Positions 1 to 64,000 of a stretch of 64,000 nt of DNA are shown one piece after another; the stretch's first letter is position 1; each line of letters begins with the position of its first letter. The translations under genes were made by a program, and so were the position numbers. Under the pieces are notes generated by a model that did no database searches, was not told the origin of the DNA, and saw only the letters and a program-made list of their open reading frames with translations. The stretch is from Hexactinellida sp. DTS-2022 (taxonomy: Eukaryota > Porifera > Hexactinellida). Where the stretch lies: positions 11,460,501 to 11,524,500 of the forward strand of contig JAPNXP010000001.1 of the NCBI GenBank assembly GCA_028753945.1. Direction: 5' to 3'.

Positions 1-39
1 GGTGCAACCCCCCTGAACCCCCCGATGGATCCATCCCTG
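1..39. mobile_element. Right end of hAT-like element (preceding unit)
   Basis: The last bases (GGATCCATCCCTG) match the right terminus of the elements ending at 23460 and 58079. The flank AATACAGT follows at once. The remainder lies outside the window, showing that another unit precedes unit A. Confidence 0.75.
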
Positions 40-43
40 AATA

Positions 44-218
44 CAGTGAACTCTCGTTCGTTATAACGAAGTGCTTGGGACCTGTAAATTCCTTCGTTAT
101 ATCCGTATTTTCATTATAAGCTGATGATAATAATGCATTTCTGGGGGGAAATATATAATTCGTTATATTAAAGCAGTCATTTCGTTATATCTGACTTCGT
201 CATAACGGGAATTCACTG
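44..218. mobile_element. TA-flanked MITE (Tc1/mariner, pogo/Tigger-like), copy 1
   Basis: Terminal inverted repeats begin CAGTGAA and end TTCACTG. Both arms carry CGTTATAACG-type sequence, and the element is flanked by TA at 42-43 and 219-220. It is 175 bp with no coding capacity. The same element sits at the same place in units B and C, so it predates the duplication. Confidence 0.75.
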
Positions 219-592
219 TATATACAATAGCTCTCGTTGATATGAATTTAACTTTTGTAATACCTACCTACATTGCTACATCATAATATGACTGTTGGTT
301 AACACCTCTACATGAACAGCGCCAATGATATGTTAAAGAGGCTACATCATAATTCTAATGACAACTTAACAAATTCTGACAAATGACAATTAGATGTTTC
401 AGTCTGTTTGCTTCCCTTGCAAGGTTCTCAATAGGGCGGCATGGTTTAAACTAGTATTTTTCAGATTACCCTATTTTATTTATCTATTTGGCCAAGAGCT
501 GTGGGTCTGTGACCTATTTTACATTAGTACGTTTCTAAAACCGTTCAGTTAACGACAGGTATCTAACGTAGGTAGCCCAACAAGTGCATGAG
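219..592. other. Upstream region of NHL gene 1
   Basis: No gene seen. It holds a dispersed block (about 389-445) found again near 3640, 10950, 28830, 31490, 38620, 58410 and 60950. It also holds the intact TTAA at 366-369 that is the empty site for the Kolobok-like insertion of unit B. No clear TATA box lies close to the start codon. Confidence 0.6.
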
Positions 593-1843
593 ATGGCTAG
601 TGCAAATGTGCCAGTAGAGAGTTCCTTCCTGTTAGAGGTGGAGAGAGCGCGAGCAGAGGTACGGGAGAGAGTAGCCAGAGCTCACCAGGTGCTGCGAGAG
701 AGAGAGACAGCACTGCTGTCAGAGCTGCAGCAGCTAGAGGATGTCTACAGGGGAGAGGGAGTAGACAGGCAAGTTGCTCAGCTGAGAACAACCAAGGAAC
801 ATGCTATTGCTACTCTCTCGGATAACAAGAACAAAGAGTTCCTTGCACAGCACGTAGCTCTACTGGACACCCAGATGAGAGAGCTAGCAGCTGATCTCGA
901 GACAGCCAGAGACAGGATGGGACGAGTGGAGCTGGAGTGGGATGGAGACCTGGAAGGAATACTGAGAGGGACAGGATCGATTCGAGTGAGAGCAGTACGG
1001 AGACTACGGGCATCACCTGACTACAGGGAGAAAGGAAATCCTGTGACGGTAGCTGGGAAACACAGAAAGGAGAAATCTACAACACCTGGAGAGTTCTGTT
1101 ATCCTAAGTCAATCGCTATAGACTCTGAAACGAATAATATTTATATTTGTGATGGAATGAATAACCGAGTACAAGTCTTTAACGAATCTCTAGAATTCCT
1201 ATTCGCTTTCAGTAAAGAGATGAATTATCCACATGGTATCTGTATCTATTTTAACAAAGTATATGTCACACAGATTGATGCTAGTTCTCTCACTGTATAC
1301 TCTATTGAAGGTAGATACATACAATCAGTTGGAAGAAAAGGCGATAAAGAACTGGAATTTATTTGGCCTAGAGGAGTTGCTGTATCAACAGTGAATAATC
1401 TAATTTACATTTGTGACTGTTTGAACAATCGGATTCATTGTCTGAATTTGAATTTAACTTTCAACTCATTCATTTCTAAAGTTAACTGTCCTAGAGATAT
1501 CAGGCTGACACCACAAGATATTGTAGTGCTGACAGAAGGGAGTCCATGTATCCAATTCTACGATTACTCACATCAGCTGATTAGACAGATAGTACCACGA
1601 GGAGAAGGTAATCAGCTGATTGATCCTTGGTACTTCTGTCTAGACAGGGAGTTCAATATTCTGATGACTGACTCATTAGCTCATAGAGTTCTGATATTCT
1701 CTAACAGAGGACAAATACTGCATCAGTTTGGGAAGAGAGGAGAGGGAAGAGGAGACCTTTTCGTTCCTGCTTGTATAGCTGTGGATAGAGAAGGTAGAAT
1801 TATAGTAGTGTCTCAGAATTCTAACTGTATTCAGTTATTCTAA
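593..1843 (+). CDS. Coiled-coil NHL-repeat protein, gene 1 (unit A)
   Basis: The product is a predicted 416-aa cytoplasmic protein from one exon. Residues about 5-130 are a charged heptad-type coiled coil. After a linker, residues about 150-416 form a six-blade NHL beta-propeller with repeated motifs such as SIAID, CDGMNNRVQVF and GVAV. There is no RING, B-box, signal peptide or membrane segment, so a TRIM-type ubiquitin ligase role is not supported; a binding or scaffold role is inferred. I start at the ATG at 593 (MASANV, G at -3 and +4); the in-frame codons just upstream lack an ATG. An out-of-frame ATG at 588 opens a nine-codon overlapping uORF. The linker carries about five extra residues relative to its paralogues. 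The downstream flank (1844-1929) is shared with genes 3, 4, 6 and 7. The partner is unknown. Confidence 0.9.
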   Translation: MASANVPVESSFLLEVERARAEVRERVARAHQVLRERETALLSELQQLEDVYRGEGVDRQVAQLRTTKEHAIATLSDNKNKEFLAQHVALLDTQMRELAADLETARDRMGRVELEWDGDLEGILRGTGSIRVRAVRRLRASPDYREKGNPVTVAGKHRKEKSTTPGEFCYPKSIAIDSETNNIYICDGMNNRVQVFNESLEFLFAFSKEMNYPHGICIYFNKVYVTQIDASSLTVYSIEGRYIQSVGRKGDKELEFIWPRGVAVSTVNNLIYICDCLNNRIHCLNLNLTFNSFISKVNCPRDIRLTPQDIVVLTEGSPCIQFYDYSHQLIRQIVPRGEGNQLIDPWYFCLDREFNILMTDSLAHRVLIFSNRGQILHQFGKRGEGRGDLFVPACIAVDREGRIIVVSQNSNCIQLF

Positions 1844-2037
1844 TTGTTAACTATTTATACGGACATTTTATTTGCCGATTCTTGACTATCCTAATTTTGA
1901 ACCAATTGTGTAATTATGTAACCTTATAGCAGGGTTCCGCTAACTTTCATTTATATTAGGCCACATAATCTTAACAAAATTTCCTCATGCCGCAAACAAT
2001 ATCGAGAAATTTTTAGAAATTTATAACAAAACTATTA

Positions 2038-2865
2038 CAGTAGATGTCGGATATAAGCATACCGGTTATAAGAACTGTAGTAAACTACTAAACTATGGGA
2101 CAACTGTAGCCTAGCCAACCAGAATGACTAGTGGGGTTTCGTACCATCTCAGGTACTCATCAGGAGGGTGACCCTCGACCCCGTGACTGGGTGGTCACGC
2201 TTCCTTATTGCCACACTCTACGAGTGTGCTCCTGCCGGCATACACCTAGCTCCACTAGGCGCCGGCCCCGATACTACAAGAACATATCGGATATAAGCAC
2301 ACTAAGTTGGAAAACGGTTGCCATATACCCTGTATAATTTATGTCGGTTATAAGAACATGCTGGATATAAGCACATTAAGTGGGCCCATACATGGGTTCA
2401 AGTCCGGACTGGAATGAAGATTTATATTTAAAATCCCAATCCCATTCTGAATGGGAATGGGACTTATGCCCTGAATTCCAGGATTTGAAAGACTGTGACT
2501 GGGAATTAAGTCCTATCCTAGGGAATGGGAATGGGACTTAAGTCCTGGAATCCCGAATTTGAAAGACTGATACTGGGAATTAAGTCCTATCCTAGGGAAT
2601 GGGACTTAAACCCTGAATTCCAGGATTTGAAAGACTGTGACTGGGAATTAAGTCCTATCCTAGGGAATGGGAATGGGACGCAAGTCCTGAATTGACGAAA
2701 ATGAAAGACTGCGACTGGGAATTAAATCAGGGAATCCCATTAAGATTGGGAATTCAGGGAATTAAATCGGAATTGAACCCATGTATGAATAAATAAATAA
2801 AAATAAATAAATAAATAAATAATAAGTGCAGTTCCCGACGATGTGCTTATAACCGGCATCCACTG
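2038..2865. mobile_element. TA-flanked composite element (Tigger/pogo-like) private to unit A
   Basis: Termini CAGTAGATGTCGG and CCGGCATCCACTG are flanked by TA (2036-2037, 2866-2867). Units B and C keep the empty site (ACTATTATCTTG). Short 126-bp relatives occur at 9493-9618 and 37160-37285. The interior includes a second nested inverted-repeat element (2387-2787) and a GC-richer stretch (2124-2275) that I do not recognise. Confidence 0.8.
2387..2787. repeat. Nested inverted-repeat element filled with a minisatellite
   Basis: Terminal repeats are CATACATGGGTTCAA and TTGAACCCATGTATG. The interior has about four copies of a roughly 70-80 bp unit built from GGGAATTAAGTCC, TATCCTAGGGAATGGGA and GATTTGAAAGACTG. 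It is followed by an AAAT-rich microsatellite (2788-2822). No coding potential. Confidence 0.7.
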
Positions 2866-3060
2866 TATCTTGTTGTAATACTAGAATTATATGTACTAAT
2901 TTCTAAGCAAAAAGTGCATAAAGGACTCTATTCAAAAGGTAATACAGTTAGAAATGTCTCTCAGACCACACATGATACAAATTTCCATTGGGCTATCAGG
3001 CCACACATAAGGTTGTTTCAGGACGCATGCGGCCTGAAAAACCTAGTTTACGGAACCCTG

Positions 3061-6000
3061 CCTTATAGCAGGGCTACTAGCGGTAGGCGGGGCAGCATGG
3101 CTACGAAGAATTGGGCATTATTATCAGAATGCGAGCTATCAAATTAACAACTAATTTCAAAATATGAAGGATAAATATGACCTATATAAACGTGGGTCGC
3201 TCTTTATACAAGCATTTAAAATAGCCCGTATTGTATCTACCCAGTGTAGGCTATTAGCATGCATTAATCTCAGCTGCAGACTCTAGCTTGTAGCTTGAGA
3301 TAGGACCTGTCCTCTGAGAGCTCCATGCCTTCATATTTAAAAAAAAGTAAGAACATATTTATACACCATATACACCCTCTCATGCTCAACTGTGTAACAT
3401 CAAAGCATAGCTAGTGGAACCTGTTTGAAATGCCTATCTTTACTGATGAATCCATGAATGGCAAATAGTAGACAAATGTTTTTACGAACTTGAAGGTTCC
3501 ATCCATGTACCATGTTTGCATGTAGTTAAGAGTTGAAGTTGTTTGTCAGTTATCAGGATGTCTGAGAGTTTTCTAGTAAGTAATCTTCCTCTAGCTCTAA
3601 TATGACATCCACATACTATCTGGTTTTACGGACGCTTAGATGTCTCAGTCTAATTGCTGCCCTTGCAAGGTTATCAACAGGGCGGCATGGTTCAGGGGTA
3701 TCCAGGCTGGTTAGAAATTATTATGGAAGATATTTAACAAATCCAGGGGGTGGCCCTATAAGGTTTCCAAAAATGAGTTTTGAGGAACACCTTAAAATTT
3801 AATCTGATTCTTAGTATTTTCTAGCTCACCCTTTTTTATTTATCTATTTGGCCAAGCATTGTGGCCTATTTTTTAGTTAGTACGTTTCTAAAATCGTTCA
3901 GTTAATCAATAATGTTTGATGCATTGTACAAAATGATCCTATTTTCTGAAATTTGAGATATTATTTTCCTCTTGCGTTTTCCAAAACTCATTGAAATACT
4001 CGCAGTCCAATACTTCAGTTCGAATGTGCTTTAGCATTCTTCCATTTCAACTTTTCGTAGATATGCTCCCACCTCTTCCTCAATTGTATCATATAATCTT
4101 TCATCATATTTGAGGTATTAAAAAGTCCTTAGCGCATGCGTTACTCTAGTAACTCTACCCTTAGCGCATGCGCTACTTTCCTTTAGCGCATGAGCCACTC
4201 AAAATATTTAAATAATATTATAATTATAATTTACTTATCCACCGATCATCGGCGTTTGTATTAAAAAACCTCGCTACTTTCTACCGATGGTGTTTTTTAT
4301 AAACATAAAAAACAATCGGTAGAATATATGGATATTTTGCAACAATATAAGTATATAATGATTTGTGTAACTAAACTTTGTTCTTCTCCTTCTTAAACCA
4401 GTTTTGAAATCTAGCAAGTTTGATTCTTGGATTTCAACTGATGATATAAGTACATCTAGATATCTCTCTGCTCCAGATTGGAATTGTAGCCTCTTGCAAG
4501 ACCTCATCGAATGTTTTTATTGGGGTTTGCATTTTATTTCCTCCGCTTATCGCTCGTTTTTGATAAAAATGGTCGACCTTTTCTCATTATTGACAAACTT
4601 TTTCCTTTGGTTGTTCAAATTGATAATTTGTGTTTCTTAAAGGTGGTGTCTCTATCTATAGCAAAAAATTATTTAGATTGAAATAATTTGTTATTTGATG
4701 TCTCAATATTAAATTGACTTATGAAGACAACAAAAGTTACAAACTCCCATCTCTCTGTTAATAGAATCCTGGTTTCGCTCTTTATGAAACAGCCAAATAG
4801 TGTAATACTTTCGTTGAGGGCTGTGCTTAGTTCTCTCAGAGGAGAGCGAGGCTTTTAGCAGACTGAGTTATCTGCTGGCTGAGGTAAAAGCAGATAAATT
4901 ACTCTGCAATTCAGAAATAGGCCCCTGGAGATCCTGAATTACTTGCGTCAGGGACAGGGGAACCGCTTGGCATTCCCTCTCCATGCCCCAAATTGGGCTA
5001 TGCCTGAGGGTGCGGAAACAACATGCAAGTATGAGCTGAGGTTTCCCTGAGGGTATAATCTGGCTGTGAGTCCGGAGACAGCCGGAGCTACCGCAGCTCT
5101 CTGTGAGGCGATTGATATATTTAATTAAGCTACACTCTGAATCGTAATAGTATAGTGGGGAGTCTGACATCTGACATCGATTTCGAATTTGAGTATGATT
5201 GTTGTGATGCGTTTAGTCAGCGAATTGGAATGTTGGCGAAAATCAATCGGAGATGAGCTGCTAACCGAACTAGGTACCGTATACGGGATTGTCAGGTGAC
5301 GCCCTAAGCTTAAGCTGGAGTACAATTTGAAGGAGATCAAGCTAGTACACAGCATCAACAAAAAACAGAATTCCAGGAACAAAAGAATCAAAGAAATACT
5401 CTATATTCAATACAGAAGTAACAAAAAGAACGTACATATCCCAATATCACTATTATAGTAAGAAATTATTTCTCTATCTCTATCTCTTCCATCTGGAAAT
5501 ACATATTAATTTTGGTTGATAGATTAGCTTTCTATTTCTTATCAATGTTATTTATCTAAGTTTACACCAAAGAAAATCTAACAAACCGGATTTTCAAATT
5601 CGCATGCAACTGTTAAATATATTTCGATAGTTTACTAACTACATTTGTTCTGTTTACTTGAAATTATAGTTGCTTTAACATTTTAATGATTAATTAATCC
5701 AACGTATCTATTCTTTATTCCTAATGTCATGTATTGAATATTAATTATCTTTGTCACGGAATAAGTATCGACTTTATTAATTGCTAATTTAGTTAGGCAA
5801 GCAAAAAGTATTCGTAAAAGTGAAAGGGTCAAGGCCTGTGTTGGCCTGCGGCACTTATTCATAATTTCATAGCCAGGATATATAGTTAATTAAATAATCC
5901 TTTAGGATACTAAATACACGCAATATTGGAATTAACAATGTCAATGCGAGTCAAAATCCTTCGCTCGCGCTCTACAGAAATATGATGTAAATTTAGAATT

Positions 6001-6385
6001 AACAAGAGCAAAGATTCCAATTGATCTTTTAAGTAAACAAGTATGCTCGATAGTGCATACGAATTTAGTATCAACCAACTTATGAGTATAAGTTGCTGAC
6101 TTGCTGTTGTTAGTTAAGTCTGCGTTGTGGTTGAAAGATTGACAAATAGCGACTGAGACCAAGGGCTCGTTTTGACTGCTATATTGGATTAAGCACATGA
6201 GATATATTGCACTATGTACTCATAGTGCAGTATATAAGCTGTAGGGGCACAGGACCAATGCCGAGAGGACTCAGATGAAGTTTATTCAGGAAATAATGAA
6301 TAAGGAATTGAGAATAGTGAAAATGAAAGCAAATGAATGACTGTTTTTTGACCAGAATAAAGAAAAATAGCTCTACGTAGAAAAA
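3061..6385. other. Long spacer between NHL genes 1 and 2 (unit A)
   Basis: No convincing gene. 3061-3300 repeats the 3' flank of NHL gene 3 (13487-13740). About 3600-4720 is a block that recurs in partial form upstream of NHL gene 3 (10950-11790). 4720-6385 recurs at equivalent places in units B and C. Short open frames here are not kept intact between units. Confidence 0.65.
4132..4195. promoter_or_regulatory. Cluster of NRF1-like palindromes (unit A)
   Basis: Three TTAGCGCATG cores lie in about 60 bp: GCGCATGCG at 4132, a full GCGCATGCGC at 4164-4173, and a degenerate third copy at 4186. GCGCATGCGC is the core of the NRF1 palindrome. Whether anything binds it here is unknown. Confidence 0.4.
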
Positions 6386-7526
6386 GGGCTCTATGTACAA
6401 TAAAGGGCTCTATGTACAATACAGGGCTCTGTGTACAACAAAGTACTCCGGGTACAATTAAAAGCTGGGGGTTAGCTAAAAGGCTCTGTATATTCTAAAG
6501 GGCTCTATGTACAATAAAGGGCTCTATGTACAATAAAGGGCTCTATGTACAATATAGGGCTCTGTGTACAATAAAGGGCTCTGTGTACAATATAGGGCTC
6601 TGTGACAATAAAGGGCTCTGTGTACAATAATGGGCTCTGTGTACAACAAAGTACTCCAGGTACAATTAAAAGCTGGGGGTTAGCTAAAGGCTCTGTATAT
6701 TCTAAAGGGCTCTGTGTACAATATAGGACTCTATGTACAATAAAGGGCTCTGTGTACAATAAAGGGCTCTGTGTACAATAAAGGACTCTGTGTACAATAT
6801 AGGGCTCTGTGACAATAAAGGGCTCTGTGTACAATAATGGGCTCTGTGTACAACAAAGTACTCCAGGTACAATTAAAAGCTGGGGGTTAGCTAAAGGCTC
6901 TGTATATTCTAAAGGGCTCTGTGTACAATATAGGGCTCTATGTACAATATAGGGCTCTGTGACAATAAAGGACTGTGTGTACAATATAGGGCTCTGTGTA
7001 CAATATAGGGCTCTGTGTACAATAAAGGACTCTGTGTACAATAATGGGCTCTGTGTACAACAAAGTACTTCGGGTACAATTAAAAGCTGGGGGTTAGCTA
7101 AAAGCTCTATATATAATAAAGGGCTCTATGTACAATATAGGGCTCTGTGACAATAAAGGGCTCTGTGTACAATAATGGGCTCTGTGTACAACAAAGTACT
7201 CCAGGTACAATTAAAAGCTGGGGGTTAGCTAAAGGCTCTGTATATTCTAAAGGGCTCTGTGTACAATATAGGGCTCTATGTACAATATAGGGCTCTGTGA
7301 CAATAAAGGACTGTGTGTACAATATAGGGCTCTGTGTACAATATAGGGCTCTGTGTACAATAAAGGACTCTGTGTACAATAATGGGCTCTGTGTACAACA
7401 AAGTACTTCGGGTACAATTAAAAGCTGGGGGTTAGCTAAAAGCTCTTTATATAATAAAGGGCTCTATGTACAAAAAGGGCTCTGTGTACAAAAAAGGGCT
7501 CTGTGACCAAAAATGGGCTCTGTGAC
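6386..7526. repeat. 19-bp minisatellite with higher-order structure (unit A)
   Basis: The unit is GGGCTCTGTGTACAATAAA with G/A variants. About every 130-210 bp it is broken by a conserved 60-70 bp block containing AAAGCTGGGGGTTAGCT, giving a higher-order repeat (blocks near 6462, 6669, 6880, 7086, 7218, 7426). Long open frames here arise only because the 19-mer lacks stops in every frame of one strand. Confidence 0.92.
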
Positions 7527-7793
7527 GTTTATCCGATTATTATCCGATTACTATAATTCTCTTATATTCAACTTCCTCTGTAATTCCTCACTCAATTTCT
7601 GTTTGACTCAGATTTCCATTGATTTTTTTTTTCATTTTCGATTTAATTTCCATTATAATATGCCTGTTGTCACAGAGCCCATTTTGACTAGGTTTCCTGC
7701 TCATATCTTGCTCTCATAATCGTAGATGTCCGCAACTTGCAAGCATTAAGTTATCACAAATTTAATATATAATTAATGATAAACAATCAACAA

Positions 7794-9029
7794 TTAGAAT
7801 AACTGAATACAGTGTTTAGGATTCTGAGTCACTACTATAATTCTACCTTCTCTGTCCACAGCTATACCAGTAGGAGAGATAAGGTTTCCTCTTCCCTCTC
7901 CTCTCTTCCCAAACTTGTGCAGCAGTTGTCCTCCGTTAGAGAATATCAGAACTCTATGAGCTAATGAGTCAGTTATCAGAATATTGAAATATCTGTCTAG
8001 ACAGAAGTGCCAAGGATTAATCACCTGATTACCTTCTCCTCGTGTTACTATCTGTCTAATCAGCTGATGTGAGTAATCGTAGAAGTGGATACATGGATTC
8101 CCTTCTTTCAACACTACAATATCTTGTGGCGTCAGCTTGATATCTCTAGGATGGTTAAGTTTAGAAATGAATGAATTGAAAGTTAAACTCAAATTCAGAC
8201 AATGAATCCGATTGTTCCCCCAGTCACAAATGCAAATTAGATTATTCACTGTTGATACAGTAACTCCTCTAGGCCAAATAAATTCCAGTTCTTTACTGCC
8301 TTCTCCTCCAACTGATTGTATGTATCTACCTTCGATAGAGTATACAGTGAGAGAATGAGCACCTAACTGAGTGACGTAGACTTTCTTTAGATATATACAG
8401 ATACCATTTGGTGAGTTCATCTCTTCACTGAAAGTGAATAAGAATTTCAATAATTTGTTAAAGACTTGTACTCGGTTATTCCCTCCATCACAAATATAAA
8501 TATTATTTGTTTCAGAGTCTATAGCGATTGAATTAGGACAAAAGAACTCTCCAGGTGTTGTAGAGGTCTCCTTTCTGTGTTTCCCAGCTACCGTCACAGG
8601 ATTTCCTTTCTCCCTGTAGTCAGGTGCTCCTCTCACTCGAATCGATCCTGTCCCTCTCAGTATTCCTTCCAGGTCTCCATCCCACTCCAGCTCCACTCGT
8701 CCCATCCTGTCTCTGGCTGTCTCGAGATCAGCTGCTAGCTCTCTCATCTGGGTGTCCAGTAGAGCTACGTGTTGTGCAAGGAACTCTTTGTTCTTGTTAT
8801 CCGAGAGAGTAGCAATAGTCTGTTCCTTGGTTGTTCTCAGCTGAGCAACTTGCCTGTCTACTCCCTCTCCCCTGTAGACATCCTCTAGCTGCTGCAGCTC
8901 TGACAGCAGTGCTGTCTCTCTCTCTCGCAGCACCTGGTGAGCTCTGGCTACTCTCTCCCGTACCTCTGCTCGTGCTCTCTCCACCTCTAACAGGAAGGAA
9001 CTCTCTACTGGCACATTTGCACTAGCCAT
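7794..9029 (-). CDS. Coiled-coil NHL-repeat protein, gene 2 (unit A)
   Basis: The product is a predicted 411-aa single-exon protein with the same architecture as gene 1: coiled coil about 5-130, six-blade NHL propeller about 148-411. Start is the ATG at 9029 on the minus strand (AAGATGG context). Unlike the plus-strand copies it has no out-of-frame ATG just before the start. The propeller belongs to a distinct subtype: FCPN before the first blade, NSPN, CDWGNNR, KEGNP and INPWHF at the variable loops. It lies head to head with gene 3. The two share about 200 bp of upstream sequence, so the pair forms an inverted repeat with arms of about 1.4 kb around a 2.8-kb spacer. Its orthologous copy in unit B (35459-36694) is nearly identical. 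Binding partner unknown. Confidence 0.9.
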   Translation of the reverse strand: MASANVPVESSFLLEVERARAEVRERVARAHQVLRERETALLSELQQLEDVYRGEGVDRQVAQLRTTKEQTIATLSDNKNKEFLAQHVALLDTQMRELAADLETARDRMGRVELEWDGDLEGILRGTGSIRVRGAPDYREKGNPVTVAGKHRKETSTTPGEFFCPNSIAIDSETNNIYICDGGNNRVQVFNKLLKFLFTFSEEMNSPNGICIYLKKVYVTQLGAHSLTVYSIEGRYIQSVGGEGSKELEFIWPRGVTVSTVNNLICICDWGNNRIHCLNLSLTFNSFISKLNHPRDIKLTPQDIVVLKEGNPCIHFYDYSHQLIRQIVTRGEGNQVINPWHFCLDRYFNILITDSLAHRVLIFSNGGQLLHKFGKRGEGRGNLISPTGIAVDREGRIIVVTQNPKHCIQLF

Positions 9030-12000
9030 CTTATGCACTTCTTATACGTTAGATACGTCGTGAAATTGCTCAAAGGGTATTCTTTGAAATGTACGTATAA
9101 TGTTCTTGGATATTGAATTATTAATTCAATATTAAATTGCCTATTTGTTGAAATGAGCAAAAACAATTTCAACTCCATAGCAGTAAGGTTGGGTGTCGTG
9201 TTACAATTCTAATAATTCATAGAAACCATGGAATAATACTTAGTTAATTAAGCAACTATCAACTCATTATAGTTTATAAGAGTCCAGTTTTGTAATTTCT
9301 TTCTAAGCTAAACTATACCTCCTATTGGCATAATTTGCATTGTATATGGGGTAATCAACCTTTGCGAGTCCAATGGAACCACTTTTGAGAACTTTAGACT
9401 TTAGACGCAATTTAATGATAACATCACAAATATACAAAATATACAATTCGAGACTAAAGGAACTACGAGATAATGAAGATATTTTGCTAATACAATAGAT
9501 GTCGGATATAAACACACGGTTATAAGAACATGCCGGTTTTAAGCACATTAAGTGCAGTTCTTATAACCGACATCCTGCTCATAAGCATCCAGCTTATGCT
9601 TATAACCGGCATCCACTGTATACTCTGTATAAATTCCGAATATATAATCGAGAAGCTCAAAAATATGTTCAGATAAGATGGCTTTATCAAGTTTTACCTG
9701 AAGAATTATCTGTTTGGCACCAGAAATGGCCCCTAATACTGGAGCAGAAAATTATCACGGAAGGCTAAAGTCCTTAATTAATATAATGTAGCAAGCGAAG
9801 AATATGGAATTTTCTGAATACATTGAATTAAATTATAGCGGACACAAACAACGAAATTGCAAAATTGAAAGAAGGTTTACGGATTACAAGGGGAAGGAAG
9901 AAGAAAAATGTTCAAAACAACCAGTTCATTCAACTATTCAACTAGTTTTGAGTATTACTATGTAGCAATTTTGAACAATTCTAACGCGATTAAGTTTGTT
10001 AAAAGCAGGCTATAAAAACACGATAATTCGCATCAAAAATTAAGATAACGTCATCAGAAGATGACATATCATAATTCTGAAGAGTGGTATACCTTGATAC
10101 CATATTCCTATGTAGTTGTAATACATTTCTCAGGTCTATCATTGCTAATTATTGGGATAAATCAGATTTTCAATGGAAAATGGACTCCTATTTTTCGATG
10201 TTTATGCAGCATATTTAGCTGTATTTAAAGTACAGTGGGTTCTTTTACAGAAACAAATGAAATTGCCTCCTGTAACGGTCCTGTTCAAATTACAATGATG
10301 ATTCTTCTGTAAGTACATTGACACATAATATCATGACTACAAACATGTCCGTGGTGCGTTTAAAGTCACGCGAGACTACATGAGTATTTATGCCGTGCAA
10401 ACATGTAAATTCTTGTGGAAATTGCAGCGACAAACCGTACAACTTGGTCAAAAATGCCCTGTCTGTTTTCTCTGGTCAAAAATGCTTTTCAGATATTCAC
10501 AAATTAATTTACCTGTGATCTCTCCAAAATTATTATTTAAGTTCTGTCGTACTTCTCACTTTCATCTCTATTTCTCTTTACAATTATCTTCTGATGGAAA
10601 CCATATTCCTTTAGAAATTACTTATATAGAGCTCAGCTCTAGTAGAGTTCAGTTTTTCACTATGTGTATTCAGGCACTGAGAAAGGTCAGTTTTTTTTCA
10701 GAGTTTGAAATGGACCTTTAGAAAGTAAGCCTGGGCTTTTAGTATGGGAAAAATCTGAACTCTACCAACTCAGCTCTATATAAAGATTCGACTTCGCCCC
10801 TACGGGGCTCGCCGAATTATAAATTCTCATTCCTTTATATAACACCTCTGCATAAACAGCGCCGATGATATGTTAAAGATGGCTACAACATAATTCTAAT
10901 GACAACTTAACAAATTCTGACAAATGCAACTTAGCAAATTCTTACAAATGACAATTAGATGTTTCAGTCTGTTTGCTTCCCTTGCAAGGTTCCCAATAAG
11001 GCGGCATGGTTCAAGGGTATCCCGGCTGGCTACAATTTATTTTTGATCATTTTTAGGATATTTAACAAATCCAGAGTGTGGCCCAATAAGGTTTCCAAAA
11101 ATGAGTTTTTGGGGAACAGCTTTAAGTTTAATCTGATTCTTAGTATTTTCTAGCTCACCCTGTTTTATTTATCTATTTGGCCAAGCACTGTGGCCTCTTT
11201 TTTATTTAGTACGTTTCTAAAATCGTTCAGTTAATGTTTGATGCATTGTACAAAATTATCCTATTTTCTGTATTTTGAGATATTATTTTCCTCTTGCGTT
11301 TTCCAAAACTCATTGAAATACTCGCTGTCCAATACTTCAGTTCGAATGTGCTTTAAAATTCTTCCATTTCAACTTTTCGTAGATTTGCTCCCACCTCTTC
11401 CTCAATTGTTTCATATAATCTTTCATCATATTTTGCAACAATATAAGTATATAATGATTTGTGTCACTAAACTTTGTCCTTTTCCTTCTTAAACCCGTTT
11501 TGAAATCTAGCAAGTTTGATTCTTGAATTTCAACTGATGATATCATCCTCTGCTCTCTCTGCTCCAGATTGGAATTGTAGCCTCTTGCAAGACCTCAAAT
11601 GTTTTTATTGGGGTTTGCATTTGATTTCCTCCGCTTATCGCTCGTTTTTGATAAAAATTGTCGGCATTTTGTCATTATTGACAAACTTTTTCCTTTGGTT
11701 TTTCAAATTGATAATTTGTGTTTCTTAAAGGTGGTGTCTCTATCTATAGCAAAAAATTATTGGATTGAAATAATTTGTTATCTGGAGGTATTAAAAAGTA
11801 TTATGCGCACGCGCATTAGAGCTCGAAACTGTATACCTAGTAGTATCATCAACTATCCCATTGTTTCGAACTGTCCTTCAATCCCTTCAATTAAGTTAAT
11901 GGAACAATAGCTATCAAGAAGGGCATGTACCTTGTGATATAGGCCTAGAGAGAACCCTGGTGAGAGTGGGAGTAATATGCCAATGTTTCTATTGTAACAC

Positions 12001-12169
12001 GACACCCATCTTACTGCTATGGAATTGAAACTGTTTTTGGCTCATTTGAACAAATAGGCAATTTAATATTGAATTAATAAATTAAATATCCAAGAACATT
12101 ATACGTACATTTCAAGGAATACCCTTTCAGCAATTTCACGACGTATCTAACGTATAAGAAGTGCATGAG
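9030..12169. other. Divergent spacer between NHL genes 2 and 3 (unit A)
   Basis: The two ends (9030-9220 and about 11985-12169) are inverted copies of the shared NHL upstream region. The middle carries a TA-flanked MITE, a repeat at about 9990-10160 that occurs inverted at about 18050-18250, hairpin-forming sequence near 10628-10815, and a partial copy of the 3600-4720 block. A 113-codon open frame at 10380-10721 lacks any recognisable feature. Confidence 0.6.
9493..9618. mobile_element. TA-flanked MITE (Tigger/pogo-like), unit A
   Basis: It starts CAATAGATGTCGG and ends CCGGCATCCACTG, flanked by TA. It is 126 bp with internal hairpins built from CTTATAACCG. It is the short relative of 2038-2865 and is present also in unit B at 37160-37285. 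Confidence 0.75.
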
Positions 12170-13404
12170 ATGGCTAGTGCAAATGTGCCAGTAGAGAGTT
12201 CCTTCCTGTTAGAGGTGGAGAGAGCGCGAGCAGAGGTACGGGAGAGAGTAGCCAGAGCTCACCAGGTGCTGCGAGAGAGAGAGACAGCACTGCTGTCAGA
12301 GCTGCAGCAGCTAGAGGATGTCTACAGGGGAGAGGGAGTAGACAGGCAAGTTGCTCAGCTGAGAACAACCAAGGAACAGACTATTGCTACTCTCTCGGAT
12401 AACAAGAACAAAGAGTTCCTTGAACAGCACGTAGCTCTACTGGACACCCAGATGAGAGAGCTAGCAGCTGATCTCGAGACAGCCAGAGACCGGATGGGAC
12501 GAGTGGAGCTGGAGTGGGATGGAGACCTGGAAGGAATTCTGAGAGGGACAGGATCGATTCGAGAAGAGGAGCACCTGACTACAGGGAGAAAGGAAATCCT
12601 GTGACGGTAGCTGGGAAACACAGAAAGGAGACCTCTACAACACCTGGAGAGTTCTATTATCCTCATTCAATCGCTATAGACTCTGAAACGAATAATATTT
12701 ATATTTGTGATGGAGGGAATCACCGAGTACAAGTCTTTAACGAATCTTTAGAATTCCTATTCACTTTCAGTGAAGAGATGAAGTTACCACGTGGTATCTG
12801 TATCTATCTTAAGAAAGTCTATGTCACACAGTTAGGTGCTCATTATCTCACTGTATACTCTACTGAAGGTAGATACATACAATCAGTTGGAAGAAGAGGC
12901 GATAAAGAACTGGAATTTATTGCTCCTTGCGGAGTTGCTGTATCAACAGTGAATAATCTGATTTACATTTGTGACCGTTTGAACGATCGGATTCATTGTC
13001 TTAATTTGAATTTAACTTTCAATTCATTCATTTCTAAAGTTAACCATCCTAGAGATATCAAGCTGACACCACAAGATATTGTAGTATTGACAGCTGGGAG
13101 TCCATATATCCAATTCTATGATTACTCACATCAGCTGATTAGACAGATAGTAACACGAGGAGAAGGTAATCAGGTGATTGATCCTTGTTGCTTCTGTCTA
13201 GACAGAGATTTCAATATTCTGATAACTGACTTATCAGCTGAAAGAGTTCTGATATTCTCTAACAGAGGACAACTGCTGCATAAGTTTGGGAAGACAGGAG
13301 AGGGAAGAGGAGACCTTATCTCTCCTGCTGGTATAGCTGTGGACAGAGAAGATAGAATTATAGTAGTGTCTCAGAATCCTAAACACTGTATTCAGTTATT
13401 CTAG
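12170..13404 (+). pseudogene. NHL gene 3 (unit A), frameshifted
   Basis: Sequence matches NHL gene 6 of unit B along its whole length. The linker between coiled coil and propeller (near 12563-12568) has lost one base: GAAGAGG here against GTGAGAGG in unit B. The coiled-coil frame therefore runs out at 12604, while the complete propeller stays open in another frame to 13404. Translation from the ATG at 12170 would give a coiled coil with a short foreign tail. Variable-loop signature: YYPH, KLPR, LGAHY, CDRLNDR, DPCCF, LSAE. The break falls exactly where gene 1 carries extra linker codons, so this linker is prone to indels. A sequencing error cannot be excluded. Confidence 0.8.
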
Positions 13405-14543
13405 TTGTTAACTATTTATACGGACATTTTATTTGCCGATTCTTGACTACCCTAATTTTGAACCAATTGTGTAATTATGTAACCTTATAGCAGGGCTACT
13501 AGCGATAGGTGGGGCAGCATACCAACGAAGAATTGGGCATTATTATCAGAATGCGCGTTATCAAATTATAATGACTATATTTTTTAAAAAGTAAATATGA
13601 CCTTTATAAACGTGGGCCGATATTTGCACAACCCTGCCTTATAGCATTCCAAATAGCCCGTATTGTATCTACCCAGTGTAGGCTATTGGCACGCATTAAT
13701 CTCAGCTGCAGACTCTAGCTTGTAGCTTGAGATAGGACCAGTCCTCTGCAGGTGATAAGCTACCATGCCTCAGGTGTCTGTCTCTCTCTTGTGGCAGTAG
13801 ACTCCGTGCCTTCATATGTCCTCCAGTCAGATCTGATGGGGACTGAGTGCTCAGGGCTAGACGGAGAGTTAACTAAGGCATTGTATTAGGTCGAAATGTA
13901 GAGTAGCTATATATGGTGTTGGCTGAATCCCTGTCTTGATGAAACTGAGTGGGCCAATAAGAGCTCTTAAGGTTGATGCCTAAAACTATATACGTAGTTT
14001 GACTTGGCTTTAGTTATAATCGACTTCTGCTTTATGATGCCTAGATGGTTTCTAACGTTGGAGTAGCACAATTTAGCCATGTATCCCAATAATTATGGAC
14101 AATCATGAAATATTTAATACAAAAAGTCCGGTATGGAAACAATGCCTGTTGCTATTCCGTATAGAGATGTTTAACTGTGCAGTTATTGGCCATCATTCCA
14201 ACCCTACTTAATTTTATCAGCAATTCGATACATTTTTTTCCGTTAGACAGTTATCTCGATTGTATCATTATTTACAAGTTGTTCGTTCGCGTTACGAGCG
14301 TTTTCACATCTTGCATTAGGACTTACCGACCTAACATATACTCCTAACATATATATATATTGGAAATTATATGTGGTTAGATAGACGGTGTAATATTTAA
14401 ATAAATGCTACTTATATATCGGAAATAAAACTAAAGTTTATTTTAAATGTTAAAAAACGATCTTGCAAGTGCTTAAAATTACATTAGAAAATGGCCGATA
14501 TAAGTAATTCCATTAATGAATTGAATTTCTGTATATAAGCTAG
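13405..14543. other. Spacer from NHL gene 3 to the M20 dipeptidase (unit A)
   Basis: The first 350 bp repeat the NHL 3' flank. The rest is unique within the unit and nearly identical to 44383-45476. A short motif, ATTAGAAAATGGCCGATATAAG, sits about 60 bp before the dipeptidase start and recurs in its intron. No gene seen. Confidence 0.6.
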
Positions 14544-16224
14544 ATGTTAGAAGATAATTTAGAAATTGGAACTATAATGAATGAAACCTTGTTAATCTCT
14601 TGGTCTATCATTTCACGTTATAAAGACCGTTTCAGAGAAATCAGTTCGTGTCTGTGGAGAAACCCTGAATTAGCTTGTGCAGAATTTTCAGCGCACAAAA
14701 TTTTAACTGAATTCTTAGCTCAAAATGAATTCAGTGTAACACCATCTTATTTATTACCAACAGCTTTTAAAGCAACTTTTCATACATCTAGTAACAATCA
14801 TAAAACAACAATAAATCCTTGTATTATCTGCGAATATGATGCTCTGCCCAAAATCGGACATGCATGTGGTCACAACTTAATAGCAGTCGCAGGAATAGCT
14901 GCCGCAATGATAATTAAAAGCAATATGGAGTTATTTCCTGATAGATTTCGCGATTGTACATTGACTGTTATAGGTACCCCTGCGGAAGAGGAGGGTGGTG
15001 GAAAAATTGATTTAATTAATTTGGGCGGTTTTCGAGATGTGGATTTCGCGATGATGGTACATCCTTATACTTGTAATATATTATATCCACCTATATTGAT
15101 GATGGGTTGTTATACAGTTAATTATTCTCAGCGTGGTGATACGGATGGGAATTGGAATGTTAATTTGGATGCAGCTGTAATGGCTTATAACAATATATCT
15201 ATGTTAAGACAACAAGTGTTACCAACTGCGAGGATTCATGGAATAATATTAACAGGTGTGCTTGAATAGATAATAAACAAATTGTTTAATTATATTATGA
15301 GAATAAAATATAGTAGATTGTCATGATCTTTTGAATAATGTTTTTGTTGCTCATTTTGAAAATATTTTTCTATTGATTTTTGAGCTTACTTATTAGTGGC
15401 TAACACCTTTTAAATATCAAACTCGGCTTCGTACAATTAATTTTGATATCAAAAAATGAAATTACCAATGTTTCAAAATTGCATTAGAAAAGGCGTTGGC
15501 CGATATATTTAAGTAATTCCATTATTTAATTTCGATTATTGACTTGTCTGTTTACATTAAAATATCATCTGTAAAATAGATTGAAGTTATTAGTAGGTTT
15601 TACCATTGAGTATTTCTTAATCAACAACTGATTTTATTATATTCGAAATTCCACACATTTGTATTATCTATAGGAGGCGACCTGTTGATAGAGTCTACAC
15701 CTGTGGAGATGGAGTGGGATATCCGTGCACAGTCAAGTGAAACATACCGCGATATCGAATTAAGATCGATCAAATCCTTCGAATCTTCTGCCACAGTTTT
15801 CAATTGTAAATGCGATATTCGCCAACGAACACCTACTCATTATAATATGCTAACTAATTCCAAACTCGCGGAAATATTTCGCGAAAAATCTTCAAAATTC
15901 GGAATTAAATTCGATTCTAAAGAAGATGATCAATTGAAAAGTTCTTTTTCAACTGACATGGGTAACGTATCATATATTTTGCCCAGCATTCATCCCAAAT
16001 ATTATATACCTACTCAGGGACCCAATCATACTACAGAATTTGCCGAGGCTAGCAACACTGATATCGCAATGGAATGTACTCTAGATGCAGCAAAGGCCTT
16101 AGCACTGACTGCAATAGAGGTTATGTTAAAACCGGGATTGTTTGAAGATGTATTGAAGGAATTCAACTTAACCAACAAAACACTTGTAAAACTATTTATT
16201 ATTAATGCTAATGAATTTGTATAA
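14544..16224 (+). CDS. PM20D2-like M20 metallo-dipeptidase, copy 1 (unit A)
   Basis: The product is a two-exon, about 420-aa cytosolic hydrolase of the M20/PM20D2 group (beta-alanyl-lysine and related dipeptide cleavage in vertebrates). Exon 1 is 14544-15255 and exon 2 is 15674-16224. The phase-1 intron has donor ACAG|GTGTGC and acceptor CTATAG|GAGG, joining ILTG to GDLLIEST. Visible motifs in order: NPELA (about residue 40), EYDALP (97), HACGHN (105), TPAEEEGGG (146), AHP-equivalent VHP (172), LDAAVMAYNN, STDMGNVSY, IHP and the C-terminal NHT (356). The metal-site residues are therefore present. Oddity: where relatives read GKASHAA this copy reads SQRGDTDG, so the dimer-interface histidine of M20 enzymes is missing and activity is uncertain. 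The human protein is about 436 aa, so the length fits. Confidence 0.85.
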
Positions 16225-16307
16225 TTTTTTTAGGAAATACAAATTACTTGGGCTTAGATAAATTATAAAAGTATTAATTATACGAGCCCTTCTGTCTCAC
16301 ATTTTTC

Positions 16308-16313
16308 AATAAA
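16308..16313 (+). terminator. Polyadenylation signal of dipeptidase copy 1
   Basis: AATAAA lies 84 bp after the stop codon, in an AT-rich 3' flank. It is conserved in unit B at 50289-50294. Confidence 0.55.
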
Positions 16314-16410
16314 CGATAAATATTTACATTAAATATTTGAAAAGATTGAATTCGTAATCAGCATACTTGTTGACCTTTGCTAACATTTGGAAGTTAGGTA
16401 TCTAGGTTCA

Positions 16411-17573
16411 TTTTGAATTTTAATAGATTTGTTAACCTCTTTTTGTAAACTACAATGAAACGTGTTTCCCAAATTCGTAAGCGTCGTTATCTACCGTGCT
16501 GGAAAAACTTCGCTTTTGAATGTGTTAAATTCGGTCCAGAAGTAAAACCTTAGCAATTAAATTGAGTAGTTTTGGTGAATTGGTAAAAACCCTATCTATT
16601 CTAAATTAGTAGTATGATGAATTGTAAAATCCCAGCTATTAAATTGAGTAGTATTGGGTATCAGTCTAAAGCTCTCCGGCTACTAAAGTGTGTAGCATTA
16701 CTCCTGGTCAAACCAACTGCCACTCAAGGCCGCGCCAGCAACATCTTTTTGCACTAAAAACCGGCGCGTTCAAAGACACCATTATGGTCCTAATAAAAAC
16801 ATAAACCCTCCAAACAACAACACTACCAACAAGGATGACGGCTACACCTAAATACAATCACACAACCAACTCAATACAATCTAAATATTAACACCTAAAA
16901 GCGACACCAACAACAACAAAATCCAAACTACAACCCATTCCAATAAAGCTACAACAGCATTTTGTAGCAAACTGCAATACTGCAATACTACATAGTAAAG
17001 CTACAACAGCATTTGCAAGATATTGCAATACTACTACAAACTATAATCAAGCTAGCAGCAGTGTATAGTTAATACTAAAGAAGTTAATACTAAAGAAGTA
17101 AGTCTATACTGTACAAATGCAATACAGCAAATATACAGAACAAAATGAATTCCAAACCAACTCCGGTAACAGACCCAACATAAAGCACCTACAGTTACAT
17201 TCAAACTAAACTATTAACAAACTGAAGAGTTTATAAATAGACGAAAGTTATTACTTATTTTACTATTTGAACTATTTCCTTCTATTACTATTATTAAACC
17301 TTTACTCTACAACAAACTCGTATGTGTATCTGAAAACAACAAATTTGGACTCCAAATATATTGTGCCGTGACCTTCGTTATCTAAGGCCTGCCTGTTGCA
17401 TATAATTTTCAGACATTGTATTAGTGTACCATGGATGCTGTACTGGCGTAGAATTTTAAGACATTTACTAATGATTATTATGTACTAGAACAGCGTTTCT
17501 CAACTGGGGGCCCACGAGGGCTTCGCCGGGGGTTCGCCGGGTACTGAGGGTCTCGGTAGGGGGGGGCAACGGA
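16411..17573. other. Segment of unit A deleted from unit B
   Basis: Unit B joins TCTAGGTTCA directly to CCATTAAAGG (50390/50391), skipping these 1163 bp. Unit B keeps the right-hand tail of the MITE at 17491-17596, so the event was a deletion in B, not an insertion in A. The segment holds short repeats (for example two copies of AAAGCTACAACAGCATTT near 16946 and 16993) and no gene. Confidence 0.75.
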
Positions 17574-18001
17574 CCATTAAAGGTTGAGAACCACTGAACT
17601 AGAATATAAATAGTGAAAACTGTGTTACACTAATAAAGGTATATTTGTAATGGATTTCATTTTGTTTTCAAGAAACTAATCATTTACATTAATCTATTTA
17701 CCTTATGTATAGACACTCAATATTTTGTTTCAATACTGATAATATGAATTAAGTAAATTTTAATTATTGATCATTTGTTTGCAAAACAAGATCTGGAAGT
17801 AAATATGTAGACTAATCTACATGAATCTTTAGAAATAGAAATTTAATTGCGAGACTTGACTCGACGATGATGAGCTCTGAATATTTAGCACCTCATTTAG
17901 TTTTGCATCCTTGTTATATAGTAATGTCCTAAAATTCTACGCCAGTACAGCATTCATGGTACACTAATACAATGTCTGAAAATTCTATGCAACAGGCCTT
18001 A
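17382..18001. repeat. Inverted repeat pair (foldback-like)
   Basis: An arm of about 83 bp beginning AAGGCCTGCCTGTTGCAT (17382-17466) is repeated in inverse orientation at about 17924-18001, ending ATGCAACAGGCCTT. The arms enclose about 460 bp including a MITE. Unit B keeps only the right arm because of its deletion. Confidence 0.65.
17491..17596. mobile_element. hAT-like MITE
   Basis: Ends are CAGCGTTTCTCAAC and GTTGAGAACCACTG. Flanks TACTAGAA (17483-17490) and AACTAGAA (17597-17604) match at 7 of 8 bases. It is 106 bp and noncoding. Confidence 0.7.
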
Positions 18002-18406
18002 ATACTGAGTAGATTCTGCTGGACCATGGATTACTTAAGGCCATTGATTATTATCTGACATATCTTTATCTCAATAGCTACTATTGACAGACCTGAGAAA
18101 TGCATTATAATTGTATAGGAAGTTAGGAACATGATATCAAGGCATAAATAACACCCTTTATAATTGTGATATATCACCATTTGATTACGTAATCGCTATT
18201 TTTCGTGGGAATTATCGTGTTTTTGTATCCTGCTTTTGACATCACATATTGAGACAACATGGCATTTCATTAAAAACAAAAACAGGACAAAATCTGATTT
18301 TGCTGACAAAAAGTCAGCCGTTTAGGAGAGTGGGAAGTCCAGGAATAATAACAGAGGAGACGATAGTGAGGCAATACAGGGGGAGACGAGGGAGAGGGAA
18401 ATCAAG

Positions 18407-18960
18407 TTGTCGCAAGCGGGAGGAGGATCAAAAATAATTTTTATCCAAATTTAACACCCTCACCTTCTTACCTGGAAAAACAATTATACAACTTTGAACA
18501 ATGTTCTCCAGTATTTTCATCGCCTACTATGGAAACTACTCTCACATAATTCTATACACCACAGAATACAATAGAGAGTTCTCTAGATGTCTTAACAGAA
18601 GATGAAGCTTACATTCCCTCCCAACAGGAAATACTCACAAATTTCGTAAATTGGTTGGAAACGTTGGATGGTGGTTGTCATGTACAAGAAACCTGTAAAA
18701 AAGCCAAAATCATATTTTCCAAGATACTACAAGAATTGAGCCTTATTGATATGAAGGACCCTGACAAGGTTTGTAAATACTTCACTAAAATCCAAATGAG
18801 AAGAGAAATCACAGCAGGAACTTCAGATATGTACCTAACATTTTACTCCTACTTTATGCTGTATTTACACCAGAATTTTAAAGCCCTATTCCCTTTCGAG
18901 AGCTACAAGAACGTAGAACAACGGATACACAGATGTGTTAATAATTATCTTTCTGCTTAA
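18407..18960 (+). pseudogene. Tyrosine-recombinase N-terminal-domain-like gene, unit A copy
   Basis: The reading frame equivalent to 51217-51740 of unit B. Here the start ATG has become TTG (18407), there is a frameshift and stop soon after (near 18432), and another stop at 18546. The last part (18655-18960) stays open and contains LDGGCHVQETC followed by a helical region with YLTFYSYFMLYLHQ. This resembles the core-binding (SAM-like) domain that precedes the catalytic domain of Crypton-type tyrosine recombinases. No catalytic domain follows. It is a paralogue of the gene at 20439, which has MDGGCQTKET and YLRYLSDFLLYVHQ at the same places. Assignment by motif resemblance only. Confidence 0.5.
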
Positions 18961-19387
18961 CTACCAAATCTTAAACCTAAATCCGCAAGAAAATTAATAT
19001 TATCTACAAACATTTATAGTATAGATAAATACATTTCGAGCTGTATAAGGAAAAATATTCTTTGGGGGAATTATTGAAGCACCTATAATAAGAAAAGGAG
19101 ACTACATTATAACTATAGGGCGGCACTAATTGGATTGAAGTAATTGGGGTAATAACAAAAATAATTTAAATTAGAAAATAGAGAATATAATTATTATAAT
19201 GACATACATTTTAGAATCAAAGAAACACTTAGCAGAGGGAAGTGAAGTTTGAAGAAAGACGAATAGGCGAGAAAGAAAACAAAGAATAAAATAAAATAAA
19301 ATGAATTGTTGTTATAAATGGCAAGTGTGGTGTGCAAAACTGTGAGGTGTGTGTATTGAGTGTGTACTTAACTTATTAATTAATTAA

Positions 19388-19625
19388 TAACTGCCCTTGA
19401 ACGGGACCAAATGGACTTAACGGGATTAGGGGACTTAACGGGATGAATGCACTTAATGGGATAATTACACTTGAACGGGACCAATGGACTTGAACGGGAT
19501 AAGGAAACTTGGACGAGATATCTAGACGTGAACAGGATGAATCGAATTAACGGGATAATTGGACTTGAACGGGATTAGAGTATTGAACGGGATAACTGGA
19601 CGTGAACGGGACTAATGGAGTATGG
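19388..19625. repeat. ACTTGAACGGGAT minisatellite, left array (unit A)
   Basis: About a dozen degenerate copies of a 19-20 bp unit reading (G)GACTTGAACGGGATNAAT. The same motif forms arrays on the right side of the recombinase gene (22222-22850) in the same orientation. Confidence 0.85.
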
Positions 19626-20438
19626 ACGGAAGACTTAGAGGAATTTCTGAAATGGAATGTACTGCTTAGAGGGCCCCCCAGTGCTGCTGACCCCCCCCCC
19701 CCCTCGCAAAACAAAATTGTATGCAACATTAAAATATACATGATCCAACTCTGTTGCATGCAACAGAGTTACATTGTGTATGGTGGGCCCGAGGTTGGAG
19801 GGGTTACATATATTTTAAGTGGAAGATAAGATGTACATCTAGAAAAGGATTTTCACGAAATAATCAGATTCAGAATATATAAAGCAAAAGCGATGGGCAG
19901 CTTTATCTAGAATATAATATTGACATTATACATTATGAGTATAAGAATCACTTCTATGTATCTTAGAATCAGAACTGTATGGCAAATAGTAACAACATCC
20001 TGCGTTACTGATGGGGAGGAAAAGAAAAACTAGTCTTAAAGAAGTTAAAGAAGTAAGATATAGGAAATATCTGAATTGTAGTTTTACTGATGAGCAACGA
20101 AGAGTATGTAGAAATATATATACTGGCGAGTGGGTGAGTAAATTACGAATACTTATACTCTTATAGTAGATTACGCAGCTCCAATGTTGCAGTTAATATC
20201 GGGACCACCATCAAAGCTTTTTAAATTATATGACCCAGCGCCTACAATAAAAATTTCGATTATGTATCCGTTATTGTTGAGCATTGTTTTTAGTATTATA
20301 CTGAATACAATTTTTTGCATGCAAAAATGTTGATACAAATTAATTAGTTAATTGAAGTAGAAATAACTCAAATAGGATCATTCCAATAAATATATTATTA
20401 AAAAATATCGTTGTAGCTACTCCACACACTTAAAACGC
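19626..20438. other. Spacer before the recombinase pseudogene (unit A)
   Basis: AT-rich, with a C-run at 19688-19702 and a palindrome near 19747 (ACTCTGTTGCATGCAACAG). No gene seen. Unit B carries two extra insertions in the equivalent stretch. Confidence 0.5.
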
Positions 20439-22125
20439 ATGCATTTCGTTTCCGCAAGATCGGACATTGGCAAGAAAATTCAAAGCCTGTCAAGGCAAAA
20501 CCGGATAGTTATTGATCCAAAAAATGAACTAATCATTGAAGCTGTTGACGAAATTGTCGATACGGTTCAGCCCAATATTGTGACGAGTGAATTTCCAAAT
20601 GATCTAGACATTCCCCAATCCATCTATAAATTCAGAAAATTCTCCCACATGAAATTCCTTAACCTCTGTCAGCCCAATTTCGGAAAAATTATCCTCAAAC
20701 AGCCTCAATCCAAACAACCAGATTTTAGAAAATTTTGAAAAATGGGTGACATCGATGGATGGCAGATGTCAAACAAAAGAGACCGCTTATCAGTCAAGAC
20801 TAGTAATGACCAATATGATTACATCAATTGGACTAGCAAATATCATTACGCCAAATGTAGTCAATGAGTATTTTACCAAAAGGGACGATTTGATAGCGGC
20901 TACAATAAACGTTTATTTAAGGTATTTGTCCGACTTCCTCCTATATGTGCATCAGGAATATCCTGACACATACACGATAGACAAATTCCAATTAATGAAC
21001 CGGCGCATTTCCAGGTAAATCACATTCAGTTTAATTAAATGTCTGTAAACGGGGGTTACTTAGGTCCACAAGGTTGGCTTTGGCCCAAACTGAGCTAATG
21101 TATTGTAAACTTATATCTACTGATTTTCAGGTCATTATGGTTTGAGAAATTTGACTCAATGGTCATAAGGATATCACAAAATAACTTTTCCTTTGAAATT
21201 TCGCTGTTAAATAAACACACAAATGCCCTTAGAATATTGTATCGTAAATATCGATGTATATTGCGAATTTGCGACTATCTACTTGGCAAATGATTGATAA
21301 TTGATTACAATAATACGCCCCAGTTTAAGAGACTCAATTTTTATGAAATATAATTGCTAACAAGCCTAAAAAAGAAGGCACAGACCGAAAAAATAGTAAA
21401 AAGAAGAAAAACTGAACATGAATCATGTCAAAACAGAAAATACATCGAAAACTATTTAACTTCCTCACTAAGATGTGATTTGCTAAAATCGATAATAACA
21501 TGCAACGCAGAGACGAAATTAACCCCAAATACATACAACGAATATAAAGCTGTATTAATTGGCGAAATACTATTCCGAAATGCGCAGAGGACCGGGTAGT
21601 GTGCGGAATGCAATGCAATGGAGTTGAAAATTCAGAGGAGGATGGGGAATTCAGAAAAATTAAAGTTTACAAACATAAAACCGGCTGTAATTTTTTGGAT
21701 AGACTACCTGGAGAAGCAATAATGAGGTATGTGCAAAAGTTTTATCATTAATAGAAAATAACAACAACAGCAACAACGTTTTTCTTTCTTACACCGGGAA
21801 GAATATAACTCAACAAGGAGTACAGAATAGTTTAAATATATTAATGAAACGCACAGGTGTGCAAAGCACATTAACATCCACGCAATCAAGAATTGCGACA
21901 GCAACCCATATTGCAACCTCAAAACCTGAAAAGTCGCAACATCAGGCAAGTACTTCTAAAAAATATTATAGAGAAATAGGAGGAGGACATCACCTCGTTT
22001 GAGCCTATGAAGCGATTGCCCCAAGGCATGAAAATAATTCACAATTAATAATGAGACTGGTGATGTGTTTGAGTAAATATAAAGGATATAAATCAAAAAT
22101 ATTATATAGTTTGGGAATAGAATAA
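20439..22125 (+). pseudogene. Tyrosine recombinase (Crypton-like), unit A copy
   Basis: Same structure as the better-kept copy at 55008-56736. Exon 1 is 20439-21014 and ends TCCAG|GTAAAT. A likely acceptor CAAG precedes 21365. Damage private to this copy: two bases lost near 20703, shifting the core-binding exon; a stop (TGA) at 21291 inside the intron or alternative exon; about 20 bp lost near 21937 removing most of the ADYMG motif before the conserved GH; and a TGA near 22001. The frameshift at GACCGGGTAG (21590) is shared with unit B. It is therefore a dead copy, although parts of the catalytic region, including the QRTG arginine motif (21588) and KHKTG (21676), are still readable. Confidence 0.6.
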
Positions 22126-22221
22126 ATAAGGTGCAGAAAATTCAAAAGGTTTCAATTAAAAAATTCTTGTAAATAAGGATATTCAAAATATTAATAAAAG
22201 GAAAGGAACTTAAGGTAATCC

Positions 22222-22850
22222 GTGTTAATGGACTTGAACGGGATTTGTGCACTTAACGGGATAATGGAGTGAAACGAGATTTATGCACTTAACGTGATAA
22301 ATCAGGGGTTCGCAAACTTTTGTAGCATACCGGCCACACTTAGGTAAGGACATATCATTACCTGCCGCATCTAAAAAAATTATTTTGATGATTTTTTCGT
22401 ATGAAACCTTTATAAAAATATATCAAATTTCCAGCAGTAAAGAATGTTAAAAAATCCTTAAAATGTACCAAAAATCAAAATTGTCCTCGTAGAACATTTA
22501 GGCATTGCTGCTACCGGCCGCACCAAAGAAGCAATCCGGCGCATGCGGCCTAAAAAGGCGAGTTTGCGAACCCCTGTGATAAATAGACTTGAACGAGATT
22601 TGTGGACATAACGGGATGAATTGACCTAAACGGTAGTAGGGAACTTAACGGGATTAATGGGGTTGAAAGGGATTTGTGTACTTAACGGGACCAATGTACT
22701 TAAGGGGATTAGGAGAAAAGAACGGGTCCAATGGACTTAACGGGGTGAATGGACAAAATGGGATGAATGGACTTAATGGGATAATTAGACTTGAATGGGA
22801 CAGTTTGGAATTAACAGCATTAGTGGACTTTTAACGGGATAACTAGAAAA
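22222..22850. repeat. ACTTGAACGGGAT minisatellite, right array (unit A)
   Basis: Degenerate 19-20 bp units, interrupted by the MITE at 22303-22576. Together with the left array it brackets the recombinase pseudogene. Confidence 0.85.
22303..22576. mobile_element. hAT-like MITE inside the right minisatellite (unit A)
   Basis: Ends CAGGGGTTCGCAAAC and GTTTGCGAACCCCTG, with a perfect 8-bp target duplication TGATAAAT (22295-22302, 22577-22584). 274 bp. Same insertion in unit B at 56914-57188. Confidence 0.88.
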
Positions 22851-22947
22851 AAAATAGATTTTGTTAAATATAATATTTTGCCAATTAACCCAAACTTTTG
22901 CGAGAGTAATCAAATTTGGACTCAAATATACTGTTGGTTGATACAGT

Positions 22948-23460
22948 CAGGGATGGATCCAGCACAAAATTTCTGGGGGGTGCAATGCCCTGGGTTGGGC
23001 CTTAGAACTGTGGACGCCGTGGGAAGCGCCCGCGGGTCAACTGTGCCAGTTTTTGGACGGTCTTTTTTAAGAACTGCATTTAAGAAGGCATCTTTCAAGA
23101 AAGTTGAAATCTATTTAATATACGTAAAAGAAATCTATTATAAATTCATACATAACTGTAAATTAATAATTAATTAATTAAACTATCCATTAACCAACAA
23201 TCACAATGAATCAACAGTCAACGATTAGTTAAAACAATTTTTTCCTGACATTTGATATACAACGTTCCAAAGTATTCACAGAAAAGATAGGGAAGATAAC
23301 TCTGATATATTTCGCTCAACCAACCTCGGAAATTGTGCCAGTCCCTATATATAATTTTTGGATTATATTATGAAATTATGGGGGGGGGGGGGTTCGCACT
23401 CCCCATAAGCCATTTCTGGGAGGTGCAACCCCCCAGAACCCCCCGGTGGATCCATCCCTG
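22948..23460. mobile_element. hAT-like nonautonomous element at the A/B boundary
   Basis: Ends CAGGGATGGATCCA and TGGATCCATCCCTG. Flanks GATACAGT and AATACAGT agree at 7 of 8 bases. The interior has a G homopolymer (23383-23392) and no usable frame. It inserted four bases inside the older TA-flanked MITE that begins at 23465. Copies also end at position 39 and at 58079. Confidence 0.8.
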
Positions 23461-23464
23461 AATA

Positions 23465-23639
23465 CAGTGAACTCTCGTTCGTTATAACGAAGTGCTTGGG
23501 ACCTGTAAATTCCTTCGTTATATCCGTATTTTCATTATAAGCTGATGATTATTATGCATTTCTGGGGGGAAATATATAATTCGTTATATTAAAGCAGTCA
23601 TTTCGTTATATCTGACTTCGTCATAACGGGAATTCACTG
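23465..23639. mobile_element. TA-flanked MITE (Tigger/pogo-like), copy 2 (unit B)
   Basis: Same termini and interior as 44-218. Confidence 0.75.
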
Positions 23640-23687
23640 TATATACAATAGCTCTCGTTAATATGAATTAACTTTTGCAATACATAC

Positions 23688-23759
23688 CAGGGGCGGCGGA
23701 AGCGGTCAGGCCGGTCAAGCCATGGCCTGACCACTTTATAACTGCTTCCGCCGGCCCTG
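23688..23759. mobile_element. 72-bp MITE with hAT-like ends
   Basis: Ends CAGGGGCGGCGGAAGC and GCTTCCGCCGGCCCTG. Absent from units A and C at the same place. Target duplication is not clear. Confidence 0.55.
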
Positions 23760-23799
23760 CAGCCCTACATTGCTACATCATAATATGACTGTTGGTTAA

Positions 23800-24135
23800 T
23801 GGAAATTATTTAGTCTAATATCTTCTTTCGGGTGATTATACGGTGAAATAATACATTTAGAATTTGCAAAAGGAAGTGGCAGGCAAGTGGAGCAGTTCAC
23901 TTTTATGCGACGTCATCATAACAATTTCTGAAATTTTTGATTTTTTGGAAAAAATCGCTAGAGGGTACAAAACCATGTCTAAATCCGAATTTTCACGAAA
24001 TTTGAATAATTTTATCTACCGGTTTTCCACCTGACACAACGTGTATCAGTTAGGCAGCCTACAGTTAAAAATATTCTTCTCCCAATCAGACGTAGAATTT
24101 GAAGATGAATCCAATAGTGAAATAAACATTGGGGG
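23800..24135. mobile_element. TTAA-flanked 336-bp insertion private to unit B
   Basis: TTAA occurs on both sides (23796-23799, 24136-24139), while units A and C have a single TTAA there (GTTGGTTAACACC in A). No terminal inverted repeats are visible. Its right part (CAGACGTAGAATTTGAAGAT) resembles a motif inside the 1.42-kb repeats at 46660 and 48085. Confidence 0.5.
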
Positions 24136-24464
24136 TTAACACCTCTACATGAACAGCGCCAATGATATGTTAAAGAGGCTACATCATAATTCTAATGACA
24201 ACTTAAGGGTGTCCCTTATAGGAAACTGATAAATCACTACAGAACATGTCTATAGATTCTCTGAATACTTCTAAGTAACCTCAGAACTTCATCTGGATAA
24301 AAATAGCGAATAATTTATTCATTCAAGTGAATATTGAATTGTTTTGTCTAGGTATGGATTCTTTTAATATGCAGTTATGTGCGTCTATTCAATATAACAT
24401 AGACAGTGTCAAGCATCTCACTTAGTTTCTAATTGTTCTAGAATGTTCTCTAGCTCAATTCAAC

Positions 24465-24553
24465 TATATAAAGGCCTAATCTTTCCATTCAAAGACCCAC
24501 AACATCGGATTTCGAAATTCCATCAACGAATATGAAGGGGAGAGCGTCTAAAG
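24465..24553 (+). promoter_or_regulatory. TATA box and possible mini-exon at the transposon's left end
   Basis: TATATAAAG at 24465-24473 is followed 67 bp later by ATG (24532) and seven codons, then a strong splice donor AAAG|GTAAGG (24554). This reads like the first exon of a second, plus-strand transcript. I could not find a convincing second exon. Confidence 0.35.
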
Positions 24554-24941
24554 GTAAGGTTTTTTGATTGTTTATTTTATTTTGAGATTGTTTCTCTCTT
24601 ATTAGTAGAAGTTTGGTGTTTTTTGCTTATACAATCTATGTTTTTTAAATGTTAGTGGTATAGAACTTGTAGAAAAAATTTGAGCTCTTAACCTATCTTG
24701 ATTTCGTCACACTCCGTGACATTAGCCCCCTATCTCCGCCTGATAATTATATTGAGATATCCTCCTTCAAAGAATACCCTCTCGGCCCGAAAAATCGATG
24801 AAATATTTGACATTTTCCGGACGCATGTTTCGATCGAAAATTGGCAACCAGGGATATCATAGAGTTTCAAAATGTGTTGAATGGTAAATTTTATTTTGGA
24901 AAATGACACTTTGAGACCTTGGAACAATATATTGCACATGC

Positions 24942-25438
24942 CCATATATGGCGCAAGGTAATATGACGAATTGTGGGCGAAAATGGTTATTTTCAGAGTT
25001 ACAGTGTTTTGATGTATTAGTTGGGTATAGTATATCATAGATTGCATACAAAATGCCGTTGAGAGCTAAGCTCTAGCTCAACGGAATCAAAAGTTAGAAA
25101 ACAGTTTTTAGTTTCTGTTATGACCATATATGGGAGACAAACGCGCATATTGTCAATTTTGGAGATACAACATTTTTGAGTATTATTGGGGTATATAAAT
25201 TCGATAATTTATATTCTAAAACTGTCGAGATCTGAACTCTAGCACTTCCGCTTCGCCGCGTACTTGATGTCGAAAAATACGTTTACGAGAATTTCCATAT
25301 ATGGTATTTGTGGTTATAACTCAGAGGAATGTTGTGATTTACACCTCAAAAAAATTTTTTTATGTCTACGGAACATTTGCTTTCCGAAACTTTGAAAAGC
25401 TAAGCTCAAAAACAAGAATTCAAAATGACCATATACGG
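24942..25438. repeat. Spaced CCATATATGG palindromes in the transposon
   Basis: Perfect CC(A/T)6GG boxes at 24942-24951, 25124-25133 and 25295-25304, and a variant CCATATACGG at 25429-25438, spaced 134-182 bp. Surrounding sequence is a degenerate repeat (GCTAAGCTC precedes two of them). They have the CArG form bound by MADS/SRF factors. They could equally be transposase or structural repeats. Confidence 0.5.
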
Positions 25439-25733
25439 AAAATTACACGAAATAAGCGTTTTTGAAGACATTTTGAATTAGCGACACATATGAAACCATA
25501 TGTTGTAATTATTTTCATAATATAGTTCTAGACGATAAAACTTATATTTATCTTGAAACCATGGATATTTATTAATTTTGTCGCATAATTGGCCTTTTTC
25601 GAACTTTCTAAGAGTTTGAATGGAATTATAATATTGGGAAGTTGTCTAGAATTATGTTTTTGGTATGTGGGAACTATCAGGGTCCATATTTACTGCCTAT
25701 CTTTCATTATAGGTCAGTTTTACATTACATATA

Positions 25734-28103
25734 TCAATTTATAGATTCACACTCCTTACAAAAATAATATTCTGGCAATTTCCGGTTGTTCTTGATGCCC
25801 ACGCAGCTGGAGTGGAACCAGTCCTCACACATATGACAACAGACCCAGCGATCAAACTCTCGCGTGGTACGAATAGGGCAATCCCTCAAGTTACATTCGC
25901 AGCAGACACTTTCACTCTCGTCGCCACTAGACTGCACCTCGGAGCCAAACTTCCCGGAGGAATAGACGGCCTTGTTGAGACGTTTTCCGGAGGAGGACAC
26001 AGGCTTATCTCGACGCTTTCTGGAGCTCTCAGCCAAGCGGACCTGTGTTACAATTTGCCTTCTACGTCGCTTGTGAGTTTCTCTTATTCGACGTACTCTA
26101 GCTTGGTTTCTTCGGCGATCGCGACGATACAAGTAATGAATAGTTTCATAACTAGGCGTAAGTCCGAGTTCCTTCATGAGGACAGAATAGGACAACGACC
26201 CATCATTGAAGGACAGTACGGCCGTTGCTGTACTGGCTACAAGGGACTTATGTCCCACTCTCTTCACCTTGGGTGCGTTGTGCCACAACATGTTGTGTAA
26301 ACTTTCATTGCTGTTCTGTGTCTTCCCTAGGGTGATGGTTTTACAAAACGATAGACAGGCGAAGATCAGAAATATCTCCTCGGTCCGACTGAACTCCGCC
26401 GGGGTTAGAAATGGTTCTCTGGTCACTGGGAATGGTAAGGAACTGTCCTCCAGATGCTTTGCGACTAATTTTCTGAAGTAGCACCATGAAGTTGAACCCT
26501 CCGGGCAATTATCGTGCTTCTCATTTGTGTGTAGGAGAAGTACCTGCAGGGCTTGGTGTATTTCCAGAGGACTTTCACCCCGGTGTTGGACAATTACCAG
26601 TGCGTAGAGGTGAGCTATTCTATCAGCTTTCCCTTCTGGTAAGCCTTTGAAGGTTTTAGACTTTTTATGCAAGTTCTTTTTTACGCGCTTCTGAACGTGT
26701 CCTAAACATTCCTCTTTCCTAACCGTTGTTAGGCCATTATAGGGATCAGATTTTACCAAATTCTTATAGGACGAAGAATCTCCATCACCGATATAAGTAT
26801 CGTACACCAAACTATGACTGGCTACTGACCTCTTCCAAATTTCGACAGCGGCCGAGCTCTCCATGGATTGAGAGGAACCAGAGTAATTCGCGGTACAGAG
26901 AAGTTTATGAGTACTCCAATATTCCTCATACTCTTCTGGGTTATTCTCCTTTCTCTCTTCAGGCCATTTGGAGCAGGGATAACATATTCTGTCGTAGAGT
27001 TGATAATCCAGTACTTTGCCGAATTCCGAATCAATAGCAGCTGCGAATCCTTGATTGGAAAAATGCCCTCTACGATGCCACGATGCGTCGAAGCTTACAG
27101 TGCAAGCTCGAAGGTTTTCTGGCAGAAGATCGGTTGCATGGGAAGAAGAATGGACCTGGTTAGCTGCTAATTCCATTGACTTCGATACAACTCGTGTTGT
27201 TGAGTCAACGAAGTTTTTTAGGTGACGCTTGGAGATTGTACTGGCTGGAACTTTGAGATCCAGGAGACTGCACGTTAGCCGAAAGTCTTCCCAGCTTTGC
27301 GATGTCGTGTGTACTGCCAACAGCGAACGTAAGTTTAGGTCGCTTTGGCCTCGTTTACGAATTTGCTTGTTGTTTACACACTTATCTGCAGTAACTCCAA
27401 TTGGCAGAGACGCTGGGAATTCCGCGACAACATTATGACAGTAGTCACATTTTATAAGTAAGAATTTTTGGAGGCCGTCCTCCAAAAGTTGCTCATATAA
27501 CCTTATCTTTCCGCTACAGGTCTTATCCACGCAGCTCAGAAGAGAAAACACGTGAGTGAGTATGGATAGATTCACAATCTGGTTACTGGTCGCAAGTGAA
27601 AGATTTTTCGAATATTCCAGACCTTCCGAACAAAGTTTGATATTGCACACCCTTGTCTCCCTTTCAAATTTCATATCTTTGTATAGGGACGAAGTTGGGC
27701 GAACGACTTTGACAGCCTCTCTTCCAGGATCAATAGAGCTGCGCGACACGAAAGGTGTGACTCCTTTCTTGTAATTGTATATCTTGCGTTTCATTATTCT
27801 CTTCCTCTTAGGTTTAGGCGTGGTAAAAGACTGATCGTCGGAGGTTTGTGACGACAAGCCGACGTAGGAGAAAGCAGCCCCCAATGACGTCGCTGGACTA
27901 GCCGGAGTTGTTGGCGTTGAGGTACTGGTTGGAGATTCGGTGTACTCAGATTCGCTGAGCTCCGATATACTTGACGACGAGGTGTCAGAATCAAATGGAG
28001 TAGGGTTTGAAATGATGGGTAGGTCAGCTGGCCTAAAGGACTCTATTGGTTCGGGAATATCTTCGTCCGAAAAACTTTCATGATCAATATCAATCGATGC
28101 CAT
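25734..28103 (-). CDS. Mutator-like (DDE) transposase with C-terminal PHD finger
   Basis: The product is an intact 789-aa transposase; start chosen at the ATG at 28103 because the codon opening the longer frame is TTG. The N-terminus is acidic and Ser/Thr/Pro-rich, followed by a basic tract (KPKRKRIMKRK, near 97-107) that may be a nuclear signal. The catalytic core shows FDASWHRRG (first Asp about 339), CYPC, YIGDGDSSSY (second acidic site about 442), the CLGH motif (about 466-469) and TQNSNES (Glu about 600), the order seen in the Mutator-like transposase domain. A lysine/arginine-rich stretch (660-700) follows. Residues about 734-785 form a PHD finger (C4HC3: CCEC, CCHMCEDWFHSSC, FCKEC), suggesting chromatin targeting. 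It lies inside the TTAA-flanked element. Cut-and-paste activity is inferred from the intact frame and good termini. Confidence 0.87.
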   Translation of the reverse strand: MASIDIDHESFSDEDIPEPIESFRPADLPIISNPTPFDSDTSSSSISELSESEYTESPTSTSTPTTPASPATSLGAAFSYVGLSSQTSDDQSFTTPKPKRKRIMKRKIYNYKKGVTPFVSRSSIDPGREAVKVVRPTSSLYKDMKFERETRVCNIKLCSEGLEYSKNLSLATSNQIVNLSILTHVFSLLSCVDKTCSGKIRLYEQLLEDGLQKFLLIKCDYCHNVVAEFPASLPIGVTADKCVNNKQIRKRGQSDLNLRSLLAVHTTSQSWEDFRLTCSLLDLKVPASTISKRHLKNFVDSTTRVVSKSMELAANQVHSSSHATDLLPENLRACTVSFDASWHRRGHFSNQGFAAAIDSEFGKVLDYQLYDRICYPCSKWPEERKENNPEEYEEYWSTHKLLCTANYSGSSQSMESSAAVEIWKRSVASHSLVYDTYIGDGDSSSYKNLVKSDPYNGLTTVRKEECLGHVQKRVKKNLHKKSKTFKGLPEGKADRIAHLYALVIVQHRGESPLEIHQALQVLLLHTNEKHDNCPEGSTSWCYFRKLVAKHLEDSSLPFPVTREPFLTPAEFSRTEEIFLIFACLSFCKTITLGKTQNSNESLHNMLWHNAPKVKRVGHKSLVASTATAVLSFNDGSLSYSVLMKELGLTPSYETIHYLYRRDRRRNQARVRRIRETHKRRRRQIVTQVRLAESSRKRRDKPVSSSGKRLNKAVYSSGKFGSEVQSSGDESESVCCECNLRDCPIRTTREFDRWVCCHMCEDWFHSSCVGIKNNRKLPEYYFCKECESIN

Positions 28104-28168
28104 TATATCAAACAAGGAACGTTTTCTTTCAGTTGTCCAATTTTATTAGTGATGTACTTTAGAACACT

Positions 28169-28176
28169 ATTTATAC
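28169..28176 (-). promoter_or_regulatory. TATA box of the transposase gene
   Basis: TATAAATA on the minus strand, 66 bp before the ATG at 28103. This spacing nearly equals that at the left-end promoter, so the element may be transcribed inward from both ends. Confidence 0.5.
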
Positions 28177-28890
28177 TTTCCAATTAACAAGTGTAGTTTC
28201 ACATATATTATTATGGCATGCATTCAAATATCATTACTGTAGACTCGTTGCTCAGTTCAAATTTCAAAGTGGTTTCGAATATCTTTGTTGTATAGTGGTT
28301 GTTATTTCAAATTGAAAAGTGGTTTCTAATATCATTATTATATAGTGTTTGCAAAATGAATTCATAGCATTATTGTATAGCAGTTGCTAATATAGAATTC
28401 CTGCAATAGTATCAAATAACATTATAGTTGTGTGGTTACTAAAATAGATTTTCTAAAGTGTTTTCAAATATCATATAGTTTTGTGGTTGCTAGGTTGTGA
28501 ATTCAAACTATTGCAAAGATTGTTCGTATAAAACTGTTGTATTTTCTAAATACATTTTTTATTGACAAAGAATACATTCTTATTATTCTGAGAAAATTCT
28601 GTGAAATTTTTGAACTAATCGGAATGTAATATTATTTTATCCTTATAAGGAGGTGTCAAAAGGTCATAAAAATGGTGATTGAAGGGTGAAAACCGAAATT
28701 TAGGATGGGGGCAATGAAAGTGGGCTTATTTTGCTCATATTTTTATATAAAAGATTTTTAATGGGGAAATTTATATTTTCGGCTATTTTCCTATAAGGAA
28801 CACCCTTAAAACAAATTCTGACAAATGACAATTAGATGTTTCAGTCTGTTTGCTTCCCTTGCAAGGTTCTCAATAGGGCGCATGGTTTAA

Positions 28891-29128
28891 AAGCAAAGTA
28901 ATTCATGCTCTCGTCATTTTCTACTAGGAAAATCTCTTGCTTAGTTACTATAGCAACGGAAAGTATGTATTTACATATTTGTGTCAAAACTATTTTGAAA
29001 ATCTATGATTTTTTTTATAAAATAATTACTATATAGTATGTTATAGGAACTGAAGCACTAATTGAATTGAGTCCGTCAAGTCCTTTTTTTTACCCATCAC
29101 AAGCATTCTCGAGTAGTCGTAGGTAGCG
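28891..29128. mobile_element. TTAA-flanked 238-bp insertion upstream of NHL gene 4
   Basis: TTAA at 28887-28890 and 29129-29132; unit A has one TTAA at this place (GGTTTAAACTAG). No visible inverted repeats. It is the third TTAA insertion within 5.4 kb of unit B. Confidence 0.55.
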
Positions 29129-29279
29129 TTAAACTAGTATTTTTCAGAATACCCTGTTTTATAACTTTTATTTATCTATTTGGCCAAGAGCTGTGGGTCT
29201 GTGACCTATTTTACATTAGTACGTTTCTAAAACCGTTCAGTTAACGACAGGTATTTAGGTAGCCCAACAAGTGCATGAG

Positions 29280-30521
29280 ATGGCTAGTGCAAATGTGCGA
29301 GTAGAGAGTTCCTTCCTGTTAGAGGTGGAGAGAGCGCGAGCAGAGGTACGGGAGAGAGTAGCCAGAGCTCACCAGGTGCTGCGAGAGAGAGAGACAGCAC
29401 TGCTGTCAGAGCTGCAGCGGCTAGAGGATGTCTACAGGGGAGAGGGAGTAGACAGGCAAGTTGCTCAGCTGAGAACAACCAAGGAACAGACTATTGCTAC
29501 TCTCTCGGATAACAAGAACAAAGAGTTCCTTGAACAGCACGTAGCTCTACTGGACACCCAGATGAGAGAGCTAGCAGCTGATCTCGAGACAGCCAGAGAC
29601 AGGATGGGACGAGTGGAGCTGGAGTGGGATGGAGACCTGGAAGGAATACTGAGAGGGACAGGATCGATTCGAGTGAGAGCAGCATCTGACTACAGGGAGA
29701 AAGGAAATCCTGTGACGGTAGCTGGGAAACACAGAAAGGAGCCCTCTACAACACCTGGAGAGTTCTGTTATCCCAAGTCAATCGCTATAGACTCTGCAAC
29801 GAATAATATTTATATTTGTGATGGAATGAATAACCGAGTACAAGTCTTTAACAAATCTCTAGAATTCCTATTCGCTTTCAGTGAAGAGATGAATTATCCA
29901 CATGGTATCTGTATCTATTTTAACAAAGTATATGTCACACAGATTGACGCTAGTTCTGTCACTGTATACTCTATCGAAGGTACATACATACAATCAGTTG
30001 GAAGAACAGGCTGTAAAGAACTGGAATTTATTTGGCCAAGAGGAGTTGCTGTATCAACAGTGAACGTGAATAATCTAATTTACATTTGTGACTGTTTGAA
30101 CAATAGGATTCATTGTCTGAATTTGAATTTAACTTTCAATTCGTTCATTTCTAAAGTTAATCTGCCTAGAGATATCAAGCTGACACCACAAGATATTGTA
30201 GTGTTGACAGAAGGAAGTCCATGTATCCAATTCTACGATTACTCACATCAGCTGATTAGACAGATAGTACCACGAGAAGAAGGTAATCAGGTGATTGATC
30301 CTTGTCACTTCTGTCTAGACAGAGAATTCAATATTCTGATGACTGACTCATCAGCAGATAGAGTTCTGATATTCTCTAACAGAGGACAACTGCTGCATAC
30401 ATTTGGGAAGAGAGGAGAGGGAAGAGGAGACCTTATCTCTCCTGCTGGTATAGCTGTGAGTAGAGAAGATAGAATTGTAGTAGTGTCTCAGAATCCTAAA
30501 CACTGTATTCAGTTTTTCTAA
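29280..30521 (+). CDS. Coiled-coil NHL-repeat protein, gene 4 (unit B)
   Basis: The positional copy of gene 1, 413 aa, intact. The coiled coil differs from gene 1 at only a handful of residues (for example NVRVES, LQRLED, FLEQH). The propeller differs at the loops: PCHF, SSADR, ISPAG, KVNLPRD. It carries a 6-bp duplication at about 30062 that adds two residues (VNVNNL) in the strand entering blade 3. Start at the ATG at 29280; as in gene 1, an out-of-frame ATG five bases upstream opens a nine-codon uORF. The upstream region has two insertions absent from units A and C (24207-28805 and 28891-29128), leaving about 150 bp of ancestral 5' flank next to the gene. Expression may therefore differ from gene 1. 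Confidence 0.9.
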   Translation: MASANVRVESSFLLEVERARAEVRERVARAHQVLRERETALLSELQRLEDVYRGEGVDRQVAQLRTTKEQTIATLSDNKNKEFLEQHVALLDTQMRELAADLETARDRMGRVELEWDGDLEGILRGTGSIRVRAASDYREKGNPVTVAGKHRKEPSTTPGEFCYPKSIAIDSATNNIYICDGMNNRVQVFNKSLEFLFAFSEEMNYPHGICIYFNKVYVTQIDASSVTVYSIEGTYIQSVGRTGCKELEFIWPRGVAVSTVNVNNLIYICDCLNNRIHCLNLNLTFNSFISKVNLPRDIKLTPQDIVVLTEGSPCIQFYDYSHQLIRQIVPREEGNQVIDPCHFCLDREFNILMTDSSADRVLIFSNRGQLLHTFGKRGEGRGDLISPAGIAVSREDRIVVVSQNPKHCIQFF

Positions 30522-30607
30522 TTGTTAACTATTTATACGGACATTTTATTTGCCGATTCTTGACTATCCTAATTTTGAACCAATTGTGTAATTATGTAAC
30601 CTTATAC

Positions 30608-30902
30608 CAGGGTTCCGCAACTTTCATTTATATCAGGCCACATAATCTTAACAAAATTTCCTCAGGCGCAAACAATATCGAGAAATTATTCGAAATTTAT
30701 AACAAAACTATTATCTTGTTGTAATACTAGAATTATACTAATTTCTAAGCAAAAAGTGCATAAAGGACTCTAGTCAAAAGGTAATACAGTTAGAAATGTC
30801 TCTCAGACCACACATGATACAAATTTCCATTGGGCTATCAGGCCACACATAAGGTTGCTTCAGGACGCATGCGGCCTGAAAAACCTAGTTTGCGGAACCC
30901 TG
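30608..30902. mobile_element. hAT-like MITE after NHL gene 4
   Basis: CAGGGTTCCGC to GCGGAACCCTG. Flanks CCTTATAC (30600-30607) and CCTTATAG (30903-30910). Uninterrupted version of 1930-3060. Confidence 0.82.
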
Positions 30903-31977
30903 CCTTATAGCAGGGCTACTAGCGGTAGGCGGGGCAGCATGGCTACGAAGAATTGGGCTTTATTATCAGAATGCGAGCTATCAAATTAACTACTATTTTC
31001 AAAATATGAAGGATAAATATGACCTATATAAACGTGGGTCGCTCTTTATACAACCCTGCCTTATAGCATTCCAAATAGCCCGTATTGTATCTACCCAGTG
31101 TAGGCTATTAGCACGTATTAATCTCAGCTGCAGACTCTAGCTTGTAGTTTGAGATAGGACCAGTCCTCTGAGAGCTCCATGCCTTCATATTTAAAAAAAA
31201 AGTAAGAACATGTTTATACACCATATACACCCTCTCATAACCTACTGCTCACCTGTGTGACATCAAAGCATAGCTAGTGGAACTTGTTTGAAATGCCTAT
31301 CTTTACTGATGAATCCATGAATGGAAAATTTAGTCGATAAAAGTTTTTTACGAACTTGAAGATTCCATCCAATGTTTGCATCTTGTTAAGAGTTGAAATT
31401 GTTTGTCAGTTATCAGGAGAGTTTTCTAATAACTAATCTTCAGCTAATATAACATACACACACTATCTGGTTTTTCGGACGCTTAGATGTCTCAGTCTAA
31501 TTGCTGTCCTTGCAAGGTTATCAACAGGGCGGCATGGTCCAGGGGTATCCAGGCTGGTTAGAAATTATTATGGAAGATATTTAACAAATCCAGGGGGTGG
31601 CCCTATAAGGTTTCCAAAAATGAGTTTTGAGGAACACTTTAAATTAATCTGATTCTTAGTATTTTCTAGCTCACCCTGTTTTATTTATCTATTTGGCCAA
31701 GCACTGTGGCCTATTTTTTATTTAGTACGTTTCTAAAATCGTTCAGTTAATCAATAATGTTTCATGCATTGTACAAAATTATTCTATTTTCTGAAATTTG
31801 AGATATTATTTTCCTCTTGCGTTTTTCCAAAACTCATTGAAATACTCGCAGTCCAATACTTCAGTTCGAATGTGCTTTAGCATTCTTCCATTTCAACTTT
31901 TCGTAGATATGCTCCCACCTCTTCCTCAATTGTATCATATAATCTTTCATCATATTTGAGGTATTAAAAAGTCCTTA

Positions 31978-32032
31978 GCGCATGCGTTACTCTACCCTTA
32001 GCGCATGCGCTACTTTCCTTTAGCGCATGCGC
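31978..32032. promoter_or_regulatory. Cluster of NRF1-like palindromes (unit B)
   Basis: GCGCATGCG at 31978, then full GCGCATGCGC at 32001-32010 and 32023-32032. Better preserved than in unit A. Confidence 0.4.
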
Positions 32033-34244
32033 CACTCAAAATAATTAAATAATATTATAATTATGATTTACTTATCCACCGATCATCGGTGTTTGTATTA
32101 AAAAACCTCGCTACTTTCTACCGATGGTGTTTTTTATAAACATAAAAAAACAATCGGTAGAATATATGGATATTTTGCAACAATATAAGTATATAATGAT
32201 TTGTGTAACTAAACTTTGTTCTTCTCCTTCTTAAACCAGTTTTGAAATATAGCAAGTTTGATTCTTGGATTTCAACTGATGATATAAGTACATCTAGATA
32301 TCTCTCTGCTCCAGATTGGAATTGTAGCCTCTTGCAAGACCTCATCAAATGTTTTTATTGGGGTTTGCATTTTATTTCCTCCGCTTATCGCTCGTTTTTG
32401 ATAAAAATGGTCGACCTTTTCTCATTATTGACAAACTTTTTCCTTTGGTTGTTCAAATTGATAATTTGTGTTTCTTAAAGGTGGTGTCTCTATCTATAGC
32501 AAAAAATTATTTAGATTGAAATAATTTGTTATTTGATGTCTCAATATTAAATTGACTTATGAAGACAACAAAAGTTACAAACTCCCATCTCTCTGTTAAT
32601 AGAATCCTGGATTCGCTCTTTATGAAACAGCCAAATAGTGTAATACTTTCGTTGAGGGCTGTGCTTAGTTCTCTCAGAGGAGAGCGAGGCTTTTAGCAGA
32701 CTGAGTTATCTGCTGGCTGAGGTAAAAGCAGATAAATTACTCTGCAATTCAGAAATAGGCCCCTGGAGATCCTGAATTACTTGCGTCAGGGACAGGGGAA
32801 CCGCTTGGCATTCCCTCTCCATGCCCCAAATTGGGCTATGCCTGGGGTGCGGAAACAACATTACAAGTATGAGCTGAGGCTTCCCTGAGGGTTTAATCTG
32901 GCTGTGAGTCAGGAGACAGCCGGAGCTACCGCAGCTCTCTGTGAGGCGATTGATATATTTAATTAAGCTACACTCTGAATCATAAGGATATAGTGGGGAG
33001 TCTGACATCTGACATAGATTTCGAATTTGAGTATGATTGTTGTGATGAGTTTAGTCAGCGAACTGGAATGTTGGCGAAAATCTATCGGAAATGAGCTGCT
33101 AACCGAACTAGGTACCGTATACGGGATTGTCAGGTGCGCCCTAAGCTTAAGCTGGAGACAATTTGAAGGAGATCTAGCTAGTACACAGCATCAACAAAAA
33201 GCAAAGGGATTTCCGGGAACAAAAGAATCAAAGAAATACTATATATTCAATACAGAAGGTAACAAAAAGAACGTACAGATCCCAATAGCACTATTATAGT
33301 AACAAAATTATTTCTCCATCTCTATCTCTTCTATCTCGAAATACATATTAATTTTGGTTGATAGATTAGCTTTCTATTTCTTATCGATGTTATTTATCTA
33401 AGTTTACACCAAAGAAAATCTAACAAACCGGATTTTCAAATTCGCATGCAACTGGTAAATATATTTCGATAGTTTACTAACTACATTTGTTCTGTTTACT
33501 TGAAATTCTAGTTGCTTTAACATTTTAACATTTCCATGACTAATAATCCAACGTATCTATTTTTTATTCCTAAAATCATGTATTTAATATATATTATTAA
33601 TTATCTTTGGCATAGAATAGTTATCGACTTATTAATTGCTAATTTATTTAGACATAACAAAAAGTATTCGTAAAAGTGAAAGGGTCAAGCCCGCCGTCAA
33701 GGCCTGTGTATAGGCCTGCGGCACTTATTCATAGCCAGGATATATAGTTAATTAAATAATCCTTTAGGATACTAAATACACGCAATAATGGAATTAACAA
33801 TGTCAATGCGGGTCAAAATCCTACGCTCTACAGAAATATGAATCTTATATGATGTAAATTTAGAATTAACATGGAGTAAAGATTCCAATTGATCTTATAA
33901 GTAAACAAGTATGCTCATACGAATTTAGTATCAACCAACTTATGAGTATAAGTTGCTGACTTGCTGTTGTTAGTTAAGTCTGCGTTGTGGTTGAAAGATT
34001 GACAAATAGCGACTGAGACCAAGGCTCGTTTTGACTGCTATATTGGATTAAGCACATGAGATATATTGCACTATGTACTAATAGTGCAGTATATAAGCTG
34101 TAGGGGCACAGGACCAATGCCGAGAGGACTCAGATGAAGTTTATTCAGGAAATAATGAATAAGGAATTGAGAATAGTGAAAATGAAAGCAAATGAATGAC
34201 TGTTTTTTGACCAGAATAAAGAAAAATAGCTCTACGTAGAAAAA

Positions 34245-35176
34245 GGGCTCTATGTACAATAAAGGGCTCTGTGTACAATACAGGGCTCTGTGTACAATTA
34301 AAAGCTGGGGGTTAGCTAAAAGGCTCTGTATATTCTAAAGGGCTCTATGTACAATAAAGGGCTCTATGTACAATAAAGGGCTCTATGTACAATATAGGGC
34401 TCTGTGTACAATAAAGGGCTCTATGTACAATAAAGGGCTCTATGTACAATATAGGGCTCTGTGTACAATAAAGGGCTCTATGTACAATAAAGGGCTCTGT
34501 GTACAATAAAGGGCTCTATGTACAATATAGGGCTCTGTGTACAATATAGGGCTCTGTGTACAATAAAGGACTCTGTGTACAATATAGGGCTCTGTGACAA
34601 TAAAGGGCTCTGTGTACAATAATGGGCTCTGTGTACAACAAAGTACTCCAGGTACAATTAAAAGCTGGGGGTTAGCTAAAGGCTCTGTATATTCTAAAGG
34701 GCTCTATGTACAATAAAGGGCTCTATGTACAATAAAGGGCTCTGTGTACAATAAAGGGCTCTGTGTACAATAAAGGACTCTGTGTACAATATAGGGCTCT
34801 GTGACAATAAAGGGCTCTGTGTACAATAATGGGCTCTGTGTACAACAAAGTACTCCAGGTACAATTAAAAGCTGGGGGTTAGCTAAAGGCTCTGTATATT
34901 CTAAAGGGCTCTGTGTACAATATAGGGCTCTATGTACAATATAGGGCTCTGTGACAATAAAGGACTGTGTGTACAATATAGGGCTCTGTGTACAATATAG
35001 GGCTCTGTGTACAATAAAGGACTCTGTGTACAATAATGGGCTCTGTGTACAACAAAGTACTTCGGGTACAATTAAAAGCTGGGGGTTAGCTAAAAGCTCT
35101 TTATATAATAAAGGGCTCTATGTACAAAAAGGGCTCTGTGTACAAAAAAGGGCTCTGTGACAAAAAATGGGCTCTG
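34245..35176. repeat. 19-bp minisatellite (unit B)
   Basis: Same GGGCTCTRTGTACAATAWA unit as 6386-7526. The left half of the array has been reorganised (several ATGTACAATAAAGGGCTCT copies in a row and fewer spacer blocks), while the right 250 bp are nearly identical to unit A. Confidence 0.92.
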
Positions 35177-35458
35177 TGACGTTTATCCGATTATTATCCG
35201 ATTACTATAATTCTCTTATATTCAACTTCCTCTGTAATTCCTCACTCAATTTCTGTTTGACTCAGATTTCCATTGATTTTTTTTTTCATTTTCGATTTAA
35301 TTTCCATTATAATATGCCTGTTGTCACAGAGCCCATTTTGACTAGGTTTCCTGCTCATATCTTGCTCTCATAATCGTAGATGTCCGCAACTTGCAAGCAT
35401 TAAGTTATCACAAATTTATCACAAATTTAATATATAATTAATGATAAACAATCAACAA

Positions 35459-36694
35459 TTAGAATAACTGAATACAATGTTTAGGATTCTGAGTCACTAC
35501 TATAATTCTATCTTCTCTGTCCACAGCTATACCAGTAGGAGAGATAAGGTTTCCTCTTTCCTCTCCTCTCTTCCCAAACTTATGCAGCAGTTGTCCTCTG
35601 TTAGAGAATATCAGAACTCTATGAGCTAATGAGTCAGTTATCAGAATATTGAAATATCTGTCTAGACAGAAGTGCCAAGGATTAATCACCTGATTACCTT
35701 CTCCTTGTGTTACTATCTGTCTAATCAGCTGATGTGAGTAATCATAGAAGTGGATACATGGATTCCCTTCTTTCAACACTACAATATCTTGTGGTGTCAG
35801 CTTGGTATCTATAGGATGGTTAAGTTTAGAAATGAATGAGTTGAAAGTTAAACTCAAATTCAGACAATGAATCCGATTGTTCCCCCAATCACAAATGCAA
35901 ATTAGATTATTCACTGTTGATACAGTAACTCCTCTAGGCCAAATAAATTCCAGTTCTTTACTGCCTCTTCTTCCAACTGATTGTATGTGTCTACCTTCGA
36001 TAGAGTATACAGTGAGAGAATGAGCACCTAACTGAGTGACATAGACTTTCTTTAGATATATACAGATACCATTTGGTGAGTTCATCTCTTCACTGAAAGC
36101 GAATAAGAATTTCAATAATTTGTTAAAGACTTGTACTCGGTTATTCCCTCCATCACAAATATAAATATTATTAGTTTCAGAGTCTATAGCGATTGAATTA
36201 GGACAAAAGAACTCTCCAGGTGTTGTAGAGGTCTCCTTTCTGTGTTTCCCAGCTACCGTTACAGGATTTCCTTTCTCCCTGTAGTCAGGTGCTGCTTTCA
36301 CTCGAATCGATCCTGTCCCTCTCAGTATTCCTTCCAGGTCTCCATCCCACTCCAGCTCCACTCGTCCCATCCTGTCTCTGGCTGTCTCGAGATCAGCTGC
36401 TAGCTCTCTCATCTGGGTGTCCAGTAGAGCTACGTGCTGTTCAAGGAACTCTTTGTTCTTGTTATCCGAGAGAGTAGCAATAGTCTGTTCCTTGGTTGTT
36501 CTCAGCTGAGCAACTTGCCTGTCTACTCCCTCTCCCCTGTAGACATCCTCTAGCTGCTGCAGCTCTGACAGCAGTGCTGTCTCTCTCTCTCGCAGCACCT
36601 GGTGAGCTCTGGCTACTCTCTCCCGTACCTCTGCTCGTGCTCTCTCCACCTCTAACAGGAAGGAACTCTCTACTGGCACATTTGCACTAGCCAT
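35459..36694 (-). CDS. Coiled-coil NHL-repeat protein, gene 5 (unit B)
   Basis: Positional copy of gene 2, 411 aa, intact. It has the same loop signature (FCPN, NSPN, CDWGNNR, KEGNP, INPWHF). A few changes separate the two: FLEQH against FLAQH in the coil, GRRGS against GGEGS, HPIDTK against HPRDIK, VTQGEG against VTRGEG. Start at the ATG at 36694 on the minus strand. It is divergently oriented to gene 6, but the spacer is now 6.5 kb because of the foldback insertion at 38650-42208. The first 200 bp upstream are still shared (inverted) with gene 6. Confidence 0.9.
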   Translation of the reverse strand: MASANVPVESSFLLEVERARAEVRERVARAHQVLRERETALLSELQQLEDVYRGEGVDRQVAQLRTTKEQTIATLSDNKNKEFLEQHVALLDTQMRELAADLETARDRMGRVELEWDGDLEGILRGTGSIRVKAAPDYREKGNPVTVAGKHRKETSTTPGEFFCPNSIAIDSETNNIYICDGGNNRVQVFNKLLKFLFAFSEEMNSPNGICIYLKKVYVTQLGAHSLTVYSIEGRHIQSVGRRGSKELEFIWPRGVTVSTVNNLICICDWGNNRIHCLNLSLTFNSFISKLNHPIDTKLTPQDIVVLKEGNPCIHFYDYSHQLIRQIVTQGEGNQVINPWHFCLDRYFNILITDSLAHRVLIFSNRGQLLHKFGKRGEERGNLISPTGIAVDREDRIIVVTQNPKHCIQLF

Positions 36695-38649
36695 CTTATG
36701 CACTTCTTATACGTTAGATACGTCGTGAAATTGCTCAAAGGGTATTCTTTGAAATGTACGTATAATGTTCTTGGATATTGAATTATTAATTCAATATTAA
36801 ATTGCCTATTTGTTGAAATGAGCAAAAACAATTTCAACTCCATAGCAGTAAGGTTGGGTGTCGTGTTACAATTCTAATAATTCATAGAAACCATGGAATA
36901 ATACTTAGTTAATTAAGCAACTATCAACTCATTATAGTGTTTATAAGAGTCCAGTTTTGTAATTTCTTTCTAAGCTAAACTATACCTCCTATTGGCATAA
37001 TTTGCATTGTATATGGGGTAATCAACCTTTGCGAGTCCAATGGAACCACTTTTGAGAACTTTAGACTTTAGACGCAATTTAATGATAACATCACAAATAT
37101 ATAAAATATACAATTCGAGACTAAAGGAACTACGAGATAATGGAGATATTTTGCTAATACAATAGATGTCGGATATAAACACACGGTTATAAGAACATGC
37201 CGGTTTTAAGCACATTAAGTGCAGTTCTTATAACCGACATCCTGCTCATAAGCATCCAGCTTATGCTTATAACCGGCATCCACTGTATACTCTGTATAAA
37301 TTCCGAATATATAATCGAGAAGCTCAAAAATATGTTCAGATAAGATGGCTTTATCAAGTTTTACCTGAAGAATTATCTGTTTGGCACCAGAAATGGCCCC
37401 TATACTGGAGCAGAAAATTATCACGGAAGGCTAAAGTCCTTAATTAATAAAATGTAGCAAGCCAAGAATATGGAATTTTCTGAATACATTGAATTAAATT
37501 ATAGCGGACACAAACAACGAAATTGCAAAATTGAAAGAAGGTTTACGGATTACAAGGGGAAGGAAGAAGAAAAATGTTCAAAACAACCAGTTCATTCAAC
37601 TATTCAACTAGTTTTGAGTATTACTATGTAGCAATTTTGAACAATTCTAACGCGATTAAGTTTGTTAAAAGCAGGCTATAAAAACACGATAATTCGCATC
37701 AAAAATTAAGATAACGTCATCAGAAGATGACATATCATAATTCTGAAGAGTGGTATACCTTGATACCATATTCCTATGTAGTTGTAATACATTTCTCAGG
37801 TCTATCATTGCTAATTATTGGGATAAATCAGATTTTCAATGGAAAATGGACTCCTATTTTTCGATGTTTATGCAGCATATTTAGCTGTATTTAAAGTACA
37901 GTGGGTTCTTTTACAGAAACAAATGAAATTGCCTCCTGTAACGGTCCTGTTCAAATTACAATGATGATTCTTCTGTAAGTACATTGACACATAATATCAT
38001 GACTACAAACATGTCCGTGGTGCGTTTAAAGTCACGCGAGACTACATGAGTATTTATGCCGTGCAAACATGTAAATTCTTGTGGAAATTGCAGCGACAAA
38101 CCGTACAACTTGGTCAAAAATGCCCTGTCTGTTTTCTCTGGTCAAAAATGCTTTTCAGATATTCACAAATTAATTTACCTGTGATCTCTCCAAAATTATT
38201 ATTTAAGTTCTGTCGTACTTCTCACTTTCATCTCTATTTCTCTTTACAATTATCTTCTGATGAAAACCATATTCCTTTAGAAATTACTTATATAGAGCTC
38301 AGCTCTAGTAGAGTTCAGTTTTTCACTATGTGTATTCAGGCACTGAGAAAGGTCAGTTTTTTTTCAGAGTTTGAAATGGACCTTTAGAAAGTAAGCCTGG
38401 GCTTTTAGTATGGGAAAAATCTGAACTCTACCAACTCAGCTCTATATAAAGATTCGACTTCGCCCCTACGGGGCTCGCCGAATTATAAATTCTCATTCCT
38501 TTATATAACACCTCTGCATAAACAGCGCCGATGATATGTTAAAGATGGCTACAACATAATTCTAATGACAACTTAACAAATTCTGACAAATGCAACTTAG
38601 CAAATTCTTACAAATGACAATTAGATGTTTCAGTCTGTTTGCTTCCCTT
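36695..38649. other. Spacer upstream of NHL gene 5
   Basis: Almost identical to 9030-10983. It contains a MITE and the hairpin region near 38293-38480 (TATAGAGCTCAGCTCTAGT and its distal inverse, plus CTTCGCCCCTACGGGGCTCG). The 113-codon frame at 38046-38387 matches the unit A frame but has no recognisable feature. Confidence 0.55.
37160..37285. mobile_element. TA-flanked MITE (Tigger/pogo-like), unit B
   Basis: Copy of 9493-9618 with the same TA flanks. Confidence 0.75.
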
Positions 38650-39354
38650 TAGTTAGGGAATTTTAGCCCAAATTATAGGTCAACCTCGAAAAAAATTGTT
38701 ACCAAACAATTCTACACTAGCGTCTTCTTCTGTGTCCGAATAAACATAGAAAAAAAGTTGCAAGCCCAAAGCTGTGAGGAAAATTTTTTACACCCCTTCA
38801 AACCCGGGGACCAGGGGCCAAAAATCGCCGATATTTTTTACCTTTTTTTTCTTCATTAAAATCAATTTATATGGTGTATTTTGGAACAAGGAACTGTTTA
38901 GAACCACCCATTTTATGCTAGCATTAATAGAACCTCTCGAACTTTGAGCATTTACTCGAAAAATTCGAATATCTGAAATCTAATACTACAAAAGTCAGGC
39001 CCTATCAAATAAATTACTTGTTTAATATTCCCGCCCGTCCCAATTTTTACACTCCGTCCGGATTCATTTACTATTAACTTATGAACTTAATAGTGCAAAA
39101 TATTAGCTATTGACTGATGTTAAATATTCCTAATGTATCAATTTTAATAAGTCAAGAATTTTAGAGCATTACTTTTATATTTTGGGCATTGCCTTGTGTT
39201 TTTCTTATTAAATTAAATGAGAATATGTATTTTATTTGATATTGGATATGTTGTTTCATATTAATGGAATTAAAAAGAAAAAGAAAATCCCGTCCGCCGT
39301 CCTTATTTTCTAAAAAATCTGGATGATAAACAAGTAAATTTTTACATGTATTTA

Positions 39355-39475
39355 TGTTGCGGTGTGTACCCACACACCCTGTCATGTTAGTGTGTGCAGG
39401 TACACACTGCTGTATTACCGCACACAATCAGTGTATTAGTGTGTGCGGGCACACACTGGTACCTGCACACAATTA
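39355..39475. repeat. GTGTGTGC palindrome cluster in the left foldback arm
   Basis: Three near-palindromes about 50-60 bp apart: GTGTGTACCCACACAC, GTGTGTGCAGGTACACAC and GTGTGTGCGGGCACACAC. They recur inverted in the right arm (about 41400-41510). Confidence 0.6.
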
Positions 39476-39576
39476 ATGACTAGACTACATTGTATCAATA
39501 AACACTAAGGAGTTTGTGTAATTGCGAAAGAGATCGAATGCCGGCTGCTATCATCGTGTATTCGGTACATACAAAC

Positions 39577-39825
39577 CAGGGAATGAAAGGTTCACGAACG
39601 AACTTATTGAACTTGAACTGAACGAACTGAACGCAAGACTTTGATGGCATTTAAGCTGAACGAACTGAACGAACGTCAACGGTTGCCTGAACGGCAGTTG
39701 AACGAACTGAACGAACGGTGGTGGTGTTGAAGTTAGGAGGTGAACGTGAACGAACTGAACGTGCGTTAATTTGAAATGAACTGAATTTGGTTTATTCAGT
39801 CCGTTCGTGAACCTTTAATTCCCTG
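39577..39825. mobile_element. hAT-like MITE nested in the left foldback arm
   Basis: Ends CAGGGAATGAAAGG and CCTTTAATTCCCTG. Flanks ATACAAAC and ATACAAAA. The right arm is uninterrupted at this point, so the MITE arrived later. The interior is built from GAACGAACTGAACG repeats. Confidence 0.8.
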
Positions 39826-42208
39826 ATACAAAATATAATTTTTTATTCCGTAATAATGATTATTTAATCATAGACTATAGTTATAGTAGGATACTACAAC
39901 TATATAATACTACTCTAAGCAGCAAAGTTTCAAAATTGTTCGCTTATTTTCTGGGTGGCCTTTCTGCCTTATAGATAAGCCTAACTAGACCATTTATGAT
40001 AGGGGTATAAAATTTAGGCAGGAGAAAGAGAATCGAACTTCGAATTCTCAATTTTTCCTTCAATTCCAGTATTACATCGAACTTAGTGTATTTGTTATCT
40101 TTCCATTTAAACTTTACTACATTGAATTCAAATCAAAGTATGTTTAAAGAGTTGCTTAGGGTTTTCATGTAGGTACTAGGTAGACTCCATGGGTCTCCAT
40201 GGATAGCGAACCGACACGAATATTGCTTACTGCATTATGTATTTCAAAGTGTTTACTACTGGGTGGCAGTCTTGCCGTCGACATGGGAATACCCACAGCA
40301 TTTCCATATGAGGGGAATGGGGAAAATCTTCATGATATGGAAATTCCCGAGAGTTGAAATCCTATGGGAATGCTCTTTGCTGCGTGGTCATGTAAAGAAT
40401 AAGAAATGCTATTTACTAAAACGAAAACATGTACCAAAGTATTCATAAATTTGGAAGCATACGAAAGAATGTGTCATCCATCCTGTCTGTGAGCTGTTTT
40501 GTAATATATATTATGTATTATTGACTTGTAGTATGATCTAACTAACATCAACTGTGTAGTTAGGCTGGTCACGGGCTGATCTATAAAGCTGAATTGCCAG
40601 CCTGAAAAATGATGTAATTTATAATCAGGGCGGGAAGGAGCTGTTACAGCTAACAGCAAATATAACAGCCAACTGTAGTTTAACTAGTAACATTAAATGC
40701 GTCATTAACAGCATATTAATGGTCTGATATTTACATTAATCTCCTTTTGTATCTCATAGGAGAGACATTCTATAATAATTGGGATCGAAATTCAACTGTG
40801 AAAGAACGATTTGCAATTACTGGGCCCTCTTAATTAAAGCGAATAGTTTCTTATTTCTAGAAACTAAAAAAAAGCTGCTAAATACAATTTTAGCTTATGT
40901 GGCTTAAATATACTGACAATTGTCATGTGTACTTTTGTGTAAGCAGGTGAATAGATAAATTTTAAGTAGTGTGGCGCTTACACCGCAAGCAGAGTAATAT
41001 ACTATATGTATAGTATGGGCATATAGTTCACAGTTTGTATAATATCTGGAGTGATTAAAACTCCTCTACCCCCCCTTATCTACACCCATCGTAAGTGTTT
41101 CCAGATACTCTATACTTGAAAATTTTACTGAAAATTGGCTTGATAAAAATTTCTAAAGAAGGAGTGTAAAAAATAAGCTGTAAACAGCAAGAGTAATGCT
41201 GTTAACAGTTAACAGAAAAATAGGCTATTACAACATTTCTAACACTCCTGTTTATAATTAAATAATTATTATTACGGAATAAAAAATTATAGTTTGTATG
41301 TACCGAATACACGAGGATAGCAGCCGGCATTCGATCTCTTTCGCAATTACACAAACTCCTTAGTGTTTATTGATACAATGTAGTCTAGTCATTAATTGTG
41401 TGCAGGTACCAGTGTGTGCCCGCACACACTAATACACTGATTGTGTGCGGTAATACAGCAGTGTGTACCTGCACACACTAACATGACAGGGTGTGTGGGT
41501 ACACACCGCAACATAAATACATGTAAAAATTTACTTGTTTATCATCCAGATTTTTTAGAAAATAAGGACGGCGGACGGGATTTTCTTTTTCTTTTTAATT
41601 CCATTAATATGAAACAACATATCCAATATCAAATAAAATACATATTCTCATTTAATTTAATAAGAAAAACACAAGGCAATGCCCAAAATATAAAAGTAAT
41701 GCTCTAAAATTCTTGACTTATTAAAATTGATACATTAGGAATATTTAACATCAGTCAATAGCTAATATTTTGCACTATTAAGTTCATAAGTTAATAGTAA
41801 ATGAATCCGGACGGAGTGTAAAAATTGGGACGGGCGGGAATATTAAACAAGTAATTTATTTGATAGGGCCTGACTTTTGTAGTATTAGATTTCAGATATT
41901 CGAATTTTTCGAGTAAATGCTCAAAGTTCGAGAGGTTCTATTAATGCTAGCATAAAATGGGTGGTTCTAAACAATTCCTTGTTCCAAAATACACCATATA
42001 AATTGATTTTAATGAAAAAAAAAAGGTAAAAAATATCGGCGATTTTTGGCCCCTGGTCCCCGGGTTTGAAGGGGTGTAAAAAATTTTCCTCACAGCTTTG
42101 GGCTTGCAACTTTTTTTCTATGTTTATTCGGACACAGAAGAAGACGCTAGTGTAGAAATTGTTTGGTAACAATTTTTTTCGAGGTTTTGAGTTATAATTC
42201 CTTAACTA

Positions 42209-43146
42209 TAATGTTTGATGCATTGTACAAAATTATCCTATTTTCTGTATTTTGAGATATTATTTTCCTCTTGCGTTTTCCAAAACTCATTGAAATACTC
42301 GCTGTCCAATACTTCAGTTCGAATGTGCTTTAAAATTCTTCCATTTCAACTTTTCGTAGATTTGCTCCCACCTCTTCCTCAATTGTTTCATATAATCTTT
42401 CATCATATTTTGCAACAATATAAGTATATAATGATTTGTGTAACTAAACTTTGTCCTTTTCCTTCTTAAACCCGTTTTGAAATCTAGCAAGTTTGATTCT
42501 TGAATTTCAACTGATGATATCATCCTCTGCTCTCTCTGCTCCAGATTGGAATTGTAGCCTCTTGCAAGACCTCAAATGTTTTTATTGGGGTTTGCATTTG
42601 ATTTCCTCCGCTTATCGCTCGTTTTTGATAAAAATTGTCGGCATTTTGTCATTATTGACAAACTTTTTCCTTTGGTTTTTCAAATTGATAATTTGTGTTT
42701 CTTAAAGGTGGTGTCTCTATCTATAGCAAAAAATTATTGGATTGAAATAATTTGTTATCTGGAGGTATTAAAAAGTATTATGCGCACGCGCATTAGAGCT
42801 CGAAACTGTATACCTAGTAGTATCATCAACTATCCCATTGTTTCGAACTGTCCTTCAATCCCTTCCATTAAGTTAATGGAACAATAGCTATCAAGAAGGG
42901 CATGTACCTTGTGATATAGGCCTAGAGAGAACCCTGGTGAGAGTGGGAGTAATATGCCAATGTTTCTATTGTAACACGACACCCATCTTACTGCTATGGA
43001 ATTGAAACTGTTTTTGGCTCATTTGAACAAATAGGCAATTTAATATTGAATTAATAAATTAAATATCCAAGAACATTATACGTACATTTCAAGGAATACC
43101 CTTTCAGCAATTTCACGACGTATCTAACGTATAAGAAGTGCATGAG
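42209..43146. other. Upstream region of NHL gene 6
   Basis: Equivalent to 11233-12169. It contains part of the dispersed 3600-4720 block and, from about 42960, the upstream region shared in inverse with gene 5. The same GCGCACGCGC-like motif occurs at 42782 and 11805. No gene. Confidence 0.55.
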
Positions 43147-44382
43147 ATGGCTAGTGCAAATGTGCCAGTAGAGAGTTCCTTCCTGTTAGAGGTGGAGAGA
43201 GCGCGAGCAGAGGTACGGGAGAGAGTAGCCAGAGCTCACCAGGTGCTGCGAGAGAGAGAGACAGCACTGCTGTCAGAGCTGCAGCAGCTAGAGGATGTCT
43301 ACAGGGGAGAGGGAGTAGACAGGCAAGTTGCTCAGCTGAGAACAACCAAGGAACAGACTATTGCTACTCTCTCGGATAACAAGAACAAAGAGTTCCTTGA
43401 ACAGCACGTAGCTCTACTGGACACCCAGATGAGAGAGCTAGCAGCTGATCTCGAGACAGCCAGAGACAGGATGGGACGAGTGGAGCTGGAGTGGGATGGA
43501 GAGCTGGAAGGAATACTGAGAGGGACAGGATCGATTCGAGTGAGAGGAGCACCTGACTACAGGGAGAAAGGAAATCCTGTGACGGTAGCTGGGAAACACA
43601 GAAAGGAGACCTCTACAACACCTGGAGAGTTCTATTATCCTCATTCAATCGCTATAGACTCTGAAACGAATAATATTTATATTTGTGATGGAGGGAATCA
43701 CCGAGTACAAGTCTTTAACGAATCTTTAGAATTCCTATTCGCTTTCAGTAAAGAGATGAAGTTACCACGTGGTATCTGTATCTATCTTAAGAAAGTCTAT
43801 GTCACACAGTTAGGTGCTCATTATCTCACTGTATACTCTACTGAAGGTAGATACATACAATCAGTTGGAAGAAGAGGCGATAAAGAACTGGAATTTATTG
43901 CTCCTTGCGGAGTTGCTGTATCAACAGTGAATAATCTGATTTACATTTGTGACCGTTTGAACGATCGGATTCATTGTCTTAATTTGAATTTAACTTTCAA
44001 TTCATTCATTTCTAAAGTTAACCATCCTAGAGATATCAAGCTGACACCACAAGATATTGTAGTATTGACAGCTGGGAGTCCATATATCCAATTCTATGAT
44101 TACTCACATCAGCTGATTAGACAGATAGTAACACGAGGAGAAGGTAATCAGGTGATTGATCCTTGTTGCTTCTGTCTAGACAGAGATTTCAATATTCTGA
44201 TAACTGACTTATCAGCTGAAAGAGTTCTGATATTCTCTAACAGAGGACAACTGCTGCATAAGTTTGGGAAGAGAGGAGAGGGAAGAGGAGACCTTATCTC
44301 TCCTGCTGGTATAGCTGTGGACAGAGAAGATAGAATTGTAGTAGTGTCTCAGAATCCTAAACACTGTATTCAGTTATTCTAG
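43147..44382 (+). CDS. Coiled-coil NHL-repeat protein, gene 6 (unit B)
   Basis: Intact counterpart of the broken gene 3, 411 aa. Coiled coil about 5-130, linker RVRGAPDYREK, NHL propeller about 148-411. Loop signature YYPH, CDGGNHR, KLPR, LGAHY, APC, CDRLNDR, TAGSPY, DPCCF, LSAE. Outside the linker indel the DNA differs from gene 3 at only scattered sites. Start at the ATG at 43147, again with an out-of-frame ATG five bases upstream. The central part of its propeller is the apparent donor type for gene 7. Neighbours: the foldback element upstream and the PM20D2 copy 4.1 kb downstream. Confidence 0.9.
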   Translation: MASANVPVESSFLLEVERARAEVRERVARAHQVLRERETALLSELQQLEDVYRGEGVDRQVAQLRTTKEQTIATLSDNKNKEFLEQHVALLDTQMRELAADLETARDRMGRVELEWDGELEGILRGTGSIRVRGAPDYREKGNPVTVAGKHRKETSTTPGEFYYPHSIAIDSETNNIYICDGGNHRVQVFNESLEFLFAFSKEMKLPRGICIYLKKVYVTQLGAHYLTVYSTEGRYIQSVGRRGDKELEFIAPCGVAVSTVNNLIYICDRLNDRIHCLNLNLTFNSFISKVNHPRDIKLTPQDIVVLTAGSPYIQFYDYSHQLIRQIVTRGEGNQVIDPCCFCLDRDFNILITDLSAERVLIFSNRGQLLHKFGKRGEGRGDLISPAGIAVDREDRIVVVSQNPKHCIQLF

Positions 44383-45476
44383 TTGTTAACTATTTATACG
44401 GACATTTTATTTGCCGATTCTTGACTACCCTAATTTTGAACCAATTGTGTAATTATGTAACCTTATAGCAGGGCTACTAGCGATAGGTGGGGCAGCATAC
44501 CAACGAAGAATTGGGCATTATTATCAGAATGCGCGTTATCAAATTATAATGACTATATTTTTTAAAAAGTAAATATGACCTTTATAAACGTGGGCCGATA
44601 TTTGCACAACCCTGCCTTATAGAATTCCAAATAGCCCGTATTGTATCTACCCAGTGTGGCTATTGGCACGCATTAATCTCAGCTGCAGACTCTAGCTTCT
44701 AGCTTGAGATAGGACCAGTCCTCTGCAGGTGATAAGCTACCATGCCTCAGGTGTCTATCTCTCTCTTGTGGCAGTAGACTCCGTGCCTTCATATGTCCAC
44801 CAGTCAGATCTGATGGGGACTGAATGCTCAGGGCTAGACGGAGAGTTAACTAAGGCATTGTATTAGGTCGAAATGTAGAGTAGCTATATATGGTGTTGGC
44901 TGAATCCCTGTCTTGATGAAACTGAGTGGGCCAATAAGAGCTCTTAAGGTTGATGCCTAAAACTATATACGTAGTTTGACTTGGCTTTAGTTATAATCGA
45001 CTTCTGCTTTATGATGCCTAGATGGTTTCTAACGTTGGAGTAGCACAATTTAGCCATGTATCCCAATAATTATGGACAATCATGAAATATTTAATACAAA
45101 AAGTCCGGTGTGGAAACAATGCCTGTTGCTATTCCGTATAGAGATGTTTAACTGTGCAGTTATTGGCCATCATTCCAACCCTACTTAATTTTATCAGCAA
45201 TTCGATACATTTTTTTCCGTTAGACAGTTATCTCGATTGTATCATTATTTACAAGTTGTTCGTTCGCGTTACGAGCGTTTTCACATCTTGCATTAGGACT
45301 TACCGACCTAACAAATACTCCTAACATATGTATATATATATATTGGAAATTATATGTGGTTAGATAGACGGTGTAATATTTAAATAAATGCTACTTATAT
45401 ATCGGAAATAAAACTAAAGTTTATTTTAAATGTTAAAAAACGATCTTGCAAGTGCTTAAAATTACATTAGAAAAAA
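44383..45476. other. Spacer after NHL gene 6
   Basis: Nearly identical to 13405-14489. Repeated NHL 3' flank, then unique AT-rich DNA. It ends where a 3-kb insertion begins. No gene seen. Confidence 0.55.
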
Positions 45477-48472
45477 TCCAAAATTGCAGCCTGTGCCGAC
45501 GCATGTTCCTTTGGTGGCACTATATTTTGATTGTGGTTTATTGATAGTGCCTCCAAAGGAACATGCTGTCGGCACAGTCTGCAATTTTGGATTTTTTTTT
45601 CGCCATGTCATCATCACTATGAAGGTGTTAAATTATTTCAAAAAGGTGTTTCAGAAGGCATCGACCCTTAAAGTGTTGGAAGTTTCCATTTAGCTCACTT
45701 AATTTTAGAGATATTCAAGTTTGAGTAGAATATAATAGCTGATGACTCAGCATTTTTAAAGTGCGTGTTGGGTATTCACCCAACTCCAACCAACCCATGC
45801 GAATTATTTAATTCACAAAATTGTAAAAATACATTTTTTTGACGATGTCATCATCACCTCAAGGTGTCAAGACCCACTTGTATAGGTGGTACGTGGCATA
45901 AGGACCAATTGATAAATTGAAAGTTTGTTTCTATCTTGTATCATCTCTGAGATTAATGAAATTTAGCTAATTAGTATAAATAATTAATTAATAAATTAAT
46001 AATTTAACACCATTATTATGTACAGCAAAATAAATTAAGTTCAATTATTTGCAATTATTATTAATTTAAATTGAATTTCACTATAATATTTGAATTCCAC
46101 GTACTCGATAACCCCAATAATCCAATTGGAACCGTCTATAAGTTAAATACAAAAGGAATTAATTATAATTATTTACGTCAGTACATTAATTGTGAAAGAA
46201 TATTCTCGCCGAAATAAATATAATCACTTAATCTGTCGTTGTTGTGGAATGTAAAATCTTAACGGTTCTATCATAAACCATCTTTAGTTTAATGCCATTC
46301 ATTCATTACTTATTAATAATAAATTAAATTATTATTTATTTATTTTAGCAATGTTATCCACGGTGAGTTGAGTAAAGTAAACAAATTCCTTATATAAATT
46401 AATATAATTTAATCCATTGTATAGTAATACTATAATTAAATAGAAGCCAGCTGTAATTTGTAAGTTAAATCAATATAATTATCGCAAGTTGAATCACTAG
46501 AGTAGGATTTAACAAGTTAAATCAATATAATTATTACAAGTTGAAACAATAGAATTAGATTTAACACTTTACTGAAATTGAAGTGTGAGTAAACAAGTAA
46601 ATTTCAACCCCCATTTATGGCAAAAATTAAACCCATTTTAAAAAGATTTCTTCTCCTAACAGACGCAGAATTTTAAGATGAATCCAAATATGAAATAAAA
46701 TTTGGGGGTTTAGTAAAACATATTTTGAGTTATGGACCAGACAAATTTTGAAAGGTGTTAAAGATGTGTCAAAAATTCGTTAATCAAAAATCGTAACCCC
46801 AGGTGCAAATTAGACGGTCCATACGCACCTACATGCCAAGTTTCAGCCCATCAACTATAAAGCTCTGGCCAGGGCACCGTCTACGGAGAAAAAAAAAAAA
46901 TCCAAAATTGCATCCTGTGCCGACGCATGTTCCTTGGATGCACTATTTTTGTTGGTGGTTTATTGATAGTGCCTCCAATGGAACATGCTGTCGGCACAGG
47001 ATGCAATTTTGGATTTTTTTTTCGCCAAGTCATCATCACTATAAAGGTGTTAAATCATTTCAAAAAGGTGTTACAGAAGGCATCGACCCTTAGAGTGGTG
47101 GAAGTTTCGTTTTAGTTCACTTCCTTTTAGCGATATTCAAGTTTGAGTAGAATATAACAACTGATGACTCAGCATTTTTTATGTGAGTGTTGGGTCATCA
47201 CCCAACATGAACTAACCCATTTTTAATATCGAATTAACAAAATTGTAAAAACACATTTTTTTAACGATGTCATCATCACCTCAAGGTGTCAAGACCCACT
47301 TGTATAGGTGCCACGTGCCATAAGGACCAATTGATAAATTGAAAGTTTGTTTCCATCTTCTATGATCTCTGAGATTTATGATATTTAATTAATTAGTATA
47401 TATAATTATTAATATTATTTATAATTTAACACCAATTTCAATGTCAACTTATATTTATTAAGTTTAATTATTTTGTCATAAATTATAAATAAATTAATTT
47501 GTCCATCAAATTTCAATTCCGCACACTCGATAACCCCTAATAAACAAATTGGAAGCATCTATATAAGTCATATACTGACTGAATTAATTATAAATAATTA
47601 CGTCAGTATATTAACAGTGCAATAATATTAACGCAGAAGTAAATATAATCACATAATCTGTCGTTGTTGTGGTATGTAAAATCTTAACGGTTCTATCATA
47701 AACCATCTTTAGTTTAATGCCATTCATTCATTACTTATTGATAATAAATTAATTTATTAGTTATTTATTTTAGCATTGTTATCCACGGTGATTTGAGTTT
47801 AGTCAACAAATTCCTTATATCATTATATCTTATTTAATCCATTGTATAGTAATACTACAATTAAATAGAAGCCAGCTGGAATTTATAAGTTGAATCAATA
47901 TATTTATCTCAAGTTGAAACAATAGAGTAAGATTTAACAAGTTAAATCAATATAATTATTACAAGTTGAAACAATAGAATTAGATTTAACACTTTACTGA
48001 AATTGAAGTGTGAGTAAACAAGTAATTTTAACCGCCATTTATGGCAGAAATAAAAACCTTTATTGAAAGATTTCTTCTCCCATCAGACGCAGAATTTTAT
48101 GGTGAATCCAAATGTGAAATAAAATTTGGGGGTTTAGTAAAACATATTTTGAGTTATGGACCAGACAAATTTTGAAAGGTGTTAAAGATGTGTCAAAAAT
48201 TCGTTAATCAAAAATCGTAACCCCAGGTGCAAATTAGACGGTCCATACGCACCTACATGCCAAGTTTCAGCCCATCAACTATAAAGCTCAGGCCAGGGCA
48301 CCGTCTACGGAGAAAAAATAAAAATAATAAAAATAATAATAATAAAGGCAGTGATTCTAATACTGGGCCACTATACTATAGTATAGTCGGCACAGTAATA
48401 ATAATAAAAATAATAAAGGCAGTGATTCTAATACTGGGCCACTATACTATAGTATAGTCGGCACAGTAAAAA
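45477..48472. repeat. Dimeric 1.42-kb hairpin repeat inserted upstream of dipeptidase copy 2
   Basis: Two direct copies (45477-46900 and 46901-about 48325). Each opens with a hairpin of about 115 bp: TCCAAAATTGCAGCC and its distal inverse, with TGTGCCGACGCATGTTCC paired to GGAACATGCTGTCGGCACA. Each ends in CCGTCTACGGAGAAAA plus an A- or AAT-rich tract. Two copies of a 60-75 bp unit with the palindrome CTATACTATAGTATAG follow (48345-48472). In unit A the flanks are contiguous (ATTAGAAAATGGCC). No coding frame. Family unknown; the hairpin-plus-tandem layout recalls Helentron-derived elements but lacks diagnostic proof. Confidence 0.8.
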
Positions 48473-48524
48473 TGGCCGATATAAGTAATTCCATTAATGA
48501 ATTGAATTTCTGTATATAAGCTAG

Positions 48525-50170
48525 ATGTTAGAAGATAATTTAGAAATTGGAACTATAATGAATGAAACCTTGTTAATCTCTTGCTCTATCATTTCACGTT
48601 ATAAAGACCGTTTCAGAGAAATCAGTTCGTGTCTGTGGAGAAACCCTGAATTAGCTTGTGCAGAATTTTCAGCGCACAAAATTTTAACTGAATTCTTAGC
48701 TCAAAATGAATTCAGTGTAACACCATCTTATTTATTACCAACAGCTTTTAAAGCAACTTTTCATACATCTAGTAACAATCATAAAACAACAATAAATCCT
48801 TGTATTATCTGCGAATATGATGCTCTGCCCAAAATCGGACATGCATGTGGTCACAACTTAATAGCAGTCGCAGGAATAGCTGCCGCAATGATAATTAAAA
48901 ACAATATGGAGTTATTTCCTGATAGATTTCGCGATTGTACATTGACTGTTATAGGTACCCCTGCGGAAGAGGAGGGTGGTGGAAAAATTGATTTAATTAA
49001 AATGGGCGGTTTTCGAGATGTGGATTTCGCGATGATGGTACATCCTTATACTTGTAATATATTATATCCACCTATATTGATGATGGGTTGTTATACAGTT
49101 AATTATTCTCAGCGTGGTGATACGGATGGGAATTGGAATGTTAATTTGGATGCAGCTGTAATGGCTTATAACAATATATCTATGTTAAGACAACAAGTGT
49201 TACCAACTGCGAGGATTCATGGAATAATATTAACAGGTGTGCTTGAATAGATAATAAACAAATTGTTTAATTATATTATGAGAATAAAATATAGTAGATT
49301 TTCATGATCTTTATGAATAATGTTTTTGTTGCTCATTTTGAAAATATTTTTCTATTGATTTTTGGGCTTACTTATTAGTGGCTAACCCTTTTAAATATTT
49401 AACCCGGCTTCGTACAATTAATTTTGATATCAAAAAATGAAATTACCAATGTCTCAAAATTGCATTAGAAAAGGCGTTGGCCGATATATTTAAGTAATTT
49501 CCAATATTTAATAGCGATTATTTACGTTGTCTGTTTACATTAAAATATCATCTGTAAAATAGATTGAAGTTATTAGTAGGTTTTACCATTGAGTATTTCT
49601 TAATCAACAACTGATTTTATTATATTCGAAATCCACACATTTGTATTATCTATAGGAGGCGACCTGTTGATAGAGTCTACACCTGTGGAGATGGAGTGGG
49701 ATATCCGTGCACAGTCAAGTGAAACTTACCGCGATATCGAATTAAGATCGATTAAATCCTTCGAATCTTCTGCCACAGTTTTCAATTGTAAATGCGATAT
49801 TCGCCAACGAACACCTACTCATTATAATATGCTAACTAATTCCAAACTCGCGGAAATATTTCGCGAAAAATCTTCAAAATTCGGAATTAAATTCGATTCT
49901 AAAGAAGATGATCAATTGAAAAGTTCTTTTTCAACTGACATGGGTAACGTATCATATATTTTGCCCAGCATTCATCCCAAATATTATATACCTACTCAGG
50001 GACCCAATCATACTACAGAATTTGCCGTGGCTAGCAACACTGATATCGCAATGGAATGTACTCTAGATGCAGCAAAGGCCTTAGCACTGACTGCAATAGA
50101 GGTTATGTTAAAACCGGGATTGTTTGAAGATGTATTGAAGGAATTCAACTTAACAACAAAACACTTGTAA
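48525..50170 (+). CDS. PM20D2-like M20 metallo-dipeptidase, copy 2 (unit B)
   Basis: Exon 1 is 48525-49236 and exon 2 is 49656-50170, with the same donor and acceptor as copy 1. The predicted protein is about 408 aa. All M20 motifs listed for copy 1 are kept (EYDALP, HACGHN, TPAEEEGGG, VHP, STDMGNVSY, NHT). The SHA-type motif is absent here too, reading SQRGDTDG, so the loss predates the duplication. One base is missing near 50152 (TTAACAACAAA against TTAACCAACAAA), which changes the last codons and ends the protein about 12 residues early, after the conserved fold. Differences such as KMGGF against NLGGF are few. A 3-kb repeat now begins about 50 bp upstream of the start, so the ancestral upstream DNA is displaced and expression may be altered. 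Confidence 0.82.
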
Positions 50171-51216
50171 AACTATTTATTATTAATGCTAATGAATTTG
50201 TATAATTTTTTTAGGAAATACAAATTACTTGGGCTTAGATAAATTATAAAAGTATTAATTATACGAGCCCTTCTGTCTCACATTTTTCAATAAACGATAA
50301 ATATTTACATTAAATATTTGAAAAAATTGAATTCGTAATCAGCATACTTGTTGACCTTTGCTAACATTTGGAAGTTAGGATCTAGGTTCACCATTAAAGG
50401 TTGAGAACCACTGAACTAGAATAGAAATAATGAAAACTGTGTTCCACTAATAAAGGTATATTTGTAATGGATTTCATTTTGTTTTCAAGAAACTAATCAT
50501 TTACATTAATCTATTTACCTTATAGACACTCAATATTTTGTTTCAATACTGATAATATGAATTAAGTAAATTTTAATTATTGATCATTTGTTTGCAAAAC
50601 AAGATCTGGAAGTAAATAGACTAATCTACATGAATCTTTAGAAATAGAAATTTAATTGCGAGACTTGACTCGACGATGATGAGCTCTGAATATTTAGCAC
50701 CTCATTTAGTTTTGCATCCTTGTTATATAGTAATGTCCTAAAATTCTACGCCAGTACAGCATCCATGGTACACTAATACAATGTCTGAAAATTCTATGCA
50801 ACAGGCCTTAATACTGAGTAGATTCTGCTGGACCATGGATTACTTAAGGCCATTGATTATTATCTGACATATCTTTATCTCAATAGCTACTATTGACAGA
50901 CCTGAGAAATGCATTATAATTGTATAGGAAGTTAGGAACATGATATCAAGGCATAAATAACACCCTTTATAATTGTGATATATCACCATTTGATTACGTA
51001 ATCGCTATTTTTCGTGGGAATTATCGTGTTTTTGTATCCTGCTTTTAACATCACATATTGAGACAACATGGCATTTCAATAAAAACAAAAACAGGAAAAA
51101 ATCTGATTTTGCTGACAAAAAGTCAGCCGTTTAGGAGAGTGGGAAGTCCAGGAATAATAACAGAGGAGACGATAGTGAGGCAATACAGGGAGACGAGGGA
51201 GAGGGAAACCAAGAAG
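50171..51216. other. Spacer after dipeptidase copy 2
   Basis: Joins sequences that are 1163 bp apart in unit A (junction at 50390/50391). It carries the remaining tail of the hAT-like MITE (to about 50413), the right arm of the inverted repeat (50733-50810) and a repeat (about 50880-51060) found inverted near 9990-10160 and 37650-37820. No gene. Confidence 0.6.
50289..50294 (+). terminator. Polyadenylation signal of dipeptidase copy 2
   Basis: AATAAA about 120 bp past the shortened frame, aligned with 16308-16313. Confidence 0.5.
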
Positions 51217-51740
51217 ATGTCGCAAGCGGGAGGAGGATCAAAAAAGTTTCTTTATCCAAATTTAACACCCACACCTTCTTACCTGGAAAAACAATTATAC
51301 AACTTTGAACCATGTTCTCCAGTATTTTCATCGCCTACTATGGAAACTACTCTCACAGAATTCTATACACCACAGAATACAATAGAGAGTTCTCTAGATT
51401 TCTTATTAACAGAAGATGAAGCTTACATTCTCTCCCAACAGGAAATACTCACAAATTTCGTAAATTGGTTGGAAACGTTGGATGGTGGTTGTCATGTACA
51501 AGAAACCTGTAAAAAGCCAAAATCATATTTTCCAAGATACTACAAGAATTGAGCCTTATTGATATGAAGGACCCTGATAAGGTTTGTAAATACTTCACTA
51601 AAATCCAAATGAGAAGAGAAATCACAGCAGGAACTTCAGATATGTACCTAACATTTTACTCCTACTTTATGCTGTATTTACACCAGAATTTTAAAGCCGG
51701 GCAGGGGCGGCACGTCATTTCGAAAAGTGATACGGCGGAA
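51217..51740 (+). pseudogene. Tyrosine-recombinase N-terminal-domain-like gene, unit B copy
   Basis: Here the ATG (51217, MSQAGGG) and the first 100 or so codons are intact. These encode a Pro/Ser/Thr-rich leader, then LTNFVNWLETLDGGCHVQETC, a core-binding-domain signature. One A has been lost in the AAAAA run near 51512, shifting the frame. The rest of the domain reads on in another frame from about 51549 (YLTFYSYFMLYLHQ) until an inserted hAT-like MITE cuts it at 51699. Unit A keeps the downstream frame but has lost the start, so the two copies decay in complementary places. No catalytic domain was found downstream. Family call rests on resemblance to the gene at 55008. Confidence 0.5.
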
Positions 51741-51970
51741 AATTTTACTGTATTCTAATGTGGTCCGGCGACGCCGCACAAGGTATTTGAGTGTGGTCCA
51801 CCGATCATAAAAGCATTATTGGATAAATTATCAATGAATTGTTTAATTTCGAACAGATAGAGGTGGTACTACACAGCTGGCCATCCTGAAAGTGGTGCGG
51901 CGACGCCGGACCACTCTGAAAAGTGGTACGGCGCTCGCCGCACCAGCCGTACCGGGTGTGCCGCCCCTGA
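51699..51970. mobile_element. hAT-like MITE inside the 51217 pseudogene
   Basis: Ends GGGCAGGGGCGGCAC and GTGCCGCCCCTGA. Unit A has the uninterrupted TTTTAAAGCCCTATT. GCC is present on both sides, but an 8-bp duplication is not clear. The interior repeats CCGGCGACGCCG-type sequence. Confidence 0.7.
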
Positions 51971-52442
51971 GCCCTATTCCCTTTCGAGAGCTACAAGAAC
52001 GTAGAACAACGGATACACAGATGTGTTAATAATTATCTTTATGCTTAACTACCAAATCTTAAACCTAAATCCGCAAGAAAATTAATATTATAGATAAATA
52101 TATTTCGAGCAGTATAAGGCAAAATATTGTTTGGGGGAATTATTGAAGCACCTATAATATGAAAAGGAGACTACACTATAACTATAGGGCGGCACTTATT
52201 GGATTGAAGTAATTGGGGTAATAACAAAAATAATTGAAATTAGAAAATAGAGAATATAATTATTATAACGACATACATTTTAGAATCAAAGAAACTCGTA
52301 GCAGAAGGGAAGTGAGGTTTGAAGAAAGACGAATAGGCGAGAAAGAAAACAAAGAATAAAATAAAATAAAATGAATTGTTGTTATAAATGGCAAGTGTGG
52401 TGTGTGTATTGAGTGTGTACTTCACTTATTAATTAATTAATA

Positions 52443-52800
52443 ACTGCCCTTGAACGGGACCAATGGACTTAACGGGATTAGGGAACTTGAACGGGATGAA
52501 TGCACTTAATGGAATAATTACACTTGAACGGGACCAATGGACTTAATGTATGGAATGGACTTGAACGGGATTTGTGAACTTAACGGGATAAGGAAACTTG
52601 GAAGAGATAACTAGACGTGAACAGGATGAATCGAATTAACGGGATTAGAGTATTGAACGGGATCAATGGACTTAACTGGATGAATTGACTTCACGGGATC
52701 CATGGACTTAACGGGATTAGGAGACTTGAACGGGACCAATGTCTTTAACGGGATTAATAGATTTGAACGGGATAACTGGACTTGAACGGGACTAATGGAG
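52443..52800. repeat. ACTTGAACGGGAT minisatellite, left array (unit B)
   Basis: Longer than in unit A (about 18 against about 12 degenerate 19-20 bp units), showing copy-number change since duplication. Confidence 0.85.
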
Positions 52801-52858
52801 TATGGACGGAATATAATGCTTAGAGGAATTTCTGAAATGGAATGTACTGCTTAGAGGG

Positions 52859-53332
52859 CATAGGCGGCGGAAGCACTGCGAGCACTGCGAGCATGCGAGC
52901 ACCTATATTTTCTCAGAAAATTTGGGCCTAATTATTTTTAAGGGCATCAACTGCATTTATAACACCAGTGATCAGAATATTCAGATATTCTATTTGGGTT
53001 TAATAGATACAGTAGACTCCGCTTAATAGAGCAACTGGTTAATCGGATCAACCTGACTAATCGGGTCACTTGGCTAGAAACAGAAACATTTAAATAGCGT
53101 TAAATTACTCCGGTTAATCGGGCCAACACCTTTATTCCGCTTAATCGGCTCAAAATGGCCTGGTCCCGACTCCCGATGTGACCCTATTAAGCGGGGTAAA
53201 CTGTAAATTCTGTAATTATGTACTATATTAATTAATAGTCACTTAGTCAGCTATTATTTGGGCCTATTTTTTGTTTTTTGGGCCTAAATGAGGAGTGCTC
53301 GCACCTACATCTAAATGCTTCCGCCGCCACTG
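52859..53332. mobile_element. hAT-like MITE with perfect 8-bp target duplication
   Basis: Ends CATAGGCGGCGGAAGCA and TGCTTCCGCCGCCACTG. TTAGAGGG is duplicated at 52851-52858 and 53333-53340; unit A has one TTAGAGGG (near 19666). It hosts a second element at 53010-53203. Confidence 0.88.
53010..53203. mobile_element. TA-flanked MITE nested in the hAT-like MITE
   Basis: Ends CAGTAGACTCCGCTTAAT and ATTAAGCGGGGTAAACTG. TA at 53008-53009 and 53204-53205. Tigger/pogo-like, 194 bp. Confidence 0.82.
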
Positions 53333-53830
53333 TTAGAGGGCCCCCCAGTGCTGCTGACCCCCCCCCCGCAAAACAAAATTGTATGCAACATTAAAATATA
53401 CATGATCCAACTCTGTTGCATGCAACAGAGTTACATTGTGTATGGTGGGCCCAAGGTTGGAGGGGTTACATATATTTTAAGTGGAAGATAAGATGTACAT
53501 CTAGAAAAGGATTTTCGCGAAATAATCAGATTCAGAAAATATAAAGCAAAAGCGATGGGCAGCTTTATCTAGAATATAATATTGACATTATACATTATGA
53601 GTATAAGAATCACTTTTATGTATCTTAGAATCAGAACTGTATGGCAAATAATAACAACATGCTGCGTTACTGATGGGGAGGAAAAGAAAAACTAGTCTTA
53701 AAGAAGTTAAAGAAGTAAGATATAGGAAATATCTGAATTGTAGTTTCACTGATGAGCAACGAAGAGTATGTGGAAAATATATACTGGCCAGTGGGTGGTA
53801 AATTACGAACACTTATACTCTTATAGTAGA

Positions 53831-54729
53831 CTAGCCGAAAAACCGCCCTCCGGGCGGCATTTTTCTGCTAGTTTACTGTGCTTTACTACGCTTTGTATTT
53901 GGTGGTAAGTTTCATTTTCACGTTTTAATCGCTTTCTCGCTGTATTGGGCGTTTGTTTACAATCATTACCAACACGCGAACGTTTTTTAAGTGGCATACG
54001 TATAGTTGATAACAGGTTTGGATTTTGTATGTAAATTATGACTGAAGTTGGAAAAATATGTCAGCCCGATCTATATATAGTCAGGTTCTTTTATGATAAA
54101 AATTCAAGGGACCATAAATTGTGCATAATAGAGAGACTTCATAATAAGCGAACTCAACTTAGTACAAACCCTATGTAAGTTGTTAAATTGGGACCATAAG
54201 GCTTGTTCATAATAAAGCAGACGAAATCTTGTTCATAATAAGCAGACCTGACTGATAGCAATAGGTATGGCTATTAAATTGTCCTACAATACAAATGTAA
54301 GGTTGAATTTTATTGGTCTATATGTATATTCAATTGATGTATATATTATGGGAAATCATATAGGGATACTGAACACAAATAACTGATTGGATAAATTAAT
54401 TTACTCTCGACCAATTAAATTACAGTCTCAGATAGGCATTATATACTGCACACTTAACAATTGATAGAGACATAAAAATCCTTTTATACTAATTGAATGC
54501 TAGATGCTAATTCATACTGGGACAACCCTCGAATTTAATTGGTTAAAGGTTTTGTCACCTTGGGGATGGGAAGATGTGAATATTTTTCTTAAAAATTCCT
54601 TATCTGGAGTGGTGAGATAATTCCTAGATAATATGCGAAATTTGGTACAGATCGGTTCAGGCATCTCAGAGGAGATGTGAGGACAGACAGACAGACATAC
54701 ACACAGACAGACATTGTATTTTATATATA
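53831..54729. mobile_element. 899-bp insertion with terminal hairpin and GACA tract
   Basis: Unit A reads TAGTAGATTACGC where unit B has TAGA, then this insertion, then TAGATTACGC. It opens with a hairpin (CTAGCCGAAAAACCGCCC paired to GGGCGGCATTTTTCTGCTAG) and closes with ACAGACAGACAGACATAC and a TA-rich tail. It includes a smaller inverted-repeat element from about 54080 to 54253. No usable frame. Superfamily not assigned. Confidence 0.65.
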
Positions 54730-55007
54730 TAGATTACGCAGCTCCAATGTTGCAATTAATATCGGGACCACCATCAAAGCTTTTTAAATTATATGACCCA
54801 GCGTCTGCAATAAAAATTTCGATTATGTATCCGTTATTGTTGAGCATTGCTTTTAGTAATAATTTATACTGAATACAATTTTTTGCATGCAAAAATGTTG
54901 CGGCAAATTAATTAGTTTATTGAAGTAGAAATAACTCAAATAGGATCATTCCAATAAAATATATTATTAAAAAATATCGTTGTAGCTACTCCACACACTT
55001 AAAACGC

Positions 55008-56736
55008 ATGCATTTCGTTTCCGCAAGATCGGACATTGGCAAGAAAATTCAAAGCCTGTCAAGGCAAAACCGGATAGTTATTGATCCAAAAAATGAACTA
55101 ATCATTGAAGCTGTTGACGAAATTGTCGATACGGTTCAGCCCAATATTGTGACGAATGAATTTCCAAATGATCTAGACATTCCCCAATCCATCTATAAAT
55201 TCAGAAAATTCTCCCACATGAAATTCCTTAACCTCTGTCAGCCCAATTTCAGAAAAATTATCCTCAAAAACAGCCTCCCTCCAAACAATCAGATTTTAGA
55301 AAATTTTGAAAAATGGGTGACATCGATGGATGGCGGATGTCAAACAAAAGAGACCGCTTATCAGTCAAGACTAGTAATGACCAATATGATTACATCAATT
55401 GGACTAGCAAATATCATTACGCCAAATGTAGTCAATGAGTACTTTACCAAAAGGGACGATTTGATAGCGGCTACAATAAACGTTTATTTAAGGTATTTGT
55501 CCGACTTCCTACTATATTTGCATCAGGAATATCCTGACACATACACGATAGACAAATTCCAATTAATGAACCGGCGCATTTCCAGGTAAATCACATTCAG
55601 TTTAATTAAATGTCTGTAAACGGGGGTTACTTAGGTCCACAAGGTTGGCTTTGGCCCAAACTGAGCTAATGTATTGTAAACTTATATCTACTGATTTTCA
55701 GGTCATTATGGTTTGAGAAATTTGACTCAATGGTCATAAGGATATCACAAAATAACTTTTCCTTTGAAATTTCGCTGTTAAATAAACACACAAATGCCCT
55801 TAGAATATTGTATCGTAAATATCGATTTATATTGCGAATTTGCGACTATCTACTTGGAAAATGTTTGATAATTGATTACAATAATACGCCCCAGTTTAAG
55901 AGACTCAATTTTTATGAAATATAATTGCTACGCTTCTTGTAGATGGCATACAAGCCTAAAAAAGAAGGCACAGACCGAAAAAATAGTAAAAAGAAGAAAA
56001 ACTGAACATGAGTCATGTCAAAACAGAAAATACATCGAAAACTATTTAACTTCCTCACTAAGATGTGATTTGCTAAAATCGACAATAACATGCAACGCAG
56101 AGACGAAATTAACCCCAAATACATACTACGAATATAAAGCTGTATTAATTGGCGAAATACTATTCCGAAATGCGCAGAGGACCGGGTAGTGTGCGGAATG
56201 CAATGCAATGGAGTTGAAAATTCAGAGGAGGATGGGGAATTCAGAAAAATTAAAGTTTACAAACATAAAACCGGCTGTAATTTTTTGGATAGACTACCTG
56301 GAGAAGCAATAATGAGGTATGTGCAAAAGTTTTATCATTAATAGAAAATAACAACAACAGCAACAACGTTTTTCTTTCTTACACCGGGAAGAATATAACT
56401 CAACAAGGAGTACAGAATAGTTTAAATATATTAATGAAACGCACAGGTGTGCAAAGCACATTAACATCCACGCAATCAAGAATTGCGACAGCAACCCATA
56501 TTGCAACCTCAAAACCTGTAAAGTCGCAACTGGTTGCAGACTATATGGGGCATCAGGCAAGTACTTCTAAAAAATATTATATAGAAATAGGAGGAGGACA
56601 TCACCTCGTTAGAGCCTATGAAGCGATTGCCCCAAGGCATGAAAATAATTCACAATTAATAATGAGACTGGTGATGTGTTTGAGTAAATATAAAGGATAT
56701 AAATCAAAAATATTATATAGTTTGGGAATAGAATAA
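55008..56736 (+). pseudogene. Tyrosine recombinase (Crypton-like), unit B copy
   Basis: Exon 1 (55008-55585, ATG start MHFVSARS) encodes an N-terminal region and a core-binding-like domain with WVTSMDGGCQTKET. It ends TCCAG|GTAAAT. Joining to the acceptor before 55955 gives an in-frame run into SLKKKAQTEK. The rest shows tyrosine-recombinase motifs: NAQRTG (first Arg, about 56170), YKHKTG (Lys, about 56262), SRIATATH (second Arg, about 56478), ADYMGHQ (His, about 56550) and KKYY (Tyr, about 56575). A one-base frameshift at ACCGGGTAG (56183-56191), shared with unit A, and another near 56325 break the catalytic part, so I call it a pseudogene unless unusual splicing repairs it. An alternative acceptor at 55702 would read into 73 more codons. 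ACTTGAACGGGAT arrays lie on both sides. Confidence 0.6.
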
Positions 56737-56831
56737 ATATGGTGCAGAAAATTCAAAAGGTTTCAATTAAAAAATTATTGTAAATAAGGATATTCAAAAT
56801 ATTAATAAAAGGAAAGGAACTTAAGGTAATC

Positions 56832-57465
56832 TGTGTTAATGGACTTGAACGGGATTTGTGCACTTAACGGGATAATGGAGTGAAACGAGATTTATGCACT
56901 TAACGTGATAAATCAGGGGTTCGCAAACTTTTGTAGCATACCGGCCACACTTAGGTAAGGACATATCATTACCGGCCGCATCTAACAAAATTATTTTGAT
57001 GATTTTTTCGTATGAAACCTTTATAAAAATATATCAAATTTCCAGCAGTAAAGAATGTTAAAAAATCCTTAAAATGTACCAAAAATCAAAATTGTCATCG
57101 TAGAACATTTAGGCATTGCTGCTACCGGCCGCACCAAAGAAGCAATCCGGCCGCATGCGGCCTAAAAAGGCGAGTTTGCGAACCCCTGTGATAAATGGAC
57201 TTGAACGAGATTTGTGGACATAACGGGATGAATTGACCTAAAGGTAGTAGGGAACTTAACGGGATTAATGGGGTTGAAAGGGATTTGTGTACTTAACGGG
57301 ACCAATGTACTTAAGGGGATTAGGAGAAAAGAACGGGTCCAATGGACTTAACGGGGTGAATGGACAAAATGGGATGAATGGACTTAATGGGATAATTAGA
57401 CTTGAATGGGACAGTTTGGAATTAACAGCATTAGTGGACTTTTAACGGGATAACTAGAAAAAAAA
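56832..57465. repeat. ACTTGAACGGGAT minisatellite, right array (unit B)
   Basis: Degenerate 19-20 bp units as at 22222-22850, interrupted by the MITE at 56914-57188. Confidence 0.85.
56914..57188. mobile_element. hAT-like MITE inside the right minisatellite (unit B)
   Basis: CAGGGGTTCGCAAAC to GTTTGCGAACCCCTG with TGATAAAT on both sides. Shared with unit A. Confidence 0.88.
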
Positions 57466-57559
57466 TAGATTTTGTTAAATATAATATTTTGCCAATTAAC
57501 CCAAACTTTTTGCGAGAGTAATCAAATTTGGACTCAAATATACTGTTGGTTGATACAGT

Positions 57560-58079
57560 CAGGGATGGATCCAGCACAAAATATCTGGGGGGGTGCAATG
57601 CCCTGGGTTGGGCCTTAGAACTGTGGACGCCGTGGGAAGCGCCCGCGGGTCAACTGTGCCAGTTTTTGGACGGTCTTTTTAAAGAACTGCATTTAAGAAG
57701 GCATCTTTCAAGAAAGTTGAAATCTATTTAATATACGTAAAAGAAATCTATTATAAATTCATACATAACTGTAAATTAATAATTAATTAATTAAACTATC
57801 CATTAACCAACAATCACAATGAATCAACAGTCAACGATTAGTTAAAACAATTTTTTCCTGACATTTGATATACAACGTTCCAAAGTATTCACAGAAAAGA
57901 TAGGGAAGATAACTCTGATATATTTCGCTCAACCAACCTCGGAAATTGTGCCAGTCCCTATATATAATTTTTGGATTATATTATGAAATTATTGGTGGGG
58001 GGGGGGGGGGGGGGGGTTCGCACTAAGCCATTTCTGGGGGGTGCAACCCCCCTGAACCCCCCCGGTGGATCCATCCCTG
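57560..58079. mobile_element. hAT-like nonautonomous element at the B/C boundary
   Basis: CAGGGATGGATCCA to TGGATCCATCCCTG. Same insertion as 22948-23460 with a longer G homopolymer (about 57997-58017). Confidence 0.8.
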
Positions 58080-58086
58080 AATTATA

Positions 58087-58257
58087 CAGTGAACTCTCGT
58101 TCGTTATAACGAAGTGCTTGGGACCTGTAAATTCCTTCGTTATATCCGTATTTTTATTATAAGCTGATGATAATAATGCATTTCTGGGGGGAAATATATA
58201 ATTCGTTATAAGCAGTCATTTCGTTATATCTTACTTCGTCATAACGGGAATTCACTG
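58087..58257. mobile_element. TA-flanked MITE (Tigger/pogo-like), copy 3 (unit C)
   Basis: Same as 44-218 with small internal deletions. Confidence 0.75.
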
Positions 58258-58740
58258 TATATTCAATAGCTCTCGTTAATATGAATTTAACTTTTGTAAT
58301 ACCTACATTGCTACATCATAAATTAATACATATGACTGTTGGTTACCACCTCTACATGAAGAGCGCCAATGATATGTTATCCTAATGACAACTTAACAAA
58401 TTCTGACAAATGACAATTAGATGTTTCAGTCTGTTTGCTTCCCTTGCAAGGTTCTCAATAGGGCGGCATGGTTCAAGGGTATCCCAGCTGGCTATAATTT
58501 TTGGGATCATTTTAGGATATTTAACAAATCCAGAGGGTGGCCCAATAAGGTTTCCAAAATACGTTTTGAGGACCACCTTAAAATTTAATCTGATTCTTTT
58601 TTAACTAGTATTTTTCAGATTACCCTGTTTTATTTATCTATTTGGCCAAGAGCTGTGGGTCTGTGACCTATTTTACATTAGTACGTTTATAAACCGTTCA
58701 GTTAACGACAGGTATTTAGGTAGCCCAACAAGTGCATGAG
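58258..58740. other. Upstream region of NHL gene 7
   Basis: Carries the empty TTAA (58393-58396) and the dispersed block (about 58412-58590) that is only partly present upstream of genes 1 and 4. No gene. Confidence 0.55.
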
Positions 58741-59973
58741 ATGGCTAGTGCAAATGTGCGAGTAGAGAGTTCCTTCCTGTTAGAGGTGGAGAGAGCACGA
58801 GCAGAGGTACGGGAGAGAGTAGCCAGAGCTCACCAGGTGCTGCGAGAGAGAGAGACAGCACTGCTGTCAGAGCTGCAGCAGCTAGAGGATGTCTACAGGG
58901 GAGAGGGAGTAGACAGGCAAGTTGCTCAGCTGAGAGCAACCAAGGAACAGACTATTGCTACTCTCTCGGATAACAAGAACAAAGAGTTCCTTGCACAGCA
59001 CGTAGCTCTACTGGACACCCAGATGAGAGAGCTAGCAGCTGATCTCGAGACAGCCAGAGACAGGATGGGACGAGTGGAGCTGGAGTGGGATGGAGACCTG
59101 GAAGGAATACTGAGAGGGACAGGATCGATTCGAGTGAGAAGAGCACCTGACTACAGGGAGAAAGGAAATCCTGTGACGGTAGCTGGGAATCACAGAGAGG
59201 AGCCATCTACAACACCTGGAGAGTTCTGTTATCCTAAGTCAATCGCTATAGACTCTGATACGAATAATATTTATATTTGTGATGGAGAGAACAACCGAGT
59301 ACAAGTCTTTAGCGAATCTTTAGAATTCTCATTCGCTTTCAGTGAAGAGATGAATTTCCCAGTTGGTATCTGTATCTATCTTAGGAAAGTCTATGTCACT
59401 CAGTTTCTTGGTAGTTCTCTCACTGTATACTCTATCGAAGGTAGATACATACAATCAGTTGGAAGAAGAGGCGATAAAGAACTGGAATTTATTGCTCCTT
59501 GCGGAGTTGCTGTATCAACAGTGAATAATCTGATTTACATTTGTGACCGTTTGAACGATCGGATTCATTGTCTGAATTTGAATTTAACTTTCAATTCATT
59601 CATTTCTAAAGTTACCTATCCTAGAGATATCAAGCTGACACCACAAGATATTGTAGTGTTGACAGTTGGAAGTCCATATATCCAATTCTATGATTACTCA
59701 CATCAGCTGATTAGACAGATAGTAACACAAGATGGTAATCAGGTGATTGATCCTTGGCACTTCTGTCTAGACAGAGAATTCAATATTCTGATGACTGACT
59801 ACTCAGCTGATAGAGTTCTGATATTCTCCAACAGAGGACAACTGCTGCATAAGTTTGGGAAGAGAGGAGAGGGAAGAGGAGACCTTATCTCTCCTGCTGG
59901 TATAGCTGTGGATAGAGAAGATAGAATTGTAGTAGTGTCTCAGAATCCTAAACACTGTATTCAGTTTTTCTAA
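58741..59973 (+). CDS. Coiled-coil NHL-repeat protein, gene 7 (unit C), mosaic propeller
   Basis: Positional copy of genes 1 and 4, 410 aa, intact. Coiled coil about 5-130. The propeller begins with the gene-1 type signature (CYPK) and ends with the gene-4 type (DREFNILMTD, CIQFF). The middle, about 59461-59700, carries the gene-3/6 type residues (RRGDKELEF, IAPCG, CDRLNDR, GSPYIQF), and the DNA there is almost identical to gene 6. Private loop changes: CDGENNR, NFPV, QFLGSS, VTYPRD, VTQDGN (two residues shorter) and YSADR. Start at the ATG at 58741 with the same overlapping out-of-frame ATG as genes 1 and 4. The mosaic pattern suggests gene conversion between propeller types. Confidence 0.9.
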   Translation: MASANVRVESSFLLEVERARAEVRERVARAHQVLRERETALLSELQQLEDVYRGEGVDRQVAQLRATKEQTIATLSDNKNKEFLAQHVALLDTQMRELAADLETARDRMGRVELEWDGDLEGILRGTGSIRVRRAPDYREKGNPVTVAGNHREEPSTTPGEFCYPKSIAIDSDTNNIYICDGENNRVQVFSESLEFSFAFSEEMNFPVGICIYLRKVYVTQFLGSSLTVYSIEGRYIQSVGRRGDKELEFIAPCGVAVSTVNNLIYICDRLNDRIHCLNLNLTFNSFISKVTYPRDIKLTPQDIVVLTVGSPYIQFYDYSHQLIRQIVTQDGNQVIDPWHFCLDREFNILMTDYSADRVLIFSNRGQLLHKFGKRGEGRGDLISPAGIAVDREDRIVVVSQNPKHCIQFF

Positions 59974-60059
59974 TTGTTAACTATTTATACGGACATTTTA
60001 TTTGCCGATTCTTGACTATCCTAATTTTGAACCAATTGTGTAATTATGTAACCTTATAC

Positions 60060-60354
60060 CAGGGTTCCGCAACTTTCATTTATATCAGGCCACATAATCT
60101 TAACAAAATTTCCTCAGGCGCAAACAATATCGAGAAATTATTCGAAATTTATAACAAAACTATTATCTTGTTGTAATACTAGAATTATACTAATTTCTAA
60201 GCAAAAAGTGCATAAAGGACTCTAGTCAAAAGGTAATACAGTTAGAAATGTCTCTCAGACCACACATGATACAAATTTCCATTGGGCTATCAGGCCACAC
60301 ATAAGGTTGCTTCAGGACGCATGTGGCCTGAAAAACCTAGTTTGCGGAACCCTG
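60060..60354. mobile_element. hAT-like MITE after NHL gene 7
   Basis: CAGGGTTCCGC to GCGGAACCCTG with CCTTATAC/CCTTATAG-type flanks. Unit C copy. Confidence 0.8.
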
Positions 60355-61428
60355 CCTTATAGCAGGGCTACTAGCGGTAGGTGGGGCAGCATGGCTACGA
60401 AGAATTGGGCATTATTATCAGAATGCGAGCTATCAAATTAACAACTAATTTCAAAATATGAAGGATAAATATTACCTATATAAACATGTGTCGCTCTTTA
60501 TACAACCCTGCCTTATAGCATTCCAAATAGCCCGTATTATATCTACCCAGTGTAGGCTATTAGCATGCATTAATCTCAGCTGCAGACTCTAGCTTGTAGT
60601 TTGAGATAGGAGCAGTCCTCTGAGAGCTCCATGCCTTCATATTAAAAAAAAGTAACAACATATTTATACACCATATACACCCTCTCATAACCTACTGCTC
60701 ACCTGTGTGACATCAAAGCATAGCTAGTGGAACTTGTTTGAAATGCCTATATTTACTGATGAATCCATGAATGGAAAATTTAGTTGATAAAAGTTTTTTA
60801 CGAACTTGAAGATTCCATCCAATGTTTGCATCTTGTTAAGTTTTGAAATTGTTTGTCAGTTATCAGGAGAGTTTTCTGGTAACTAATCTTCAGCTAATAT
60901 GACATACACATACTATCTGGGTTTTTCGGACGCTTAGATGTCTCAGTCTAATTGCTGTCCTTGCAAGGTTATCAACAGGGCGGCATGGTTCAGGGGTATC
61001 CAGGCTGGTTAGAAATTGTTATGGAAGATATTTAACAAATCCAGAGGGTGGCCCTATAAGGTTTCCAAAAATGAGTTTTGAGGAACACCTTAAAACTTAA
61101 TCTGATTCTTAGTATTTTGTAGCTCACTCTGTTTTATTTATCTATTTGGCCAAGCACTGTGGCCTATTTTTTATTTAGTACGTTTCTAAAATCGTTCAGT
61201 TAATCAATAATGTTTGATGCATTGTACAAAATTATCCTATTTTCTGAAATTTGAGATATTATTTTCCTCTTGCGTTTTCCAAAACTCATTGAAATACTCG
61301 CAGTCCAATAATTCAGTTCGAATGTGCTTTAGCATTCTCCATTTCAACTTTTCGTAGATATGCTCCCACCTCTTCCTCAATTGTATCATATAATCTTTCA
61401 TCATATTTGAGGTATTAAAAAGTCCTTA

Positions 61429-61483
61429 GCGCATGCGTTACTCTACCCTTAGCGCATGCGCTACTTTCCTTTAGCGCATGCGC
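61429..61483. promoter_or_regulatory. Cluster of NRF1-like palindromes (unit C)
   Basis: GCGCATGCG at 61429, GCGCATGCGC at 61452-61461 and 61474-61483. Spacing as in unit B. Confidence 0.4.
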
Positions 61484-63795
61484 CACTCAAAATAATTAAA
61501 TAATATTATTATTATAATTTACTTATCCACCGATTATCGGCGTTTGTATTAAAAAACCTCGCTACTTTCTACCGATGGTGTTTTTTATAAACATAAAAAA
61601 ACAATCGGTAGAATATATGGATATTTTGCAACAATATAAGTATATAATGATTTGTGTCACTAAACTTTGTTCTTCTCTCCTTAAACCAGTTTTGAAATAT
61701 AGCAAGTTTGATTCTTGGATTTCAACTGATGATATAAGTACATCTAGATATCTCTCTGCTCCAGATTGGAATTGTAGCCTCTTGCAAGACCTCATCAAAT
61801 GTTTTTATTGGGGTTTGCATTTTATTTCCTCCGCTTATCGCTCGTTTTTGATAAAAATGGTCGACCTTTTCTCATTATTGACAAACTTTTTCCTTTGGTT
61901 GTTCAAATTGATAATTTGTGTTTCTTTAAAAGGTGGTGTCTCTATCTATAGCAAAAAATTATTTAGATTGAAATAATTTGTTATTTGATGTCTCAATTAA
62001 ATTGACTTATGAAGACAATAAAAGTTACAAAACCCCATTTCTCTGTTAATAGAATCCTGGTTTCGCTCTTTATGAAACAGCCAAAGAGTGTAATACTTTC
62101 GTTGGGGGCTGTGCTTAGTTCTCTCAGAGGAGAGCGAGGCTTTTAGCAGACTGAGTTATCTGCTGGCTGAGGTAAAAGCAGATAAATTACTCTGCAATTC
62201 AGAAATAGGCCCCTGGAGATCCTGAATCACTTGCGTCAGGGACAGGGGAACCGCTTGGCATTCCCACTCCATGCCCCAAATTGGGCTATGCCTGAGGGTG
62301 CGGAAACAACATGCAAGTATGAGCTGAGGCTTCCCTGAGGGTATAATCTGGCTGTGAGTCAGGAGACAGCCGGAGCTACCGCAGCCCTCTGTGAGGCGTA
62401 TTGATATATTTAATTAAGCTACACTCTGAATCGTAAGGATATAGTGGGGAGTCTGCATCTGACATCGATTTCGAATTTGAGTATGATTGTTGTGATGCGT
62501 TTAGTCAGCGAATTGGAATGTTGGCGAAAATCAATCGGAGATGAGCTGCTAACCGAACTAGGTACCGTATCGGGATTGTCAGGTGACGCCCTAAGCTTAA
62601 GCTGGAGTACAATTTGAAGGAGATCAAGCTAGTACACAGCATCAACAAAAAACAGAATTCCAGGAACAAAAGAATCAAAGAAATACTCTATATTCAATAC
62701 AGAAGTAACAAAAAGAACGTACAATCCCAATAGCACTATTATAGTAAGAAATTATTTCTCATCTCTATCTCTTCCATCTGGAAATACATATTAATTTTGG
62801 TTGATAGATTAGCTTTCTATTTCTTATCAATGTTATTTATCTAAGACTAAGTTTACACCAAAGAAAATCTAACAAACCGGATTTTCAAATTCGCATGCAA
62901 CTGGTAAATATATTTCGATAGTTTACTAACTACATTTGTTCTGTTTACTTGAAATTATAGTTGCTTTAACATTTTAATGATTAATTAATCCAACGTATCT
63001 ATTCTTTATTCCTAATGTCATGTATTGAATATTAATTATCTTTGTCACGGAATAATTATCGACTTTATTAATTGCTAATTTAGTTAGGCAAGCAAAAAGT
63101 ATTCGTAAAAGTGAAAGGGTCTTGGCCTGTGTTGGCCTGCGGCACTTATTCATAATTTCATAGCCAGGATATATAGTTAATTAAATAATCCTTTAGGATA
63201 CTAAATACACGCAATATTGGAATTAACAATGTCAATGCGAGTCAAAATCCTTCGCTCGCGCTCTACAGAAATATGATGTAAATTTAGAATTAACAAGAGC
63301 AAAGATTCCAATTGATCTTTTAAGTAAACAAGTATGCTCGATAGTGCATACGAATTTAGTATCAACCAACTTATGAGTATAAGTTGCTGACTTGCTGTTG
63401 TTAGTTAAGTTTGCGTTGTTGGTTGAATGATTGACAAAAAGCGACTGAGACCAAGGGCTCGTTTTGACTGATATTGGATTAAGCACATGAAATATATTGC
63501 ACTATGTACTAATAGTGCAGTATATAAGCTGTAGGGGCACAGGACCAATGGCGAGAGGACTCAGGTTCAGTTATCAAAAGTGCTTTGTAGAGTCAGAAGG
63601 TAGGTCTGGGTAGCTTCTCCCCTGCGACATACGTTATTTATGTGACCTTGAACGGGTTGAACCTCAGATTTGCTGCTCATATTTTGCTCTCATAATCGTA
63701 GATGTCCGCCACCCACCTAGTGTTACTGGATAGCCCTGCTGCAAGCATTAAGTTATCACAAATTTAATATATAATTAATGATAAACAATCAACAA

Positions 63796-64000
63796 TTAGA
63801 ATAACTGAATACAGTATTTAGGATTCTCAGACACTACTATAATTCTACCTTCTCTATCCACAGCTATACCAGCAGGAGAGATAAGGTCTCCTCTTCCCTC
63901 TCCTCTCTTCCCAAACTTATGCAGCAGTTGTCCTCTGTTAGAGAATATCAGAACTCTACCAGCTGATGAGTCAGTCATCAGAATATTGAATTCTCTGTCT
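63796..64000 (-). CDS. Coiled-coil NHL-repeat protein, gene 8 (unit C), partial
   Basis: C-terminal 67 codons plus stop of the inverted NHL gene equivalent to genes 2 and 5. The frame is open through the right edge, so the start lies outside. Visible loops are MTDSSAGRV and ISPAGIAV, which are gene-1/4/7-like rather than the SLAH and ISPTG of genes 2 and 5. This suggests that the inverted gene of unit C has also exchanged sequence with other paralogues or belongs to a further subtype. Confidence 0.85.
   Translation of the reverse strand, partial: DREFNILMTDSSAGRVLIFSNRGQLLHKFGKRGEGRGDLISPAGIAVDREGRIIVVSENPKYCIQLF

Follow-up and report, generated by a model that had tools for sequence, protein, structure and literature searches.

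Among the closest described counterparts of the family analysed here are the TRIM-NHL proteins (TRIM71/LIN41, TRIM2/3, Thin, Brat and Mei-P26), in which a six-bladed NHL propeller stands behind a helical region, and a RING and B-box precede the coiled coil. In lamprey VLRs, variable residues occupy set positions on one face of a fixed repeat scaffold; VLRs are assembled somatically and are either secreted or membrane-bound. The finTRIMs, as described in PMC2657112, are a large clustered family (84 genes reported in zebrafish) with a nearly identical N-terminal part and a positively selected recognition surface in the C-terminal binding domain. Sponge transcriptomes are reported to be very rich in NHL-repeat protein families, of which bilaterians have far fewer (PMC3538665, 2012), and the passage of that paper reporting this abundance gives no gene architecture, hypervariable face or selection.

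We analysed a 64,000-nucleotide stretch of a hexactinellid sponge genome (the window), in which six single-exon NHL genes are intact, one copy is frameshifted and a further copy is partly included (Table 1). As in TRIM-NHL proteins, the propeller follows a helical region, and the variable positions are equivalent to the RNA-binding top-face loop positions of LIN41. Here, however, these positions are hypervariable, the copies are single-exon and number in the hundreds, and neither a RING nor a B-box was found in the ORFs. The likeness to teleost finTRIMs and TRIM5alpha lies in family size and clustering, in an N-terminal part that barely differs, and in positive selection focused on the ligand-binding surface, with binding here presumed from LIN41; finTRIMs use B30.2 together with RING and B-box, whereas the binding domain here is NHL. 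At least 258 NHL genes were counted, against the 84 finTRIMs in that account of zebrafish, and variation lies between germline paralogues, in contrast to the somatic assembly of VLRs.

Gene family and protein architecture

The array in the window is one of many. Searches of the same 112.4-Mb genome identified at least 258 distinct, stop-free, near-full-length relatives, a lower bound. A silicatein-like query, by comparison, had a best match of 54% identity. NHL copies were present on 17 of 18 contigs, and some carry stops, truncations or frameshifts. The expanding family of propeller proteins proposed in an earlier note on this DNA was borne out. The gene 1 coordinates and residue numbering given there were correct, with all twelve loop segments on the residues it had named.

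Table 1. NHL genes of the window and features of gene 1 (positions in the window; residues numbered from the gene 1 ATG)
Feature	Position	Strand	Remarks
NHL gene 1 (A_w1)	593..1843	+	single-exon ORF, ATG 593 to stop 1843, 416 aa
Gene 1 N-terminal part, residues 1-130	593..982	+	helical, coiled-coil-like
Gene 1 six-bladed NHL propeller	1010..1840	+	
Blade 1 D-A loop, residues 169-172	1097..1108	+	hypervariable
Blade 1 B-C loop, residues 187-192	1151..1168	+	
Blade 2 D-A loop, residues 211-214	1223..1234	+	
Blade 2 B-C loop, residues 228-231	1274..1285	+	
Blade 3 D-A loop, residues 258-260	1364..1372	+	
Blade 3 B-C loop, residues 275-280	1415..1432	+	
Blade 4 D-A loop, residues 298-301	1484..1495	+	
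Blade 4 B-C loop, residues 314-319	1532..1549	+	
Blade 5 D-A loop, residues 344-347	1622..1633	+	
Blade 5 B-C loop, residues 361-364	1673..1684	+	
Blade 6 D-A loop, residues 390-394	1760..1774	+	
Blade 6 B-C loop, residues 408-411	1814..1825	+	
NHL gene 2 (A_w2)	7794..9029	-	411 aa
Frameshifted NHL copy	12170..13404	+	N-terminal part 12170-12565, propeller part 12529-13404, frames differ
NHL gene 3 (A_w3)	29280..30521	+	413 aa
NHL gene 4 (A_w4)	35459..36694	-	411 aa
NHL gene 5 (A_w5)	43147..44382	+	411 aa; protein modelled with AlphaFold2
NHL gene 6 (A_w6)	58741..59973	+	410 aa
3' end of a further NHL gene	63799..64000	-	extends past the window, C1:11524299-11525531

The C-terminal six-bladed NHL propeller that characterises TRIM-NHL proteins was confirmed. 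The closest solved structures, for which the comparison list comprised TRIM71, TRIM2/3, Thin, Brat and Mei-P26, include RNA-binding NHL domains; the N-terminal helices were barely covered by this comparison. Pfam and PDB profile matches to the N-terminal part were weak and mixed, and the AlphaFold2 model of gene 5 places predicted helices at residues 9-53, 57-75 and 81-108. The region is probably an oligomerising coiled coil, judging from these predicted helices. The six NHL ORFs of the window, taken as ORFs alone, revealed neither a RING or B-box nor any other effector domain, and the 28 N-terminal parts examined likewise lacked a recognisable RING or B-box; genome-wide there were 20 B-box matches. 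The binding domain is NHL rather than B30.2. In a crude hydropathy scan of residues 1-135 in 88 genes, the highest mean over 19 residues was 1.03, and nothing resembling a membrane segment was found.

The N-terminal part, or handle, had been described as differing at only a few sites over its first 130 residues and as held fixed. The first description holds for cluster A, the paralogue cluster of the window, where pN is 0.011 and pS is equally low (0.014), and fails for cluster E, in which the N-terminus diverges more than the rest. Fixation by selection was not borne out in the window's cluster, where synonymous divergence is as low as amino-acid divergence; a dS of 0.014 indicates a handle that is young or recently spread, or homogenised, rather than demonstrably constrained. 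The low divergence of the handle thus points to recent spread or homogenisation.

One face of the propeller is diversified by selection

Selection was tested in six paralogue clusters (A-F), five of them outside the window; cluster A comprises 17 copies, six in the window. These tests did not include the divergent cluster C genes L062 and L065 or any incomplete or disrupted copy, and ten single genes (X) served for alignment and structure only. Two sets of sites were used: 30 positions equivalent to the LIN41/TRIM71 RNA contacts, and the 52 loop residues originally named, which include barely varying residues (Pro, Asp, Asn, Arg). The codon methods were purpose-written, HyPhy and PAML not being used. 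Conversion between copies and multi-nucleotide changes may inflate dN/dS; the bottom loops, on the same trees, show no such inflation.

At the 30 contact-equivalent positions, codon maximum-likelihood estimates of dN/dS were 2.28, 2.25, 1.60, 3.14, 2.45 and 9.87 in clusters A to F, respectively (all p ≤ 0.01), with the weakest signal in cluster C (1.60, p = 0.01). By the same method, the opposite-face (bottom) loops gave 0.15-0.56 and the remaining sites 0.26-0.74 across the six clusters. When the 30-position set was slid along the propeller, the observed diversity was reached in none of 261 shifts in any of the six clusters. Paralogues differ in amino acid at 52-64% of contact positions, and at 5-21% of positions separated from any contact by more than two codons, so that the earlier description of strand residues as hardly changing is approximately true. 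Nearly every paralogue tested has a combination of the 30 residues that is its own. Genes 2 and 4, which are duplicates within the window, differ at only 1 of the 30, indicating that change is not immediate after duplication.

The 52 loop residues gave a more divided result. In cluster A they contain 19 of the 38 sites with a posterior for dN>dS above 0.9 (odds ratio 5.9, p = 3.5e-6), and in four clusters from elsewhere in the genome the same residues, set beforehand, contain 7/10, 7/8, 5/8 and 11/11 of the sites that pass this threshold. Codon maximum-likelihood dN/dS over the whole set was significantly above 1 in clusters A, B and F; in clusters C, D and E it did not differ from 1 significantly in that direction, and pooled-pair NG86 ratios were below 1 in B (0.93), C (0.80) and E (0.59). 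The prediction that dN/dS above 1 would cluster on one face therefore held in all six clusters with the 30-position set, and in three with the loop residues as first listed; the clear selection signal belongs to the 30 positions. The placement of the diversified residues on the ligand-binding face was upheld by both dN/dS and the sliding test, with the binding role itself taken from LIN41. We conclude that, in the clusters tested, selection has diversified one propeller face and has kept the scaffold and the opposite face under constraint.

If the face acts as in LIN41 or Brat, the proteins would be sequence- or shape-specific RNA binders that had diversified so as to regulate or silence numerous RNAs, each top face tuned to its own RNA among the sponge's mRNAs, transposons or viral RNAs. 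Thirteen of the 14 LIN41 contact residues given in the available passages of Kumari et al. (PMC5908797) match the five motif positions, P-2, P-1, P+1, D+1 and D+2, letter for letter, and the fourteenth was placed through motif spacing. RNA-binding NHL domains are among the closest solved relatives, and rapid evolution of this NHL surface is itself proposed in those passages. The LIN41 cavity is described there as basic, however, whereas the 30 positions are weakly charged here: cluster means of net charge lie between 0.1 and 2.1, and individual values between -4 and +6. We regard RNA binding of this kind as unlikely, though it keeps some weight; residue use and charge suggest, as the likelier ligand, protein or structured nucleic acid in varied shapes rather than a single, fixed RNA.

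Sources of variation and spread of copies

Variation confined to loops could also be generated locally, by hypermutation or by short-tract conversion aimed at the loops. Several counts lean this way. More than one nucleotide had changed in 46% of changed contact codons (238/522, nearest pairs) versus 13% in the bottom loops (41/318), and pS, counted by averaging over mutational paths, was higher at contacts than at other propeller codons in all six clusters. Fitted dS was higher at contacts than at the rest in clusters A to E (1.46/0.57, 1.23/0.98, 1.49/1.27, 1.13/0.84 and 2.08/1.13) but lower in cluster F (0.48/0.73). AGY codons make up 43% of contact serines versus 15-23% of serines at other propeller sites, although in the N-terminus the figure is 49%. 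Synonymous diversity in codons flanking the contacts was raised in cluster E (p = 0.01) but not overall (p = 0.32). Codon pairs encoding the same residue, a path-free comparison, showed no consistent rise in synonymous divergence at contacts relative to far positions (0.124/0.081, 0.162/0.191, 0.293/0.287, 0.178/0.173, 0.240/0.186 and 0.028/0.070 in clusters A to F), and dN exceeded even the local dS in all six clusters. Because same-residue codons show no consistent rise, despite the rise in other counts, selection is preferred, and we consider local targeting quite improbable.

Loops in general tolerate change, and in a redundant, fast-turnover family with very many copies, some bearing stops, truncations or frameshifts, top-face loops might vary freely under relaxed constraint. 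This explanation appears very improbable, as dN/dS is significantly greater than 1, rather than near 1, in all six clusters and the bottom-face loops stand at 0.15-0.56. Allorecognition had been raised in the earlier note. As self/non-self recognition through allelic matching, which a large family with high between-copy diversity might suggest, it is unsupported and scarcely credible, given that the hydropathy scan found no membrane-like segment in the N-terminal parts of the 88 genes and that the diversity observed is between paralogues of one genome.

In the window, new copies have arisen by segmental tandem duplication, the duplicated segments being long and including flanks. In most pairs, by contrast, sequence beyond about 100 bp from the ORF could not be aligned; between -300 and -101, a fraction of 0.00-0.04 of pairs exceeds 0.7 identity in clusters A-E. 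A retroposition origin was considered since the copies are single-exon and their distant flanks unalignable. As the segmental duplication in the window retains flanks, both modes of spread, duplication with ORF-limited conversion and retroposition, were kept. Genes 5 and 6 share 99.2% identity in blade 3, and the nearest neighbour often changes from blade to blade, a suggestive count made without a null. The handle, and at times single blades, appear to have been homogenised among copies, probably via gene conversion. Intra-propeller gene conversion as the main driver was rejected: in a GENECONV-like permutation few pairs went beyond the null (A 1/136, B 1/91, C 2/120, D 1/21, E 0/45, F 0/66).

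A candidate recognition repertoire

On the pattern of selection, we consider it probable, though well short of certain, that the family is a soluble, probably intracellular, germline-encoded recognition repertoire that is finTRIM-like with an NHL face. The helical N-terminal region carries the six-bladed propeller, which would contact the target through the ring that its D-A and B-C loops present on the top face, as LIN41 suggests. Weighing against this reading are the effector domains missing from the ORFs searched, the near-identical contact residues of genes 2 and 4 and the weaker signal in cluster C. Selection would most likely come from an opponent that itself keeps changing, for example viruses, microbes or mobile elements, which makes an immune function a plausible reading of the selection pattern; the repertoire may then be innate and act as finTRIMs or TRIM5alpha do, with NHL replacing the B30.2 face.

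The open-licence literature on NHL and TRIM-NHL proteins, sponges and invertebrate immunity, in the portions available, yielded no description of such an NHL repertoire, and within that literature a diversified repertoire based on NHL appears to be previously undescribed. A fuller version we put forward tentatively, with more doubt than confidence: an undescribed germline immune repertoire of hundreds of intracellular, single-exon NHL binders that share handles, vary at about five residues per blade on the radial face, and gain many specificities as blades and handles are swapped.

If the recognition repertoire is real, its scaffold logic would be comparable to that of B30.2 in finTRIMs and of LRRs in VLRs, and it may account for the high NHL-repeat numbers in sponge transcriptomes. 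About 30 named residues per protein would set the binding of each paralogue, which provides a testable map, and the family would offer hundreds of natural variants on a well-studied propeller scaffold for use in binding screens.

Selection on one face of the propeller

The NHL propeller is hypervariable on one face, with dN/dS above 1 recurring in six paralogue clusters (A-F). The residues of that face were defined independently of the NHL genes tested. The accessible text of a LIN41-RNA structure report describes 14 residues as RNA-contacting (PMC5908797); 13 of these match the chain sequence letter for letter and fall in the xxPxG loop at P-2, P-1 or P+1, or in the DxxNxR loop at D+1 or D+2, and the fourteenth, Arg707, was assigned to P+1 by motif spacing. 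Transfer of these five positions to each of the six NHL blades, by hand from the motifs, gave 30 positions (contacts). The D-A and B-C loops of an antiparallel four-stranded blade share one face, and its A-B and C-D loops are on the opposite one, a layout that the strands predicted by AlphaFold2 for the gene 5 protein appear to fit.

The sample consisted of 76 full-length genes, to which 12 from one further cluster were later added; the clusters tested comprised 17 genes in A (including the window's six intact genes), 14 in B, 16 of the 18 in C, 7 in D, 10 in E and 12 in F. Codon maximum likelihood with dS free in each partition gave contact dN/dS values for A-F of 2.28 (p = 2e-4), 2.25 (1e-4), 1.60 (0.01), 3.14 (2e-4), 2.45 (0.002) and 9.87 (8e-11), as against 0.56, 0.52, 0.33, 0.36, 0.52 and 0.15 in the bottom-face loops and 0.74, 0.46, 0.31, 0.54, 0.26 and 0.42 in the rest. 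With one tree per blade, the contact values were 2.66, 1.74, 1.58, 3.23, 2.26 and 11.66 (all p <= 0.02). Among 37 independent nearest pairs, contact pN/pS was 1.33 (p = 0.0007; 1.16-2.05 by cluster), compared with 0.42 in bottom loops and 0.41 elsewhere. When the 30-position set was shifted along the propeller, the observed diversity was reached in 0/261 shifts in each of the six clusters. A FUBAR-like grid of our own implementation (posterior for dN>dS above 0.9) placed 17/38, 6/10, 7/8, 6/8, 11/11 and 21/34 sites of A-F within the contacts. The 52 loop residues listed in the earlier note, used unchanged, held 19/38, 7/10, 7/8, 5/8 and 11/11 of the sites in A-E; its observation of variation focused on two loops per blade is borne out, and so, with the 30-position set, is the clustering of dN/dS above 1 on one propeller face that it named as support. 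In the propeller, the per-site diversity of one cluster correlated with that of another (Spearman 0.31-0.54); the correlation was lower in the N-terminus (0.03-0.38).

Some counts point to mutation rather than selection on residues as the source of the contact variation. Fitted dS was higher at contacts than in the rest in A-E, not F, path-averaged pS exceeded that of other codons in 6/6 clusters, and more than one nucleotide had changed in 238 of the 522 changed contact codons versus 41 of 318 in bottom loops (nearest pairs); however, local dS was still below dN at the contacts. In codon pairs encoding the same residue, the synonymous difference per site at contacts and more than two codons away was 0.124/0.081 in A, 0.162/0.191 in B, 0.293/0.287 in C, 0.178/0.173 in D, 0.240/0.186 in E and 0.028/0.070 in F. 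Flanking codons showed no overall synonymous rise (p = 0.32), with an increase in E (p = 0.01). Amino acids differed at 52-64% of contacts, compared with 9-19% in flanking codons and 5-21% farther away. Because of these same-residue synonymous counts and the focus of amino-acid difference at the contacts, residue-level selection is favoured over mutation.

The window array, the handle and family size

Self-comparison shows that the window is a segmental duplication arranged in tandem units of ~29 kb, its matching blocks (445-63564) being roughly 91-99% identical. Judged by position, genes 1, 3 and 6 represent copies of a single gene, genes 2 and 4 those of a second, and the frameshifted copy is the counterpart of gene 5. 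The pair 3 and 6 differs at 13/30 contacts but at just 20/231 of the remaining propeller residues, the pair 2 and 4 at 1/30 and 9/232. Blade 3 of gene 6 is 99.2% identical to gene 5 and its remaining blades 88-98%, indicating exchange of single blades between copies; formal conversion tests detected few pairs.

Duplicated blocks and other elements in the window
Feature	Positions	Observation
Duplicated block	445-2037 = 29129-30713 = 58599-60165	self-comparison
Duplicated block	29166-34133 = 58628-63564	94.6% identity; self-comparison
Duplicated block	11232-14491 = 42209-45474	99.2% identity; self-comparison
M20-peptidase-like ORF	14544-15269, 48525-49250	two copies within duplicated block; Pfam match under curated cut-off
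Mutator-like transposase	25734-28115 (-)	793-aa ORF; family match 1.9e-51; weak PHD-finger match at ORF end
Minisatellite	6383-7524	basic unit 19 bp; higher-order periods 207 and 338 bp
178-aa ORF	6505-7041	contained in the 6383-7524 minisatellite
Minisatellite	34229-35178	duplicate of the 6383-7524 array (self-comparison)
Inverted pair	38682-39576 / 41292-42186	0.9 kb; 99.6% identity

The N-terminal helical handle had been regarded as fixed. It does vary little in cluster A (first 130 codons, pN 0.011), but pS is equally low (0.014, versus 0.098 in the propeller), so the uniformity mostly reflects lack of time or homogenisation. Handle and propeller pS were 0.117/0.212 in B, 0.222/0.302 in C, 0.044/0.167 in D and 0.060/0.085 in F; cluster E is reversed, its handle being the more divergent part (0.612 versus 0.247). 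N-terminal pN/pS among nearest pairs was 1.07 in A and 0.39-0.54 in B-F, so that the N-terminus of B-F is under constraint.

The family is very large. Four genome searches, recounted for table rows spanning nearly the whole query with zero internal stops, yielded at least 258 distinct loci on 17/18 contigs. Three mutually non-overlapping lists contributed 80/101, 84/104 and 78/102 qualifying rows; the fourth search, from which 35 of 100 rows (close relatives and apparently new ones) entered the recount, added 16 loci. The total is a lower bound because each search scored the best 99-101 of 1165-1239 first-look candidates. The genes lie in arrays (e.g., 13.67-13.80 Mb on the window's contig) as well as in dispersed copies. 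B-box matches numbered 20 genome-wide at E <= 0.001. At 15.02-15.07 Mb of the window's contig, beyond the window itself, most N-terminal relatives (58-80% identical) belong to longer open frames of up to 605 aa; these frames are absent among the matches listed by the full-length search, and their C-terminal part may be of another kind or more distantly related.

Published parallels and the binding face

Among the literature compared, and in the portions consulted, finTRIMs come closest in logic to the NHL family, with near-identical N-terminal parts, clustered copies and a binding domain whose positively selected positions are congruent with those in TRIM5alpha (PMC2657112). Abundance of NHL repeats in sponges is already published (PMC3538665), a figure legend of a Halichondria immune-repertoire study includes NHL among the domains of receptor models (PMC8242945), a domain-prediction study contains an NHL/B-box cluster of nine members (PMC3386278), and a study of TRIM evolution describes rapid tandem expansions of TRIM genes, possibly tied to external aggressions (PMC3503706). 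The consulted portions of these five papers contained no description of a hypervariable NHL face.

Residue use at the contacts includes Asn (12.6%), Ser (10.4%), Tyr (10.0%), Gly (9.3%), Arg (8.4%) and Trp (3.9%); the remaining propeller has 0.0% Trp (rounded). At the codon level, multi-nucleotide changes are in excess at the hypervariable positions of A-F, as are AGY serine codons when the comparison is made inside the propeller. Net charge over the contacts has cluster means of 0.1 to 2.1 (range -4 to +6), and 74/76 genes carry a signature distinct within their own cluster. Judged against antibody loops, such a face looks more like a binding site for diverse protein-like surfaces than like a single conserved RNA-phosphate cleft; RNA is a less likely ligand. 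The handle probably oligomerises and the proteins are probably intracellular; we infer that the diversified face binds ligand and that the family has a role in defence.
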